A DNA stretch of 64,000 nucleotides, taken from the NCBI GenBank assembly GCA_963930775.1, contig OZ005689.1:7541569-7605568 (forward strand), written 5' to 3'. The stretch comes from Cliona cf. orientalis (Eukaryota; Porifera; Demospongiae; Clionaida; Clionaidae). The notes beneath the pieces were generated by a model. The model worked only from the letters and a program-made list of their open reading frames with translations. It had not been told where the DNA came from and ran no database searches. The position numbers and the translations under genes are program-made. Numbering within the stretch: position 1 is the first letter of the stretch; each line of letters opens with the position of its first letter. Below are positions 1 to 64,000 of this stretch, one piece after another.

Positions 1-228
1 TTGCCCAGGGTTCCAGCCTTTTCAAATTAGTCAAAATCATGATGGCTACTGTCGATTCTTCCAGCAATGAACGCAATTTCAACCTGGGTTGAATGCAGCA
101 ACGTGAACGATCGTGCGATCGATGATTGGCCACGCCCCTTAAAATTTAATGATACCACGAATGCACATGCGTTCTTGATGTACGTAGCTATTTTTTTAGT
201 TAGGCGCATCTCGCTGTTAGGCGCACTT

Positions 229-296
229 CGCTATTAAGCGCAGGTTTTCTTCCTGTGGAGATTACAAGTGCATGCGCTTAATAGCGGAAAAATACG
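229..296. repeat. short foldback with TACGGTA end
   Basis: CGCTATTAAGCGCA at 229-242 is the exact reverse complement of TGCGCTTAATAGCG at 273-286. An AATACGGTA string follows at 291-299, matching the ends of larger foldback elements elsewhere in the window. It looks like a decayed copy of that type. Confidence 0.6.
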
Positions 297-777
297 GTAT
301 TCTCTGAAAATTGGATGTGATGATTACACACTCTTGCTCCCCTTCCTTTGAATGTAAAAGCTTTAGTGAGTACTACATGCAAAGAGTGTAGAAACTCCAT
401 TCCATAAGCCAAGCACCTTGGATGGTCCTAGCTCTTTAACCAATGAAGAGTGCCATCAAAGGGATCCATTTATCAGCTAGACAGAGTCATTAGCAAAATT
501 GCCCCCAAAATTCCCACTAAATATGTCTCATGAAAGTAGGGAACAAGAATGCTCCATATTGTTGTGATGTTCTCGGTGTTAGGTGGAGATGGGCAAGTCT
601 AAGTGTATGTTAGTCTTCTAATGCACTTTGGTGGGCCTTGACAAAGAATAGGTAATTGTTCTTTCATGACCAGACAAGTCTTTGATGTTGGTATGCAGGG
701 AGTGTCTAATAATTATACAGCATGTTGCTCTAGCAACTAATCAATGTTATATTATTGGTACACATGAAGAGACACCA

Positions 778-1284
778 GATATCCCAGAAACCAATATCAG
801 ACAAAGCTTATAAGACTGAATATAGAAAATTTTATGTCATACTTATAGTAGCTAGCTATAGGGTCACATAGGATATCATGTGTGTGTATGTTTTTCAACA
901 TTCAGTTCAATGTTACATAAGTTAGTGTCATGCACCACAGTGATTATGATATTAGTGTGTCACAAAGGTGCAGTGACAGGTTTTGAAAGGAGATACTGTA
1001 GTATGAGCTTTGAAAGCCTGCATGCCTGGTAATTATGATATCCCAGAAACCAATGTCAGCCAAAGCTTATAAGACTGAATATAGTATAATATGTCACACT
1101 TATAGTAGCTAGGGTTACATTATTATGATGTCATGTGCGTGTATGTTTGTCAATTTTCAGTTCAATGTTACGTAAGTTAGTGTCACCACTATGATTATGG
1201 TATTATTGTGTGCAGTGACAGGCTTTGAAAGGGGATACTGTAGTACATGTATGAGCTTTGAAATCCTGCCTGGTAATTATTATG
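778..1284. repeat. two-copy tandem duplication (~255-bp unit)
   Basis: The stretch 778-1036 is repeated at 1037-1284. Both copies start GATATCCCAGAAACCAAT and end around CCTGGTAATTAT. The copies differ by substitutions and small indels, so the duplication is not very recent. No open frame is shared between them. Confidence 0.8.
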
Positions 1285-1483
1285 TAATGGAATGATTGTA
1301 TTTTTTCAGCCTGATCAGGCTATATTTGTCTTGGATGATCTATTATACGTACAAGTCTAACATTTTTACACATACATGTAATATGTGTACCAGTAAGCAT
1401 TTTAAAACTCATCCGATCCTATTAGTACCAGTTACTGGCTATAAAAATTTAATTACTGGAGTAACTATCATGTGCCATTTCAG

Positions 1484-2833
1484 ATCGTGTGGGCTGATAC
1501 AACTCATGTTGGCTGTGGAATAGCTAGGTGTTCCTCGGTCGTCGGTTTCAACTCCCTAGGACTTGTAGCTGACCTCTTCTTTTGCAACTATGGCCCTGCG
1601 TAAGTACATATAATATTATTAATTTGTAGATTTATGTCATAGTGTTATATCAAAATCAACCGGTACTGCCTTGGTACTTCAGTTTCTAATTTTCAGCAAA
1701 GGTAGTCATGCATAATAGGTATCTTTACAGTATTATAATATTATGCTGTTAAGATACTTAGTAACTGAATTGTGAATAGATTCAAGGGGTAAGGGGTTGT
1801 TTCGGGATGCACACACACTTGTACAGCCATATGTGGATATGAGGTATGACATTACATAAGCTAAAAAAATGCACACTCAGCATTCGATTGGCAGCTCTAG
1901 CTACTTGGTTGGACAACATGAAAGGTGCACTGATTTATAATGCACTTGCCTGATATAATAATGATATGTACAAGCTACTCCTGGACCATATGTCTAGCAA
2001 TTAATTTTGCACATCCCACAATGGCTCCAGAGAGGCCCTAAATTTCTCTTATTAGATTACTTTATAGGTTACATCATAATGACACTATAGATTATGTCAT
2101 AGATTATATCATAATTACTAGTGCATTGCTACTCTACTAAATATCTAATTGTTTCTTATTTTTCAGTGGGAATATAATAGGCAGAAGGCCCTATGAATCG
2201 GGTACATCATGCAATGCCTGTCCTTCAGACCTACCCACGTGTCTAGAAAATCTGTGCAGCCCTCAGCAATCAACCACTGAAGATCCTACCTCTTCTCCAA
2301 CCACAACCGCTGAAGATTCTTCTACAACCACAACCGCTGAAGACTCTTCTACCACTGAAGACCCTACCTCTTCTACAACCACAACCGCTGAAGACTCTTC
2401 TACCACTGAAGACCCTACCTCTTCTCCACCCACAACCACTGAAGACTCTTCTACAACCACAACCACTGAAGACCCTACCTCTTCTCCACCCACAACTGCT
2501 GAAGACTCTTCTACAACCACAACCACTGAAGACCCTACCTCTTCTCCACCCACAACTGCTGAAGACTCTTCTACAACCACAACTACTGCAAGTCCTGTTC
2601 GTCCAAGTGAGTGTACTATGACTACCATAATAATATAATGATGCATTCTAATTATTCGAAAACTTTCAGCAAAGGTATTGTTTAGAGTCATACATGTACA
2701 TTGGAAGAAAATATTCGTGCATTTGGAATGTTAAATGTTTTCCCTTTTTTTAAGGAATACAGACATCGCGTAATTCTATTGAACTTCTATTGGCTATCAG
2801 TAGTCGACCTTACATCTTATCCTCCTCCTCCTC

Positions 2834-2910
<77 letters not shown>

Positions 2911-5593
2911 ATCCTTTACTATTAAACATCAATGCAGATGAAGTTGGTAATTTCATTGATGAGTCTCCCCGTGTTGACGGTGGCAGGATCTCTGTTAGAA
3001 TTAAGTTCAGTGCCTTGGTGCAGAGTGCGTTGTGCTCACTGACTGGGCAACCAACTCAAGATTGTAAGTTGTTCGTTGATTTTCATTTTTGTGAAACATT
3101 TGTATAACCAGCTTACTGGTAAAGGTCGTCATTTCCATTTGCGCAATTTATGGGGAGGGGGAGGGGCTGAAGTTTGTGTGTTATAGTACAGTTTAATCTT
3201 CAGATGCTAGCCAGTACGTTGTACAAGGTGCTTTATTATCCCACGTGTATGCGCAAGGGGTAAAGCGATTTGTCCGTCAGTTGTTTTCGTCGTCAGCACC
3301 AAAATGGCCCATCTGGAGATGTAGGTGAGTTGTAATGACAATCAAACTACCTGTCTTGGCTTGGCTTGAAATCGAACAACACTGGCCACGGCCCATGATG
3401 GTTAAAAATGCTTGATTAAATTTTAGTGCCTATCAACCACACCTACGGCTGACCATGCACGTGCTTTCTACTCATGGCCATTACTTTATAGATCTCATGC
3501 TCAGAGGAGAATAAGAGTGTTTGCTTATTAATAAAGTACGTGAGCAACAGCAGGCTGTGAGGCTAGTGTACTAATTATTATACTCTATGGAGTTCTAGTC
3601 ATTGAAGGATATTAACTGTAATAATTATTGACCCTTATGTTTTGCCATACTTGGGATTGCAGGCACATCAGGATCTGTGGATTGGAGCATGTCCACTGAT
3701 ATATTCAGGTATCTTCTCTTCTTGGTCCGTGCTGAGATCCCTGGAAGACGTCCCATGAGGATGAGAAGGATAATCAAGATCGGTGTGTCCTTCCCCTTAG
3801 ATCTCTCTCTCTCTCTCCCTCTCTTACTCTATTCCTCCCCCCCCCCCTCCCCCTCTCCCTCTCCCCTCCCCCCTTCCCCCACACACACTCTCTCACTCTC
3901 CTTCTTTCTCTCTCGATCTCTCCTCTCTCTCCCCTCCCTCCCTCCTAACTTTTGTCAATTTATCTGCTAGTACCATTCCCTGACACTCTGTGTACACAAT
4001 GGCTAAATGAATTACAGTATTTATTCGAATAGTAGCCGCGGCTACTATTAATTTCAGCCTTGCTGGAGTGCGGCTACTAATCGAGGGCAGCTCTTATTCG
4101 AGGGCGGCTTTTATTTATTTTGGAGAGATACCTTTGGGCCGATCCGGTGGTATCTTATTGTGATAGACTAGTTTTTCAGGATTACTTTCGAATACTCGAG
4201 ATATTATGATCGAAAAACAGCAACAGAACCAAGCCAGGGACGCCTTCTGTTATGCTTTTGCCTCGGACTGACGATCATTCATGGTGTGCGAACGTGGCCA
4301 CACCTACTTAATTGTGTTCGCGCATGCGTGCGGCTACTATTCGAGGGCGGCTACTATTTCTTTGGCGGAGCTCCAGGTGCGGCTACTATTCGAGGGCGGC
4401 TACTATTTGGGGTGCGGCTTCTATTCGAATAAATACGGTATACAAAAATTTCAGTGTGTATAATTATGATTACACGTTGTTGCCATAATAATATTATATA
4501 TTTGACCTCAATAATGTTTTTTTTGTGCTATACAATCATACATTGTATTAATTCTCATGTATGCTGATTGTATGCATTCAGGACCTCCGCATCTTTGCAT
4601 TGTCAACTTCATCAATGATGGTGTGACTGTTTTCACTAACGGCACGGCCATGTTGGACTTCACCAGCACTGGACCTTCCTCCTCCTTCCTCTGCAGCATG
4701 GACAGGGGACAACTTCTGCCATGTACGTACAGGCATATCCCTATAATTATTATAGTTATGGATGGTCATAATGGATAACATAATAATATTATAACTGTAG
4801 TGTCCCTGGTATAAGCACATAATGATAATTTTATGGGGACATAATAATATTATTATAACTCACGATTTTGACCCGTATGGGTCCTTATCTGGAATACAAA
4901 TTTGTATAGAAGCTGCTACATTGAGTCAGATTCCTCGAAATTTGGTACACGTGTTCCTATAGCATAATAATATTATACCCAGGAATTGGTGCTTGCCCAG
5001 GACACCACTACAGCAGTACCCTTAAGTAGCGATTACAGACCTCCAGTAGGTAGTGAATATTTCAGCTCTGGCCTGGAGTACACTCATGAAACAAATTGCA
5101 GTACATAGCTCAATGAAAAATCTATCTACTGAGGCCTTAACCATGCAAATCAATCACTTGGAATCATCACTAGTTAACTATTAATTTCTATGGATAAAGT
5201 TTAGAAGGGCGTGGGTTCGTAATAGTTTTGCCTACAATCACGTTACAAACCATGGAGAGTTACCTTCTGATACTTGAATATTGATATCACACTGGGAGAT
5301 ATTCCGCCGAAAAACTGGTAAAATTTGGAGGTCCATAATTGCTACCTTAAGCTTGTTCCTTACCATTCATGCAATATTGGGATAGGGCTAGTGATACTCT
5401 GTCATGCAAAACTTATGTGATGCCTTCAAAGAATTGTTATTCCAGCGTGTCTATTAATATCACCTTTTTTCCTCCATTAGGTTCCAGTGGCAAGTTGTAC
5501 CATGACCTTGGGAGTGGCACTCACCGTATCAAGGTGGTAGCTAACAACTGTGGTAGGAACAGGCGCAATGCAGTGCTCAAATTTAAAATTTGA
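1484..5593 (+). CDS. Secreted CAP-superfamily protein with mucin-like stalk and two C-terminal Cys modules (5' end missing)
   Basis: Six exons join in phase: 1484-1599, 2167-2606, 2938-3063, 3663-3782, 4582-4722, 5481-5593 (TGA at 5591-5593), giving about 351 residues. Exon 1 encodes IVWADTTHVGCGIARCS and FFCNYGPA, and exon 2 continues GNIIGRRPYESGTSCNACP. This is the C-terminal signature of the CAP/SCP fold (VW.dt..vGCg; C.Y.P.GN; Y..G..C..C). Exon 2 then becomes a Thr/Ser/Glu/Asp/Pro-rich stalk. Exons 3+4 and 5+6 each encode one module with the pattern C.(3-8 residues).C, an intron inside the second Cys codon, then a G.H-type beta-strand half, as in the downstream giant gene. CAP proteins are usually secreted, disulphide-bonded and non-enzymatic. 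The exon with the start codon is outside the window. The CAP call is firm; the module has no name I can assign. Confidence 0.85.
2276..2592 (+). repeat. mucin-like coding tandem repeat, 60-bp unit
   Basis: Within exon 2 of the CAP gene the segments 2461-2520 and 2521-2580 are identical 60-mers. Upstream units (from about 2276) are degenerate or shortened versions. Each full unit encodes 20 residues rich in Thr, Ser, Pro, Glu and Asp, with motifs such as TTEDPTSSPPTT and AEDSSTTTT. Such stretches are typical O-glycosylated stalks. All length changes keep the frame. Confidence 0.9.
2821..2906 (+). repeat. (TCC)n/(TC)n microsatellite before a 3' splice site
   Basis: A TCC run followed by more than 30 CT dinucleotides lies 31 bases before the acceptor at 2935-2937. 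It may serve as an extended polypyrimidine tract for the CAP gene exon 2938-3063. Confidence 0.9.
3204..3500. repeat. dispersed repeat, copy near 3.2-3.5 kb
   Basis: The part around 3240-3500 (GCGCAAGGGGTAAAG, then a TCGTCGTCAGCAC region, ACC...GGAGATGTAGG, GTGCTTTCTACTCATG) resembles 28915-29215 in the giant gene. It contains an open stretch 3204-3324 between AG and GTGAGT that does not join in phase with its neighbours, so I treat it as repeat, not exon. Confidence 0.55.
3801..3948 (+). repeat. CT/CCCT-rich low-complexity tract
   Basis: A run of CTCTCT, CCCCTCCC and CCTCCC repeats begins about 20 bases after the donor at 3783. It is simple-sequence DNA; apparent Pro/Ser/Leu-rich reading frames here are artefacts. 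Confidence 0.9.
4013..4440. mobile_element. foldback element, TACCGTATTTATTCGAATAG ends
   Basis: The left end (TACAGTATTTATTCGAATAG) is the near-perfect inverse of the right end, which read in reverse is TACCGTATTTATTCGAATAG. The interior repeats GCGGCTACTATTCGAGGGCGG several times near both ends. It lies in an intron of the CAP gene and encodes nothing recognisable. A related element sits at 31779-32182. Confidence 0.8.
4795..5013. mobile_element. old copy of the GTAGTGTCC foldback family
   Basis: The ends CTGTAGTGTCCCTGG and GCCCAGGACACCACTACAG are inverted. The interior (ACCCGTATGGG, TTTGTATAGAAGCTGCTA) matches the better preserved copies at 24895-25253. It lies in an intron of the CAP gene. 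Confidence 0.75.
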
Positions 5594-5856
5594 TGATCGA
5601 GAGAGGAGTCAAGCAATCTCGTAATAATAATTATTATTATGATTATTGGAACTTTTAGAACAAAAAAAATTAACTGTGAATTTTATAGCTTATAGTATAG
5701 ACAGATCATTCATCAACTAGTCTGTGATAAATGACCTTCATAATAAGCTTTTATTGTTTTTCAAGCAAGCTTATACACTAAGCAGAAAAAGAATTGTCCG
5801 AATTTCAAATCACTTCAAAGTTGGGGTACCGGTACATTGCACTGTGGAGCCATTAT

Positions 5857-5926
5857 TAGCCTCGTCCCCAGGCCACTCCCATATTTGCAACATTGAAAAC
5901 ATGGGAGTGGCCTGGGGACGAGGCTA
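5857..5926. mobile_element. hairpin element, TAGCCTCGTCCCCAGGCC arms
   Basis: TAGCCTCGTCCCCAGGCC at the left and GGCCTGGGGACGAGGCTA at the right are perfect inverted arms, extended by CACTCCCAT/ATGGGAGTG. The loop is about 16 bases. The same arms bound a larger element at 13430-13852, and single ends occur near 10675 and 39876. Confidence 0.85.
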
Positions 5927-8697
5927 CAATAATATACCATTATGACATGCTTATACAATAGTTGTACTTCACTCATGATCATGATCATTATCACTTCAAA
6001 AAAGACGCAATAGTACTCAATATTATTCGTGGAATGTGTTTTTCAATGAGATTTGGAAGGTTTAAGTTTATTCATGCATATCCAGACGATTCTCAGTAGG
6101 TTCGTGCGTGATGCACGTTTACATTTGATGTCTGCTGCACACAATGAGCAACAATCCACTTCATTGTGTGTTTGTGACAATAGTAGAATCTGATAATATT
6201 ATGACCATGGATGCACATTACTTCAGAATTGCTACAATAGAGCTATATCATATGCATAGCATGAAAATTCAATGAAGTTTTCAATCCTTTGCATCCAGAT
6301 CATTAATTTTATGCGTCCTCAATCTATAATAATAATATTATAATTATGCCTGGATCCTAGGTAACATGCTATACATAATATAATGTATCTAGTTACCAGG
6401 TTTCCTACTGATTCCCAACTTATTATATTATTATTAAATTTTATTATCTGCAGTTTGGATGCTATATTATACAAGAACCAATACTTGGTACTAGTACTGA
6501 CTTCGCTAGATGAGTATACAGGGTATCATACCTGAGGCCATAATTAGTACTAGTGTAGGTGTCTATAGATGACAGCTGTTGCAATTTAGTAAGGTGGGCA
6601 GGATCAACAAATTAAAGCAGCCAGGCTACAGAGTTACCCTAATTTGGAGAGATTTCATGAAGCTACCACTTCATCAAAGTAATCAAGAATCAATAATAAC
6701 ACAGTAGTATTGAGTGGGCATGTTCATAATTGTAAGAGGATTCACCAACATGTCATGCAGTACGTAGTCATGATATATAATGTGCATATTACATGCACGA
6801 AAAACCCAGGTCAGCTATAATAATATAGTCTGACTGTCGATGTCTTGAATAAGGCAACTAGCTCTTGATCTGATCAGGTGAGATCTGGAATCACCATAAT
6901 GACATTGTGTGTAGGTGGCATGTGCATTGACCACGTACTTACACACTCGTACATTGATTGCGCAATAGATTCACCACAGCTGTCCGGAAAACCACACTTG
7001 CCTCGATAAAGATTAGTGCTTTTGTGTAAACAACTTTTTGGCGCACGCACATGTAGGCATAATTAATGCACCTGATGCGTGCGTGCACACACACTCACAC
7101 TTACATACATACGCACACAATAGTGGCGTGCACATGGCAAAACTTCAGTTGGGATGATGAAATAATTTTTTGCGGTCAAACTTTAATGTTGGCCATGCTT
7201 ATGATTATGCTGGTCCCTTTCATCATCAGCCTATATCAACCACAAGGCACTTAGAGTCTTGTAATTCCATTCTTTTGTAGCTCTATGAACACACTTAATA
7301 CTATGATAAATAAATTGATTTCAAACATGGCCAACTAACAGTCCGTGTAGATTGCATACAGCCTCTTCCTCCCCCCCCCCCCCCCACCACCAAAGACACT
7401 TTAGTTTTTACAACATAGAGAGGGATGAATATGTGTGTGTACATGTATGTAGCATGCACTGCTACAATGTAATGATAATAATTATTATCATTATGGCCTT
7501 GAGTAGCTCCTAAAAAATGTAATTTTAGTACCATTGTTTTTGTCCGTGACTCTGCGGGCAACTATCTCAGTGTAGGTAGGTAGGGGGGTGTTTGTCACAA
7601 TAAGCACCACTGCAACTTATAAATGCAGTGGTACTCATTATGCATTCCATTATGATAGCCTTTGTTCTTCACAGGGTGACACTGAGCAACTACAGTGCAC
7701 AAACAACAACTCTTAATCGCATCATCATACATAGTATGTGGGTGCCACAATGAGTTAATTGGCTCATAATTCCCAATTCAATTTGATTAACTAATTACTA
7801 CAAATATTTCCAGGGAAAGCAAGGGGATGGGGAAGGATTTACTTTTACTCCTAGTGAATAGCTGTTTATACTATAATTATTATGGCACGTAAAACTACTA
7901 TAAAGTATCTGTGATCCAGAAATTTTGCATGTAAGGTGGCTGATAGGGTGGCCACCCATAGACTATATTGGTGCAAAGTGGGTGGCTGATTATGAATGGT
8001 ACGTGGACAATTCCTATACTACATTACTGTAACAGAAGAACTATAATTATAAGTGAAGGGGGTAGCTATATATATAGCTACCCTATCCACCCCTCCTGGA
8101 CCAGCCCTTGCTGAAGGTTTGTAATATTAAGCGTTCTGAGTAAGCAACTAGCTATATAATTAATAATGTAGGTGCAAAAGATTTCAGGGGCATGTATAAA
8201 AGGGGTGGAGTGGTTGCATAACATATGGACCCCCAATTACTACCATAACAGTATAAAAGCTGTTCTCATCATGGCTCCAATTTAATCAGATTAAGGTTGT
8301 GGACAGATGCAGCAAAGCCTGCATGGTGCTTGCCTTTGTAATTGTTAGTATTCACACAGTGTCACTAGGAGACAAAGAATTCTCACTCTTTGAGTGAAGC
8401 CATCTTAAACCACATCAACACTGCTCCATTCTGCCCACCTACCACTACCTACAGGACAGACTTGCACCTCCAACAGTTCCAAAAGTTGATAATCAGATTT
8501 AATTGGTAGTTCCAAGAATGGTACTTCTCCAGAGATATTGCAGCCATAAATCTTCAAAGTTACAATGAAGCATATGGCATGGTGCTTCTCCTGGGAAATT
8601 GAGATCGATATTGCAGCCATAAGTGTTCATAATACTCAATTACAACAACCATGTACATGAAACAAATGAAGATTTTCGGTCTGTGGTCAACTTATAC

Positions 8698-8839
8698 CTA
8701 TTCAGTAAAACTTTACCTGAGGATGACTAGGGTATCTATATGTATAGTCAAGGTCGAAACATCAGCAAGTTTTACTGAACAGTTGAATTGTCCACAGGGA
8801 ATCTTTGTATTTTTTCCCCTGCAGATAGCAACTGAGAAT
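8698..8839. repeat. dispersed repeat, copy 1
   Basis: Contains GGATGACTAG, GCAAGTTTTACTGAACAGTT, TGTCCACAGGGAATCTT and GATAGCAACTGAG in order. Similar strings recur near 12789-12944, 29905-30055 and 37405-37610 in introns of the giant gene, with the two ends partly inverted relative to each other. It is non-coding and non-autonomous as far as visible. Confidence 0.6.
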
Positions 8840-9672
8840 AATGTAGCTAACTTCAATTTATTGGTGGTATGGTAGAGTTGGAAGCCATCTGGAGATTTAA
8901 AGTGTTAATTAACTTCACTTAACAGCTTCAGCCATTTTTAAAGTCCTTAATTTTGTGTGTTTGCAGCCTTGCCTTTGTCCTACTTGGCTTTGATACATAC
9001 ATTCATGCAGACTCACACACATCAGCCAGAAATAAAGCTCAGCTGCTATAATATTATGTGACCTGCTATGAGAAAAGGGACCATTTGTGGATGATGATAG
9101 TGTTCAATTTGTATGCCCAACTAGCCTTCTTTCAACAAAATTATGTAGCTGGTAGTGAGTAGCTACCGGTATGTATATCCTTTGTGTGTATAGGCAGAAA
9201 CAGAGCGGATTAGCTACATGAACAGTGCATTATTCCATACATGTAACAAGCTATTATATTATACTATAATACAAACAAAAAAAACGGTCTCTTTTCTCAG
9301 TTGGTTGCATATTATTCATGATTTGTTGCAGAGCCTGCGCACTTACTACCAATGGTCCATCTATGTTTACACGTTGTGGGTTCGCTATCTCGGATCTCGG
9401 GCTGCTTGCGGCACTGTCGTGTCAACCCCTGCGTCAGCACAATGTGGCATTCAGTGACCAGCTGTTTGGTAAGGTAGTGATCGTTGCAAACAAAACCGCA
9501 CACACTTACGTACGCACGAAGATCAAAGTGCGTGGGCGTTGCTCAATAAAAGCTCGTGGCTGGATCGTCAGATTCTGTTGCATGCATGCACGTACATGCA
9601 TGTAGCTAGCTAAATCCGTTCTTCGAGTTGATTGTGAACGTAGTAGTCGGAAAGAAAGAAACGGTAGTAAAG

Positions 9673-12252
9673 ATGCGGCAAACCAGTCGGTTTGCTCTCT
9701 TCGCGGCAGTGGCTCTGCTCCTTTTGGCGTCGCAGGGGAGACTGCAGGTTTCTGCGAGGTCTGATGGTGCTCCAACTGCTGCCTGCGCAGACCTCACCCA
9801 GCGGCATTTTGGGGCTCCACAGGACTGTGGCAGTAATTGTCCGTTCTCTGTGAGTCTAATTGCCATCGACGGAACGCCAGTAGCGGCTGGTGCTGCACAG
9901 ACCTACCGATGTGGATCGGAACACACTCGTGAGGAGAGATTAGAAATAGTTTATACACTAATTATTATTATTGGTTATGCACTCTGTCTGATTGCACCCA
10001 TGGCAGCCTGCAGGCTTCATTAAAATTAATCTAATTACCAGTGTAGTTTGCATGTTAAATTAAAATCATCAAAGGACAAGATATAGGAAAGGTTTGCTAT
10101 AGGTATAGTGTATGTGCCATGGCACAAAATTGCATGGATGAATGGCAGCTACACTATTCAAATCCAGCTAGCGAAAATGTTTGGTAGCCAAGATTAATTG
10201 CAGATGTGTGGATCATTAAATTTTAATATGGTGGATCCAGTGGTGCTGTTATATAAGTTGCTGTGGCAAATAACTTTAATATTTAGTCCTGTGCTTATCA
10301 GTTCTTTTACACCTTAGTACTATTATTGTATCATTATGTAGTTCGAATTGCAACTTCTGACTCTGCCCAGCCGTTCCGTGGGTTCGCCATCCAGGCACGA
10401 CAGTCCACAGAGACTTTCACGAACGATGCTTCCTTTCTTGGTCAGTTTGTCAATGCACCCGACGGTGGAGACTGGAGGATATGGGATTGTGCGACAGTAA
10501 GTCAGCAGCTCTGAATATGCATAACTTATGTGCCTCAATCCAAGTCTAATTTGCCATTGATTATTGTAAATTAGTATTTGAGGTCTCTATGTGACCTCTG
10601 TAAAGCTGATAAATACAATCCAATTTTTTTTATCACTGTGGATATCTGGATGTATAATAATTATAGGACATTCTTAGCCTCGTCCCCAGGACGCGCCCTC
10701 CCAGCTTTTCAATGACACTTGTTCCCATGCTCCCTGATATTTTCACCATGCAATTAAAGTGTTTAATATATTAAGGAATGGGATCTTAGTGGAGTGTGGC
10801 GTATAGTATAGTCCACCTGGTATTATAATAGTAAAGGGTAGTCACAAAGCATGCAGTACGATATCATATAATTTTTTTGGTGGGTGGGGGGGGGGAGGCA
10901 AATTAAAATTAATTTGCATATCAAACTCTAATTCATTTACCGTATCCTCCCGAAAATAAGCCCCCTTCGAAAATAAGCCCCCTCCCCTCTTTGACCTTCA
11001 AGTTCTTGCACAGGTATATTTGCCTCGATTATAAGCCCCCCTCCCACCAAGTAGATAGACTGCACATATACACGCGCGCGAGCGTATACGTACGTACGTA
11101 ACCCCGCCCTTCAATTGACTACGAGTACAAAGATGGTGCTGGCTTTTAGAAAAGCCTGTTTTGAAGTCATTCTGTTATGATGGCACTTTTAGCTTGGCGA
11201 AGACACTTACGAGCCGGTCAAGATGCTTTTACTTTCCTCTAAAGACGTATAGCTACACACAGAACAGCAAGTCCTTTTCCTACCGCCGATCCTCGTGTTG
11301 CCGCTCTTTTGGAGAAAAGACAAGCAAACTCTGGATATTTCCCGCGGTACGTGACCAACGATGGTGGCTAAGGGGGGCTTATATTCGAGGGAAAGTGTAT
11401 ATTCGAAAATAAGCCCCCTCCCCAGTCTAGGTCATGTCTACTGCTGAAAAGGGGGGGCTTATTTTCGGGAGGATACGGTACTTATTCCTGTTATCCCCCC
11501 ACACCCCCTCAAAAATGATCCATTATTTTTAGGCTTCGGCTACTCACACCAATGGAAATGACAAGACTTCAATTGATGTAACATGGAGAGCTCCTCCCAG
11601 CTTTGGCCCCAACGCCACCATGTGGTATGCACACACAGAAAATTAATAATAAGTATTTTTTACCCTTATCAATACAACTATATTATAATATTATTGCAAA
11701 CTGTGTAGTTAATATCTCTTGAAATAATTATCACCTTCGAATTTTTTTATCCCAACTGTCCTTGGTGAAATTCTGAAAATTTTCACAGAAATTCCCTACA
11801 AGTTTAACTTACCGTGTTTATGCTAATAAAGCGCATGATCTAAGAAAATAATATTATTCGTGTTCTAAGACTTTTCATAATGTATCTATTAGAATAAACG
11901 CGGTAATTGCGTTCCTGAAGTGTGACATGCATTCTCATTTACACATAATAATATTATTATTATTAATAAGATAAGCTTCTTGTCAGTGCAATTATCACTT
12001 GCATTAATATTTAATAATATCATGGGATTTAGTTCGCAGCATAGACCTATTAATTTTCTGAAGGGCAACTGTTATCACTGCTGAGTTAAATTATTATTTT
12101 TTTTTTGTATAGGTTTTCAATCACTCGGACTTTTATAAATTTCCATTCTCAAATCAGAGGACTCCAATTGGTATAATAATATTTAAATTAAAGTCTTTAA
12201 TATCAGTCATTATTGCTTTTAATTATACAGAGTGCTGATGCAGGATGTCCAG
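9673..12252 (+). CDS. Giant gene exons 1-5: signal peptide and Reeler domain
   Basis: Exons 9673-9928, 10342-10496, 11533-11624, 12113-12170, 12231-12252. The ATG at 9673 is chosen because a classic signal peptide follows (hydrophobic core FALFAAVALLLLAS, residues 7-20). The Reeler domain begins near residue 31 (DGAPTAACADL, Cys 38, 52, 56, 80). It continues with the family hallmark FRGFAIQAR in exon 2 and WDC at its end. Exon 3 gives ATHTNGNDKTSIDVTWRAPP, and exons 4-5 the last strands and an AGCP end. These five exons have mixed phases (0-1, 1-0, 0-2, 2-0, 0-1), unlike everything downstream, so the Reeler part looks like an older unit to which phase-1 modules were attached. Reeler domains occur at the N-terminus of secreted or matrix proteins. 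The 22-base exon 5 is short but joins in phase. Confidence 0.85.
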
Positions 12253-15200
12253 GTATAATAATATATAAACATAGTGGATTGGCAATATTTAAATAAGATA
12301 ACATGATATTATTATAGACTCAGTTATAGCACCAGTATATTATACTCCCATCACGACAGAGTTGTTGGCAGATTGTGTGTGTATACATGCACCTTGCTAC
12401 GTAGCTATGATCCTTTGCTCCAGGCAATTTGAGATTTTCATGCGAGTTTCAAGAGGAGGGCAATGAAATCGTAGCAAAGTGTGAAGCAGAGGGATTCATT
12501 CCAGCAAGCTTCGAGTGCCAGATTGACGACCAGCCCAGATTTGCATGTAAGTTTAGTAATGCTACAGAATGCTGATTGTTTATTACATGGCTGTGTGTGA
12601 CCAAATCTCTCTCTCTTTCTCTCTTCTTCCTCCTCTCTCTCCCTCTCTCTCTCTCTCTTTGCAGGTGAAAGGCCCTTCCGATTCCCTCTAGCTAATATCA
12701 CAGGAGTTGGTGAACATACTCTTCGAGTGATAGCGAACACAGAAACAGCCACTCCTCTAATAACCTCTGCAACAGTATCCAGTAAGTATGAAGTGACATC
12801 GCTCTCAGTTGCTATCTGCATAGGAATAGAATTAACAGAGATTCTATGCGGACAACTTATTAAACTCATCAGTGGACTTTCCAATGTTTCAACTAGATAG
12901 AGCAACTCTATTGAACAGTTAAATTGTCCACAGGGAATCTCCTTAAGTAACAAGTACAATACAGTAACATTCTTGTTTCCTAAATTGGTCCAACATTGTG
13001 CATTCCAAGAATATTTCATACTCCAGCTTGTACAGAATAGTCCCTCCCTGCATACATGCATGAGTGATAGTGCCTGCTCACATGCATGCCTTGTACATGT
13101 GCTCTATTTAATTTAGTTAAAAGGTCAAGGCACACGATTAGTAGATGGGGTGCTGTTCAAATTTATAACTAGTGATTGGCACTCTATTGTGAGCATGCAT
13201 ACTTTTAAACATCTATGACCTTTAACAGTAACCTGACCTAGGGTGAACCTCAATAGTTATGCTAATAATTATGTTTCTAGATCTTTACTCTAAGTCTATT
13301 AATTGGCTAATCTGTTAATATAATATAGAAATTGTACATGAATTAGAAAATAATAATAGTACCTATATGTGTATAATCATATTCGAACTCTGGTTTTTTT
13401 TCATGGATGTACCTACACCTGGTGCACCCTAGCCTCGTCCCCAGGCCCTCCCAGTTTTTAATGTTACACGCAAAAAAAGGGAGGGCCTGGTACGCGAAGT
13501 CACGTGCATCGTATCATGATGATGGATCGTTACGTAGGATGATGCGAACGAAAAGTAGGTCGATTGAGGTCGACAAAACCGGGCCGTTTCTACGCTATCC
13601 ATGCCTTTTATCAACTACAAACATACAGTTTGAGCCGACGAAGGATCACCTTTTACTCGTATGACAGCGATATCTCTATGTCTCTTATCATTTGCGAGCT
13701 GTAGCGCTCATAAGTCCGGTGTCCTTCGACCCGCGAGGTGTTGTGGACCTTCTCTCACCTTCTCTCTCCATCACGTGACTTCGCGTACCAGGACCTCCCC
13801 CTTTTCTGCGTGCAACATTGAAAACGTGGGAGTGGCCTGGGGACGAGGCTAAGTGCACCCATGCTTCCTAGATCAGCATTAGTATTCTCCCTCAGATTAT
13901 TCAGAAGTAAGGCACAGTTTGGCAGCCACATCAAAGGATTTGGCCCACCCCAACCCACATCAAAGGAAATCCAGGACTGGGGCCAATTAATAGTCCCTCC
14001 CTGCCTTTAGTATACTGAGAATTAACACCGTCTAAGACCACTGTTGGATATGTGGTTCCTTTGATCACCCAGCGTACCGTGTTTATGCTAATAAAACACA
14101 AGATATAATTAATACAAGGAAAACATAAGATCTAATTAGTGCAAGAAAATCTGCATTCAATTATTGACGACCTTCACCATAAAATTGCGCGGCAGTTAAA
14201 ATCATTATTACTTTTTATCTTGCAGTCTATTAGAATATTATATTTACTCTCCCCCTTGCAGTCTCGCCTCAGTTGGATTGTGCTGTTTCTCAGAGTGGCA
14301 GCACGTTCAGCGTCCAGTGCACTCCCAACGACCAGCCGGACTCAGTCTTATGCACAATCAATGGAGAGATTTTCACTCCTTGTAAGTGCATGGCCTTATA
14401 GCTAGCTAGCTATGTTGGGAAAAAAAAACTTTTAGGAATGATTCCCATCCACCTTAACTTATTTCCAAAAAAAATTGGATCCGGGGGAGGCATTTTACAT
14501 ATTTTCTTCGGGTGGCTCAATGACTATGCTCCTATAATATTATACATTAATGAAGAAGAGCAACATTAGTTTGAGTTTAGTTGATCTTATAATATGCCAT
14601 ACTCCAAAAGAAATGCATGATATATACTACAATTAATGTACACCAAACTTTAGACTTAAAGTAGAAGCATTTATGATCAGTGGGTAGCTTGAAGTGTGTT
14701 TATCACACTTGCTATTTTAACACGCAGGTGAACTTGATAAAATCGAAGTTGATACTGGAGATTTCGATGCTGAATCCGTCAATATGCTGACGATATCCTT
14801 CACAGTGGATGGACAGACTGCACAGAGGTCTGTCACTTTCACTGGTGAGTGTGCATCCATGAGGACGTCATCTGCTAATTAATATAAGATGATAGAAATA
14901 TCCAATTCAATTTTTGTGCTTTGTGATACTCATGTGCTACGATAAGCTAGCTAACTGGAGAACAACAATAGTGAACATCCCAGATCCTTAATATAACCCA
15001 CCATCCCTGTTTAATCAATGGTGAAATAAGTGCTGGAGGAAGAGGGTTTGTATGCATAGCCAGAAATGACATCTAACAACACTAACTTGATTTAAAGCTC
15101 TACTGTTCTATACAACCATGGCAATCATCACTTCCTGGCTGCCCAATACAATCCAATCAACAGCTGTTCTCACTCATTCAATTACCACCTCAAAAGTGTA

Positions 15201-17776
15201 CACACTCTCATCTTTGATGACTGGCTCATGCAGCTGATAGCAGCTACTCATGTGCCTAATAATTCAATTTTGTCTGGTGGAAAGTGTGACTGTGTGTGCA
15301 TGACTTCTTGGGCTTTTGCAGACCTGCACCAGTCCACCAACTATGTGCAATAATGTGATTGTGGCTTTCGCTGGAAGTTAATCGAAAACATGAGAAAGCC
15401 CCTGATTTGATTGAGTCATTTCGGGCTGGGGGGGGGGGGTGACTTTAGAGGGAGGTCCTGTGAAGGAAGTGGTAGGAAAGAAATTGTAGGTAGTGGAAGG
15501 AATAAGGATTATCAACCAATGTTGATCTATAGATCCCTCTTTATGAAAGGCCAATTTACTTACTTATTATAGCTAGCTGAATGATGATTAAATTAGCGAT
15601 TAAATTAAGGGGGTTTGCCTGATCCCAGCTAGGCAAATTAATGTTATAATGATTGACCATGCTGCCTTTGGGGGTGGGGGGGGGGGGGGTTGCCTGATTC
15701 CCAGCTAGGCAAATTAGTGAATTAATGTTATAGTGGATTGACCATGGTGGGGGAAGGGCCAGGTTATAGTGGATTACCTCTTTGGTCTGTACATATAATA
15801 GTTATCTGCCAGTAATTGGGGTGCATTCGACCATGCATCTCATGCATCCCAATTACTGGCAGATAACTATTTTGTTGGTAGTTGACCTCTGTTCATCATT
15901 GGCCTACTTTATGATGACCCAACCCCTTCCCATAGCCGGCAAACTGCCTATAAAAACTTTGATTGCTAGGCAACTACCAGCAAATACATGTGTAATAGTT
16001 AGCTTAGAGACTGACTGAGTCCAAGGTCTCTATGCATTTTAAGAGAGCTGGTCATGCAGTACAATCAGTAGTGCACACAAATGGTAGGTGTACACCTACA
16101 ATATACCACAACTACCACAAGAAAAACCAGGATACAGAGATTCATGGGTATGGGTAACTTATAATTACACTACCACATAAAAACAGCAAGGCAGCCAGCA
16201 CTTATCCACATCAGAGCAGCTCATTTTACAGCAACAGATTTCAACACATTCTTGTGGCAGTAAGCTAGTTCCAATATCATTATCCCATTGTATACTGTAG
16301 TCCCCAGAGTGGCTTCTCTGGCTGTTTTTGAAGTCTTCTCACTTAATTTGTGGGTCCTCTGCCTGCTGCCTTGGGGGCTGTTTGCTGGGCCTCTGTGGCC
16401 TGAGAACAATTATATTATGTATTGAGTAATCCTGTTACAATTAACTCCATGGTGTTGATTGGGCCCTGTGTGGATGGGATGTGTTGCTCTGGGTGCATGG
16501 GAAAACTATTCTTGTGGCTTGCTTGCAATAGATTGCATTGCATGTAACATTTGGGGGGGGGGGGGGGGGGGGGGGGATGCAAGTGTCCACTCTTTGGTAT
16601 ACTTTGTAGTGTACTTACCATTATACTAAGATTATAGTTGTCCGTGTGTGCGTGTGTGTGTATGACCGGAAAGGTGACCGGAAGCGATTCGACCCGAGCT
16701 GAAACGTTTCATTTTTAGGCATCGCTGGACTTGGGGCGATACAATAGATAGCCCACTAACACAGCTGGGTATGGCCCCAGCAGCGACTGAAGTCAGCTAC
16801 ATGTACTTCAAAGAAACGCCAGGGCAGACGTAGACTGAATAGCAACACTTTATTGATTGAGTGTCCCCCCTTTGCATTCTCCAGGCCACCATTGTAAGTG
16901 GTGTACTGCTGCTGTTAAGAGCTGTTGTTGTTGATTGCTTGATGAACGTATTGTACATAGTGGTATCACTTACAATGGGTTTGGACTTGGACAGCTAGCA
17001 ACCATCTGTAGCTATTGTGATTGTATTTGTGCGCATATAATGCAGTACAAGTTACGCCCTGTACTTAAGACAATGCGAGATGCAAAGCTTTGCAACTTGA
17101 TCATTATCAAAGATAATGGTTTTTACATAATATGTAGCAGCATTTCTGCTCCTACCTTAGTGTCATTAAAGTTAACTGCATCTCAATTTAGTGAATTTAG
17201 GGACAGAAAGCAAATTCGTTAAATTAACATGAGGCTAAAAAAATATTTGTGACGACATAAACAAGGTTAATTGAACAAAATAAGTAATACATGACACTGT
17301 TAGTAATTAATTTATTAAAGGACTCAATGGCAATAATATAATATTATTATTATTATTACACTCCGAAGTGACACTGACTGTTCTGAGCAAATAATTATAT
17401 TATTGCCGTGTATTATTGATCCAATTAATAATATAGAAACAGTTTGACATAAACATTTCACATAATATTATGGATTGTGGTAATATGCTCCTGTTTCCAC
17501 TATACATAATAATGTTGTTTACTAATTCTTACAGGTACAAGACGTGAAGATCCATTCCAAGTTAGCTGTTCTAGTGAACTCTCCTCTGACCAATCATCAA
17601 TCATCGTCGAGTGTACTGGCAACAGGGAGATAGCGTCCCAAGTCTGTACCCTCAATGGAAAAGATATTGCTGAGTGTAAGTCTGACTCGCATAGTAACAT
17701 GTTTGATAAAGGGGGAGCTCTGTAGAAAAGGATCTAGTGCATTTCCGAAACAAGGGAGGCACCATGCAACTCCCCA

Positions 17777-17808
<32 letters not shown>

Positions 17809-20800
17809 ACAAATGTACGTCCCTATGTCATATGATTCCTTTGTATCTGTCTGTTATGAACTTATAATTTTATGAGAGAAAATTTTTGTGGCCATTTTTC
17901 ACTGACTAATTGAATATCTATTTATAGGTAAACTGCCTCTGAGCATTGCTTCGTCAGAATTTAACCCTGGTGTGAACTTTCTTGAGATAGTGTTCTCTGA
18001 TGCTGCTGGAGATACTGACACATACAGAACCAACATCACAGTGGGAACTGGTGCGTTATGTATTTAATAGTTATTACACAGGGCTCGAGTGCCACTCGGC
18101 AAATATTAGCACAGTAGTGATGTAAAGCACGACGGCCGCAGGTCCGAAGACTTTACGGAGCTACATGCCAATAGATGTTGTGTGACATGAAAGAAGGCCG
18201 TGTAATAACTGTTTTGTTATATAAACGACTAGCGAAGGATCTCTTTCTATGCTATGTGCCTCAGAGAGATAGCTACTAGACTCCTCAGAAAAGCCTATTA
18301 CGTGGTGAGTTTACTCAGCCGCGCTATAATAAAAGAACGGGCTGCTCGATTTCAAAATTTACTTGGACCAAAGGCAAAGCTAGATTGTCTCCAAGATCAA
18401 CGCTATTGCTAACCATGTATTGGCATGATCCTTGTCAGCCTTGCACTAGTTTGGTAAAGGGTCGTCACATACAGTGGTACACACATAATATTATATAGGC
18501 CATCCAGGCCATATTAGTTCATGATCTTGTAGCTAGACTTTCACATACTGATTTTCTGTATCCAGGATTTTCTCTTCAATGTGAAACATCAAGTGGTAGT
18601 GGAACAATCCAAGTATCCTGTGTCGCTGAGGGTGGTCAGGTGACAAATGTAACCTGTATCTATGACGATGGAGCCATCGTGGAGTCTTGTATGTATCATC
18701 ATGAAATACAGAATACAGTACACCACACAGAGACATGATATTCAATTATTAGCTCATCTTCTTTCTTTTTTGCTTTCTCTCCCTTGATCTCTCTTTCTCC
18801 TCCCCCTCCCTCCCTCCTTCCTCTCCCTCCCCTCCCCACTCCCACACCTCTCTCTGCCTTTCTCTCCCTCCTCTCTCTCTCTCTTGTCCCTTGTCTTGCA
18901 GGTGATCTTGATACGTCTATTGACTTGGCAAGGTTTGATGCTGGAGCTCACACTCTTAACATTATTGCTAGTACAGCAGATGGAAGAAGTGCACAGGCTA
19001 CCCTTGGTTTCCAAGTGGCTGCTGGTAGGTCACTCTAACGTACAGTTTCTCCAGCTAGGATAAAGTACATGTAGTCGTACATATGTTTATTATTGGCCTT
19101 AGTATCCTTGCTAGCAACCAAAACTTTTTTAAGCAAAAATGCCGGCTACCAGAGGCTTATGGGTGATCTTAGGGTTTTGCTAATAAAGAGAGGGGTCATG
19201 GTCCAACAGAGCAAGACCTTGATTTGACCACGTACCTCCTAAACCCCAATTACTGTCTCACAACTTACTTGCATACCTTTTTCGATCCAACTTCTATGCT
19301 ATATTGACATTGCCTTTGTCTATTTACCAGTTCTAGTCCCGGGTGGTACGTAAAATTCAAACTTTCCTGCTATCTCTGATCATGATATGCATTATTGCTT
19401 ATATGCGAATTTGTCTGAACATGTTGTGCATTATTGTTTACAGCACCGTTTTCAGCCAACTGTGACACAGCAGTCAATGATGACAGCACTGCAGTGGTCG
19501 TGGAGTGCACTGCCAACAGGGATATTGCCTCACAAACATGCACCTTGAACGGAATAGAGATTGCCAACTGTAAGTCAGTTGAAACAGAGTTTCTCTTTCT
19601 GTAATATCAAGGGCTTATAGACCCCAAAGGGGTCTATAAGCCCTTGGTAATATATAATTATTATGCTCTCCTGATTTATACTTGAGCATCTGGGTATAGC
19701 TATAGAAAGGGCCGGATAAATTCATGTGTACATGTACACTGGACATAGAATACTATTGGTATTCTTGCTAGCTGAGTTATTCTTCTGGTACAAGACAGGG
19801 AGAGTATTATAAAGAGTGGAAGTATGTATTTGATGTTGCAATACGTACCACGGTCAGTGTAGGAAATATACATAAATCCCTGGGGGAGGGTATAACGTAC
19901 ACCCTCTTTGCCAATGATAAAAGGGTAAATCAGGATATAATAGTATAATTTTGATGTTGCAATACCACGGTCATATCTTTTCAGGTTCTCTGCCTCTTGA
20001 GATACCCGTCGCTGGTCTGATGGCTGGTGCCAACTCTCTTCAGATTGTTCTAATGGATGGCGAGGGAGCTAGTGTAACTGTAACATCAACCATCAACATT
20101 GGTCTCCCAGGTATGGCAATATTCAGTTTAGTAAAGGTCATCACATCATTCACATATGTACATGTATGATATAAGCTGTACTGTATTTTCGGTTATTTCC
20201 GTCATCGTTTTATTTTCGAATGTCATAACAAAAACGAAAATTAGAAATACGAAATGTAAACGCATGCGTATTCATAACGTTAACGTATACGGTAAGGGGT
20301 CGCCGCATTCGAAAATTACTTTACACGAAAATTTAAAATTTGAATAATTTTTGAACGGAAATAACCCAAAATACGGTATATTAGTTAGACACTGTTTAGG
20401 AGGTTTCTACGTGATTTAGAAGACCGAAGGACCGTACGTAGAATCCCGAGCGAAGCGAGGGTTCTACGGGCCCTGAGGGCTTCTAAATCACGTAGAAACC
20501 TCCTAAACAGTGTCTAACAAATTTAGATCATAGCAACCGAGCGCGCTGCAACGGCGCTTCTCGATCTATAAGTGTTGCCATGGTCTCGTACGGCCCAGAA
20601 ACGATGTGAATCTACGATGGCTGCTAGAAGAACTGTTGTTCAAACATTGTATAGCTCTCCTGTGACTCGAGAACTCCTAGCAAGTCGCCATTAGCTTCGC
20701 TTCGCGCTTGCTAACTCAGTAAGCTCCAGTGGACTCCACCTACTATTGCATCGCGATCGCGCACGCGCGATGTCTGAACGGGTTGCATACTTGTGGTTGC

Positions 20801-23800
20801 GTGTACTCAACCACAGGTACTTGAATGTTAGTGGGCTGCTAGACTGAAGTTTCTGTCTCCATTTTTTGTATCCATGGATACAACCAAGTTGGCCTCATGC
20901 TTCAAGCTATGAAATTTACAGGTGTCTATGAGATTTTTACAAGTGTCTATGAGAAATAGACACCTCCTCTTGACCAATCAGATCACAGTATTTGTTATAA
21001 CTATGATCTAAAGTATGCTTAGCCTATAAAGTGGGAATAGAGTTTAATATTGTGGTATCAACATAATACGTGTAGAATACTCTTAGACTAATTATGGAGA
21101 TGATCATCACCAAAGCATCATATCGAATTTTAGTTTGCCACAAAAATTTCTATAATATTATGCCATCTATAACCCATTGTTGGACCAATTCTCTTCTTTT
21201 CAGAGCTGTCTCTTGCGTGTGGAGCATCAAGTGGAGCTGGAACAATCCAAGTGTCTTGTGTCGCTCAGGGTGGTCAGGTGACAAACGCAACCTGTATCTA
21301 TGACGGTGGAGCCATCGTGGAATCTTGTATGTATCATCTGATTATGAAATACGGAATACAGTACACCCCACAGAGACATGATATTCAATTATTAGCTTGT
21401 CTTCTTTCTTTTTCGCTTTCTCTCCCTTGATCTCTCTCTCTCTCTTTCTCCTCCCCCTCCCTCCCTCCCTCCCTCCCTCCCTCCCTCCTTCCTCTCCCCA
21501 CTTCCGCACCTCTCTCTGCCTTTCTCTCCCTCCTCTCTCTCTCTCTCTCCCTTCTCTCTCTCTCTCTTGTCCCTTGTCTTGCAGGTGATCTCGACACGTC
21601 TATTGACTTGGCAAGATTCGAAGCTGGAGCACACACTCTTAACATTATTGCTATTACGGCAGATGGAAGAATTGCACAGGCTACTATTAGATTCCAGGTG
21701 CCTGCTGGTAAGTCTAACATTTTCTACAGCAATTGATACCGTGCGACATAGTGGCCAGGAAATAATATATTAATCGTCATTAAATTTTTATCCTAGCAAC
21801 CAAAGTTTATAAAATTGTCGGGTACCAGTGTGGGTGATCATAAGGTAGGCCGCTGATCCAAGGACCAACAAATACTTTTGATTTGACTGTGTTCATCTCG
21901 TACACCCCAATAATTTTCTAATTCCAATCCAAAAAAATTAAATGTATCTATAATTTAGTAGCAAGACTGCTCTTATTTATAATAAACTGTGAGATGTTGT
22001 CGAATTTGAGATTCTGAACATGTTGTGCATTATTGTTTCCAGCACCATTTGCAGCCAACTGTGACACAGCAGTCAATGATGACAGCACTGCAGTGGTCGT
22101 GGAGTGTACTGCCAACAGGGATATTGCCTCACAAACATGCACCTTGAACGGAATAGAGATTGCCAACTGTAAGTCAGTTGGAATAGAGTAAAATATATTA
22201 TTTTACTCTCCTGAATTATACTGAGTGTCTGGATAGCAATAGAAAGGGCTGGATAATCCTTGTGTCCACTGGTCATAAATTACATGTATGCGTATATAGG
22301 TATTCTTGCTTGCAGAGGTGTAAGAGGGGGAGAGTATGTATATATTATGAAGAATGGGAGGATACGCTCCTCTCTCTTCCAATCCTCTGTACAGAAGCTG
22401 CTACATTTAGTGTGTGTGTGTGGGGGGGGGGGGGGGGGGAGGGGGGAGGGGGGAGGAGTGAGGGGGTAGGGGGGGATATCTCTCTCTTCCCACTCTTGGT
22501 AGTATAGTATCACATACATGTATTAAATTTGATACTGCAATGCCATGGTCGGTATAGAAGATATTATACGTAAATGCCTGGGGTGATGCTGCAATACCAC
22601 GCACATATCTTTAATTTCAGGTTCACTGCCTCTTGAGATACCCATCGCTAGACTGATGGCTGGTGCCAACTCCCTTCAGGTTGTGCTAATGGATGGCGAG
22701 GGAGCTAGTGTAACTGTAACATCAACCATCAACATCGGTCAGCCCCCTGTCACAGGTAAGGAATTTTCAATGATGGTCATCAAATCATAATAATAATACA
22801 AAGCTATTTAATAGTAATAGAATATGCATTCTGAAATGTTCATATTATTTACCTATAAAATTAGGCTAGGCTTGAAATTTCAAACAATATACAATGTTGG
22901 CAGATACGTATTAAATTTAGTAATAGTTGACAGTTCAATTACGTAATACCATAATTAAATATGGAATCAACATACAACGTAATGTGATACGTCAGAGTGG
23001 TGATACGTAGATACGCTTGTAGAAAACTTTGCTACCAAACCGTCATATTTCATTTCAATTCCCCACCAAATTTTCTACATGACACCTGCAACTCGTTGTT
23101 TTAATGTATTCCTTTCAGAGCTATCCCTTCAATGTGGAACTTCTAGCGGAGGTGGAAAGATCCAAGTGTCCTGTGTCGCCCAGGGAGGAGAGGTGTCCAA
23201 CGTCACCTGCATCTATGACGATGGAGACATTGTCGAATCATGTAAGTTAAACACTAGATTTGTGATTGCTACATATGTACATGTTATGTTCGACTGATTA
23301 AATAAAACTAGGGTTGATTGATTATTTTGTATCGATTAATTAAGTTAACGTAGGAGCAATTGTATTGAGTCATGCAAGTTGCTTTTTAGATATAATTATT
23401 GTTGATAACTGATTTAATTGTACGAATTAAGATTGATTGTGAATTTGTATCCATTAATTTGTGTTACCCTAGGAATTCACTGTTGGTGCTGGTTAATGTA
23501 CGTACTGTGAATTTACCACACAAATAATTATTGAGTGTTGCTTGCAAAATTTAGTGACTCATGCTGACGCCAATATGCACAAATTGCTCGTATGATTGGG
23601 ACATGTGGGACAACAAATCTGATAATTATATTTGTTGCATGTAGCTTATCCTGTCTTAATTAAGAATTCATAACACGTACTGACGTAGCTAGTGAGATAG
23701 ATGTGCATATATAACACTATTAAATAAGACGTTTACATCAACTAGTAGCTTATCCTATCTCATCATCCATCCTTATACACACATACAGGTGCTCTTGACA

Positions 23801-24012
23801 CTTCCATTGACCTGTCTAGGTTTGAGGCTGGACCACACACACTACGAATCATAGCAGAGACAGCCGATGGACTAATGGGGCAAATTATTGTTCGGTTCAA
23901 CGTCTCTGAAACTGTTACACCACTGAGTGAGTTTTTTTTGTCTGTTGCTTATGATGTATACAGCATAGATATCTCAGGAGAATACATACATTCCTGCTTT
24001 ATCTCAAAACAA

Positions 24013-24044
<32 letters not shown>

Positions 24045-27000
24045 CCTTCCTCTCTCCCTCCCTCCCTCCCTCCCTCCCTCCCTCTCTCTCTCCTCCTCTC
24101 CCCCTTCCCCTCCCCCTCTCCCCTCCCTCTCTCCCTCCCCCCTCTCTCTCTCCCTCCCTCCCTCCTTCCCTCCTTTCCTCCCTTTCTCTTGCTGTTTCTG
24201 ATATTATCCTAACCATCTCTGTGCATACAGAAATCTTCTGCAATGTGTATAGTCTGCCTGGTCAAATTGACATCGGCTGTGAAGCCAGCAGGGAGCTCAA
24301 TGGTACTGCCATCTGTCGGATTAATCTTCCAGGATTCCCTACCGAAGCAGTACCATGTAAGGTCATAGGATGAGTATACCACTTTGCTCTACTATTGATA
24401 AATTCGATGTATGTACATATTATTTCATCTGGGAAGTCGCTCAAGAGCGGTAGAGTGGCACAGCATTGCTATTCAATCACCATTTGATATTTGATGTGGT
24501 TTTAGTAGCATCCTTTGATGTTTAACCACAATACTAGCACCGATTATCTATATCTAATGCATTAGCAGATTTCAAACAAAATTTTAGAGATTTTTGCAAG
24601 ATTGTCAATTCACCAAACTTAACACTTTGTCAAAATTTTCCTCGCTATATTAGTATGGTAGTTTTTATTGTAAAATATAAGATATGTATTCATTCATCAA
24701 CACTAGGACCACATGACATTGCATCATCTTACTTTATTTTCAGGTGACATTGAGGCATTCTCACTGACCGATGAATTCTTGCCTCTTGGGAGCTACGTTT
24801 TGAACATTGAGGCTATTGATGTACTGGGGCAGTCTGCTGTACTTAATGTACCATTCACACTCACAGGTATAGTGAGATGTGTTATTGTATTATTACCGTA
24901 GTGTCCCAAGTAAACACCCATGGGTACTTAAATATAACTCGCAATTTTGGCCCGCATGGGCGCTTACCTGGGATATAAATTTTTTTGTTTGTATAGAAGC
25001 TGCTATATTGAATTCTTGAAATGCGGTACATGGGCGCTTACCTGGGAATGGGCGCTTGCCCAGGACACTACGGTACTTGTGGTGTTGTGAATGGCCCGCA
25101 ATTTTGGCCCGCATGGGCGCTTACCTGGGATATATAAATTTTTTTGTTTGCATAGAAGCTGCTATATTGAATTCTTGAAATGCGGTACATGGGCGCTTAC
25201 CTGGGAATGGGCGCTTGCCCAGGACACTACGGTACTTGTGGTGTTGTGAATGGTTCCTATAGTGGATTCTTGTGCATGCACCCCAAGCAGCATCAGCTAT
25301 GCACGACCATCCGTTATAATTTTTTGCCGTTACCTAATTTGTAAGCATACATTGAGTGATGGTGGAATGTCTTTGCTTGGGGCAGTAGCACATGTTTTTT
25401 ACAGCCAAATGCACGTTTTTTTGATGTGGCATTATTAGTGACTTAATTAATTATCAATTTGTAAGATGTAGGAGGAAATTTATTGATGTTTATCCATACT
25501 GTGAAGGTTTAATTTGTTGTGGTTTTGACTGCAATGAGGCATAGCTCTTATAACAAATTTCTGACATAATCATGCACTCTCTGTTTTCCACATTCCTATT
25601 CCCTCACGAATATTTGTGATAGTTATCTGAGAAAAGGGACTAATTTGCACTATGCATTTTTTTTGTCGTCAATAGCCCCAGGCTTCCCACTTGGTTTGTA
25701 GTCAGTTTGGGCCTTCTACTTCGCAGTCCAACATTAGAAGCTACAATAAGCCTCTTGTCCTGAGCGGAGAGCTCCCCCAAAGTGGATCATGAACAGTGGC
25801 GGATCCAGGATTTCTAGAAGGGGGGTTCTGATATACTTTTGCGCGCGAAGCGCGCGCGAATTTTTGGAAGCCACGCCCACTTTCGGGCGAAACCACGCCC
25901 ATTTCGCTTGTTCTTGAGACAAACTACCAGCCCTACCAGTCCAATCGATCTGTTTTCGAACAAATTTCTTCTAAAGCATTCATAAGGTGAGCCATAGCAG
26001 CAGTTTTCTAGTTTTGTAGCCAGAAAGGGGGGTTCCATTTAGCCTAACATCAGTATACTTCTTAGTGCTAGGTGCAGCCCAAAGGGGGGTTCCTGTGCAC
26101 CCCTGGATCCCCCTCTGGATCCGCCACTGATGAAACGGCAATTTTCGAATAGTCACGATTAATATATTTCCTTGAGATTGTGTACATGTAGTTCCAGACA
26201 TAATGCAGTGGCGGATCCAGGGGGGGTAAGGGGGGTGCAAGTGTACCCCCCTTTGGGCTGCATCCAACACTAAGAAGTACTGATGATAAACTAAAAGGAA
26301 CCCCCCTTTCTGGCTATAGAACTAAGAAAACTGCTGCTATGGCTCACCTTAGAAGAAAATTTGTTCGAAAACAGGTCGATTGGACTGGTAGGGCTGGTAG
26401 TTAGTCTCAAAAACGATCGAAATGGGCGTGGTTTTCCCTAAAGTGGGCGTGGCTTCTAAAATTTTGCGCGCGCTTCGCGCACAAGAATGTACTACAACCC
26501 CCCTTTTACAAATCCTGGATCCGCCACTGTAATGTATGCATAATTCAGAAATAGCGTAAAATATTCCCTATTCTCATGTCATGATTGTAAGCTTCTGTAC
26601 AAGTCACTTACTTGATCACTAGTACACACAGCCACATTAAAAAAAAGCTTACTCACAAACCTAGCTGTATAGTAGTTCCTTGACAGGGTGTACATTCTGA
26701 CTCTTCTGTATCCTAGCTATATAGGATGAGTGTTCTCGTACAGTAGTATGAAGATAAGTATTAAAATTACACTGCAGCAGGGTGAATACTGTACGTGATC
26801 GTTGGTTATAGTGTATTATTATGCAATACATTAAAAGATTGCTATAGCATCTATGATAATCTTCACTTTCATTTTGCAGCTGGTGTGGCGCCAGGCTTTC
26901 GCATCATATCAGGCCCGGTCCTACTTGGCCAAAGACCAGAGCTACTGGACTTTGCTGCTCGTTCTGGTAGTATCATATCTGTGATGGCTGCTGACACTCC

Positions 27001-30000
27001 ACAAACTGTCATTGTACAAAGAAACGTTGCCGTCACAATCAATTGCTCTGATTGGTTCCGCAATAATCCCGGAGATTCCACTTCCATCACTCACACTCCA
27101 CTTAATACCCTTGGAGATGAAATTGGGGAAGCTTTTACACTGCAACCGACAGATTTTGGACGCATATTGGTCGATGATGAATCGGTAACGATCACACGGA
27201 CCTTACTAGTGGGTGGAGCTGAAGATCCAGACTTCTCGCTGTATATGTGTGTGTCGTGTATGACTACTGATAATGGGCTGCTGGAGAATTGCGGAAGTGC
27301 CTCTGTGACTGTGTACCCAATTGGATCTGCTCCCGAAATTGATGCTGCCCCAGATGATGGTAAGCTATGAATATGTGGCTGAAAAGAGAGTATATCTGTA
27401 TACTAATTACTTCCCTGACGCTGAGCTTATATACGGTAGCATGAGGCAGTAATAATGTTTGACGACCCTTTACCAACCAACATATATAGGATTGGATAAA
27501 GGGTCATCATACCAAAATGTTTTAGGCAGTTATTGGAATCAAACCCTTGAATTGTATAATTCAATTCACTGTACATCTCTTGTGTGATGTATGTTCTAAT
27601 TGTTTCATCAATATCCAGAGCCACCCACTGTGGGAGACGCTGTGACAACAACAAGAATCGGTGCAGACTTCTGTCTCAACTTCCCCACTCGTCCTCCGAC
27701 TTTGCATATTGTTTGCAATGATGTCGATGAGTTGGGTGTTCTTCCGGTGCCTTCTCTCTCGTGGTACAAAGACGACGTGCTAGCCATCACGCAAGATTCC
27801 TTTGGACAGCCGTCCTTTAGCGAGGAATTCTTGAGCCAAGGAAGGAATGGTCTGCTTAGAACTGGTGCCCTCATGCCTCCAGCTCTGATTGCAATTCCTG
27901 GAACATCTCAGTCTGGCTATGGTGAACTCTTCTTGAACTTTATTTTAAGCATTTCTGATGCAAGCATGCTCCCATCCGGAGTCAATGCTAGTAATCTTGA
28001 CCGTGAAGTGTTCTCTGTGTTGCTTGGTAGATGGGAGTGTCGGGTCAATAACACATTTGGTGAGGACTCTGTGGTGACTGAACTGTCCGACTGTGGTGAG
28101 TTAGGGGTATCACTCATTGTACAAGTATTACTTTAGCATAATACATGTATGCATGGACAGGAGGCAAATTTCAGTTTATTATAAATAATCAATAGCCCTT
28201 GTGCACATGATATTAAGCGTGATTTTAATGTAAGTGTGCATATAAAATTTAATGCTACAACTGATCATTATTATGTGAGAGTTTAAGCTCATCAAATTCT
28301 TTATCTTAGCACTTTGTAAGTATATTATGGATAATTTTCTTTGCAGCAATTGTGATGTTTGTGTTGGATTGTAGCACAGCAATGGCTGGAGTGTCTGGTC
28401 CATTGCGTGTCAACTGCTTTGGTTCGAGAGACATTGCAAGTGTTGAATGCATCTACGATGATGGGTTGATCGTGGAACCATGTGAGCATATGAAGATACA
28501 ATGTCATGAGATGTTATGTGTATAATAGGATCTGGAGAGATGTAGCCTTACGATTATGCAGGACACAACCTATTAGCAGTTAATTGATACATGTATCTAA
28601 GTACAAGTGCACCTTCATCTGACCATTTGTTATAGTGGGTGTGTCTGGGTTTGGACACAGTAATATTATGCATTATATAACGTGACCTTTCATGACGAAA
28701 TAAAACCATGTTGTGCTGACAACTGATTTCTAGTTAGATCACCATTACCAACTACAACCTTTGAAGTATTGCTCCTACAATTTTGAAGTTATTTCCCTAT
28801 CCAATGTTTTGGCAGCTGGCTAGCTTATTGATTTAGTGGGCATGGCCATGTATTTGCATAAACGGTGGGTTCTGCATGCAACGTACATAGCACTTTTACC
28901 GTGCTTGCTGCAATTCAAGTTACCCCGCACGCATGCGCAAGGGGGTAAAGTAATCGGTTGTGTCGTCGCTGTTGTTGACGTAAGCACAAAAATCACCATA
29001 TCTCGAGATGTAGGCATCTAAGTGACTCGTAAGCACAACGAATCAATCGAATTTGGCGAAAAACTGGCTTCAGTGTGCGTAAAATCGAGGGATACGGTCC
29101 ACGAGCGTCACAAATAGTGCCTTTTTGTTGGCCACCGTAGCCATGCCTATCGACAGTGCCCATCAATTAATGCCCATTGTGCTTTCTGCTCATGCGCACA
29201 ACTAAGTGGCCAGGCATATGACTGGTAAAGATCGTTAGTGTTCTAAATAATGCTCGTGACATCTATAGTGACTGAAATCTGAAGTCCATGGAACCAATCA
29301 CTATGTAAGATAGCTATACTATTATTATAATAAAATATAGGTAGAAATTCATGTCTTCCTAGTCTTGGCTAGGTCTGGGTGCAGAGAGCGCTATTTCAAG
29401 TGTCACCGGGACAATTAGCTAAGTAGCATTTCCATTATTTCTCTCAATTATAGCCATGCACCGAAAGTAAATCTATAGATTGCACGATGTGCACGTGGGT
29501 TGTGTGCTCTACAGAGCTCTAGCTTTTATTAAGGATGGTCTGGGTATAATATTTTGGCTTATATCTACATGACTACAAAGGGAGCAGCAGCCCGCGTTTC
29601 AATGGAAAAGAAAGAAAAGACAAGTGTGTCTATAGATCATTACTACACAATCAAACAAAGAAGTGACTGGAGACTTTTTCTGTGTGCAGCTGCCCTGCTT
29701 GCCTTGTTGCAATGATGGTAATGGCTCCATATGATGGACGGTCAATGTTAGCTACATGGCCAACTCCTTCGAGCCATAACTCTATAAGTATAGATTTCTA
29801 GAAGCTATGAAGCAGATTTTTGTGTAGAGGAATGATTCCTCTATCAATCCATGCCAAAAAATGAACAATGATGATTATCACCTTGGGCAACTATTTTGGT
29901 CTGAAGTGACATCGTTCTCAGTTGCTATCTGCATGAAAAATGCACCTCGCTTCACATTTTTGCCCTGGGGATGACTAGAGCATCAAATCGAAACGTTGGC

Positions 30001-33000
30001 AAGTTTTACCGAACAGTTAGTTGTCCGCAGAGAATCTTTGTTTATTTCATTTTTATTTTGGTAGGTATCTCAGATTGATATGCAGCTGTCATGGAGGGTC
30101 ACATATATTATGTGACCCTCCATGACAAAACCAGCCATATTGCGCTGACAACCGATTTTTAGTTAAGGCCACCATTACCAAGTACAACCTTTTAACTATT
30201 GCTCCTGCAAATTTGAAGTCTCTAGCCCATGTAGTTATGGAGATGTGAGCCAAAATGTACCCGGATCACCTGTAATAAAATGTGCAGCAAGCACGATGAA
30301 ACATTGCTACGTACGTTGCACGCGGAAGTCCGTATACTCACTGTTTATGCAAAGTACGTGGCCACGCCCACTAAGTCAAAAAGCCAGATGGTGGCTAAAA
30401 TGTTGGAAAGAAAGCAGCACCCGGCGTTTCGATGGAAAAGAACGAAAAGATAAGCGTGTCTATAGATCGTTAGTACATAAAATCAAAGAAAAAAGTGTCT
30501 GGAGAGTTACTTTTGTGCAGCTGCCGTGCTTGCCTACCTGCAACTATGGCAACCGGGCTCCGTATCATGGACTGTCAATATCAGCTACACGGCCGACTTC
30601 TTCGAGCCGTAACTCTGTAGCTAAGTATAGCGTTCTAGAAGCTACGAAGCAGATTTTTTGCGTAGAGGAATGATTCCTCTATCGATCTACGCCAAAAAGT
30701 GAAAAATGACAATTATCACCTTGGGCAACTAAATAGATCTCTATCTCAGATTGATATCCAGTGCAATACGGTTGGTTTTGTCGTGGACGGTCACATATTA
30801 TTATGTACTTGTGGAGGATATCCATTGGTGTACATTATTCTGTAGGTGATTTTCCGGTCACTGTGGACTTCACTCGGTTTGCTCCTGGTAGTCACCGCCT
30901 GCTCTTGAACGTCACCTCAACAGGCGGGGAAATTGCTACACATGAAGTGGGATTTAATGTGCCAGCCCCTCTAGGTAAGTATCACTGTATACACACACAT
31001 GGTATACATGGTATACATGACTGGGCTGACAGACAGTCAGCTATACATTAAGATCACGTGATAGTGTTCCGCCCACGCATGGTCAAAGTTCACATGAATA
31101 ATAAATGAGACAGTTATATTCCAGTTTTTGTCCACGTTCTTTGTACAGTCAAGACACAGGTAAGTAGCTCTCCTAATGCCTGCCTCGTGGTCCACAAAAA
31201 CGAAAAGCAAACCTGCCACTGTCTGTTTGCAAGCGCGGGTAAATTTTACAATTTTCTGTGTCATTTTTTGCCAAGGTAAACAGCCTCTATGTAATGACAT
31301 ACAAATGAAACGATAGCTTATGAGTCTCTACAGAGCCAAGTATAGCGTTTGAACTCTGTCGAGTTATACAAACAGAAAGCGAACATAAAAATTTACTGCT
31401 CAGCTGCCATGTGACATGCTTAATGGCGGCCCTCCAGGACAAAACCTTGTCTGACGACTCACCATCTTAGAATTTTCGAAAAAGTGCTATACTTGGCCCT
31501 GCTCCAATCGATGTACTATCGTAAACGACAACGAAGTCAGTTTGTTCGAGTCTCTGGTCTTCCAAAGTTGACGCAGAAATTTCGACTTTTGTTTACAGAT
31601 GGAAATGGTCGACATTCGTTCGCGTTTCTGACAAAACCGCATTTAAACATACGTGAATTAAGTCCGTGCGCAATTATTTATAAATTGCGCGTCGAATACT
31701 ATCCCGTAACCTTAATTTTAACTTAATAATTATTTAGTATTATCTTTGAAAGAAGGGGAAGGAGCAAGTTGGTGGATCTACCGTATTCGCTCGATCAGAC
31801 GCCGCTCTCGATTAGTCACCGCTCTCGAATAGTCGCCGCACCTCCGGAAGTGTTGAACGAAATAGTCGCCGCTCTCGAATAGTAGCCACGCCACGCCTAC
31901 TGAGAATACCAGCATGTGGACATGCCTCGCGACTCGTTTTCAATGGCAGGCACACGATAAACAGTCTAGAACAAGTTCTAACTTTCTTTTACATCAGCAA
32001 AGGGGCCAGAATCTCCTAGATCAGTGGTATCAATCGACCGTTTCTCAAAGGATTGTCTCTCTGGTGGCTACTGGTATTAATAAACGCCGCTCTCGAATAG
32101 TCGCCGCTCTCGAATAAATGCCGCACAAACTCGGACGATGAAATAAATAGTAGCCGCGGCGTCTGATCGAGCGAATACGGTAAATGCATATTATTGTAGA
32201 TATCTACTGATTACATATTAATTATATATAGGCCTCTGAATAAAAAAATGTATTCTCTAAGAGATGTTATATTAAGATCACTCTTGTCAAATGTGTGACT
32301 AAGCTTTATTTGAGCTAACCAGATAATAAACTTGGTATTGAAGTGACATGTATTCTCGATTCCTGGTACATATTGTTGCATAGCCAATCATGATGACACC
32401 TAGGCTACAATAATACTATGGTCCAGATAATATAGTATTTACTCTCCTACGCAGTTATAACTTGCAGTGTGTCAGATTCCCCTGGAGTGACAAGTGTGGC
32501 TTGTGTGGTCTCCAAGGAGTTATTCCTCACTCCATCCTGCTCACTTCAAAGAGTGGGAGCTACAGAGTCTCAATCAATAATATGCAGTAAGCCAGAGTTG
32601 CGTTAATACAGAGTCTCATGTCCAATTTATTTGTTTGATTGTGCACTAATAAGGGGAGAGGGAAAAGAAAGAGAAATGGATGAACGATAGGTAGCAAGAG
32701 AGAGGGAGAGGGAGGGGGAAAAGTGGAGGGAGATAAAGGGTGGGAAAGAGAGGGATAAGGAAGAGAGGAAGGGAAATGGGGAAGGAAGGGGAAGGAGAGA
32801 GAGAGAGAAAGAGAGAGAGAGAAGCAAAGAAAGAGGAGCAAAAATCACTTGTAGAGTTTGCCAATTACTCTTTTCGTGGTGTGGCTTTGCAGGTGATCTC
32901 ACTGGAATTGAGCTGACCTCCAGTTTGTACCCACCGGGAGACTATGTCCTGACAATCTCTGCCATTGATGTTGAAGAACAAACCACAACAGTGCAAGTCA

Positions 33001-36000
33001 ACTTGACAATTCAAAGTAACCACACAAACCTTAATTGCTATCAAATACATGTATGATTGGGTACATGCAGCTGTGTGTAGAATGAGTAATACTCAGCAGA
33101 GGTAGCTGTTATTTTAACAAGGTCTTGGCGGTTGTCTGATAAATATTTTGTACCGCTGAGTCTCAATCTCCTTGGTGTTCGACTTTGATGGGCATCGTGT
33201 AGACTCTCAATCCTTATATTCTTATACTCTTTAGCTATCCATAACCAAAGATTGTAGGCTTCTCAACTCGACATTATACACATGTAATGTTATTGCAAAT
33301 AATCTTATATGTTTGTGCTGCATATTTGATATCTTAATACAATACTTCTGTGGACTATGCCACAATAATATTGAGCATTTCTGTGCCTAAGTAAATGTAG
33401 TCATGGGGTACATTTATCTAAAATTGGAGGTACTAGGAATTATGCACTCCTTATTTTTCATTAATGCATTACCACAGCAACTGAAAGTAGAATTACTGCA
33501 GCTTGTACTTAGATTGAGCTACATGCGAATCTGAACAAATTCACTGCTGTTAAACTCTTAATGGCTTTTTCCCCACAGGTACTGGTGAGTCTCCTATCCA
33601 GTGCAGAACAACACTAGACTGTAGTGGAGAGTTCACATTGATGTCTGCTGAAGACTGCTGTGTTGGAAATCCAGATGGTCTATCGTTCACAGTACCTGGA
33701 GTAGAAATGTGTCAAGTATGCATTGGTATGTATTAACTAGTCCAAAATGATGTGAAAATGTCAAGCAAAATGTGATGATGACAAACTGATCAGGGGCGTA
33801 GCCAGGTTTGTTTGAAAAGAGGGGACAAGATTGTGTGCAAAGTGAACGAAAATTTACAGACAGGAAGCCACACCCAGCAATTAAATCATGCACTCCTGAG
33901 TATTCCTATTTTTGTGCCCTTTGAACTCAGCAAACTCATAAATCTCGAGACCACAACCGAAGCTAGTCTGGCGGGGGCTGGTTCATCAGTTTGTTTAGAA
34001 ATAGCTTTATATTCAGCCTTTCTATGATCAATTTTGACTCTGAAAACTACTGCAACAACTTGGTACTGGTATATAATGGCAAGAAGTGATAAATATTGCA
34101 TGACTCTGGGAAAAAGGTGGGGGGGGGGGGGGGCCAAATGCCCCCTGTGCTCCCCCCTGGTAATGCCCCTGCTGAAAATTCTCAGTATTCTTCCTTGCAT
34201 ACACGAGGGATATTGGTGATTTCCTTTGATATGGGAGTAGAGCCGAGCCCAAGCTTTGGTGTAGATGTAGGCTCCACCCCCTCCAAATAGTATTGGGTTG
34301 AGGAGGACGCCAACATCAGTTTGTAGCTAATACTGTGTATGAGACTATAAAAAGTGAATCTTCTGATGTATATGCTTATTACAAGTTTCACAATTCTCTC
34401 TTATAGTGTTTGGTTGGTTTAATGATTCCATCACCGGAGTAGAACAGGGACCTGGTATTTCAATTCCTGTTGGCTATCAGAAAGGGGCTGCACAGGCTGC
34501 ACAAAACCTCGTATTTGATGTTGTCGACCAACCAGGAACTGCGAGTACGTATGATAATATAGAAATAGTGAAATAATCTGGAAAGAGGAAGGGAGAGTGA
34601 GGAGTGGTAGATGGAAAGGAGCAGGAGAGAGCGATGGAGAAGGAGGGGGAGAGTGGGGGGGGGGGGGGGGGGGAGATGGAGAGAATATTAAAATTATTGT
34701 TTTATTGACTCCTCAGATCCAGTATCATCAATGGACTATACTATTGGTACTAGTCGCGTGAGAATTCTGGCTGGATCAACTACTCCTGACAATGTTATTG
34801 TTACATTCCGAGTGGATACTATTGCTCAAGAGCCCGATGAAACACTGAGTCTTCAGTTGGTTCCGTTAATACCTGGACCAACGGGTGATGCAATCTTTTT
34901 TAGAGACTCTATCACACTGACCATCATTGACTCTGATAGTGAGTAACAAACTTACAGAGCTAACTTTTGTCGGTCTATGCCTGAATTATTTGTTGTATTG
35001 TGAAGCTCTAGTTAGATCCTAATTATGTCAAATCCTGTGATCTGATTGGTCAGGAACTGGTATCTATTTCCCATATAAACTTATCATATAAACCTATAAA
35101 ATTTTCCTATGAACTCATAAAAAATTAATTATTGTTGCCTATGGTTAGGATTGTTGCTTGGCAGCAGTTTATATGTCAAACTCATGGGCATTGTTGCCAT
35201 GCAGAATCTAAACTTGTTAGACACTAGTACTGTTTAGTCGGTTTCATCGTGATTTAGAAGACCTCCGGGCTCAGTAGAATCCTCACTTCACTCGGGATTC
35301 TACATAGAGCCCTTTGATCTTCTAATCACATAGAAACCTCCTAAACAGTGTCTATAACTCAACAAATTCGGCACAAAATAACAATAATATCCACTTCCTG
35401 TTCCATTTGATTGTCACATTAAATCCTTTTCATGTCTTCAGCCCTTATATTATATTTTGCAGCTGTTCAAATTCTACTTACTGAAGATGATTATCGTACC
35501 AGTGAATCTGGGCTGCTGCCAGTTGTGGTATCAAAAAGTTCTAGGATTGCTTCTCCTATTACTCTGACTGTTTCTCCAGTGACTATTGACGAGGCAGTTG
35601 CATCAGGAATACCTTTACCTCCATTAATCCCAGAAGATAATCCCCTGTCACCTTCCAGAGCCAGTGAGTTCTTACCTGGTGCAGGAATTGATGATAATCA
35701 TAGCTAGCAGCACCATATCCTGCTTCTCTTCCGATACTTTTTAATAATAATATATTATTGCTTAGGGTTGTCTAGTTATAAACTGTTTATTGTGCCAGGA
35801 GCATTATGCATTTCTTTTTATGACTAGTCATGCAATGCGGATTGTGTACGTACGTGCTCTAGAGAGAAACTTCACTTAGTACGATCTTTCTATGAAATTA
35901 TTAACAACCTTCCTTTGCAGATCTTGATGATTTCAACAACACAGTACTTACCATCACTTTTGCTGCTGATGAGGATGCAGAGATGAGTGACTTGGCTGCC

Positions 36001-39000
36001 TTTATCTCTATCATTGATGATGCCATCAATGAAGCAGTGGAGCAATTTTTTGTAGTCCAGCTCTCTCTGGGCAGTAGTCTGAACCCAGCTGGGGTGGATA
36101 TCAGTGTCCGTCCGACAAGTCTTGGCAGAATAATTGATAATGATCGTAAGTATACGTATTATTTTGGCATGGAAGATTGTATACATAGGTCAAGTGGAAA
36201 TCAAAGATGAAGGGTTGTTTTCCTTAAATTATCAATAGGTTTTAGAATGCACAAATTTAAACTTGGCTTTGTGTAGTTGAGATAGCCTGACATGTGCATT
36301 TGAGATGGATCTTAATGTATTTTAGAGGATACAGTTACTGAGAAGGGTGAATAATTAATAATGCAAGAGCTAGATTTAATATACTGCTAATGTATGTCAC
36401 ATTATGAATCTAAAAACCTTTTAAACCCTAAAATTTGTAACCACTGTCTCTATGATCTAACATAAACACCAATATTTGCAGCCATCAGAATAGGATTTGA
36501 AGAATCCACTTACAGCTTCTCAGAGCCCTCCTCTGTTCTTGAGGAGTACAATATCTACCTAGCCAAAGAAGAGGAAGTGGTGTCTGAGCAAACTTTCCTT
36601 ATTAATGTCATTGTTTCTGCATCAGTGCCCCCTGATTCAACTCTTCAACCTGCCATTTTGGGCGATGATTATTTGATTGATTTTTCCAACGCCTCATCAG
36701 TGGTCATCACTTTTCCTCCATCAGCACAACGAGTGCCGTTTACTGTCATCATACTACCAGACAATGTTCCTGAAGGAGATGAAGCTTTTATTGCCAGTTC
36801 AGAGCCATCAGATGGTTCTCCAGCCTATCTCCTCCCAAGTGAATTATCTCCAGAAAGTGTAATTGTCATCACCGATGGCGGACCACCAATCAGTGAGTGA
36901 TATTGGTGTTAATCTTCTTGGTCACAGCAATTGTTTTGTGTATTTGGCAAGAAGAATCCAACACTTAGATTTTGTGCCATGCTATAAGCGTTGATTGCCT
37001 GCTAATTGAAGTTGCACACATTCACATGGTAAACGAACACTGGGCGTGGCGGATGACTGATACATTCGCATGTACATTCAAACCTTCCTGCTGAGGTACC
37101 GCTCTAATGGATGTTTGTGACTTTCTAGGCATCATGTTGGCTCTCGATTGCATACTTATTGGTATCATGATTCTGACTCTTTAATTGTGCACAACTGAAG
37201 ATTGCAGTCTTCTCAACTTAACCATCGTGAACGTCTTTTGCAATTCACACGGTCAATGTCCGCATACTTCTGTGGACTATACCATGATATTGGGCATGCC
37301 CATACTTTCTGTGCCTGCTTTTAACTGAATTTTCGAATTAATTAAAAGCGATTACACCTTATAATATTATGACAGAAAATTGTTATGATCAACAGCTAAT
37401 CCTGAAAGCAATGAAGATTCTCTCTGGACCACTTATTATTCGGTTTATAACTTGCTGTTATTCAACTAAATGTTTATAACTTATGAACATTTCAATTTGA
37501 TGCTCTAGTCATCCTTAGTCTAGGTCAGAGGATAACTAGAGTATCAATTGAAATGTGGCATTGTCAAGTTGTCAGCTCCCAATTAAGTTGTCCACAGAGA
37601 ATCTTCATTACTTTTTATACGGCTAAGAAAGATGTTATGTACTAATAATCATTACCTATTTTCTGTGACTTTTTCCAACCATGCAGTGCCTGAGCTTGAT
37701 TGCATTCCTCTATTGGGTACAAATCTTCTCACCATCAGCTGCTTCTCTTCCAGTGGTCCTATTGATACCGCCACATGCTCAATTGATGGAGGACCTGCTT
37801 ATCAATGTAAATTGAGAAATATTCAATATCCAGGAATTTTTTTAGAGTTTGGGGAGGAAGCACAGGGATTTCCCACCAGTGAGGTTGATTTCCCTTCCCA
37901 ATTTGTACACAATGAACGGTCCTAAAGTATGTCTGATTCCCGGTTCCCTCCTCCAGAAATACCAGCTATTTACAATCCTGTATTAATCCCAACAATGTTA
38001 TTTCTGAATATGTGTTTGATGTCGATTGGTACTTGTTTAATCATTTTGCAGGTGATCCACAATTTCTTGAAATTGACCCGTTTTTGTTAACACCTGGTCC
38101 ACATATTCTGTCTGTTTCATTCAATCTGACAAACGGTGCAGAAGGAATTTTTGCATATAATTTCACTGCTGAAGAAAGACCAGGTACGTAAGTAAAATTA
38201 ACAAGTGAGGTAGGGAAACCTAATGAATATGTCACACTTAAGTCATATCATTCATTATTGGCAAGTTCCCCATTATTCACTTATATGTGCATGTATGTGA
38301 TTAACGATTGCATGCTAGTTATTCAAGAATGTTGGAAATAGTGTAGAATCAATAGTTGTGGGATTTGACCTATGCAAAGTTGCTAAATGTTGTAATTTCA
38401 TGTTTGTTTGTTCCTTGCAGGTGCTACAATTGAGCTCATAGGTCCATCCTTGGAAGATGGTGAATTATTTATCATTGAAGAAGGAGAAACTCTTACATTG
38501 CTCATAGCAGCAAGTGGATTCAGCTATGGGAATATCCCTCTCAATGTCTCACTGATTACTTACTCTGATTATGCTGCTCTTGGCTTTACCCTAGAAGACG
38601 AGTTCAGCTCAGCTCTAGTTCCCGAGGATGCCGCCTCATGTAAGCTTCAAAAGTTACTTTGAAAGTTACACAAACATTAATTTTGGGCTAATAGCTAAAA
38701 TTATGCAGTAAAGAATTTGTAAGAGATGAACAACCTTTGCAGGGATCACTGTATAATAATCATTGCCATTGCTGATTTCTTTTCTTAGCTGATGATCTGA
38801 ATTTGTTTTCGGCGAGATATTTGGTTTCAGCTGGAGCTCCCCTTCCTCCACTGAGGATTCAAATCAGCACCATTTTAGACTCTATGCCTGAAGATGCAGA
38901 AGGTGCCGTTCTATTGCTGAGATTCCAGGAATCGGAATTGGATGAACGTGATATGGAACAAGTGCAGCTGGTCAGGAATTCATACCTTATCAGGATAAAT

Positions 39001-42000
39001 GAATCTGTTGGTGTTCAAGAGCCAGAAGGTAGGAATTCAAATAAAGGACACATTGGTGATAAGATATAACTTGGCTGCTTCGTTGTTTGTAGAGTGGTTA
39101 AGATTATTTATTTTCGGTTCTCAATGTCTTGTTACAATAATTTGGGAACCTTGAGCAATGGACTGGTGTCCCCATTATTATAGAAGAATCACCATCGGGA
39201 GTTCCAACTATAATTCTTTAACTGCCATGCAAAATAATATAATGAATTTTCATTTCCTTTATTTTCACAGTTGATTGCTTGGTCAGTGAAACAGGTGGGC
39301 TCACCATGGTGATGTGTATGTCAACCACTCCTCTTGTTTCTCCTCAAATTTGCACTTTGGAATCTGGCGGACTACCAATAACCCCAATAACCTTTGATTG
39401 TAAGTTTATTCCATGTAGGGGACTGTAGCTAGTATGCGGAGCCACAACATAAAAATTTGCAACCCTTAATTCTGGGGTATTAGCTAGGTATAAGATAGAT
39501 GAAAAGCAGTGGCTAGAAATCCCAGAGCATCTCACTCTCTTTATGAAGCAGTAGAAGCAACTGTATTAATATATTGAACTGGCAATGGTAGCTAAAATCA
39601 CATTGTGTGAATGCAGGTAATATTACGTTTGTGGCAATATCTGTGCAAGATTATCCTCCTGGAGAGTACAATTTGACAATTATGGCCACTGACATCTTTG
39701 GCCAGAGTGTGGATGAAGATGTATCTCTCCTCCTACCAGGTATGATGTATATGGATTCATTGTGCCAGTCTCGAGATATGGCGATTTTTATACTAATGAT
39801 GATGACAATGATAATGACGATGATACGAGCGATTACTTTACTCCTTGCGCATGCCTGGGGTAAAATTTGGAATATGGTCTGGGGACGAGGCTGAGCCTCA
39901 CTCATACTGGTAACTAAATCTCTTTTAGACCTGTATAATCAATGGTTTCTTGCACAATACATAATATACATTATTTCATGGTTCTCCCTGGGAAATAGGT
40001 ACATGTAAGGCTTAGCGAGTGGGCATGGTTTGGGCAGAGATTGTGACTACACCAATCATTTTGATTATTGTATCAAAGAAATAAGGCATGGGGTGCTGCT
40101 ATGCTGAAAAAGGCCAGGGGAGAACACTGATTGACCATCATACAACGTGCACACACACACACACAGAGCCATTAATATTTGGAGAGTGCCGCATAATATC
40201 CAACCGTCTAGTTACATGCAACACTTCCCTGGATTCCACCCAGGTGCCTCTGATCTACAGCTGTTCCTATGATGATGGGCCACGAGAAGCATGTACGTAC
40301 ATGTATGCATAAGAATCAATAGCACAATGTCATACTGTTCATGCATAATAAACACACACTCACTCGCATATTCACGTAGAGATCAATATCATTACTGGTT
40401 ATAGTATCCTGACTTACATTAGGTCCTTCCAATTTTGAGATCGACTTCACTCGTTTTGAGCTAAACACGGTACACACACTGATGATCACGATAACTACTC
40501 TACTTGGCCAGGAGCTACCTGTACAACCACCGATAATCTTCTTTGTCCAAAGTGGGTTAATTAATTATGTTGACATACATGCTTCATGTGGGTTACAGAC
40601 TCTGTGCACTCTGTTCATTTTGACCTTTGAAGCTGTTACACTCAAAGTTAGCTAGAGAATAGTTGTATATAATATATATATGTGTGACCGTCCACGAGCT
40701 TAATGCCTTTAATCAGAATTTTAAATCGGCCGTCTGTTGTAAATTGCTGAACTAATGTTATTGCAGTTATTGAATTACGTAACTCAATCATTATTCCTGC
40801 AGGACCCATGTTGCAGTGTTTCGAACAAGCTGATGCCCGACTGCTCTTCCTGAACTGCTTCTTACAAGGTGGTGTTCTTGACGTGGCTACTTGCTCATTT
40901 GATAATGGAGCAGCTTCAAGATGTAAGTGTGGAGGGGGCATTGCATGCTGATTTTACATAGCCAGTAGAGAGCGCATTAGTATATCTTTCAGCTGCTCAT
41001 GCCAGCTTTTATTTCTCTCATCCATCGTATACCGGTACCCTCTCCTTGGTAAATTCCAAGAGCATGGTGATACACACTAATTACAATTAATGCAATCTAG
41101 CTGTATTTCTTGATCAATATTCCAGGTGATCCTACCGGCCTTCAGATTGATCAGTATTCTTTCAGTCCTGGTCCTCACTCTCTAACGATTGCCTATAATG
41201 CAACAACTGGAGAGCAGGGAAGATTCCAGTACAATTTTACAGGAATACTCCGACAACGTGAGTTTATTTTTATGCTTGCTGTATGTTTGATGCTACATAA
41301 CTTTTAAATCTGTGATCTAGTAGTATTAGCTATGAGCAACAATGATTATCTAAGTTGTGAGCTTCATTCCATTACTACAGCTGCGGTTTTTGGGATCATT
41401 TCAGCTGAGGGTGCACTCGATTTGTCAGAGGATATAGTCTTGAGTTTTTCGATTGATGCTACTGGTTTTAGTTATGGTGCTGTCCCCATCAAGATCTCAG
41501 CTTTGACCTATTCTGAGTATGCTGCAAGAGGCTTCAACATTGAGAATGACTTCAGTCCCAGTATAATTCCTGCCAATGCTGCAGATGGTGAGTTAATAGT
41601 TAAGTGAATTATCCTCAGTCGCAGTACTAGAAATATAAAGTAACCTAATGTGTGGATGCATGACTAGAGCATCGATATCCAGCTGAAACTTCAGCATAAT
41701 ATTGTACACTGAATACTAATAGCCAGTGTGTAATGGAGATGGAGATATAGATGATCATTGAGGGTCATGCAGTTAAGACCCTCATCCTATCAAATTTAAC
41801 CTGTTGTATATGCAGTCCAATTGTCACTTTAACTGTACACCACATTGAATTGAATACAACGAATGATCCAATTTAACACAAGAAATTAGCTTTTTACGAA
41901 TTCTCATAACGCTTATGGAGCGATTGACAACCTATACCCGGAAAACGCGTGTTTCAAAATTGAAATTATTTTTTCCATGTGTTGTATTAGATGAAGCATG

Positions 42001-45000
42001 GTACATGGTAGCATAGAGCTTATTTTGATGGGAGGGGGCATTGAGATTGGGATGTTAGGGTAGTTATGTGAATTAACTTGTATGGTCACACATGAAACAC
42101 AGTCATATCTGCTTTACAGCATATGATTATAGGCCTCTTAATATAACCGCTGATTTTTATGCTGGTGGATTTGTTGGTCCCACCTTTTACTTCTTTGGAG
42201 CATATTCGGATGGAATCCCAGAGGAGAGGGAAGGTTTGGTGCTGTTACTGGAGATAGTTGAATCTGAACTTGATCCAAGAGATGTGGGAAATGTTAGCCT
42301 CTCTCGATCAGCCTACCTCTTCAGGATTAATGACACAGGTATGTCAACCGAGCATTAGCAAGTACAAATCTTGTACACTCATGCGTCATTAGTTTAAATA
42401 TGAAATTTTCTGTTACAGAACTTTCAAACTTTGCAATCCAAATTGGAGACATTGTGTTGGGACCAATACCAGAATTACTAGATATTGCAGCAAGAAACGG
42501 AGAAGCTGTAGCTGCTTTTATCACTGATGATCGTCAAACCGCTATCGTTGCAGACGGAGCTATTATTCGCCTTGATTGGCTAAGATGGGTCACTGAGACG
42601 CTTGGTAGCTCGGCTAGCAATGCAAACTACACACTCCGTAGAACACAACTTGATGAATTTGGAAACCCAGTGGGTCTACCAGAAGTGGTTGGACCTAGTG
42701 AACCTGGAGATAGAATTGAAGTGAAGCTTGATCCAGAGACTAATGAGTATTATGTTCAAATCTTAGGGATTATTGCCAGAGCAGGTGCTGAAGACCCAGA
42801 CAGAGCAATCTATGAGCTGGAAGCCTGTTACTTACAACCTGATGCTAGCCAGCGATGTGCTAGCTCAAATATGACAGTCTATGCTCTTAATATACCACAA
42901 GGTACAAACAAAATTTTTCTGTGTTCTAGAACATTTATAATATCTCTTTCTAGGTGTACAGCTTTCATGCTTCCCATCCTCTGATAATATCAGCCAGATT
43001 GTTTTGGTATGCTTTGCTGAAAATCTAGACAACATCAGCTCTGCAAACTGTTCCTATGATGGAGGACCACCAACACCATGTAAGTGTAGAATCAATTGAA
43101 ATAATAATATTCATGCAGCGACCAGCTGTAGACTGACATCCAAACGGAATCAGCTAGTGATTTTGGTTAAGAATGTTTCAATGTCTGCTACAATAATATC
43201 CTTCACAGTATGATTCGATTATTATGATTATGATTATTGTAAAACTTTCATTCATTGACAATTGTATAGGTGATCTTGGTTTATCAAACCCACTTTTTAT
43301 TGATTTGTTCCAATTCACTCCTGGACCCCACACTCTGACCATCTCCTTTGTCTTGGCTGACGGCACAAGGGGACAGGACTTCCAGTTTGATTTCAACTCT
43401 AGTGAAACCCGACCACGTACGTAAGATTCTCACTTGCGTCTTCAAATAAAATCCCCCCCTCCCACTTGTAGTTTTAATAGATGCTACTATGTATATCAGT
43501 ATAGCGAAATTCCCTCAAGCATTGGAGATACGTATACGTAGCATAATATAATAATAGATCAGTGATAAAAATTAATAAGCTTAGTATCCCTGAATATGTA
43601 CACACTACTGTGGTGGTTTTCTCGTAGGTGTGTCTATTGCTCTAGTTACTGATGATGGTGTGACCAGAGCTACTGAAGGAGAACTCATCCTTATTCCAGT
43701 ATTATCCAGTGGATTTAGCTATGGCCAACTGTATATTAGGATTACCGCTCTCACCTACTCTGAATTTGCTGCCAGAGGCTTCAACATCGAGGATGAATTT
43801 TCACCTGGTGACATTCCTGCCATATCTGCTGATGGTATGTTGTCATTGTGGTGATGAATCTCTCTATTATTAAGTGACACCCCTGAGATGATACCTCTAC
43901 TGAGTACCCATGCCTGGTTGTCTAGTAGCATACCATATGCATACATGTAGCTATGATTTGCCTCACTGAACTCACAATTATAGTTTTTGATTAGTTAATG
44001 CTTATCATGTGTAGTGATTAACAGCATGGGTGCATATGTAGAGTATACCCAGGACATGCATTCATGTGTACTCTGCATACATGTGTATGCACGTGGATGT
44101 CGCTGCATTGCAAAAACCATTAAAAATTGCATGGTGCATGGGTTGGCACTAACCTGGGATATTGATTTGATTGTTTGTGTTAACTCTTACAGCACTTGAC
44201 TACAATAACACTACTCCATTGATCCCCTTCCTTAGTGGAGTGCTGCCCCCTATACCCCAGTATGTCCAATTGTTCATTTATGAGGATGGTTTGGAAGAAG
44301 AAACGGAAGGATTGATATTGTTTGTGGATATCCCAGAGTCTCTGCTGGACCCAAGAGATGTAGGACAAATAGACTTGCTTAGAAGTGCCTTCCTGGTCAC
44401 AATTAACGAGTCAGGTAGGAAAGTGACACACTTCGTGAAATTTGAATTGAACTTGGTTTATTTGCTGACTATGGGGGCATGTTTCTATAATATACGTACA
44501 TGTCTAATAATGCATAGAGATGTTATTATTTTTGAATGAAACCATTTCCAGAAACTTCGAACTACCAAATCCTGATTGGTGACGTCGAGCTTGGCCCACG
44601 ACCTGAGCTGCTGGATGTGGCTGTGCCATTGTTTACGCTGACTAGAGCTCTAGTTACTGATGAACAGCAGACAGTGATTCTTATGAACACATCCTTGATC
44701 ATCCTAGATTGGTCAAGATGGGTCACTGATACACTTGGTGATTCCGCAGGTGATGCAAGCTACACTATTCGTAGAATACAACTTGACGTTCTTGGAAACC
44801 CTATCCGATCCCCTGAAGAGGTCCAACCAACTGACCTCAGCAGTAGAATTATTGTTCAGCTTAATCCTGCAAACAATGAGTATTACGTCCTGATTTCTGA
44901 AGCATTTGTGAGTGCAATAGGTGCCGAGGATCCAGACCGTGCCATCTATGAGCTAGAGGGTTGTGTTCCTGAGTCTGATGGAAGCGAGCAATGCTATAAA

Positions 45001-48000
45001 TCCAACATCACCGTCTATGCTCTTGGACCTGTATTTGGACCGTTAGGTAAGACTAAGTGTATTATTAGCGAGCTAGACCATGGCATTCCTGGTGCTGTAC
45101 TATGCGCTGGATCAGAGAGGACTAGCATCAAGAAATATCTGCATGCTCGATACACTAATTTGGTTAGGTTAGATTGTTTTGTATGTAGAGTGGAACCCCT
45201 CTATGAGGACACCCCTAAAATGAGGACTCCCAACCACATAGTGAAGTGTACAAAACTATCCCTGAAATGAGGATACCTCCTTTTATAAGGATGCTTAAGA
45301 TTGTCCCAAGGGTGTCCGGAATAGAGGGTTCCACTGTATACTATATATGATTTGACTTCACACTATACTAGATGTTGAATGCACTGTTGGAGCTGTGAGT
45401 GGACTCGTCAGAGTGACTTGTGAGTCCAGCAACCCTCTTATCTCTCCTCAATCATGCACTCTGGAATCCAGTCTTTTGGAGCAAAATTTCGACTGTATGT
45501 TTTTTAATTACTTGTAATTTTGTGTCTTGTTTGAAGTATTGGTATTGCTGTATATGTATAGGTAATGCAGCTTCTTTGATGCTTTCTGTTGAGGACTATC
45601 CTCCTGGGGATTACAATTTAACCATTGAAGTTATTGATGTGTTTGGTCAGATTCAGGTTCGGTCATACTCATTTTTCTTGCCAGGTGAGTTTGCATGTAT
45701 TGCAATAATTGTTGACATAGTTGCATCTCTCTCTCTCTCTCTTGCTCCCCTCTCCCTACCTCCCCTTTCATATTATTTACTCACTCAACATCGACATATG
45801 CACACACAGAGCCTTTGCTGTTTGGCCAGTGCTTCCTCGATCCTCGTCAACTCAGTGTTTTCTGTAACACATCTTTGGATAATACTCTAGTGCCATTCAC
45901 GTATACGTGTTCATACAATTCCGGACCTGCAGAGCCTTGTAAGTAGATAATAATTCTTGTGACTCATGCATGTATACACTAATAGTATTCCATTGGAAGT
46001 ATTGCAGTGCTCCAGAGTGAGCAGAAAATTAAGTGCTTCAGTCAAGACCTGCACTTCTCTTCCATTTTAGATGAACATGTCTTCAATGTGTAGCAACTGG
46101 AAATAGACACTTACCATAAATGAGTAATATCTATAGGCATTAGTATCAGTTACCATGGAAAATAACATAAAATGTTCACTCCCCCCATCTCCCCCCCCCC
46201 TCCCCCCCCCCCCCCCCCCCCCCCAATATCTGTGAGGATATTATTATGTGCTAATACTAATTTTATTACATGATCAGGTTCATCTGACTTCTTTATCGAT
46301 CCTTTCCGCCTTGGTGTTGGAGAGCATACATTGGATATCACCATAGAAACAGAATTTGATCAAGTGCTGAATGTGCCACCACTTGTATTTGTGTACGAAG
46401 GTTAGCGAAATAACTACTATAACAGTAGATGAGGTAGTATCTCTCTTTGAAACTGAGTGCCAAATGTAAGTCATCATGCCCCAATGATGGGATTGTAGAT
46501 TATGCATGCTTATTAATTTGGCTTAGGATTATGCATGCATATCCTGGTGGTTGTGCGAATCATTGTCATGATCAAAGATGGTTCTGGAGGGATAGCGCCT
46601 CTATCTGTGTGCCCTATTCTGTATGATAAAATATCACTTTCTCACTTGATATAATCACATTATAATAATATTATGATTGTAGGACCACTAACTCCAACAC
46701 TTGAGTGTTTCGAGATAGCAGATACCCGTGTCATTACTATTGACTGTATTCCTATTGTTGGTGGATTTGTTGACTTTGCTACTTGTTCGTTTGATGGAGG
46801 GATTGCTTCACCATGTAAGTCATAAGACCTGACTGCCATGTATAAAATTGTTAGCTGAATGTTTTGTTTTTAGTCAAGCTCAAATTTTGAAAGATATATG
46901 GCTTTGTAATGTGATTTCAATCACTTCTTACATATACTGTAGAATCCCGCAATTACACCCCCCCCCTCGCGCATAAGCCCCCCCCCTCCACTTTTAGCTC
47001 AAGTTCCTGCATAGGTACTTTTGTCTCGTGTATAAGCCCCCCCTCCCTGACTGTAAAATGGAGCCCATAAATCAACAAAAACAGTAGCTACAGCTAGCAA
47101 ACTCTCTAGCTATTTGTGTCATATTATGCCTTACTTTGTCGTTTTTCTTGAGTTTTGCCCACCAAACAGCCAGAGAAAGTACAGAGATCGAACGCCCACG
47201 TGGCATTCGACGGTCGGTAATGGTCGTCACACAGAAATGTAAGGATCCCGCGTATAAGCCCCCTCCCCACTTTTGCCCAATCCTAGCATGCACAAAGGGG
47301 GGGGGGGGGCGTAATCGCGGGATTCTATGGTTAGTTTGAACTATCATTTAATGAAAAGCATGATCACATCCCCAGTAGCTGCATAGTTCTAATGGTGCAT
47401 ATGGTACAAGGTTGTCAATATAGTGTGTGCAAAGTCTACAAGCCACATGGTTGCCGGTGCCTCAATCACAAAGATAGAGTCTGAGACCAACTAGTACTGA
47501 TAAGTTTAAATGCTTCAATCACAGGAGATGAACTTGACAGTGCAGTACAGCTTCCGAACTTCAGACCACTCGTGGGATGGCACGCCACATGCATGATGCT
47601 ATTATATGTGACCCGCTATGGAAAAATCGACCACTCGCGCTAAAATATGATTTTGCAGTAGGGGTTCGATACTCGACTCAACGTTATTTTTTCGAACTTT
47701 TTTTCTTTGGATATTCTGAAAGTATAGTCCTTTGCCCATCCATTTATAAAATTTCAGCGCGATCCGAGCTAGTTTAGTGTGTGTACCGCTCGAAAGAAAG
47801 AATGGCGTTCAGTTTTAGCTAGCTACGTGAACGGACCTACAGTGTTATCGATCAATTAAAATCTTACAAGTCACGGTCGATCACCATGACGATACCCGCG
47901 CTAGCATAGCACAGTAAGTCAGTAGTGGCCGACTCGAGGCCCTTGTCTTGCTTTCGATCCTACACAGAGCAGCCGCTCACCCTCGGCTCCACGATCGACG

Positions 48001-51000
48001 GCTCCAGAAGTCAATCAAGAAGACAGTCCCACCCATCCACCCCACCCCCTAATCATACAATACACTGTCATAATGAATTGTTTACTAAAATCAATATCAA
48101 TGCCTAACTATCTATGTAGACCAGCAGAGCTCAACAGCAGCAGCCCAGTCCTGCGTCCTGCCTGAGGGAGCCCACAGCCTTGAGCACAACAGTGCCTTGA
48201 GCTGTCTGAAGACTCAGAGAATCTAAGGGGGGGGGGGGGGGGGAAGGAGAGAGAAAGAGATAGATGGAACGGGGGGAGAGGGGGGGGGGGGACAGACAGA
48301 CAGAGAAAGAGAGAGAGAGAGTGAAAGAGAGAGAGATAGTTAGAGAGTATGAGTGTGAAAGAGAGAGAGAGAGAGGAATTAAATACCGAGTTAAATTGCA
48401 TGGACATACATGTACATACACGGATAATTTGACATGCATGTTACTTGTACGGTTATGGACGAGGATGAAGGAACTAGTACCTGTGCAGCAAACTTCATAA
48501 ACAGCTACTGAGAAGACCTTGTCAATGTATCAGTCTCAGAATCACTGTTGAGTCAACAGCCAGTATCCCCGTTGTTTACATCCACACAAACCCCAAGCTC
48601 AAATGTGCCAGCTTATAGCTATACATACCTGTCCCACCGCATACGATCTGATGCAAGACTAGTCGACTCTCCCTCCTCATGTTTGTCGCCAGCTCTAAGC
48701 CAGTCACTCCCTTCTCTCCTTCTCCCTCCCCCCCAATTTCTACAAGTACATCATACATGTACATGCACGCATAGATACATGTACGTACACATGCACACAC
48801 ACACACTCTTCAACATGCATACACACACACACACTCTTCAACATGCACATAAACTCTCCCTGTTTGTTGCCCTACTCTTCATGTACCTTAGCTTTCCAAA
48901 TCTAAACGATGAGCAGACTCTGAAATCCTCACAGTGAGAGTATCACATCCAATCAGTTGGTAGACTCACAGCGCAGTACAGAGCCTTCAAAATCACATTT
49001 TCTACAACAAAGGTAAAGTTTTTCACAACCGTAGTTCACATCAAACAGCGCACAAAGCTAGCTAGTATTAAAATTCACAGCTGCAAACGGCTATCTCATG
49101 TGTCAGACTCCTTCGTACTTAGCCAGAAGTACTTCATGTTGAATCACACCCAGGGGTGTTTATTACATGCAGCCTTAGCTATACGAACAATCATAGACTT
49201 ACAAAGTATAGAGTCCATCGCTTCTCTCGATATCTTCTCCCTAAGACCAGGACTGCTGTACTGGCGCTCTCTCTGTGGCCATCTTTCCCGGCAAATTCAT
49301 TATGGCGCTAACCGCGTGGTGTAATACGGAGCGTATACGGAAACATTGAACGTTGAGTTATGTACGTACAAAACGCTCCGTTTCTCGAAAAATTATTAAC
49401 TGAGGCACGGGTGACCCGTGTACAATTTTTTGGCCATAACTCGGCTTAGGAAGCTTTTTAGAGCCTGGCTCTTTGACCGTTGAACTCTACAGTAAATTCT
49501 GCGTCGATCTATACCCAAAACGCGATTTTCATAAAAAATTGCGAGTGGTCGATTTTTCCATAGCGGGTCACATATAGCACATCAACAGATTACATCAGCC
49601 AAGAGAACACCACTTAATATCAATGGTAGCCATCAGTAAAGTATCAGCCCGATAGCCAACCACCCTCATTCTTAATTGGTAATCGTGCTTGAATAAGGCT
49701 GAAATTGATGGTAGCCACTGCTACTATTTGAATTATGAAGATACATATAGTGTGGGTAACTTACCTGGGTGCTCTTTCACGTCTAAATGTGATACTCATA
49801 CCTCAAGTATCAGCCCATCCCCCAATCTTGGCTTGATTTAAGGTGCACCCTCTTTTGCGAGGGTACGGTAATTTATTACTCTGTTCCACAATTATACTTG
49901 TTATAGGTGAGGTGTCGTTCCTCGAGATAGACCAGTATTCATTTAGCCCCGGTCCCCACACTCTCACCATTGCCTTCAATTTAACAACCGGGGGAGAGGG
50001 AGAGTTTCAGTACAACTTCACTGGACGAGTTAGACCACGTAAGCCAACATGCATATAGTACAAGATTGGGCATAAACGATTGTGTGTTTCATTTCTTTTA
50101 ATAGCTGCTGTGTTTGAGTTGCCCTCAGATGGAGGAGTAATTGATATTATGGAGGGTGAGGAGTACGAGGAAGAGCTGCTCTCCAGTGGTTTCAGTTATG
50201 ACAGAGTCCCTATCAGAGTCTACAGTCTAACCTACTCTGAGTATGCAGCCGCAGGCTTCAACCTTGAGGACAGTTTTGATGCCAACGTCATTCCAGCAAA
50301 TGCTGCTAATGGTTTGTTATTGCTTTAAGTGACAACAATGCATTTTAGCAACTCAACATTGCATAAATGTGGATGATTGTGTGGTCCAATTGAAACTTTT
50401 CTATCCAGTCACCTAAATGTTTCACTTGTATAAGTCATGCACACCATGTAGCGAGTCTTATGATTATGTGTCTGCGAGTTAAGTAGATCATACGCACCTT
50501 ATGCAAATTCAATCGGCCACAAAGTCATTGGCATGCCTTTAGATGTTTTGTTAAATTAATTGTCACATTTTTTTCCCTTATGCATAGCATATGATTTTGA
50601 AGAAGTGGACACTACCCTACCTGGTCTGGCTGAAGGTTTCTTTGATCCACCAGAATTGTACCTCGAAGCCTACCAGGATGGAATTGCTGAGCAGTCGGAA
50701 GGCTTTGTGCTGCTCCTTGAGATTGATGAATCTGAACTGGATCCAAGAGATGTGGGAAATGTCAGTCTGTCTCGATCAGTCTACCTTATCAGGATCAATC
50801 AATCAGGTATAATACCCACTATACACAAAATTATCATTTCTCTGACAAGAAATAGAGTCCCATGTTGATCAACTGCCACGAATGGCAGTATGATAATTGT
50901 GGTGTAGATTCTTCATATTACTATAGTCTCCTCGTGATTAATATTGTTAGTCTATCATAAACAGCTGACAGCATTCACAGAATTCCATCACTCTACTATG

Positions 51001-54000
51001 TGCAGACACTTCAAACTTCCAAGTCCTTATTGGAGATGTTGATCTGGGGCAAGATAGGCAAGAAGAGTTGCTGGAAGTGGCTGCAGTGGAAGACGAGAGA
51101 GTACGAGTATTTGTCACCGACGAGCGTCAAACAGCGATAGTGACCAATGGAGCTTATATCCTCCTTGACTGGTTTAGATGGGTGACCGAGACACTTGATG
51201 ATTCTGCCATCAATGCAACGTACACCATCCGTAGCACAGAACTGGATGAAAACGGTGACCCAGAAGAAGAAGCTGAAGAGGTTGAATCCAGTGACAGAAT
51301 CGAAGTCGAGTTTGAATCTGACGAAGATGAGTATTATGTCAAAATCTCTCGTGTGATTGCAAGAGAAATGGATGACGAGGACCCAGACCGTGCTATCTAT
51401 GAGCTGGAGGCTTGCGTTCCTCAACCTGATGGATCTGAGCAATGCTATAAATCCAATATTACTGTCTTCGCTATCCAAGTTGTAGAATTGGAGTGCTCGC
51501 AATCACGTGATAGTCGGTTGCTGAATATCACATGCTTCTCTCCTGGCAATGAACTTGACAGCAATGCAAACTGTTCATTTGATGGTGGTCCTGCTTTTTC
51601 ATGTGAGTGAGTGCATGTATAAAGACTAGTATTATATCAAGTATAAGCGACCAGCAGCTTCTATAATAGTTGCATCATAGTATTGTTTGATATTTACAAA
51701 CAATAGAGCTTATTTTAAGCATAACAGCACCCTCTTCTGTATGAATATCATAGTATTTATGGTCTGTGTGTTACCATCCATCATTAAACTTGATCTCCTT
51801 CATAGGTTCATTGGCATTCTTTGAGATAGACCAGTTCTCATTCAGTCCTGGTCCTCACACTCTGACCATATCCTTCTCTGTGAGCACTGGCGAACAAGGA
51901 GAATTTGTCTATGAATTCACAGGACTAGTCAGAGAACGTATGTCAATATATTGCTATAGAATTATTGATTATATCCAAACGTTCACGAACTGGTGTTTTT
52001 GTTGTTTTTTTTTGCATTTGTAGCTGCTGTGTTTGGGTTCTCTTCAGACATGGGTTCAATTGACATCACCGAGGGTATAGAGTATGAAGATTCTCTGCAA
52101 TATTCTGGGTTTTCTTATGGTGCAGTTCCTATCAGCATTACCACCCTGACCTATTCTGAGTATGCGGACAGAGGCTTTATCCTTGAGAACAGTTTTGATT
52201 CCATTGCAATTCCATCTAATGCTGCCAGTGGTTAGTAATTGTAGAGTCTGCATTAATATTATGAACTTGCTTGGTATGTTTTATATTAGCTATGGAGTCA
52301 CCCTTTCACAAGGAAACAATGCACTATACTATTACATTTTAGAAGCTTTCCCGTTAACACTCAACATAATACAACTGCATGTTTATTTTGGTCTCTTGTA
52401 CTTCCTTTGGGCCAATAATTATAGTCTAGGACCTATTCTGTGACGACTGATAGTGATAAGCTTCATCTACACATGTAGTATTTGATTATGAAGAAGTGGA
52501 CACAACCTTATCTGGTTTAGCTGGTGCTGTATTTTCCTCACCATCGTTGACCCTCAATGCCTACCAGGATGGGGAAGCTGAGCAGTTGGAAGGTTTTATC
52601 CTCTACCTGGAGATAGATGAGTCTGAACTGGATCCGAGAGATGTTGGTAATGTCAGTCTCTCTCGATCAGCCTATCTTGTCAGGATCAACCAATCAGGTA
52701 CAACAATGAAGTTGGTTATAGAAGTCCCTTCACACTACTATACATTTTATGTTAAAGTTAAACGTTTTTAGCATTAGAATCCTCTATACTGAGAAGTGCA
52801 TGCATGTTGTTGTTTTTTTCTGCCTATTTATTAGACCAGTCTCAATTCCAATCCAAAGAGGCTTACTCCATTAAATGTTGCTAATTGTATAACAGTCCTT
52901 CCATTGCGATGGTAATCATGGTATTTATGGATATGATCCTGAAAATGATGCTGGATTGGTGCACTAAGACTGACATTATTATCATACTTCCGAACAAGAT
53001 GTGTCGTTATCGTCTATGATCTTACTATTATACAACTATTCTTGTCATTAGATACTTCAAATTTCCAAGTCCTCATTGGAGATGTTGAACTGGGGCAGGA
53101 CATACCAGGATTACTCGACGTTGCAGCGGGAGAGGAAGATAGAGTGCGTGTGTTTGTATCAGATGACATCCAAACTGCAGTAGTGACAGACGGAGCCTAC
53201 ATTCTCCTGGATTGGTTCAGATGGGTCACTGAGACACTCGGTGATTCAGTTGTCAATGCTACATTCACCATCACTAGTACAGAACTCGATGAAAATGGTG
53301 AAGTAGATGAAGAGCCTGAAGAAGTGGAGTCTAATGACAGAATCAAAGTAGAGTTTGAATCAGATGAAGATGAATATTATGTCAAAATCAGTCGTGTTGT
53401 TGCAAGAGAGACCTCTGAATATGACCCAGATAGGAATATCTATGAGCTGGAAGCTTGTGTAGATCAACCTGATGGGAGTGAGAGATGCTACAGTTCCAAC
53501 ATCACTGTCTTTGCTATCGATACGCTACCTCCAGTGGAAGCTCTCGGTATACCTAAGGATATTTTTGTTCGTGGGTACTAGATTTAGCGAAATTAGCAAT
53601 TTGCCCAATTTCACTAAAAATTGTACCCATGAATAGTAAAGTTTTCAATAAAATTTAATAGATGTTAATCGCTAAAATGTGTACCCACTATTACTGAAAT
53701 CCACTAAAATTTGTAACTGCAAATAATCATAGCCCTAAAGTATATAATCTCTATTGCATTAGTTGCATGAAATGGGGCCCACTAAAGATTATCTGCTTGC
53801 CCCTAGTTTGCTTCAATATCCTGCCAAGGTCTCAAGATTAGTTGAAAGAGCGCCCACCTAGACACTCATTGGTAATGTTATTTTTCCACTATCTAGCCAA
53901 GTAAAATGCATATATTTTTCACAACACGATAATTATGGTATTAGCAGTAAGCAATTTGCACATGATTCTCAGTAGAGCATAATATTATGAGTTACGAAAT

Positions 54001-57000
54001 ATATTCTACTCTATAGAAATTGAATGTAATGTGGCAGCAGTTAGTGGAATTGTTCGAGTGATGTGTGAGTCAAACAACCCTCTTGAGTCCCCTGGAACTT
54101 GCACTCTGGACTCTTCTGAGGAGGAATCATTCAACTTTTCATGTAACACTTTCATAATTTTGACTCTATAATGAGAGTGATAAATAATATGGCTTTTCCA
54201 CGGTTGCATGTTTAGGTAATGCTGCAGGAACATTTGTGATATCTATTGACGACTATCCTCCTGGTGAATACAACCTAACTATCGAGGCTGAGGACATATT
54301 CGATCAGGTTGCGAATGAGACGTTTACTATTTTCTTATCAGGTACTTAAGCCATCATGATAGTAATCTCAGTGGGGGCTTGACTCCATTATGTGAAGCTT
54401 TGTGTCAGTTACTGAGTATTGGATTACACAAAATATTATGCTGTTGAAAAGGTAGTTTGGGGTGGATTGGGAAAGAGGCTATTTTCTGAAGGTACAACAT
54501 ACTTCACTGTACAGATTAAAAAAAAATTGCGAATGCATGGTGGCATTTTCTATGGTGTTGTATTTTATAGCACTAATTTTTATTTCCACTTTCTTACATA
54601 CATTCTCACAGAGCCACTATTGATTGGAGCTTGTGTCTATGACGTATCTGATCTGTCAGTATTTTGTAATACGACCTTGGATCAGACTCAAGTGGAACTT
54701 GAATATTTGTGCTCTTATGACTCAGGGCCATTCGAATCCTGTAATAACTGTAGTAGTTTATTATTGCATGTGTACTATAATATTATTATTTTCCCTTATG
54801 CCGAGTTAGGATTTCAGAATATCGCATGGAAATTTGGATAGCTTTAGATATTGACAGAAGTTACCATAACAATAGTTATACCTCTAGTTGGTAGGGTACA
54901 GGTATTATGATGGTGATCTGTGTGTCACTGTATGCACATTATGTGTATATTTTACATCCCTGTGTCTTATCAATCTCTTCTGTGTGATTTAGGTGGGCCT
55001 AACTTCATAGCTGATGATGTACGTCTTGCTGTTGGAATGCACTCACTGGAGATCACAATAAGCACTGAATTAGGACAAGTACTGAGTGTGCCCCTGGGAA
55101 TTATTATCCCAGGTTTGTTCCATTGAACTATGATTTACCTCTTCCCTTAAAAATTAATGACTTTCACCTTTCTCTCCCTGTACAGAGGTGGAGCTATTGT
55201 GCTTGCCCATAATGGATTTCAATCTTATAACGTTTAGTTGCTCTTCACCCAGTAGAGAAATAGACACTGCTACTTGCTCATTTGATGGCGGGCCAGCCAC
55301 TCCATGTAAGTATAGTACATGTTATCATAATACCATTTAGTGTAGATAAATCACACTGAACCTTTGCAATTACAGGTGACTTGGAATTGTATACCATTGA
55401 CCAGTTTTCATTCAGTCCTGGCCCACATGTTCTGACAGTTGTGTACAATGTGACCTCTGGAAGAGTGGGAGAGTATCGGCAGAATTTCACTGGAGAAATT
55501 AGACCACGTACGTTAAATCTAATTTCAAGTGTGATGTCTGATCAAACTATCAGTTACATAATTATCATGAGTTTATCCCATACACGATCTTCAATGCATT
55601 AAACTCTGCAAATAATTATTGTAGCAAAATTTAATTATTATTACGTATCCTTTGTCCTTTCAGCTGCCATCATCAATGAACTCATTTCAGCCGATGGAAT
55701 AATCGACATTATTGAAGGACAGCCTTTTACTAATATCCTGACAACTAGCGGTTTCAGTTATGGTAACATCCCCATCAGAATTTCTACATTGACCTACTCT
55801 GAATATGCTGCAAGTGGTTATGTCCTGGAAGATGACTTTGATCCCAGTGAGATCCCAATGGATGCTGCAGACGGTATGAATATCAATTATTACAATGTAT
55901 AATGGAGTTGCTGGGCCATTTGAGTGATGTGGAAGCATGCCCCTTTGCACACACCTTTAAAATGTATTTTATCCCTTCTCGAATCACCTATACTATCCCA
56001 TACTGTATTAATAAAATATTGATCTGTAATCTGAATGAGTGGACTGTCCATACACCCCCATTTTTCAAATTGCCTTTATTTCAAAGAGTGCCTACCTAGC
56101 TCCAGCATTGTGAATATTATCAATTTCACACTACAAGGTGTGTATATAGTTTCACAGTGGTTACTCTAGTTTAAGATGCATAGCCCATGCATGATGATAC
56201 ACACTGCATGCACTGTTTTGACTATAAGCTTGGTAACAATTTAAGCTTAATATAAGATGGGAGTAAATTTTGTGGACCCTAAGATTATGGTATATCCCCA
56301 TTAATATTCAACTCTGGAGACTATATATAAAGCTAATATTCTTTCCTTTTCTCACAGTTTATGACTATCGGACCATCGATAGGACGATTTTTCTTATTGC
56401 TGGTTCCCCTGAAAACAGTAACTATGAGCTGACACTTGATGCCTATTTGGATGGCCTAGCTGAAGAGTTGGAAGGTTTTGTACTCTACCTGGATGTGATA
56501 GAGTCAGAACTGGATCCAAGGGATGTGGGACAAGTTAACCTCTCAAGATCTGTTTACCTTGTTGTCATCAATCAATCAGGTGTGATATATATACTTTATT
56601 CTTTTAGGGATCGATGGTTTATTACTTCATGGCTTTTCTTTGATTAGATACTTCAAACTTCCAAGTTCTCATTGGCGATGTTGAATTGGGACAGGACATA
56701 CCAGGATTGCTAGATGTTGCAGCGGGAGAGGAAGATAGGGTGCGTGTATTTGTTACCGATGAGATGCAAACTGCTGTTGCTACTGAAGAAGCTTACATTC
56801 TCCTGGACTGGCTGAGATGGGTGACTGAGAGATTCGGTGATTCTGCTGAAAATGCAACATTCACACTCTACAGAACACAGCTAAATGAATCTGGTGCACC
56901 ACTAGGACCTGAACAAGTGGTCAATGCTTCCACCGACAGAATTGAAATAGAGTTTGAGTTTGATGAAAATGAATATTACGTCAAAATTGAAGAAGTAGTA

Positions 57001-60000
57001 GCAAGAGAAAGTGAAGGGGAGGTTCCAGACAGAGCAATTTATGAGTTGGAAGCTTGTGTTCATGCTTCTGGAGGAGACCCTCAATGTTTCAGATCTGGTA
57101 TCACTGTCTATGCTATAGATACAGCTCCACAACTCGGTAAGTCAATTATATTACTAGATTTGTTTCCAATAGCTCCAATAGCTCCAAAAGACTGAATATG
57201 TTAGGGGATTAGCCTTCAATAATGAATCATAGCATGTCAAATTGTATAATTGGTGAGCAAAAGCTCCCACTAGTCTCCTTGGTGTATCAATGATCTATAA
57301 TACAATTATGTTATCTACCGTGCATGGTTTGACTCTCTCAAGATTGAGCATAAACGATTGTGTATTTGTTACTTTTAATAGGTGCTGTGTTTGAGTTGCC
57401 CTCAGATGGAGGAGTGATTGATATTATGGAAGGTGGGGAGTATGAGGAAGAGCTGCTCTCTAGTGGTTTCAGTTATGGCCCAGTCACCATCAGGGTCTAC
57501 AGTCTGACCTACTCTGAGTATGAAGCTGCAGGCTTCAACCTTGAGGACAGTTTTGATGCCAACGTCATTCCAGCAAATGCTGCTAATGGTTTGTAATGAC
57601 AACTATTTATTGTAACTTGCAACTCAAAATTGCCTAAACATGGATGATTTGGTATTCCAATTTAATTTAGTACCAAAATGTTTCACTTGCATAAGTCATA
57701 CACACTGTGTAGTGATTATAATGATTACTGTACTTGCTCTAATTATCCAAAGGACCAAAAATATTGTTATTCGGCGTTAAAGGTAACTAAATTAGGCCAA
57801 TGGCTTGTTCGAGAGTAAATAGAATCGATTCGGCAAAAAGTGCTAGCAACTAAGAAACAGCAGTCAATGTCCATATATAGATTTATCGTTGTCAGCTATA
57901 GAGCTATAGTGTCGCTGTGCTCTGAGCGATCATAAAATGATCGCCGTCAGTGTAAGTCCGTGTTACCTTTCCGCTCTTAGATGCTGTCCAAGATGTGGTA
58001 GCCACAATGATCGATGAATGCGGAAGAGTTGTCTCGAGCTCCTGCCATGCCATACTGTGATCATTTGGTTGATTAATAGAATGGGTGGGAAGAATTGAAA
58101 TCCAAGATGTTTTGAAGGAAACAAACTTGCTGTTTGGGCTATTAGAATGTTCCAATAATTAGAGCCAGTATGGTATTTGTCTGCAAGTTAAGTAGATCGT
58201 ATGTACCTTATGCACATTCAGTTGGCCAAAATTAATAGTAATTGACATGCCTGTAAATGCTTAGTGAAACTTTTGGTAGCTGAGTAAAAATTCTTCTTTA
58301 TCACTTAATTTTTTTCTCATATATATAGCGTATGATTACGAAGAAGTGGACACTACCCTATCTGGTCAAGCTGGAGGCATGTTTATCCCACCAGAATTGT
58401 CCCTCGAAGCCTACCAGGATGGAATTGCTGAGCAGTCGGAAGGCTTTGTGCTGCTCCTTGAGATTGATGAATCTGAACTGGATCCAAGAGATGTGGGAAG
58501 TGTCAGTCTGTCTCGATCAGTCTACCTTGTCAGGATTAATCAATCAGGTATAACACCTACTATACATAAAATTATCATTCTTTGACAGGAAATAGACTAA
58601 TCGCTTATGTAGAGCCCCACGCTTGGATGATCGCCATTGATGGCAGCGTGATGATTATGGAGTAGATTCTGCGTATTATAGTCCTATGACAGCTAGTCTA
58701 TCATAAACAGCAGACAGTGTTATAAATACATCATTCTACTATTCTACTATGTGCAGACACTTCAAACTTCCAAGTCCTTATTGGAGATGTCGATCTGGGG
58801 CAAGATAGGCCAGAGTTGCTGGAAGTGGCTGCAGTGGAAGACGAGAGAGTACGAGTATTTGTCACCGACGAGCGTCAAACAGCGATAGTGACCAATGGAG
58901 CTTATATCCTGCTGGACTGGTTTAGATGGGTGACCGAGACACTTGGTGATTCTGCCATCAATGCAACGTTCACCATCCGTAGCACAGAACTGGATGAAGA
59001 TGGTGAGCCAGAAGAAGAAGCTGAAGAGGTTGAATCCAGTGACAGAATCGAAGTCGAGTTTGAATCTGACGAAGACGAGTATTATGTCAAAATCTCACGT
59101 GTGATAGCAAGAGAAATGGATGACGAGGACCCAGACCGTGCTATTTATGAGCTGGAAGCTTGTGTTCCTGCTTCTGGAGGAGACCCTCAATGTTTCAGAT
59201 CTGGTATCACTGTCTATGCTATAGATACAGCTCCACAACTCGGTAAGTCGATTAGATTTGTTTCCAATAGCTCCAAAAGACTGAACATGTTAGGGCATAA
59301 GCCTTCAATAATGAATCATAGCATGTCAAATTGTATAATTGGTGAGCAAAAGCTCCCACTAATCTCCTTGGTGTATCAATGATCTATAATACAATTATAT
59401 TATCTACCGTGCATGGTTTGACTCTCTCAAGATTGAGCATAAACGATTGTGTATTTGTTACTTTTAATAGGTGCTGTGTTTGAGTTGCCCTCAGATGGAG
59501 GAGTGATTGATATTATGGAAGGTGGGGAGTATGAGGGAGAGCTGCTCTCTAGTGGTTTCAGTTATGGCCCAGTCCCCATCAGGGTCTACAGTCTGACCTA
59601 CTCTGAGTATGAAGCCGCAGGCTTCAACCTTGAGGACAGTTTTGATGCCAACGTCATTCCAGCAAATGCTGCTAATGGTTTGTAATGACAACTATTTATT
59701 GTAACTTGCAACTCAACATTGCCTAAACATGGATGATTTAGTATTCCAATTTAATTTAGTACCAAAATGTTTCACTTGCATAAGTCATACACACTGTGTA
59801 GTGATTATAATGATTACTGTACTTGCTCTAATTATCCAAAGGACCAAAAATATTGTTATTCGGCGTTAAAGGTAACTAAATTAGGCCAATGGCTTGTTCG
59901 AGAGTAAATAGAATGGATTCGGCAAAAAGTGCTAGCAACTAAGAAACAGCAATCAATGTCCATATATAGATTTATCGTTGTCAGCTATAGAGCTGTAGTG

Positions 60001-63000
60001 TCGCTGTGCTCTGAGCGATCGCAAAATGATCGCCGTCAGTGTAAGTCTGTGTTACCTTTCCGCTCTTAGATGCTGTCCAAGATGTGGTAGCCACAATGAT
60101 CGATGAATGCGGAAGAGTTGTCTCGAGCTCCTGCCATGCCATACTGCGATCATTTGGTTGATTAATAGAATGGGTGGGAAAAATTGAAATCCAAGATGTA
60201 ATGAAGGAAACAAACTTGCTGTTTGGGCTATTAGAATGTTCGAATAATTAGAGCGAGTACGGTATTTGTCTGCAAGTTAAGTAGATCGTATGTACCTTAT
60301 GCACGTTCAATTGGCCAAAATTAATAGTAATTGACATGCCTGTAAATGCTTAGTGAAACTTTTGGTAGCTGAGTAAAAATTCTTCTTTATCACTTAATTT
60401 TTTTCTCATATATATAGCGTATGATTACGAAGAAGTGGACACTACCCTATCTGGTCAAGCTGGAGGCATGTTTATCCCACCAGAATTGTCCCTCGAAGCC
60501 TACCAGGATGGAATTGCTGAGCAGTCGGAAGGCTTTGTGCTGCTCCTTGAGATTGATGAATCTGAACTGGATCCAAGAGATGTGGGAAGTGTCAGTCTGT
60601 CTCGATCAGTCTATCTTGTCAGGATCAATCAATCAGGTATAACACCTACTATACACAAAATTATCATTCTTTGACAGGAAATAGACTAATCGCTTATGTA
60701 GAGCCCCATGCTTGGATGATCGCCATTGATGGCAGTGTGATGATTATGGAGTAGATTCTGCGTATTATAGTTCTGTGACAGCTAGTCTATCATAAACAGC
60801 AGACAGTGTTATAAATACATCATTCTACTATTCTACTATGTGCAGACACTTCAAACTTCCAAGTCCTTATTGGAGATGTCGATCTGGGGCAAGATAGGCC
60901 AGAGTTGCTGGAAGTGGCTGCAGTGGAAGACGAGAGAGTACGAGTATTTGTCACCGACGAGCGTCAAACAGCGATAGTGACCAATGGAGCTTATATCCTG
61001 CTGGACTGGTTTAGATGGGTGACCGAGACACTTGGTGATTCTGCCATCAATGCAACGTTCACCATCCGTAGCACAGAACTGGATGAAGATGGTGAGCCAG
61101 AAGAAGAAGCTGAAGAGGTTGAATCCAGTGACAGAATCGAAGTCGAGTTTGAATCTGACGAAGACGAGTATTATGTCAAAATCTCACGTGTGATAGCAAG
61201 AGAAATGGATGACGAGGACCCAGACCGTGCTATTTATGAGCTGGAAGCTTGTGTTCCTGCTTCTGGAGGAGACCCTCAATGTTTCAGATCTGGCATCACT
61301 GTCTATGCTATAGATACAACTCCACAACTCGGTAAGTCGATTATATTACTAGATTTGTTTCCAATAGCTCCAATAGCTCCAAAAGACTGAATATGTTAGG
61401 GGATTAGCCTTTAATAATGAATCATAGCATGTCAAATTGTATAATTGGTGAGCAAAAGCTCCCACTAGTCTCCTTGGTGTATCAATGATCTATAATACAA
61501 TTATGTTATCTACCGTGCATGGTTTGACTCTCTCAAGATTGAGCATAAACAATTGTGTATTAAACTTGTTAGGTGCTGTGTTTGAGTTGCCCTCAGATGG
61601 AGGAGTGATTGATATTATGGAAGGTGGGGAGTATGAGGGAGAGCTGCTCTCTAGTGGTTTCAGTTATGGCCCAGTCCCCATCAGGGTCTACAGTCTGACC
61701 TACTCTGAGTATGAAGCCGCAGGCTTCAACCTTGAGGACAGTTTTGATGCCAACGTCATTCCAGCAAATGCTGCTAATGGTTTGTAATGACAACTATGTA
61801 TTGTAACTTGCAACTCAACATTGCCTAAACATGGATGATTTGGTATTCCAATTTAATTTAGTACCAAAATGTTTCACTTGCATAAGTCATGCACACTGTG
61901 TAGTGATTATTATGATTACTGTACTTGCTCTAATTATCCAAAGGACCAAAAAATTTAATATTGTTATTCGGTGTTAAAGGTGACTAAATTAGGCCAATGG
62001 CTTGTTCGAGAGTAAATAGAATGGATTTGGCAAAAAGTACTAGCAACTAAGAAACAGCAGTCAATGTCCATATATAGATTTATCGTTGTCAGCTATAGAG
62101 CTGTAGTGTTGCTGTGCTCTGAGCGATCGCAAAATGATCACCATCAGTATAAGATGTGGTAGCCACAATGATCGATGAATGCGGAAGAGTTACCTCGAAC
62201 TCCTGCCATGCCATACTGTGATCATTTGGTTGATTAATAGAATGGGTGGGAAAAATTGAAATCCAAGATGTTATGAAGGAAACAAACTTGCTGTTTGGGC
62301 TATTAGAATATTCGAATAATTAGAGCGAGTACGGTATTTGTCTGCAAGTTAAGTAGATCGTATGTACCTTATGCACGTTCAATTGACCAAAATTAATAGT
62401 AATTGACATGCCTGTAAATGCTTAGTGAAACTTTTGGTAGCTGAGTAAAAATTCTTCTTTATCACTTAATTTTTTTCTCGTATATATAGCGTATGATTAC
62501 GAAGAAGTGGACACTACCCTATCTGGTCAAGCTGGAGGCATGTTTATCCCACCAGAATTGTCCCTCGAAGCCTACCAGGATGGAATTGCTGAGCAGTCGG
62601 AAGGCTTTGTGCTGCTCCTTGAGATTGATGAATCTGAACTGGATCCAAGAGATGTGGGAAATGTCGGTCTGTCTCGATCAGTCTACCTTGTCAGGATCAA
62701 TCAATCAGGTATGATACCTACTATACACAAAATTATCATTCTTTGACAGGAAATAGACTAATCGCTTATGTAGAGCCCCATGCTTGGATGATCGCCATTG
62801 ATGGCAGTGTGATGATTATGGAGTAGATTCTGCGTATTATAGTCCTGTGACAGCTAGTCTATCATAAACAGCAGACAGTGTTATAAATACATCATTCTAC
62901 TATTCTACTATGTGCAGACACTTCAAACTTCCAAGTCCTTATTGGAGATGTTGATCTGGGGCAAGATAGGCAAGAGTTGCTGGAAGTGGCTGCAGTGGAA

Positions 63001-63935
63001 GACGAGAGAGTACGAGTATTTGTCACCGACGAGCGTCAAACAGCGATAGTGACCAATGGAGCTTATATCCTGCTGGACTGGTTTAGATGGGTGACCGAGA
63101 CACTTGGTGATTCTGCCATCAATGCAACGTTCACCATCCGTAGCACAGAACTGGATGAAGATGGTGAGCCAGAAGAAGAAGCTGAAGAGGTTGAATCCAG
63201 TGACAGAATCGAAGTCGAGTTTGAATCTGACGAAGATGAGTATTATGTCAAAATCTCTCGTGTGATTGCAAGAGAAATGGACGATGAGGACCCGGACCGT
63301 GCTACCTATGAGCTGGAGGCTTGTGTTCCTCAACCTGATGGATCTGAGCAATGCTATAAATCCAACATTACTGTCTTTGCTATCCAAGTAGTAGAATTGC
63401 AGTGCTTCCAACCACCTGGTTCTCGTTTGCTGACCATCACATGCTTCTCTCCTGGCAATGAACTTGACAGCAATGCTAATTGTTCATTTGATGGTGGTCC
63501 TGCTTTTTCATGTGAGCGAGTGCATGAGACATCTTTACTGTATGCATATGAAATGCTTGAAAAAGGGAACCATACAAAAATTATATACAATATAATATCA
63601 AGACTAGTAGCCATTAAAAAAAGGCAGGCCAAGGAAGCAACCAACAGCTTCTATAATAGTTGCATCATAGACTCATAGTGTGGTTTGATATTTACAAACA
63701 GGAGAGCTTACTTTAAGTGTAACAGCACCCGCTTCTGTTTGAATATAGTATTTAAGATCTGTTTTTTGCAGTCTACTATTCAAATTATTGATCTCTTTAA
63801 TAGGTTCATTGGCATTCTTTGAGATAGACCAGTTCTCATTCAGTCCTGGTCCTCACACTCTGACCATTTCCTTCTCTGTGAGTACTGGCGAACAAGGAGA
63901 ATTCGTATATGAATTCACAGGACTAGTCAGAGAAC
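9673..63935 (+). CDS. Giant modular extracellular protein: signal peptide, Reeler, Cys modules, Ig-like and Calx-beta-like domains (3' end missing)
   Basis: I traced 85 exons from the ATG at 9673 to 63935. They total 16,723 coding bases (about 5,574 codons), every junction keeps frame, every boundary uses AG and GT, and no in-frame stop appears. Order: signal peptide and Reeler (residues 1-194); nine Cys modules (to 946); two Ig-like domains (to 1265); two modules (to 1438); a six-Cys exon (to 1487); three Calx-beta-like domains (to 1886); a module plus Calx-like domain (to 2123); then three super-repeats. Exons 6-85 are all symmetric phase 1-1. No transmembrane segment or catalytic motif is visible, so secretion into the matrix or attachment at the unseen C-terminus is inferred. 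Caution: because every junction is phase 1, phase alone cannot exclude two adjacent genes or a mis-joined block. No stop, start or signal peptide interrupts the series. Confidence 0.8.
10675..10715. repeat. solo TAGCCTCGTCCCCAGG end
   Basis: Matches the arms of the hairpin elements at 5857-5926 and 13430-13852, but I see no partner arm nearby. A truncated copy in intron 2 of the giant gene. Confidence 0.6.
10938..11480. mobile_element. foldback element, TACCGTATCCTCCCGAAAAT ends
   Basis: TACCGTATCCTCCCGAAAAT at 10938 is the inverse of ATTTTCGGGAGGATACGGTA ending at 11480. AATAAGCCCCC motifs repeat just inside both ends. The interior has a short open frame (11161-11412) with no recognisable domain. 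It fills most of the intron between exons 2 and 3. A homologous element with altered ends lies at 46935-47333. Confidence 0.85.
11810..11905. mobile_element. small foldback, TACCGTGTTTATGCTAATAA
   Basis: TACCGTGTTTATGCTAATAAAGCGC at the left faces AATAAACGCGGTA at the right end. A single end of the same type occurs at about 14075-14110. Both are in introns of the giant gene. Confidence 0.6.
12424..18050 (+). CDS. Giant gene exons 6-11: Cys modules 1-3
   Basis: Exon pairs 12424-12546/12665-12781, 14262-14381/14728-14844 and 17535-17675/17928-18050. Each pair encodes about 80-88 residues. The first exon has a Cys-x(8-20)-Cys beta region and ends in a C.(i/l)..(g/d)...C turn (CQIDDQPRFAC, CTINGEIFTPC, CTLNGKDIAEC). 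The second carries a G.H.L.(i/v)-type strand pair (GVGEHTLRVIAN in module 1, VNMLTISF and GVNFLEIVF in the others). The intron always splits the last Cys codon as T|GT. The pattern resembles the Ig-fold modules described by CxLDGGxFxxC...GxHTFxVxAxD, but I cannot assign a named family. Predicted role: repeated disulphide-bonded beta-sandwich spacers. Confidence 0.8.
12601..12661 (+). repeat. CT-rich tract flush with an acceptor
   Basis: CTCTCT and CTTCCTCC repeats run directly into TTTGCAG at the start of exon 7 (12665). It is a microsatellite acting as an extended polypyrimidine tract. Confidence 0.85.
12782..14261. other. intron 7-8 with two repeats
   Basis: A 1.5-kb intron. It holds a dispersed repeat (12789-12944; GAAGTGACATCG...GTTGCTATCTGCAT, CAGTTAAATTGTCCACAGGG) and the foldback element 13430-13852. 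The stretch 12945-13420 shows nothing recognisable. Confidence 0.7.
13430..13852. mobile_element. foldback element flanked by an 8-bp direct repeat
   Basis: TAGCCTCGTCCCCAGGCC at the left and GGCCTGGGGACGAGGCTAA at the right form inverted ends. Farther in, GGTACGCGAAGTCACGTG faces CACGTGACTTCGCGTACC. The 8-mer GTGCACCC occurs immediately outside both ends (13422-13429 and 13853-13860), as expected for a target-site duplication of hAT-like length. No transposase frame is visible, so it is non-autonomous. Confidence 0.8.
14845..17534. other. 2.7-kb intron 9-10
   Basis: No exon was found here. It contains a short tandem duplication (GCCTGATcCCAGCTAGGCAAATTA near 15618 and 15692), a 30-bp hairpin (15797-15872), G-tracts (about 15430-15440, 15672-15689, 16553-16576) and an AT-rich tail. 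The part 16665-16935 has higher GC and an unusual sequence that could be an old insertion, but it shows no terminal repeats I can define. Confidence 0.6.
15797..15872. repeat. near-perfect 30-bp hairpin
   Basis: AATAGTTATCTGCCAGTAAT continuing to TTGGGGTGCAT is the inverse of ATGCATCCCAATTACTGGCA continuing to GATAACTATT, with one mismatch. The loop is about 15 bases. It is intronic, with no other copy seen in the window. Confidence 0.8.
17778..17808 (+). repeat. poly-C tract (about 31 C)
   Basis: An uninterrupted C run in the intron of Cys module 3. It is a likely site of length polymorphism and sequencing error, and forms G-quadruplex-prone DNA on the other strand. Confidence 0.95.
18069..18210. 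mobile_element. small foldback, AGTTATTACACGG-type ends
   Basis: AGTTATTACACAGGGC at the left faces GCCGTGTAATAACT at the right. The 140-bp interior is GC-richer than the surrounding intron. Intron 11-12 holds nothing else that I recognise. Confidence 0.6.
18566..24866 (+). CDS. Giant gene exons 12-23: Cys modules 4-9, duplicated in pairs
   Basis: Exons: 18566-18688, 18902-19024, 19444-19569, 19985-20110, 21204-21326, 21585-21707, 22043-22168, 22621-22755, 23119-23241, 23789-23926, 24231-24356, 24744-24866. Modules 4, 6 and 8 are close paralogues (LQC...IQVSCVA.GG.V.N.TCIYD.G.IVESC, then C.LDTSIDL.RFEAG.HTL). Modules 5 and 7 form a second type (CTANRDIASQTCTLNGIE, then LMAGANSLQ). Modules 4+5 and 6+7 are therefore a tandem duplicate, and even the CT-rich tract before the second exon is shared. 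Module 8 is a third copy of the first member, while module 9 is divergent (CEASRELNGTAICRI...; LGSYVLNIEAIDVLGQSA). A possible 15-base exon lies at 19331-19345. All exons are phase 1-1. Confidence 0.85.
18770..18896 (+). repeat. CT-rich tract before exon 13
   Basis: TTTCTCTCCC, CCTCCCTCC and CTCTCT repeats lead into TTGTCTTGCAG. The paralogous intron before exon 17 has the same arrangement at 21411-21577, so it was copied with the module pair and has since changed length. Confidence 0.9.
19331..19345 (+). other. possible 15-base microexon
   Basis: The bases TTCTAGTCCCGGGTG are preceded by TTTACCAG and followed by GTACGTAA. In the phase of the gene they would add five residues (V-L-V-P-G, the last Gly completed by the next exon) and keep phase 1-1. 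The paralogous intron 21708-22042 lacks it. Without transcript data it may be chance. Confidence 0.25.
19608..19646. repeat. perfect 18-bp palindromic hairpin
   Basis: CAAGGGCTTATAGACCCC and GGGGTCTATAAGCCCTTG are exact reverse complements separated by AAA. It is absent from the paralogous intron of module 7, so it was gained after, or lost since, the module duplication. Confidence 0.9.
20179..20378. mobile_element. foldback, TACTGTATTTTCGGTTATTT ends
   Basis: The left end TACTGTATTTTCGGTTATTTCCG is the inverse, with small differences, of CGGAAATAACCCAAAATACGGTA at the right. It has the TACCGTA-type terminus shared by several other elements here. Confidence 0.8.
20384..20518. repeat. long hairpin, GTTAGACACTGTTTAGGAGG arms
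   Basis: GTTAGACACTGTTTAGGAGGTTTCTACGTGATTTAGAAG is mirrored by CTTCTAAATCACGTAGAAACCTCCTAAACAGTGTCTAAC, giving arms of about 39 bp without a mismatch. The central part (CCCGAGCGAAGCGAGGG) is itself partly palindromic. A decayed copy lies at 35217-35356. Confidence 0.9.
21411..21577 (+). repeat. CT/CCCT tract before exon 17
   Basis: Paralogous to the tract at 18770-18896. It has more CCTCCC and CTCTCT units and runs into the acceptor TTGTCTTGCAG at 21584. Confidence 0.9.
24001..24190 (+). repeat. (ATT)n then CT/CCCT-rich tract
   Basis: About ten ATT units are followed by CCTCCC and CTCTCT repeats in the short intron before exon 22. Apparent reading frames on both strands here are low-complexity artefacts. 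Confidence 0.9.
24895..25253. mobile_element. TACCGTAGTGTCC foldback, partly duplicated in tandem
   Basis: TACCGTAGTGTCC at the left and GGACACTACGGTA at 25063-25075 are inverted ends. The right part (GCAATTTTGGCCCGCATGGG through GGACACTACGGTACTTGTGG) is then repeated at about 25098-25250, giving a second right end. An older single copy is at 4795-5013. It is intronic, between exons 23 and 24. Confidence 0.85.
25794..26129 (+). mobile_element. CAGTGGCGGATCC inverted-repeat element, copy 1
   Basis: CAGTGGCGGATCCAGGAT at the left and ATCCGCCACTG at the right are inverted ends. The 5-mer ATGAA flanks both ends (25789-25793 and 26130-26134). No transposase frame is present. The interior includes AAGCGCGCGCG and GCCACGCCCACTTT, found inverted in copy 2. 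Confidence 0.9.
26206..26529 (-). mobile_element. CAGTGGCGGATCC inverted-repeat element, copy 2, opposite orientation
   Basis: Its sequence is the reverse complement of copy 1 with substitutions (GGCTCACCTTAGAAGAAAAT, AAAGTGGGCGTGGC, TGCGCGCGCTTCGCGC). TAATG flanks both ends (26201-26205 and 26530-26534). The two copies lie 76 bp apart in inverted orientation and could form a large hairpin in the intron transcript. Confidence 0.9.
26880..27359 (+). CDS. Giant gene exon 24: Ig-like domain 1
   Basis: A single 480-base phase 1-1 exon encoding about 160 residues. After a leader (PVLLGQRPELLDFAARSG) it shows an Ig-like core: VTINCSDWFR (strand B Cys and strand C Trp) and EDPDFSLYMCVSC (the D..x.Y.C signature of strand F). 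It then has further Cys and a final SASVTVYPIG strand. The leader motif LG..PELLD.A recurs in all later Ig-like exons (Ig3-Ig10), so this is the best preserved member of that family. Ligand unknown. Confidence 0.75.
27619..28095 (+). CDS. Giant gene exon 25: Ig-like domain 2
   Basis: A 477-base phase 1-1 exon. LHIVCND, then LSWYKDDVLA, then GRWECRVNNTFGED give the Cys, Trp and x.C...N..G pattern of an I-set or C2-type Ig domain. It lacks the PELLD leader and is a separate lineage from Ig1. The insert between the C and F strands is long (about 75 residues). NNT and NAS sequons are present. Confidence 0.75.
28347..33015 (+). CDS. Giant gene exons 26-29: Cys modules 10 and 11
   Basis: Exons 28347-28481, 30846-30974, 32455-32586 and 32893-33015. 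Module 10 is typical (VECIYDDGLIVEPC; FAPGSHRLLLNVTS) but its internal intron is 2.4 kb because of inserted repeats. Module 11 (VITCSVSD..., CSLQRVGATESQSIIC; YPPGDYVLTISAIDVEEQTT) differs. Its first exon ends TGC A|gtaagc, so the donor has moved three bases and the Cys codon is not split, yet phase 1 is kept. The second half resembles that of the type-A modules at 39617, 45562 and 54216 (YPPG.Y.LTI). Confidence 0.8.
28482..30845. other. 2.4-kb intron inside Cys module 10, repeat-filled
   Basis: About 29580-29890 and 30410-30735 are diverged copies of one sequence (AGCAGC.CCCGCGTTTC, GTGTCTATAGATC, GAGGAATGATTCCTCTATC, TTATCACCTTGGGCAACT). Near 28670 and 30105 there is a second shared block (CA.GACNAAA.CCA, then CACCATTACCAA.TACAACCTTT). 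Strings like TATGTGACCCTCCATGAC (30110) and GTGGACGGTCACATA (30784-30798) look like element ends related to the 47.6-kb element. A copy of the GAAGTGACATCG repeat is at 29905-30055. No intact coding sequence was found. Confidence 0.65.
28915..29215. repeat. dispersed repeat, second copy
   Basis: Resembles 3240-3500 (GCGCAAGGGGGTAAAG, TCGTCGCTG, GGAGATGTAGG-like string, GTGCTTTCTGCTCATG). Confidence 0.55.
30975..32454. other. 1.5-kb intron 27-28
   Basis: Contains the foldback element 31779-32182. The remainder, including a short open stretch 31484-31726 without recognisable domain, shows nothing I can name. Confidence 0.6.
31779..32182. mobile_element. foldback, TACCGTATTCGCTCGATCAG ends
   Basis: TACCGTATTCGCTCGATCAGAC at the left is the exact inverse of GTCTGATCGAGCGAATACGGTA at the right. 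CGCCGCTCTCGAATAGTCGC repeats occur inside both ends, like the interior of 4013-4440. Confidence 0.9.
32648..32837 (+). repeat. GA-rich tract
   Basis: Purine-rich (GAGAGAGGGAG) low-complexity DNA in the intron of Cys module 11. Unlike the CT tracts elsewhere, its pyrimidine strand is the minus strand, so it cannot serve as a polypyrimidine tract for exon 29. Confidence 0.9.
33016..33578. other. intron 29-30 with a shared repeat
   Basis: Roughly 33170-33400 resembles 37130-37330 in intron 35-36 (GATTG.AG.CTTCTCAACT, ATACTTCTGTGGACTAT.CCA, TTTCTGTGCCT). Otherwise nothing was recognised. Confidence 0.5.
33579..33725 (+). CDS. Giant gene exon 30: six-Cys segment
   Basis: A 147-base phase 1-1 exon of 49 residues with the Cys pattern C-x6-C-x11-CC-x17-C-x2-C (IQCRTT, LDCSGEF, AEDCCVGNPDG, EMCQVCIG). 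It occurs once in the window and directly precedes the Calx-beta block. I do not recognise the family. It could be a small disulphide-rich cap at the junction between the module array and the Calx-beta region. Confidence 0.7.
33791..34171. mobile_element. CAGGGGCGTAGCCAGG inverted-repeat element
   Basis: CAGGGGCGTAGCCAGG at the left and CCTGGTAATGCCCCTG at the right are imperfect inverted ends. The flanks are CTGAT and CTGAA, consistent with a decayed 5-bp target duplication. It resembles the CAGTGGCGGATCC elements in style. It contains a G-tract (34117-34132) and no transposase. Confidence 0.75.
34407..36892 (+). CDS. Giant gene exons 31-35: three Calx-beta-like domains
   Basis: Domain 1 is exons 34407-34544 and 34717-34938 (VDQPGTANPVSSMDY, VIVTFRVDTIAQEPDETLSL, ITLTIIDSD). 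Domain 2 is 35463-35663 and 35921-36145 (TVQILLTEDDYRTSESGLLP, AFISIIDDAINEAVEQFFVV, GRIIDND). Domain 3 is the single exon 36482-36892 (IGFEESTYSFSEPSS, PFTVIILPDNVPEGDEAF, ESVIVITDGGPP). The acid-rich D...E..E.f strand and the terminal I.DxD are the Calx-beta signature, first described in Na/Ca exchangers and widespread in extracellular adhesion proteins, where it can bind calcium. Domains 1 and 2 have an internal phase-1 intron and domain 3 does not. Domains 2 and 3 are the more divergent. Confidence 0.8.
34655..34674 (+). repeat. poly-G tract in a GA-rich intron
   Basis: A run of about 20 G with one neighbouring A, inside a purine-rich stretch (34575-34684) before exon 32. Confidence 0.9.
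35217..35356. repeat. decayed copy of the TTAGACACTGTTTAG hairpin
   Basis: TTAGACACTAGTACTGTTTAG and GTGATTTAGAAGAC at the left face CTTCTAATCACATAGAAACC and CCTAAACAGTGTCTA at the right. The arms carry several mismatches, unlike 20384-20518. The neighbouring CTGTGATCTGATTGGTCAG (about 35036) is also shared, in inverted orientation. Confidence 0.8.
36893..37686. other. intron 35-36 with two shared repeats
   Basis: About 37130-37330 resembles 33170-33400, and about 37405-37610 contains the GGATAACTAGAGTATCAA...GTTGTCCACAGAGAATCTT repeat seen at 8.7, 12.8 and 29.9 kb, here with both ends as a foldback. No exon. Confidence 0.6.
37687..39028 (+). CDS. Giant gene exons 36-39: Cys module 12 and first two-exon Calx-like domain
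   Basis: Module 12 is 37687-37806 and 38052-38183 (ATCSIDGGPAYQC; LTPGPHILSVSFNLTNGAEG). It is the first of the CS.DGGPA...C subtype that dominates downstream. The next domain is 38421-38639 and 38789-39028: IEEGETLTLLIAASGFSYG, LITYSDYAALGFTLEDEF, then AEGAVLLLRFQESELDERD and YLIRINES. The order EG-strand, acidic E..EG.vl.L strand and final .yl.rIN strand resembles a divergent Calx-beta fold split at a phase-1 intron; this is inference. The block looks like a truncated super-repeat lacking its Ig-like exon. Confidence 0.75.
39271..42901 (+). CDS. Giant gene exons 40-48: super-repeat 1, first part (modules A-B-C, Calx-like, Ig3)
   Basis: Module A: 39271-39399/39617-39739 (DYPPGEYNLTIMATDIFGQS). 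Module B: 40167-40292/40423-40551 (EPLIFGEC, SCSYDDGPREAC). Module C: 40803-40922/41126-41257 (CSFDNGAASRC; FSPGPHSLTIAYNATTGEQG). Calx-like: 41381-41587/42120-42338 (ATGFSYGAVPIKISALTYSE; EIVESELDPRDVGNVSLSRS). Ig3: 42419-42901, 161 residues (PIPELLDIAA, IIRLDWLRWVTETLG, DPDRAIYELEAC). Compared with Ig1, the strand-B Cys is replaced by Leu (IRLDW versus INCSDW). Two Cys remain around the F-G hairpin. All exons are phase 1-1. The three Cys modules are more similar to their counterparts in super-repeats 2 and 3 than to each other. Confidence 0.85.
41588..42119. other. intron 46-47
   Basis: A 532-base AT-rich intron between the two halves of a Calx-like domain; nothing recognised in it. Confidence 0.6.
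42954..45046 (+). CDS. Giant gene exons 49-53: super-repeat 1, second part (module D, Calx-like, Ig4)
   Basis: Module D: 42954-43079 and 43270-43416 (CSYDGGPPTPC; FTPGPHTLTISFVLADGTRG). Calx-like: 43628-43834 and 44193-44414 (SSGFSYGQLYIRITALTYSE; PESLLDPRDVGQ; TINESG). Ig4: 44552-45046 (PRPELLDVA, LIILDWSRWVTDTLG, DPDRAIYELEGC, CYKSNITVYAL), 165 residues. The intron before module D is only 52 bases, the shortest in the gene. In super-repeats 2 and 3 this intron is missing and Ig plus the first half of D form one exon. Confidence 0.85.
45185..45340. mobile_element. small foldback, AGTGGAACCCCTCT ends
   Basis: GTAGAGTGGAACCCCTCTATGA at the left faces AATAGAGGGTTCCACTGTA at the right. ATGAGGAC/TATAAGGAT-type repeats lie inside. 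It lies in intron 53-54. Confidence 0.75.
45372..51602 (+). CDS. Giant gene exons 54-62: super-repeat 2, first part (A-B-C, Calx-like, Ig5 fused to half of D)
   Basis: Module A: 45372-45494/45562-45684. Module B: 45810-45938/46278-46400. Module C: 46683-46814/49907-50038, split by a 3.1-kb intron full of mobile elements. Calx-like: 50105-50311/50588-50806 (SSGFSYDRVPIRVYSLTYSE; EIDESELDPRDVGNVSLSRS). Exon 62 (51006-51602, 597 bases) encodes Ig5 (LLDWFRWVTETLDDSA, DPDRAIYELEAC, CYKSNITVFAI) and reads on without an intron into the first half of module D (ITCFSPGNELDSNANCSFDG GPAFSC). Ig5 has a strongly acidic linker (EEEAEEVESSDRIEVEFESD). Each domain aligns with its counterpart in super-repeat 1 in the same order. 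Confidence 0.85.
46193..46224 (+). repeat. poly-C tract
   Basis: C-runs of about 9 and 20 separated by a T, in the intron of module B of super-repeat 2, about 50 bases before the acceptor at 46277. Confidence 0.9.
46935..47333. mobile_element. foldback, TACTGTAGAATCCCGC ends
   Basis: TACTGTAGAATCCCGCAATTAC faces GTAATCGCGGGATTCTATGGTTA. The interior (ATAAGCCCCCCC, CAAGTTCCTGCATAGGTA) is homologous to 10938-11480 although the outermost ends differ. Confidence 0.85.
47603..49576. mobile_element. ~2-kb element with perfect 36-bp inverted ends
   Basis: Bases 47603-47638 (starting TATATGTGACCCGCTATGG) are the exact reverse complement of 49541-49576. The interior has GA-, CT- and CA-rich microsatellites (48224-48375, 48700-48840) and no recognisable transposase, so it is a non-autonomous or degraded DNA transposon. 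I could not define a convincing target-site duplication. Similar TGTGACC ends appear near 30110, 30790 and 40681. Confidence 0.9.
51806..53546 (+). CDS. Giant gene exons 63-66: super-repeat 2, second part (rest of D, Calx-like, Ig6)
   Basis: 51806-51937 is the second half of module D (FEIDQFSFSPGPHTLTISFS). 52024-52230 and 52479-52697 form the Calx-like domain (YSGFSYGAVPISITTLTYSE; AYQDGEAEQLEGFILYLEID; RINQSG). 53052-53546 is Ig6 (DIPGLLDVAAGEEDRVRVFV, LLDWFRWVTETLGDSV, acidic linker, IYELEAC, CYSSNITVFAI), 165 residues. It ends DTLPPVEALG, as Ig4 ends in a short Pro-containing tail, confirming its position as the last domain of the super-repeat. Confidence 0.85.
54017..57136 (+). CDS. Giant gene exons 67-75: super-repeat 3, first part (A-B-C, Calx-like, Ig7)
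   Basis: Module A: 54017-54142/54216-54341 (DYPPGEYNLTIEAEDIFDQV). Module B: 54612-54740/54993-55112 (EPLLIGAC, LCSYDSGPFESC). Module C: 55186-55305/55376-55507 (CSFDGGPATPC; FSPGPHVLTVVYNVTSGRVG). Calx-like: 55664-55873/56358-56579. Ig7: 56648-57136 (LLDWLRWVTERFGDSA; linker GPEQVVNASTDRIEIEFEFD; ACVHASGGDPQCFRSGITVY), 163 residues ending DTAPQLG. In super-repeats 1 and 2 the fifth domain is followed by module D. Here it is followed by three extra Calx-like/Ig pairs. Confidence 0.85.
57382..59242 (+). CDS. Giant gene exons 76-78: tandem Calx-like/Ig pair, copy 1 (Ig8)
   Basis: Exons 57382-57588, 58329-58547 and 58757-59242. Calx-like: FELPSDGGVIDIMEGGEYEE, SSGFSYGPVTIRVYSLTYSE, LEIDESELDPRDVGSVSLSR. 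Ig8 begins like Ig5 (DVDLGQDRPELLEVAAVEDE, acidic linker EEEAEEVESSDRIEVEFESD) but ends like Ig7 (ASGGDPQCFRSGITVYAIDT APQLG). The following intron also matches the one after Ig7. The exon is therefore a chimera, with the switch near the codons for EACVP. Confidence 0.85.
59471..61331 (+). CDS. Giant gene exons 79-81: tandem Calx-like/Ig pair, copy 2 (Ig9)
   Basis: Exons 59471-59677, 60418-60636 and 60846-61331. The product differs from copy 1 at only a few residues (EGELL for EEELL, PVPIRV for PVTIRV, DTTPQLG for DTAPQLG). Ig9 is the same Ig5-like/Ig7-like chimera. All exons are phase 1-1. Confidence 0.85.
61573..63511 (+). CDS. Giant gene exons 82-84: tandem Calx-like/Ig pair, copy 3 (Ig10 fused to half of module D)
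   Basis: Exons 61573-61779, 62490-62708 and 62918-63511. The Calx-like halves match copy 2. Ig10 is Ig5-like throughout (QPDGSEQCYKSNITVFAIQV) and, like exon 62, continues without intron into CFSPGNELDSNANCSFDGGP AFSC. The acceptor of exon 82 (TTAAACTTGTTAG) differs from that of copies 1 and 2 (TTACTTTTAATAG). This copy restores the super-repeat order Ig then module D. Confidence 0.85.
63512..63803. other. intron 84-85
   Basis: Homologous to intron 62-63 (51603-51805) but about 90 bases longer because of an insertion after 63517 (CGAGTGCATGAGACATCTTT onward). Reading through this donor remains open to 63678, which would give a truncated product if the intron were retained. Confidence 0.6.
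63804..63935 (+). CDS. Giant gene exon 85: second half of module D, super-repeat 3
   Basis: 132 bases, phase 1-1, encoding FEIDQFSFSPGPHTLTISFS and TGEQGEFVYEFTGLVRER, identical to exon 63. By analogy with 52010-52023 the next acceptor should read TTTACATTTGTAG; the window ends at TTTGTA, so the next Calx-like exon starts two bases beyond the edge. Confidence 0.85.
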
Positions 63936-64000
63936 GTATGTTAATGTGTGGCTAACGTTGTTGTATTAGTTCATAATGATGTTACTTTTTTACATTTGTA

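Follow-up and report, generated by a model that had tools for sequence, protein, structure and literature searches.

Sponge aggregation factors are secreted proteins in which an array of Calx-beta domains is accompanied by a Wreath domain and by VWA/VWD domains, while Spondin-1 is a secreted matrix protein and the Brassica S-locus links the receptor kinase SRK to the secreted SLG. To our knowledge, the self/non-self molecules of sponges and the ligands of the many receptor tyrosine kinases of sponges are largely unknown. A receptor tyrosine kinase with an Ig-domain from the sponge Geodia cydonium is cited in one report (PMC12018476). A literature search of limited reach returned no recognised description of a Reeler - Ig - Calx-beta giant or of Calx-beta receptor kinases.

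Here we describe a giant gene that begins within a 64,000-nucleotide stretch of Cliona cf. orientalis DNA (hereafter the window) and lies upstream of a receptor tyrosine kinase array. Like the aggregation factors, its product appears to be secreted and carries Calx-beta domains, but its repeating unit consists of a V-type Ig module, an SGFSYG module and a Cys module, and no VWA/VWD domain was found in Pfam scans of nearly the whole protein. Its Reeler is the same domain as that of Spondin-1 (PDB 2zou, 2zot, 3coo), with a weak sequence match (E 0.13-0.21). The neighbouring receptors resemble the Geodia kinase, as it is cited there, in placing an Ig-type ectodomain on a sponge receptor tyrosine kinase. 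As in SRK/SLG, a secreted ectodomain relative is linked to receptor kinases, although the Brassica case concerns plants and unrelated domains, and here the secreted gene is a giant and the receptors number about 15.

In our spliced model, the gene is readable as one open frame of approximately 116 exons on the plus strand, spanning 69 kb (9673..78817), with a predicted product of about 7,540 residues that is strongly acidic and of secreted type. An earlier note on this DNA had joined 85 exons, some 5,574 codons, without a stop; the hand-curated model, with 84 exons and 5,491 stop-free codons in the window, agrees with it. The gene also leaves the window as that note had claimed, continuing for about 14.8 kb to the stop at 78817. 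Phase 1 starts were found in 110 of 115 exons, with the gene followed to 78617. The self-trained splice model (exon penalty -9) gave 85 exons in a single frame; its start at 4557 brought in two extraneous exons, and it missed most of the Reeler exons, which were therefore spliced by hand. Exon edges at 27619/27810 and 37687/37957 were corrected using the open frame and paralogous exons, and because a 184-kb run had chained everything into one gene, its boundaries were disregarded and those of the genes were set by stops, kinase exons and starts with paralogs. A predicted exon at 48534-48680 was removed as spurious, and a run of the gene finder in which the exon penalty was low over-predicted (478 exons) and was discarded.

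As a control, gene finding was repeated with coding statistics taken only from the 31 exons outside the window, a control that is not fully independent because its splice-site matrices were trained on the window. The plus strand yielded 86 exons with a score of 1357, 78 of them 1-1 in phase, and 71 of the 84 curated exons were recovered exactly. The minus strand scored 86, with none of 26 exons in phase 1-1, and five dinucleotide shuffles scored 10-28. The blocks 51006-57136 and 62918-68766 are duplicates of each other with 14 exon pairs, and their identity, with gaps left out, is 95.4% in exons versus 88.7% in introns (dN/dS 0.20). Judged from this alignment, the stronger conservation of exons is independent evidence of coding. 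A younger triplication (57382-63403) shows 99.2% exon and 97.7% intron identity between its first two copies, and in its third copy the exons (96.1-96.7%) are no better conserved than the introns (96.3-97.5%). The internal duplications are of several ages.

All parts of the gene lie on the plus strand. Exon 1 (9673..9928) encodes the signal peptide and the start of the Reeler domain, which continues with a linker through five further hand-spliced exons (10342-10496, 11533-11624, 12113-12170, 12231-12252 and 12324-12374), Pfam detecting Reeler over the joined exons. Nine Cys modules follow at 12424..24866, as counted from the exon list, each made of two phase 1 exons (about 41 + 41 residues). 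An Ig pair comes next, consisting of the most divergent copy of the V-type Ig module (26880-27359) and a second exon that is Ig-like by eye and lacks a Pfam match (27619-28095). Two more Cys modules (28347..33015), the second with a first exon (32455-32502) that is probably incomplete in the model, precede a small Cys-rich exon ("STT", 33579-33725) matched to the receptors by tblastn. Three Calx-beta domains then follow: one Calx-beta-like domain over two exons (34407-34544 and 34717-34938), assigned by alignment only and outside both Pfam stretches, and two with Pfam matches (35463-36145, in two exons, and 36482-36892).

Beyond the Calx-beta domains, the gene consists of repeats of Cys module(s), SGFSYG and V-type Ig, with Cys-type modules at the end; the commonest repeat unit is the V-type Ig module with the unassigned SGFSYG module. 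In the region 37687..45046, Cys modules are joined by SGFSYG modules at 38421, 41381 and 43628 and by V-type Ig modules at 42419-42901 and 44552-45046. Cys modules continue through 45372..57136, with SGFSYG at 50105, 52024 and 55664 and Ig at 51006, 53052 and 56648. The tandem triplication of SGFSYG plus Ig occupies 57382-59242, 59471-61331 and 61573-63403, and the exon at 63804-63935 completes a Cys module that begins within the exon 62918-63511, where its first half is fused to an Ig module. From the window's edge to the stop lie three Ig modules, three SGFSYG modules plus one recognised by eye, and about eight Cys modules.

The earlier note had named Reeler, Cys, Ig and Calx-beta modules and proposed profile searches and structure prediction for the assembled protein. 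Pfam scans of the protein up to its last 38 residues, two almost identical copies of the repeats excepted, gave credible matches to Reeler and, in two stretches, to Calx-beta. Reeler (PF02014) scored 53.3 bits against a cut-off of 21 over residues 38-176, behind the signal peptide, and Calx-beta (PF03160) scored 30.0 and 37.3 bits in two scans (cut-off 27) across exons 35463-36892. The 161-residue repeat module is, by predicted structure, a V-type Ig fold (mean pLDDT just 68.7); in the 10 of 12 copies scanned, no Pfam Ig family was listed for it. The SGFSYG module, which spans two exons, had no Pfam match to Calx-beta and no significant hhalign similarity to it (P 0.44 and 0.12), and its comparison with the Ig module was also without significance. 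A CBM-like match of 28.8 bits (cut-off 27) spans two Cys modules and was set aside, and Adap_comp_sub, NAD_binding_3 and DUF7064 were ignored with scores under cut-off.

The giant protein looks secreted rather than anchored at the cell surface. Its signal peptide is supported by hydropathy and by a paralogous start at 81983 (88% identity over 34 residues to exon 1), which is followed at 82.1-84.2 kb by four stretches matching the Reeler and linker exons. By hydropathy, no segment is comparable to the transmembrane helix of a receptor, the strongest scoring 1.84 versus 3.46 in the control, and six exons of one receptor used as queries (E 1e-3) found no kinase exon before 121073. The composition is that of a polyanionic secreted-type protein. 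The earlier description of a matrix or cell-surface protein therefore stands as to a very long, repetitive, extracellular and modular product, whereas its cell-surface option is disfavoured by the signal peptide, the stop at 78817 and the lack of a receptor-like transmembrane segment.

Genome-wide, 27 of 30 matches to the Ig module fall inside one 216-kb cluster, and the receptor cluster is located at C1:7.66-7.87 Mb. Exon searches indicated about 15 tandem receptor tyrosine kinases downstream of the giant, the first Ig exon of the array lying about 38 kb past the giant's stop. The Ig module is carried by 11 receptors, and C1 holds 12 copies of it in addition to those of the giant. Transmembrane and then kinase exons occur in order in five of the seven receptors fetched, and the joined exon pieces of one receptor matched the kinase family PF07714 with 246.5 bits. 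One receptor begins with the order Cys - SGFSYG - Ig of the giant's unit and continues with Cys, Cys-rich and Calx-beta parts, the transmembrane helix and the kinase. The neighbouring receptors thus share with the giant the Ig module, the small Cys-rich exon, the two-exon phase 1 Calx-beta-like domain and Cys modules, and the giant's 33579..34938 part is homologous to their membrane-proximal part (48%, 44% and 42% identity); the giant differs in lacking a transmembrane helix and kinase, in being headed by a Reeler domain and in repeating the unit many times. By homology, the receptors of the array carry both the V-type Ig module and the Cys-rich/Calx-beta pair in their ectodomains, and because the Ig module is shared and one receptor keeps the Cys - SGFSYG - Ig order, the giant is predicted to be a kinase-less, secreted, multiplied relative of the receptor ectodomains.

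The best explanation overall, to which we give a probability of roughly one half, is that the giant is a secreted protein built from receptor-type modules, a matrix scaffold that acts on the linked kinases. Since phase 1 exons would keep the frame intact when modules are duplicated or pass from one gene to another, the cluster may have produced a kinase-less gene of multiplied ectodomains with a Reeler head. Deposited in the extracellular matrix, the protein would form a long, multivalent scaffold stiffened by calcium, whose binding we infer from the acidity and the few Calx-beta domains. Its repeated Ig and Calx-type modules could touch those of the receptors; contact with the matrix would then cluster the receptors and activate their kinases, with the giant as multivalent ligand or co-adhesion partner. 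Because they are built from the same parts, giant and receptors may work together as a single system for recognition or adhesion, and a role of the giant in cell adhesion or self-recognition is possible. That the locus is a recognition complex drawn from a common pool of phase 1 modules, in which the approximately 15 linked kinases read the giant as a multivalent ligand or self-label, a possible basis of tissue self-recognition, is distinctly unlikely. The locus nevertheless offers specific candidates for a ligand and its receptor, or for partners in adhesion and signalling, which makes the question testable, and it would illustrate how phase 1 exons let receptor-type ectodomain modules multiply into a secreted protein.

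A somewhat unlikely, tentative alternative is a purely structural matrix or adhesive protein with no link to the kinases, its shared modules stemming from local tandem duplication and exon shuffling. Phase 1 modules duplicate easily, and the several ages of the internal duplications and the polyanionic composition suit such a protein. In the Ig tree, moreover, the main receptor clade (99/97) stands separate from a clade (100/99) that unites eight of the giant's 12 copies, a separation on account of which like-to-like binding is not implied; the tree gave no order of origin for receptor and giant modules. Against this, the Ig module is almost restricted to the cluster and the Cys - SGFSYG - Ig order is retained in a receptor, although both are compatible with a structural role.

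It is unlikely that the locus holds at least two genes, with a Reeler gene that stops at about 24.9 or 36.9 kb and a Cys - SGFSYG - Ig gene after it. The gaps 24867-26879 and 36893-37686 do divide differing module sets, and the Cys-rich/Calx-beta set (33.6-36.9 kb) has its receptor counterpart immediately ahead of the membrane and could therefore close an older gene. Adjacent genes may also lie close together: from the last matched kinase exon at 131415 to the next start at 132214 is about 0.8 kb, so the 794-base gap 36893-37686 could conceal a boundary. However, the exons flanking the gaps agree in phase, and neither gap contains a match to a kinase or transmembrane exon or to the receptor-type signal exons, which match at 132214, 143191, 158012 and 169452. 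A signal-peptide scan of 9000-83000 gave 24 ATG candidates, with one weak candidate in the first gap (25250, 2.02) and none in the second, although the scan is unspecific, 20156 (3.08), 63458 (3.1) and 66377 (3.42) rivalling the true start (3.14).

We consider it very unlikely that the locus serves immune recognition, with the giant coating microbes and the linked receptors signalling as soluble and membrane arms of an innate system. The V-type Ig fold and the large tandem receptor array would fit, as would the weaker constraint on Ig modules (dN/dS 0.16-0.60, 15 pairs) than on kinases (0.08-0.17, 10 pairs, dS being above 1 and near saturation in several). In the sponge Aplysina aerophoba, responders to microbial patterns are reported to include Calx-beta genes and a Reeler-domain gene that was likened to defence proteins of insects (PMC6208332), but the link to the present gene is by domain name alone. 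Averaged dN/dS, which is 0.21-0.56 in the receptors' membrane-proximal exons, gave no sign of positive or diversifying selection on the receptor ectodomains. Membership in the aggregation-factor family, with which the earlier note had proposed a comparison and which the presence of Calx-beta domains favours, is extremely improbable and was not upheld, given two Pfam Calx-beta stretches (plus one by alignment) among about 60 modules, the absence of VWA/VWD from the Pfam scans (with the same copies and last residues left out) and the location elsewhere, often on contig C19, of the strongest Calx-beta matches among those listed.

A genome-wide Reeler search gave 22 matches on C7, C15, C3 and C10, the exon-split Reeler of the window not being among them. 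Between the two Reeler genes, dN slightly exceeded dS (0.137 versus 0.124) in one of four short exon pairs. Finally, Calx-beta lies within 15 kb upstream of at least eight of the best 45 kinase-exon matches genome-wide (73-100% identity), a lower bound drawn from 44 Calx-beta rows with one or few per cluster, the count excluding three shorter kinase matches (75-76% identity).

Window coordinates are used throughout (the window is C1:7541569-7605568 in a genome of 217 Mb and 149 contigs, C1 being contig OZ005689.1), and positions that are negative or above 64000 refer to flanking DNA of C1. The giant Reeler/Cys-module/Ig/Calx-beta gene was read on the plus strand in one frame, for which a self-trained splice model gave 85 exons in the window. 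The hand-corrected model contains 84 exons and 5,491 stop-free codons in the window and, continued to 78617, 115 exons and 7,502 stop-free codons, with a phase 1 start in 110 of the 115 exons. Including a terminal exon with the stop, read by eye at 78702-78817 (+), the gene totals ~116 exons and ~7,540 residues, upholding the earlier note, which had joined 85 exons into ~5,574 stop-free codons running off the window. For a control, coding statistics were learned only from 31 exons outside the window, with splice matrices taken from the window. On the window plus strand this control scored 1357 and predicted 86 exons, of which 78 are phase 1-1 and 71 coincide exactly with one of the 84 curated exons; it scored 86 on the minus strand and 10-28 on five shuffles.

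The giant protein is predicted from its sequence to be secreted without a membrane anchor. Over 7,502 residues, its highest 19-residue hydropathy was 1.84 versus 3.46 for a control receptor helix; of the proposed "matrix or cell-surface protein", the secreted form looks more likely than the cell-surface one. The signal peptide was called from hydropathy and a paralogous start. The same residues include 1263 acidic and 336 basic positions, 98 N-glycosylation sequons and 170 cysteines. The protein is also unusual in having 0.4% lysine while acidic residues make up ~17%.

Receptor tyrosine kinase genes begin at ~116 kb, ~38 kb beyond the stop of the giant gene, and are composed of the 161-residue Ig module, Cys modules, a Cys-rich exon, Calx-beta, a transmembrane helix and a tyrosine kinase, with receptor-type signal exons upstream of four of them. 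The kinase exon pieces of one receptor matched PF07714 with 246.5 bits; against solved structures, MER and AXL were the best single-domain matches of this kinase, and the first-listed EGFR chain scored 136.8 bits for each of its two kinase domains. At the level of exon matches in genome-wide searches, Ig module, Cys-rich exon and kinase exon alternate eleven times at C1 7.658-7.790 Mb, where the first set has no Cys-rich match and one interval holds an additional Ig copy containing a stop, and four further Cys-rich and kinase pairs extend to 7.873 Mb. In the roughly one-third of the array that was read, kinase exons were found in seven receptors, five of which showed a transmembrane exon. The receptor at C1:7.7816-7.7921 Mb, whose first Cys module was modelled for the second half only, carries its ectodomain in the unit order of the giant. 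A kinase exon was sought in the giant gene and everything before 121073, with no match. The receptor copy at 143.2-155.2 kb, with an apparent frame break in the Ig exon and a stop in a kinase exon, appears to be a pseudogene or an assembly error. In a gene from C1:7.7930 Mb onward, several Calx-beta exons come after a Cys-rich exon, much as in the 33.6-36.9 kb part of the giant, and a kinase exon lies downstream at 7800031.

The genome-wide kinase exon search scored 150 of 164 candidates. The best 45 matches, on C1, C13, C19 and other contigs, showed 73-100% identity, and at least 8 of these 45 have a Calx-beta match within 15 kb upstream; Calx-beta receptor kinases may therefore form a large family in this genome. 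Among 30 genome-wide Ig module matches, 27 fall at C1:7568462-7784543, one on C6, accompanied by a kinase, and two on C8, where the copy has no kinase exon of the receptor family nearby among the matches listed. The SGFSYG module, another repeat unit of the giant, matched 27 times, once on C8 and 26 times on C1 (24 within the giant gene, two at 7.782 Mb). A tree of 21 Ig modules separated three distinct groups: the main receptor group (support 99/97), a group of eight giant copies (100/99) and one that joins the SGFSYG-bearing receptor to the C8 copy (100/99). Four giant copies fell outside them.

The structure of the giant fits best with a secreted protein that is related to the receptor ectodomains, lacks their kinase, carries their modules in multiplied form and has a Reeler head. 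For the receptors, the giant would be a ligand in the matrix or a co-adhesion partner, a role we infer from shared modules, linkage and multivalency; as rivals to it, the giant could be a purely structural matrix protein or an immune coating protein. The receptor Ig module is under purifying selection, looser than that on the kinase (dN/dS 0.16-0.60 in 15 pairs from six receptors, and 0.08-0.17 in 10 pairs from five), and the data speak against strong diversifying selection as an average across the Ig module, within which a few sites may still be selected.

The giant gene was enlarged through internal duplication on several occasions. The block at 51006-57136 is duplicated at 62918-68766 with 95.4% identity in exons and 88.7% in introns, and this older pair (dS 0.126, dN 0.026, ratio 0.20 over 14 exon pairs) shows that the protein sequence was kept. 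In a younger triplication at 57382-63403, copies 1 and 2 share 99.2% exon and 97.7% intron identity; the third copy has 96.1-96.7% in exons versus 96.3-97.5% in introns and therefore no extra exon conservation.

A further rival holds that two genes stand in place of one giant, with a boundary in either of the two gaps named in the earlier note, 24867-26879 or 36893-37686. A scan for signal peptides and starts found one weak candidate in the former, at 25250, and none in the latter, and it is unspecific, since candidates equal to the true start in hydrophobicity also occur inside the giant gene at 20156, 63458 and 66377. A receptor start can lie as little as 0.8 kb past the point where kinase exon matches of the preceding receptor end, so a boundary may exist inside the giant. 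That the Reeler domain and the Cys modules belong to a single gene is supported by a paralogous Reeler start at 81983, 3.2 kb past the giant's stop, since a Cys module pair resembling the giant's second pair comes after it at 98 kb. This second Reeler gene was traced to ~98.6 kb, and Ig and fibronectin III exons then continue to ~110 kb. The intron 24867-26879 also contains a two-copy 159-bp tandem repeat, 98% matching, at 24940-25253.

In the part of the open-access literature that was searched, no description of such a giant or of a Calx-beta receptor kinase was recognised, which does not prove novelty; PMC12018476 cites an Ig-type receptor tyrosine kinase from the sponge Geodia cydonium. 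That the giant is itself an aggregation factor is unlikely. At C19:156-192 kb, eight strong Calx-beta matches, seven sharing at least ~93% identity with the first and the eighth 38%, perhaps belong to an aggregation-factor-like gene. The DNA upstream of the giant contains, at -17.5 to -0.3 kb, repeated exons that encode secreted proteins of CAP/SCP type (34.8 bits with Pfam CAP), and a mucin-like Thr/Ser-rich repeat lies at 2260-2606. Finally, the exon at 4581-4724 has 44% identity over 48 residues to the giant's C-terminal module and may be either a remnant or the 3' end of a relative upstream of the giant.
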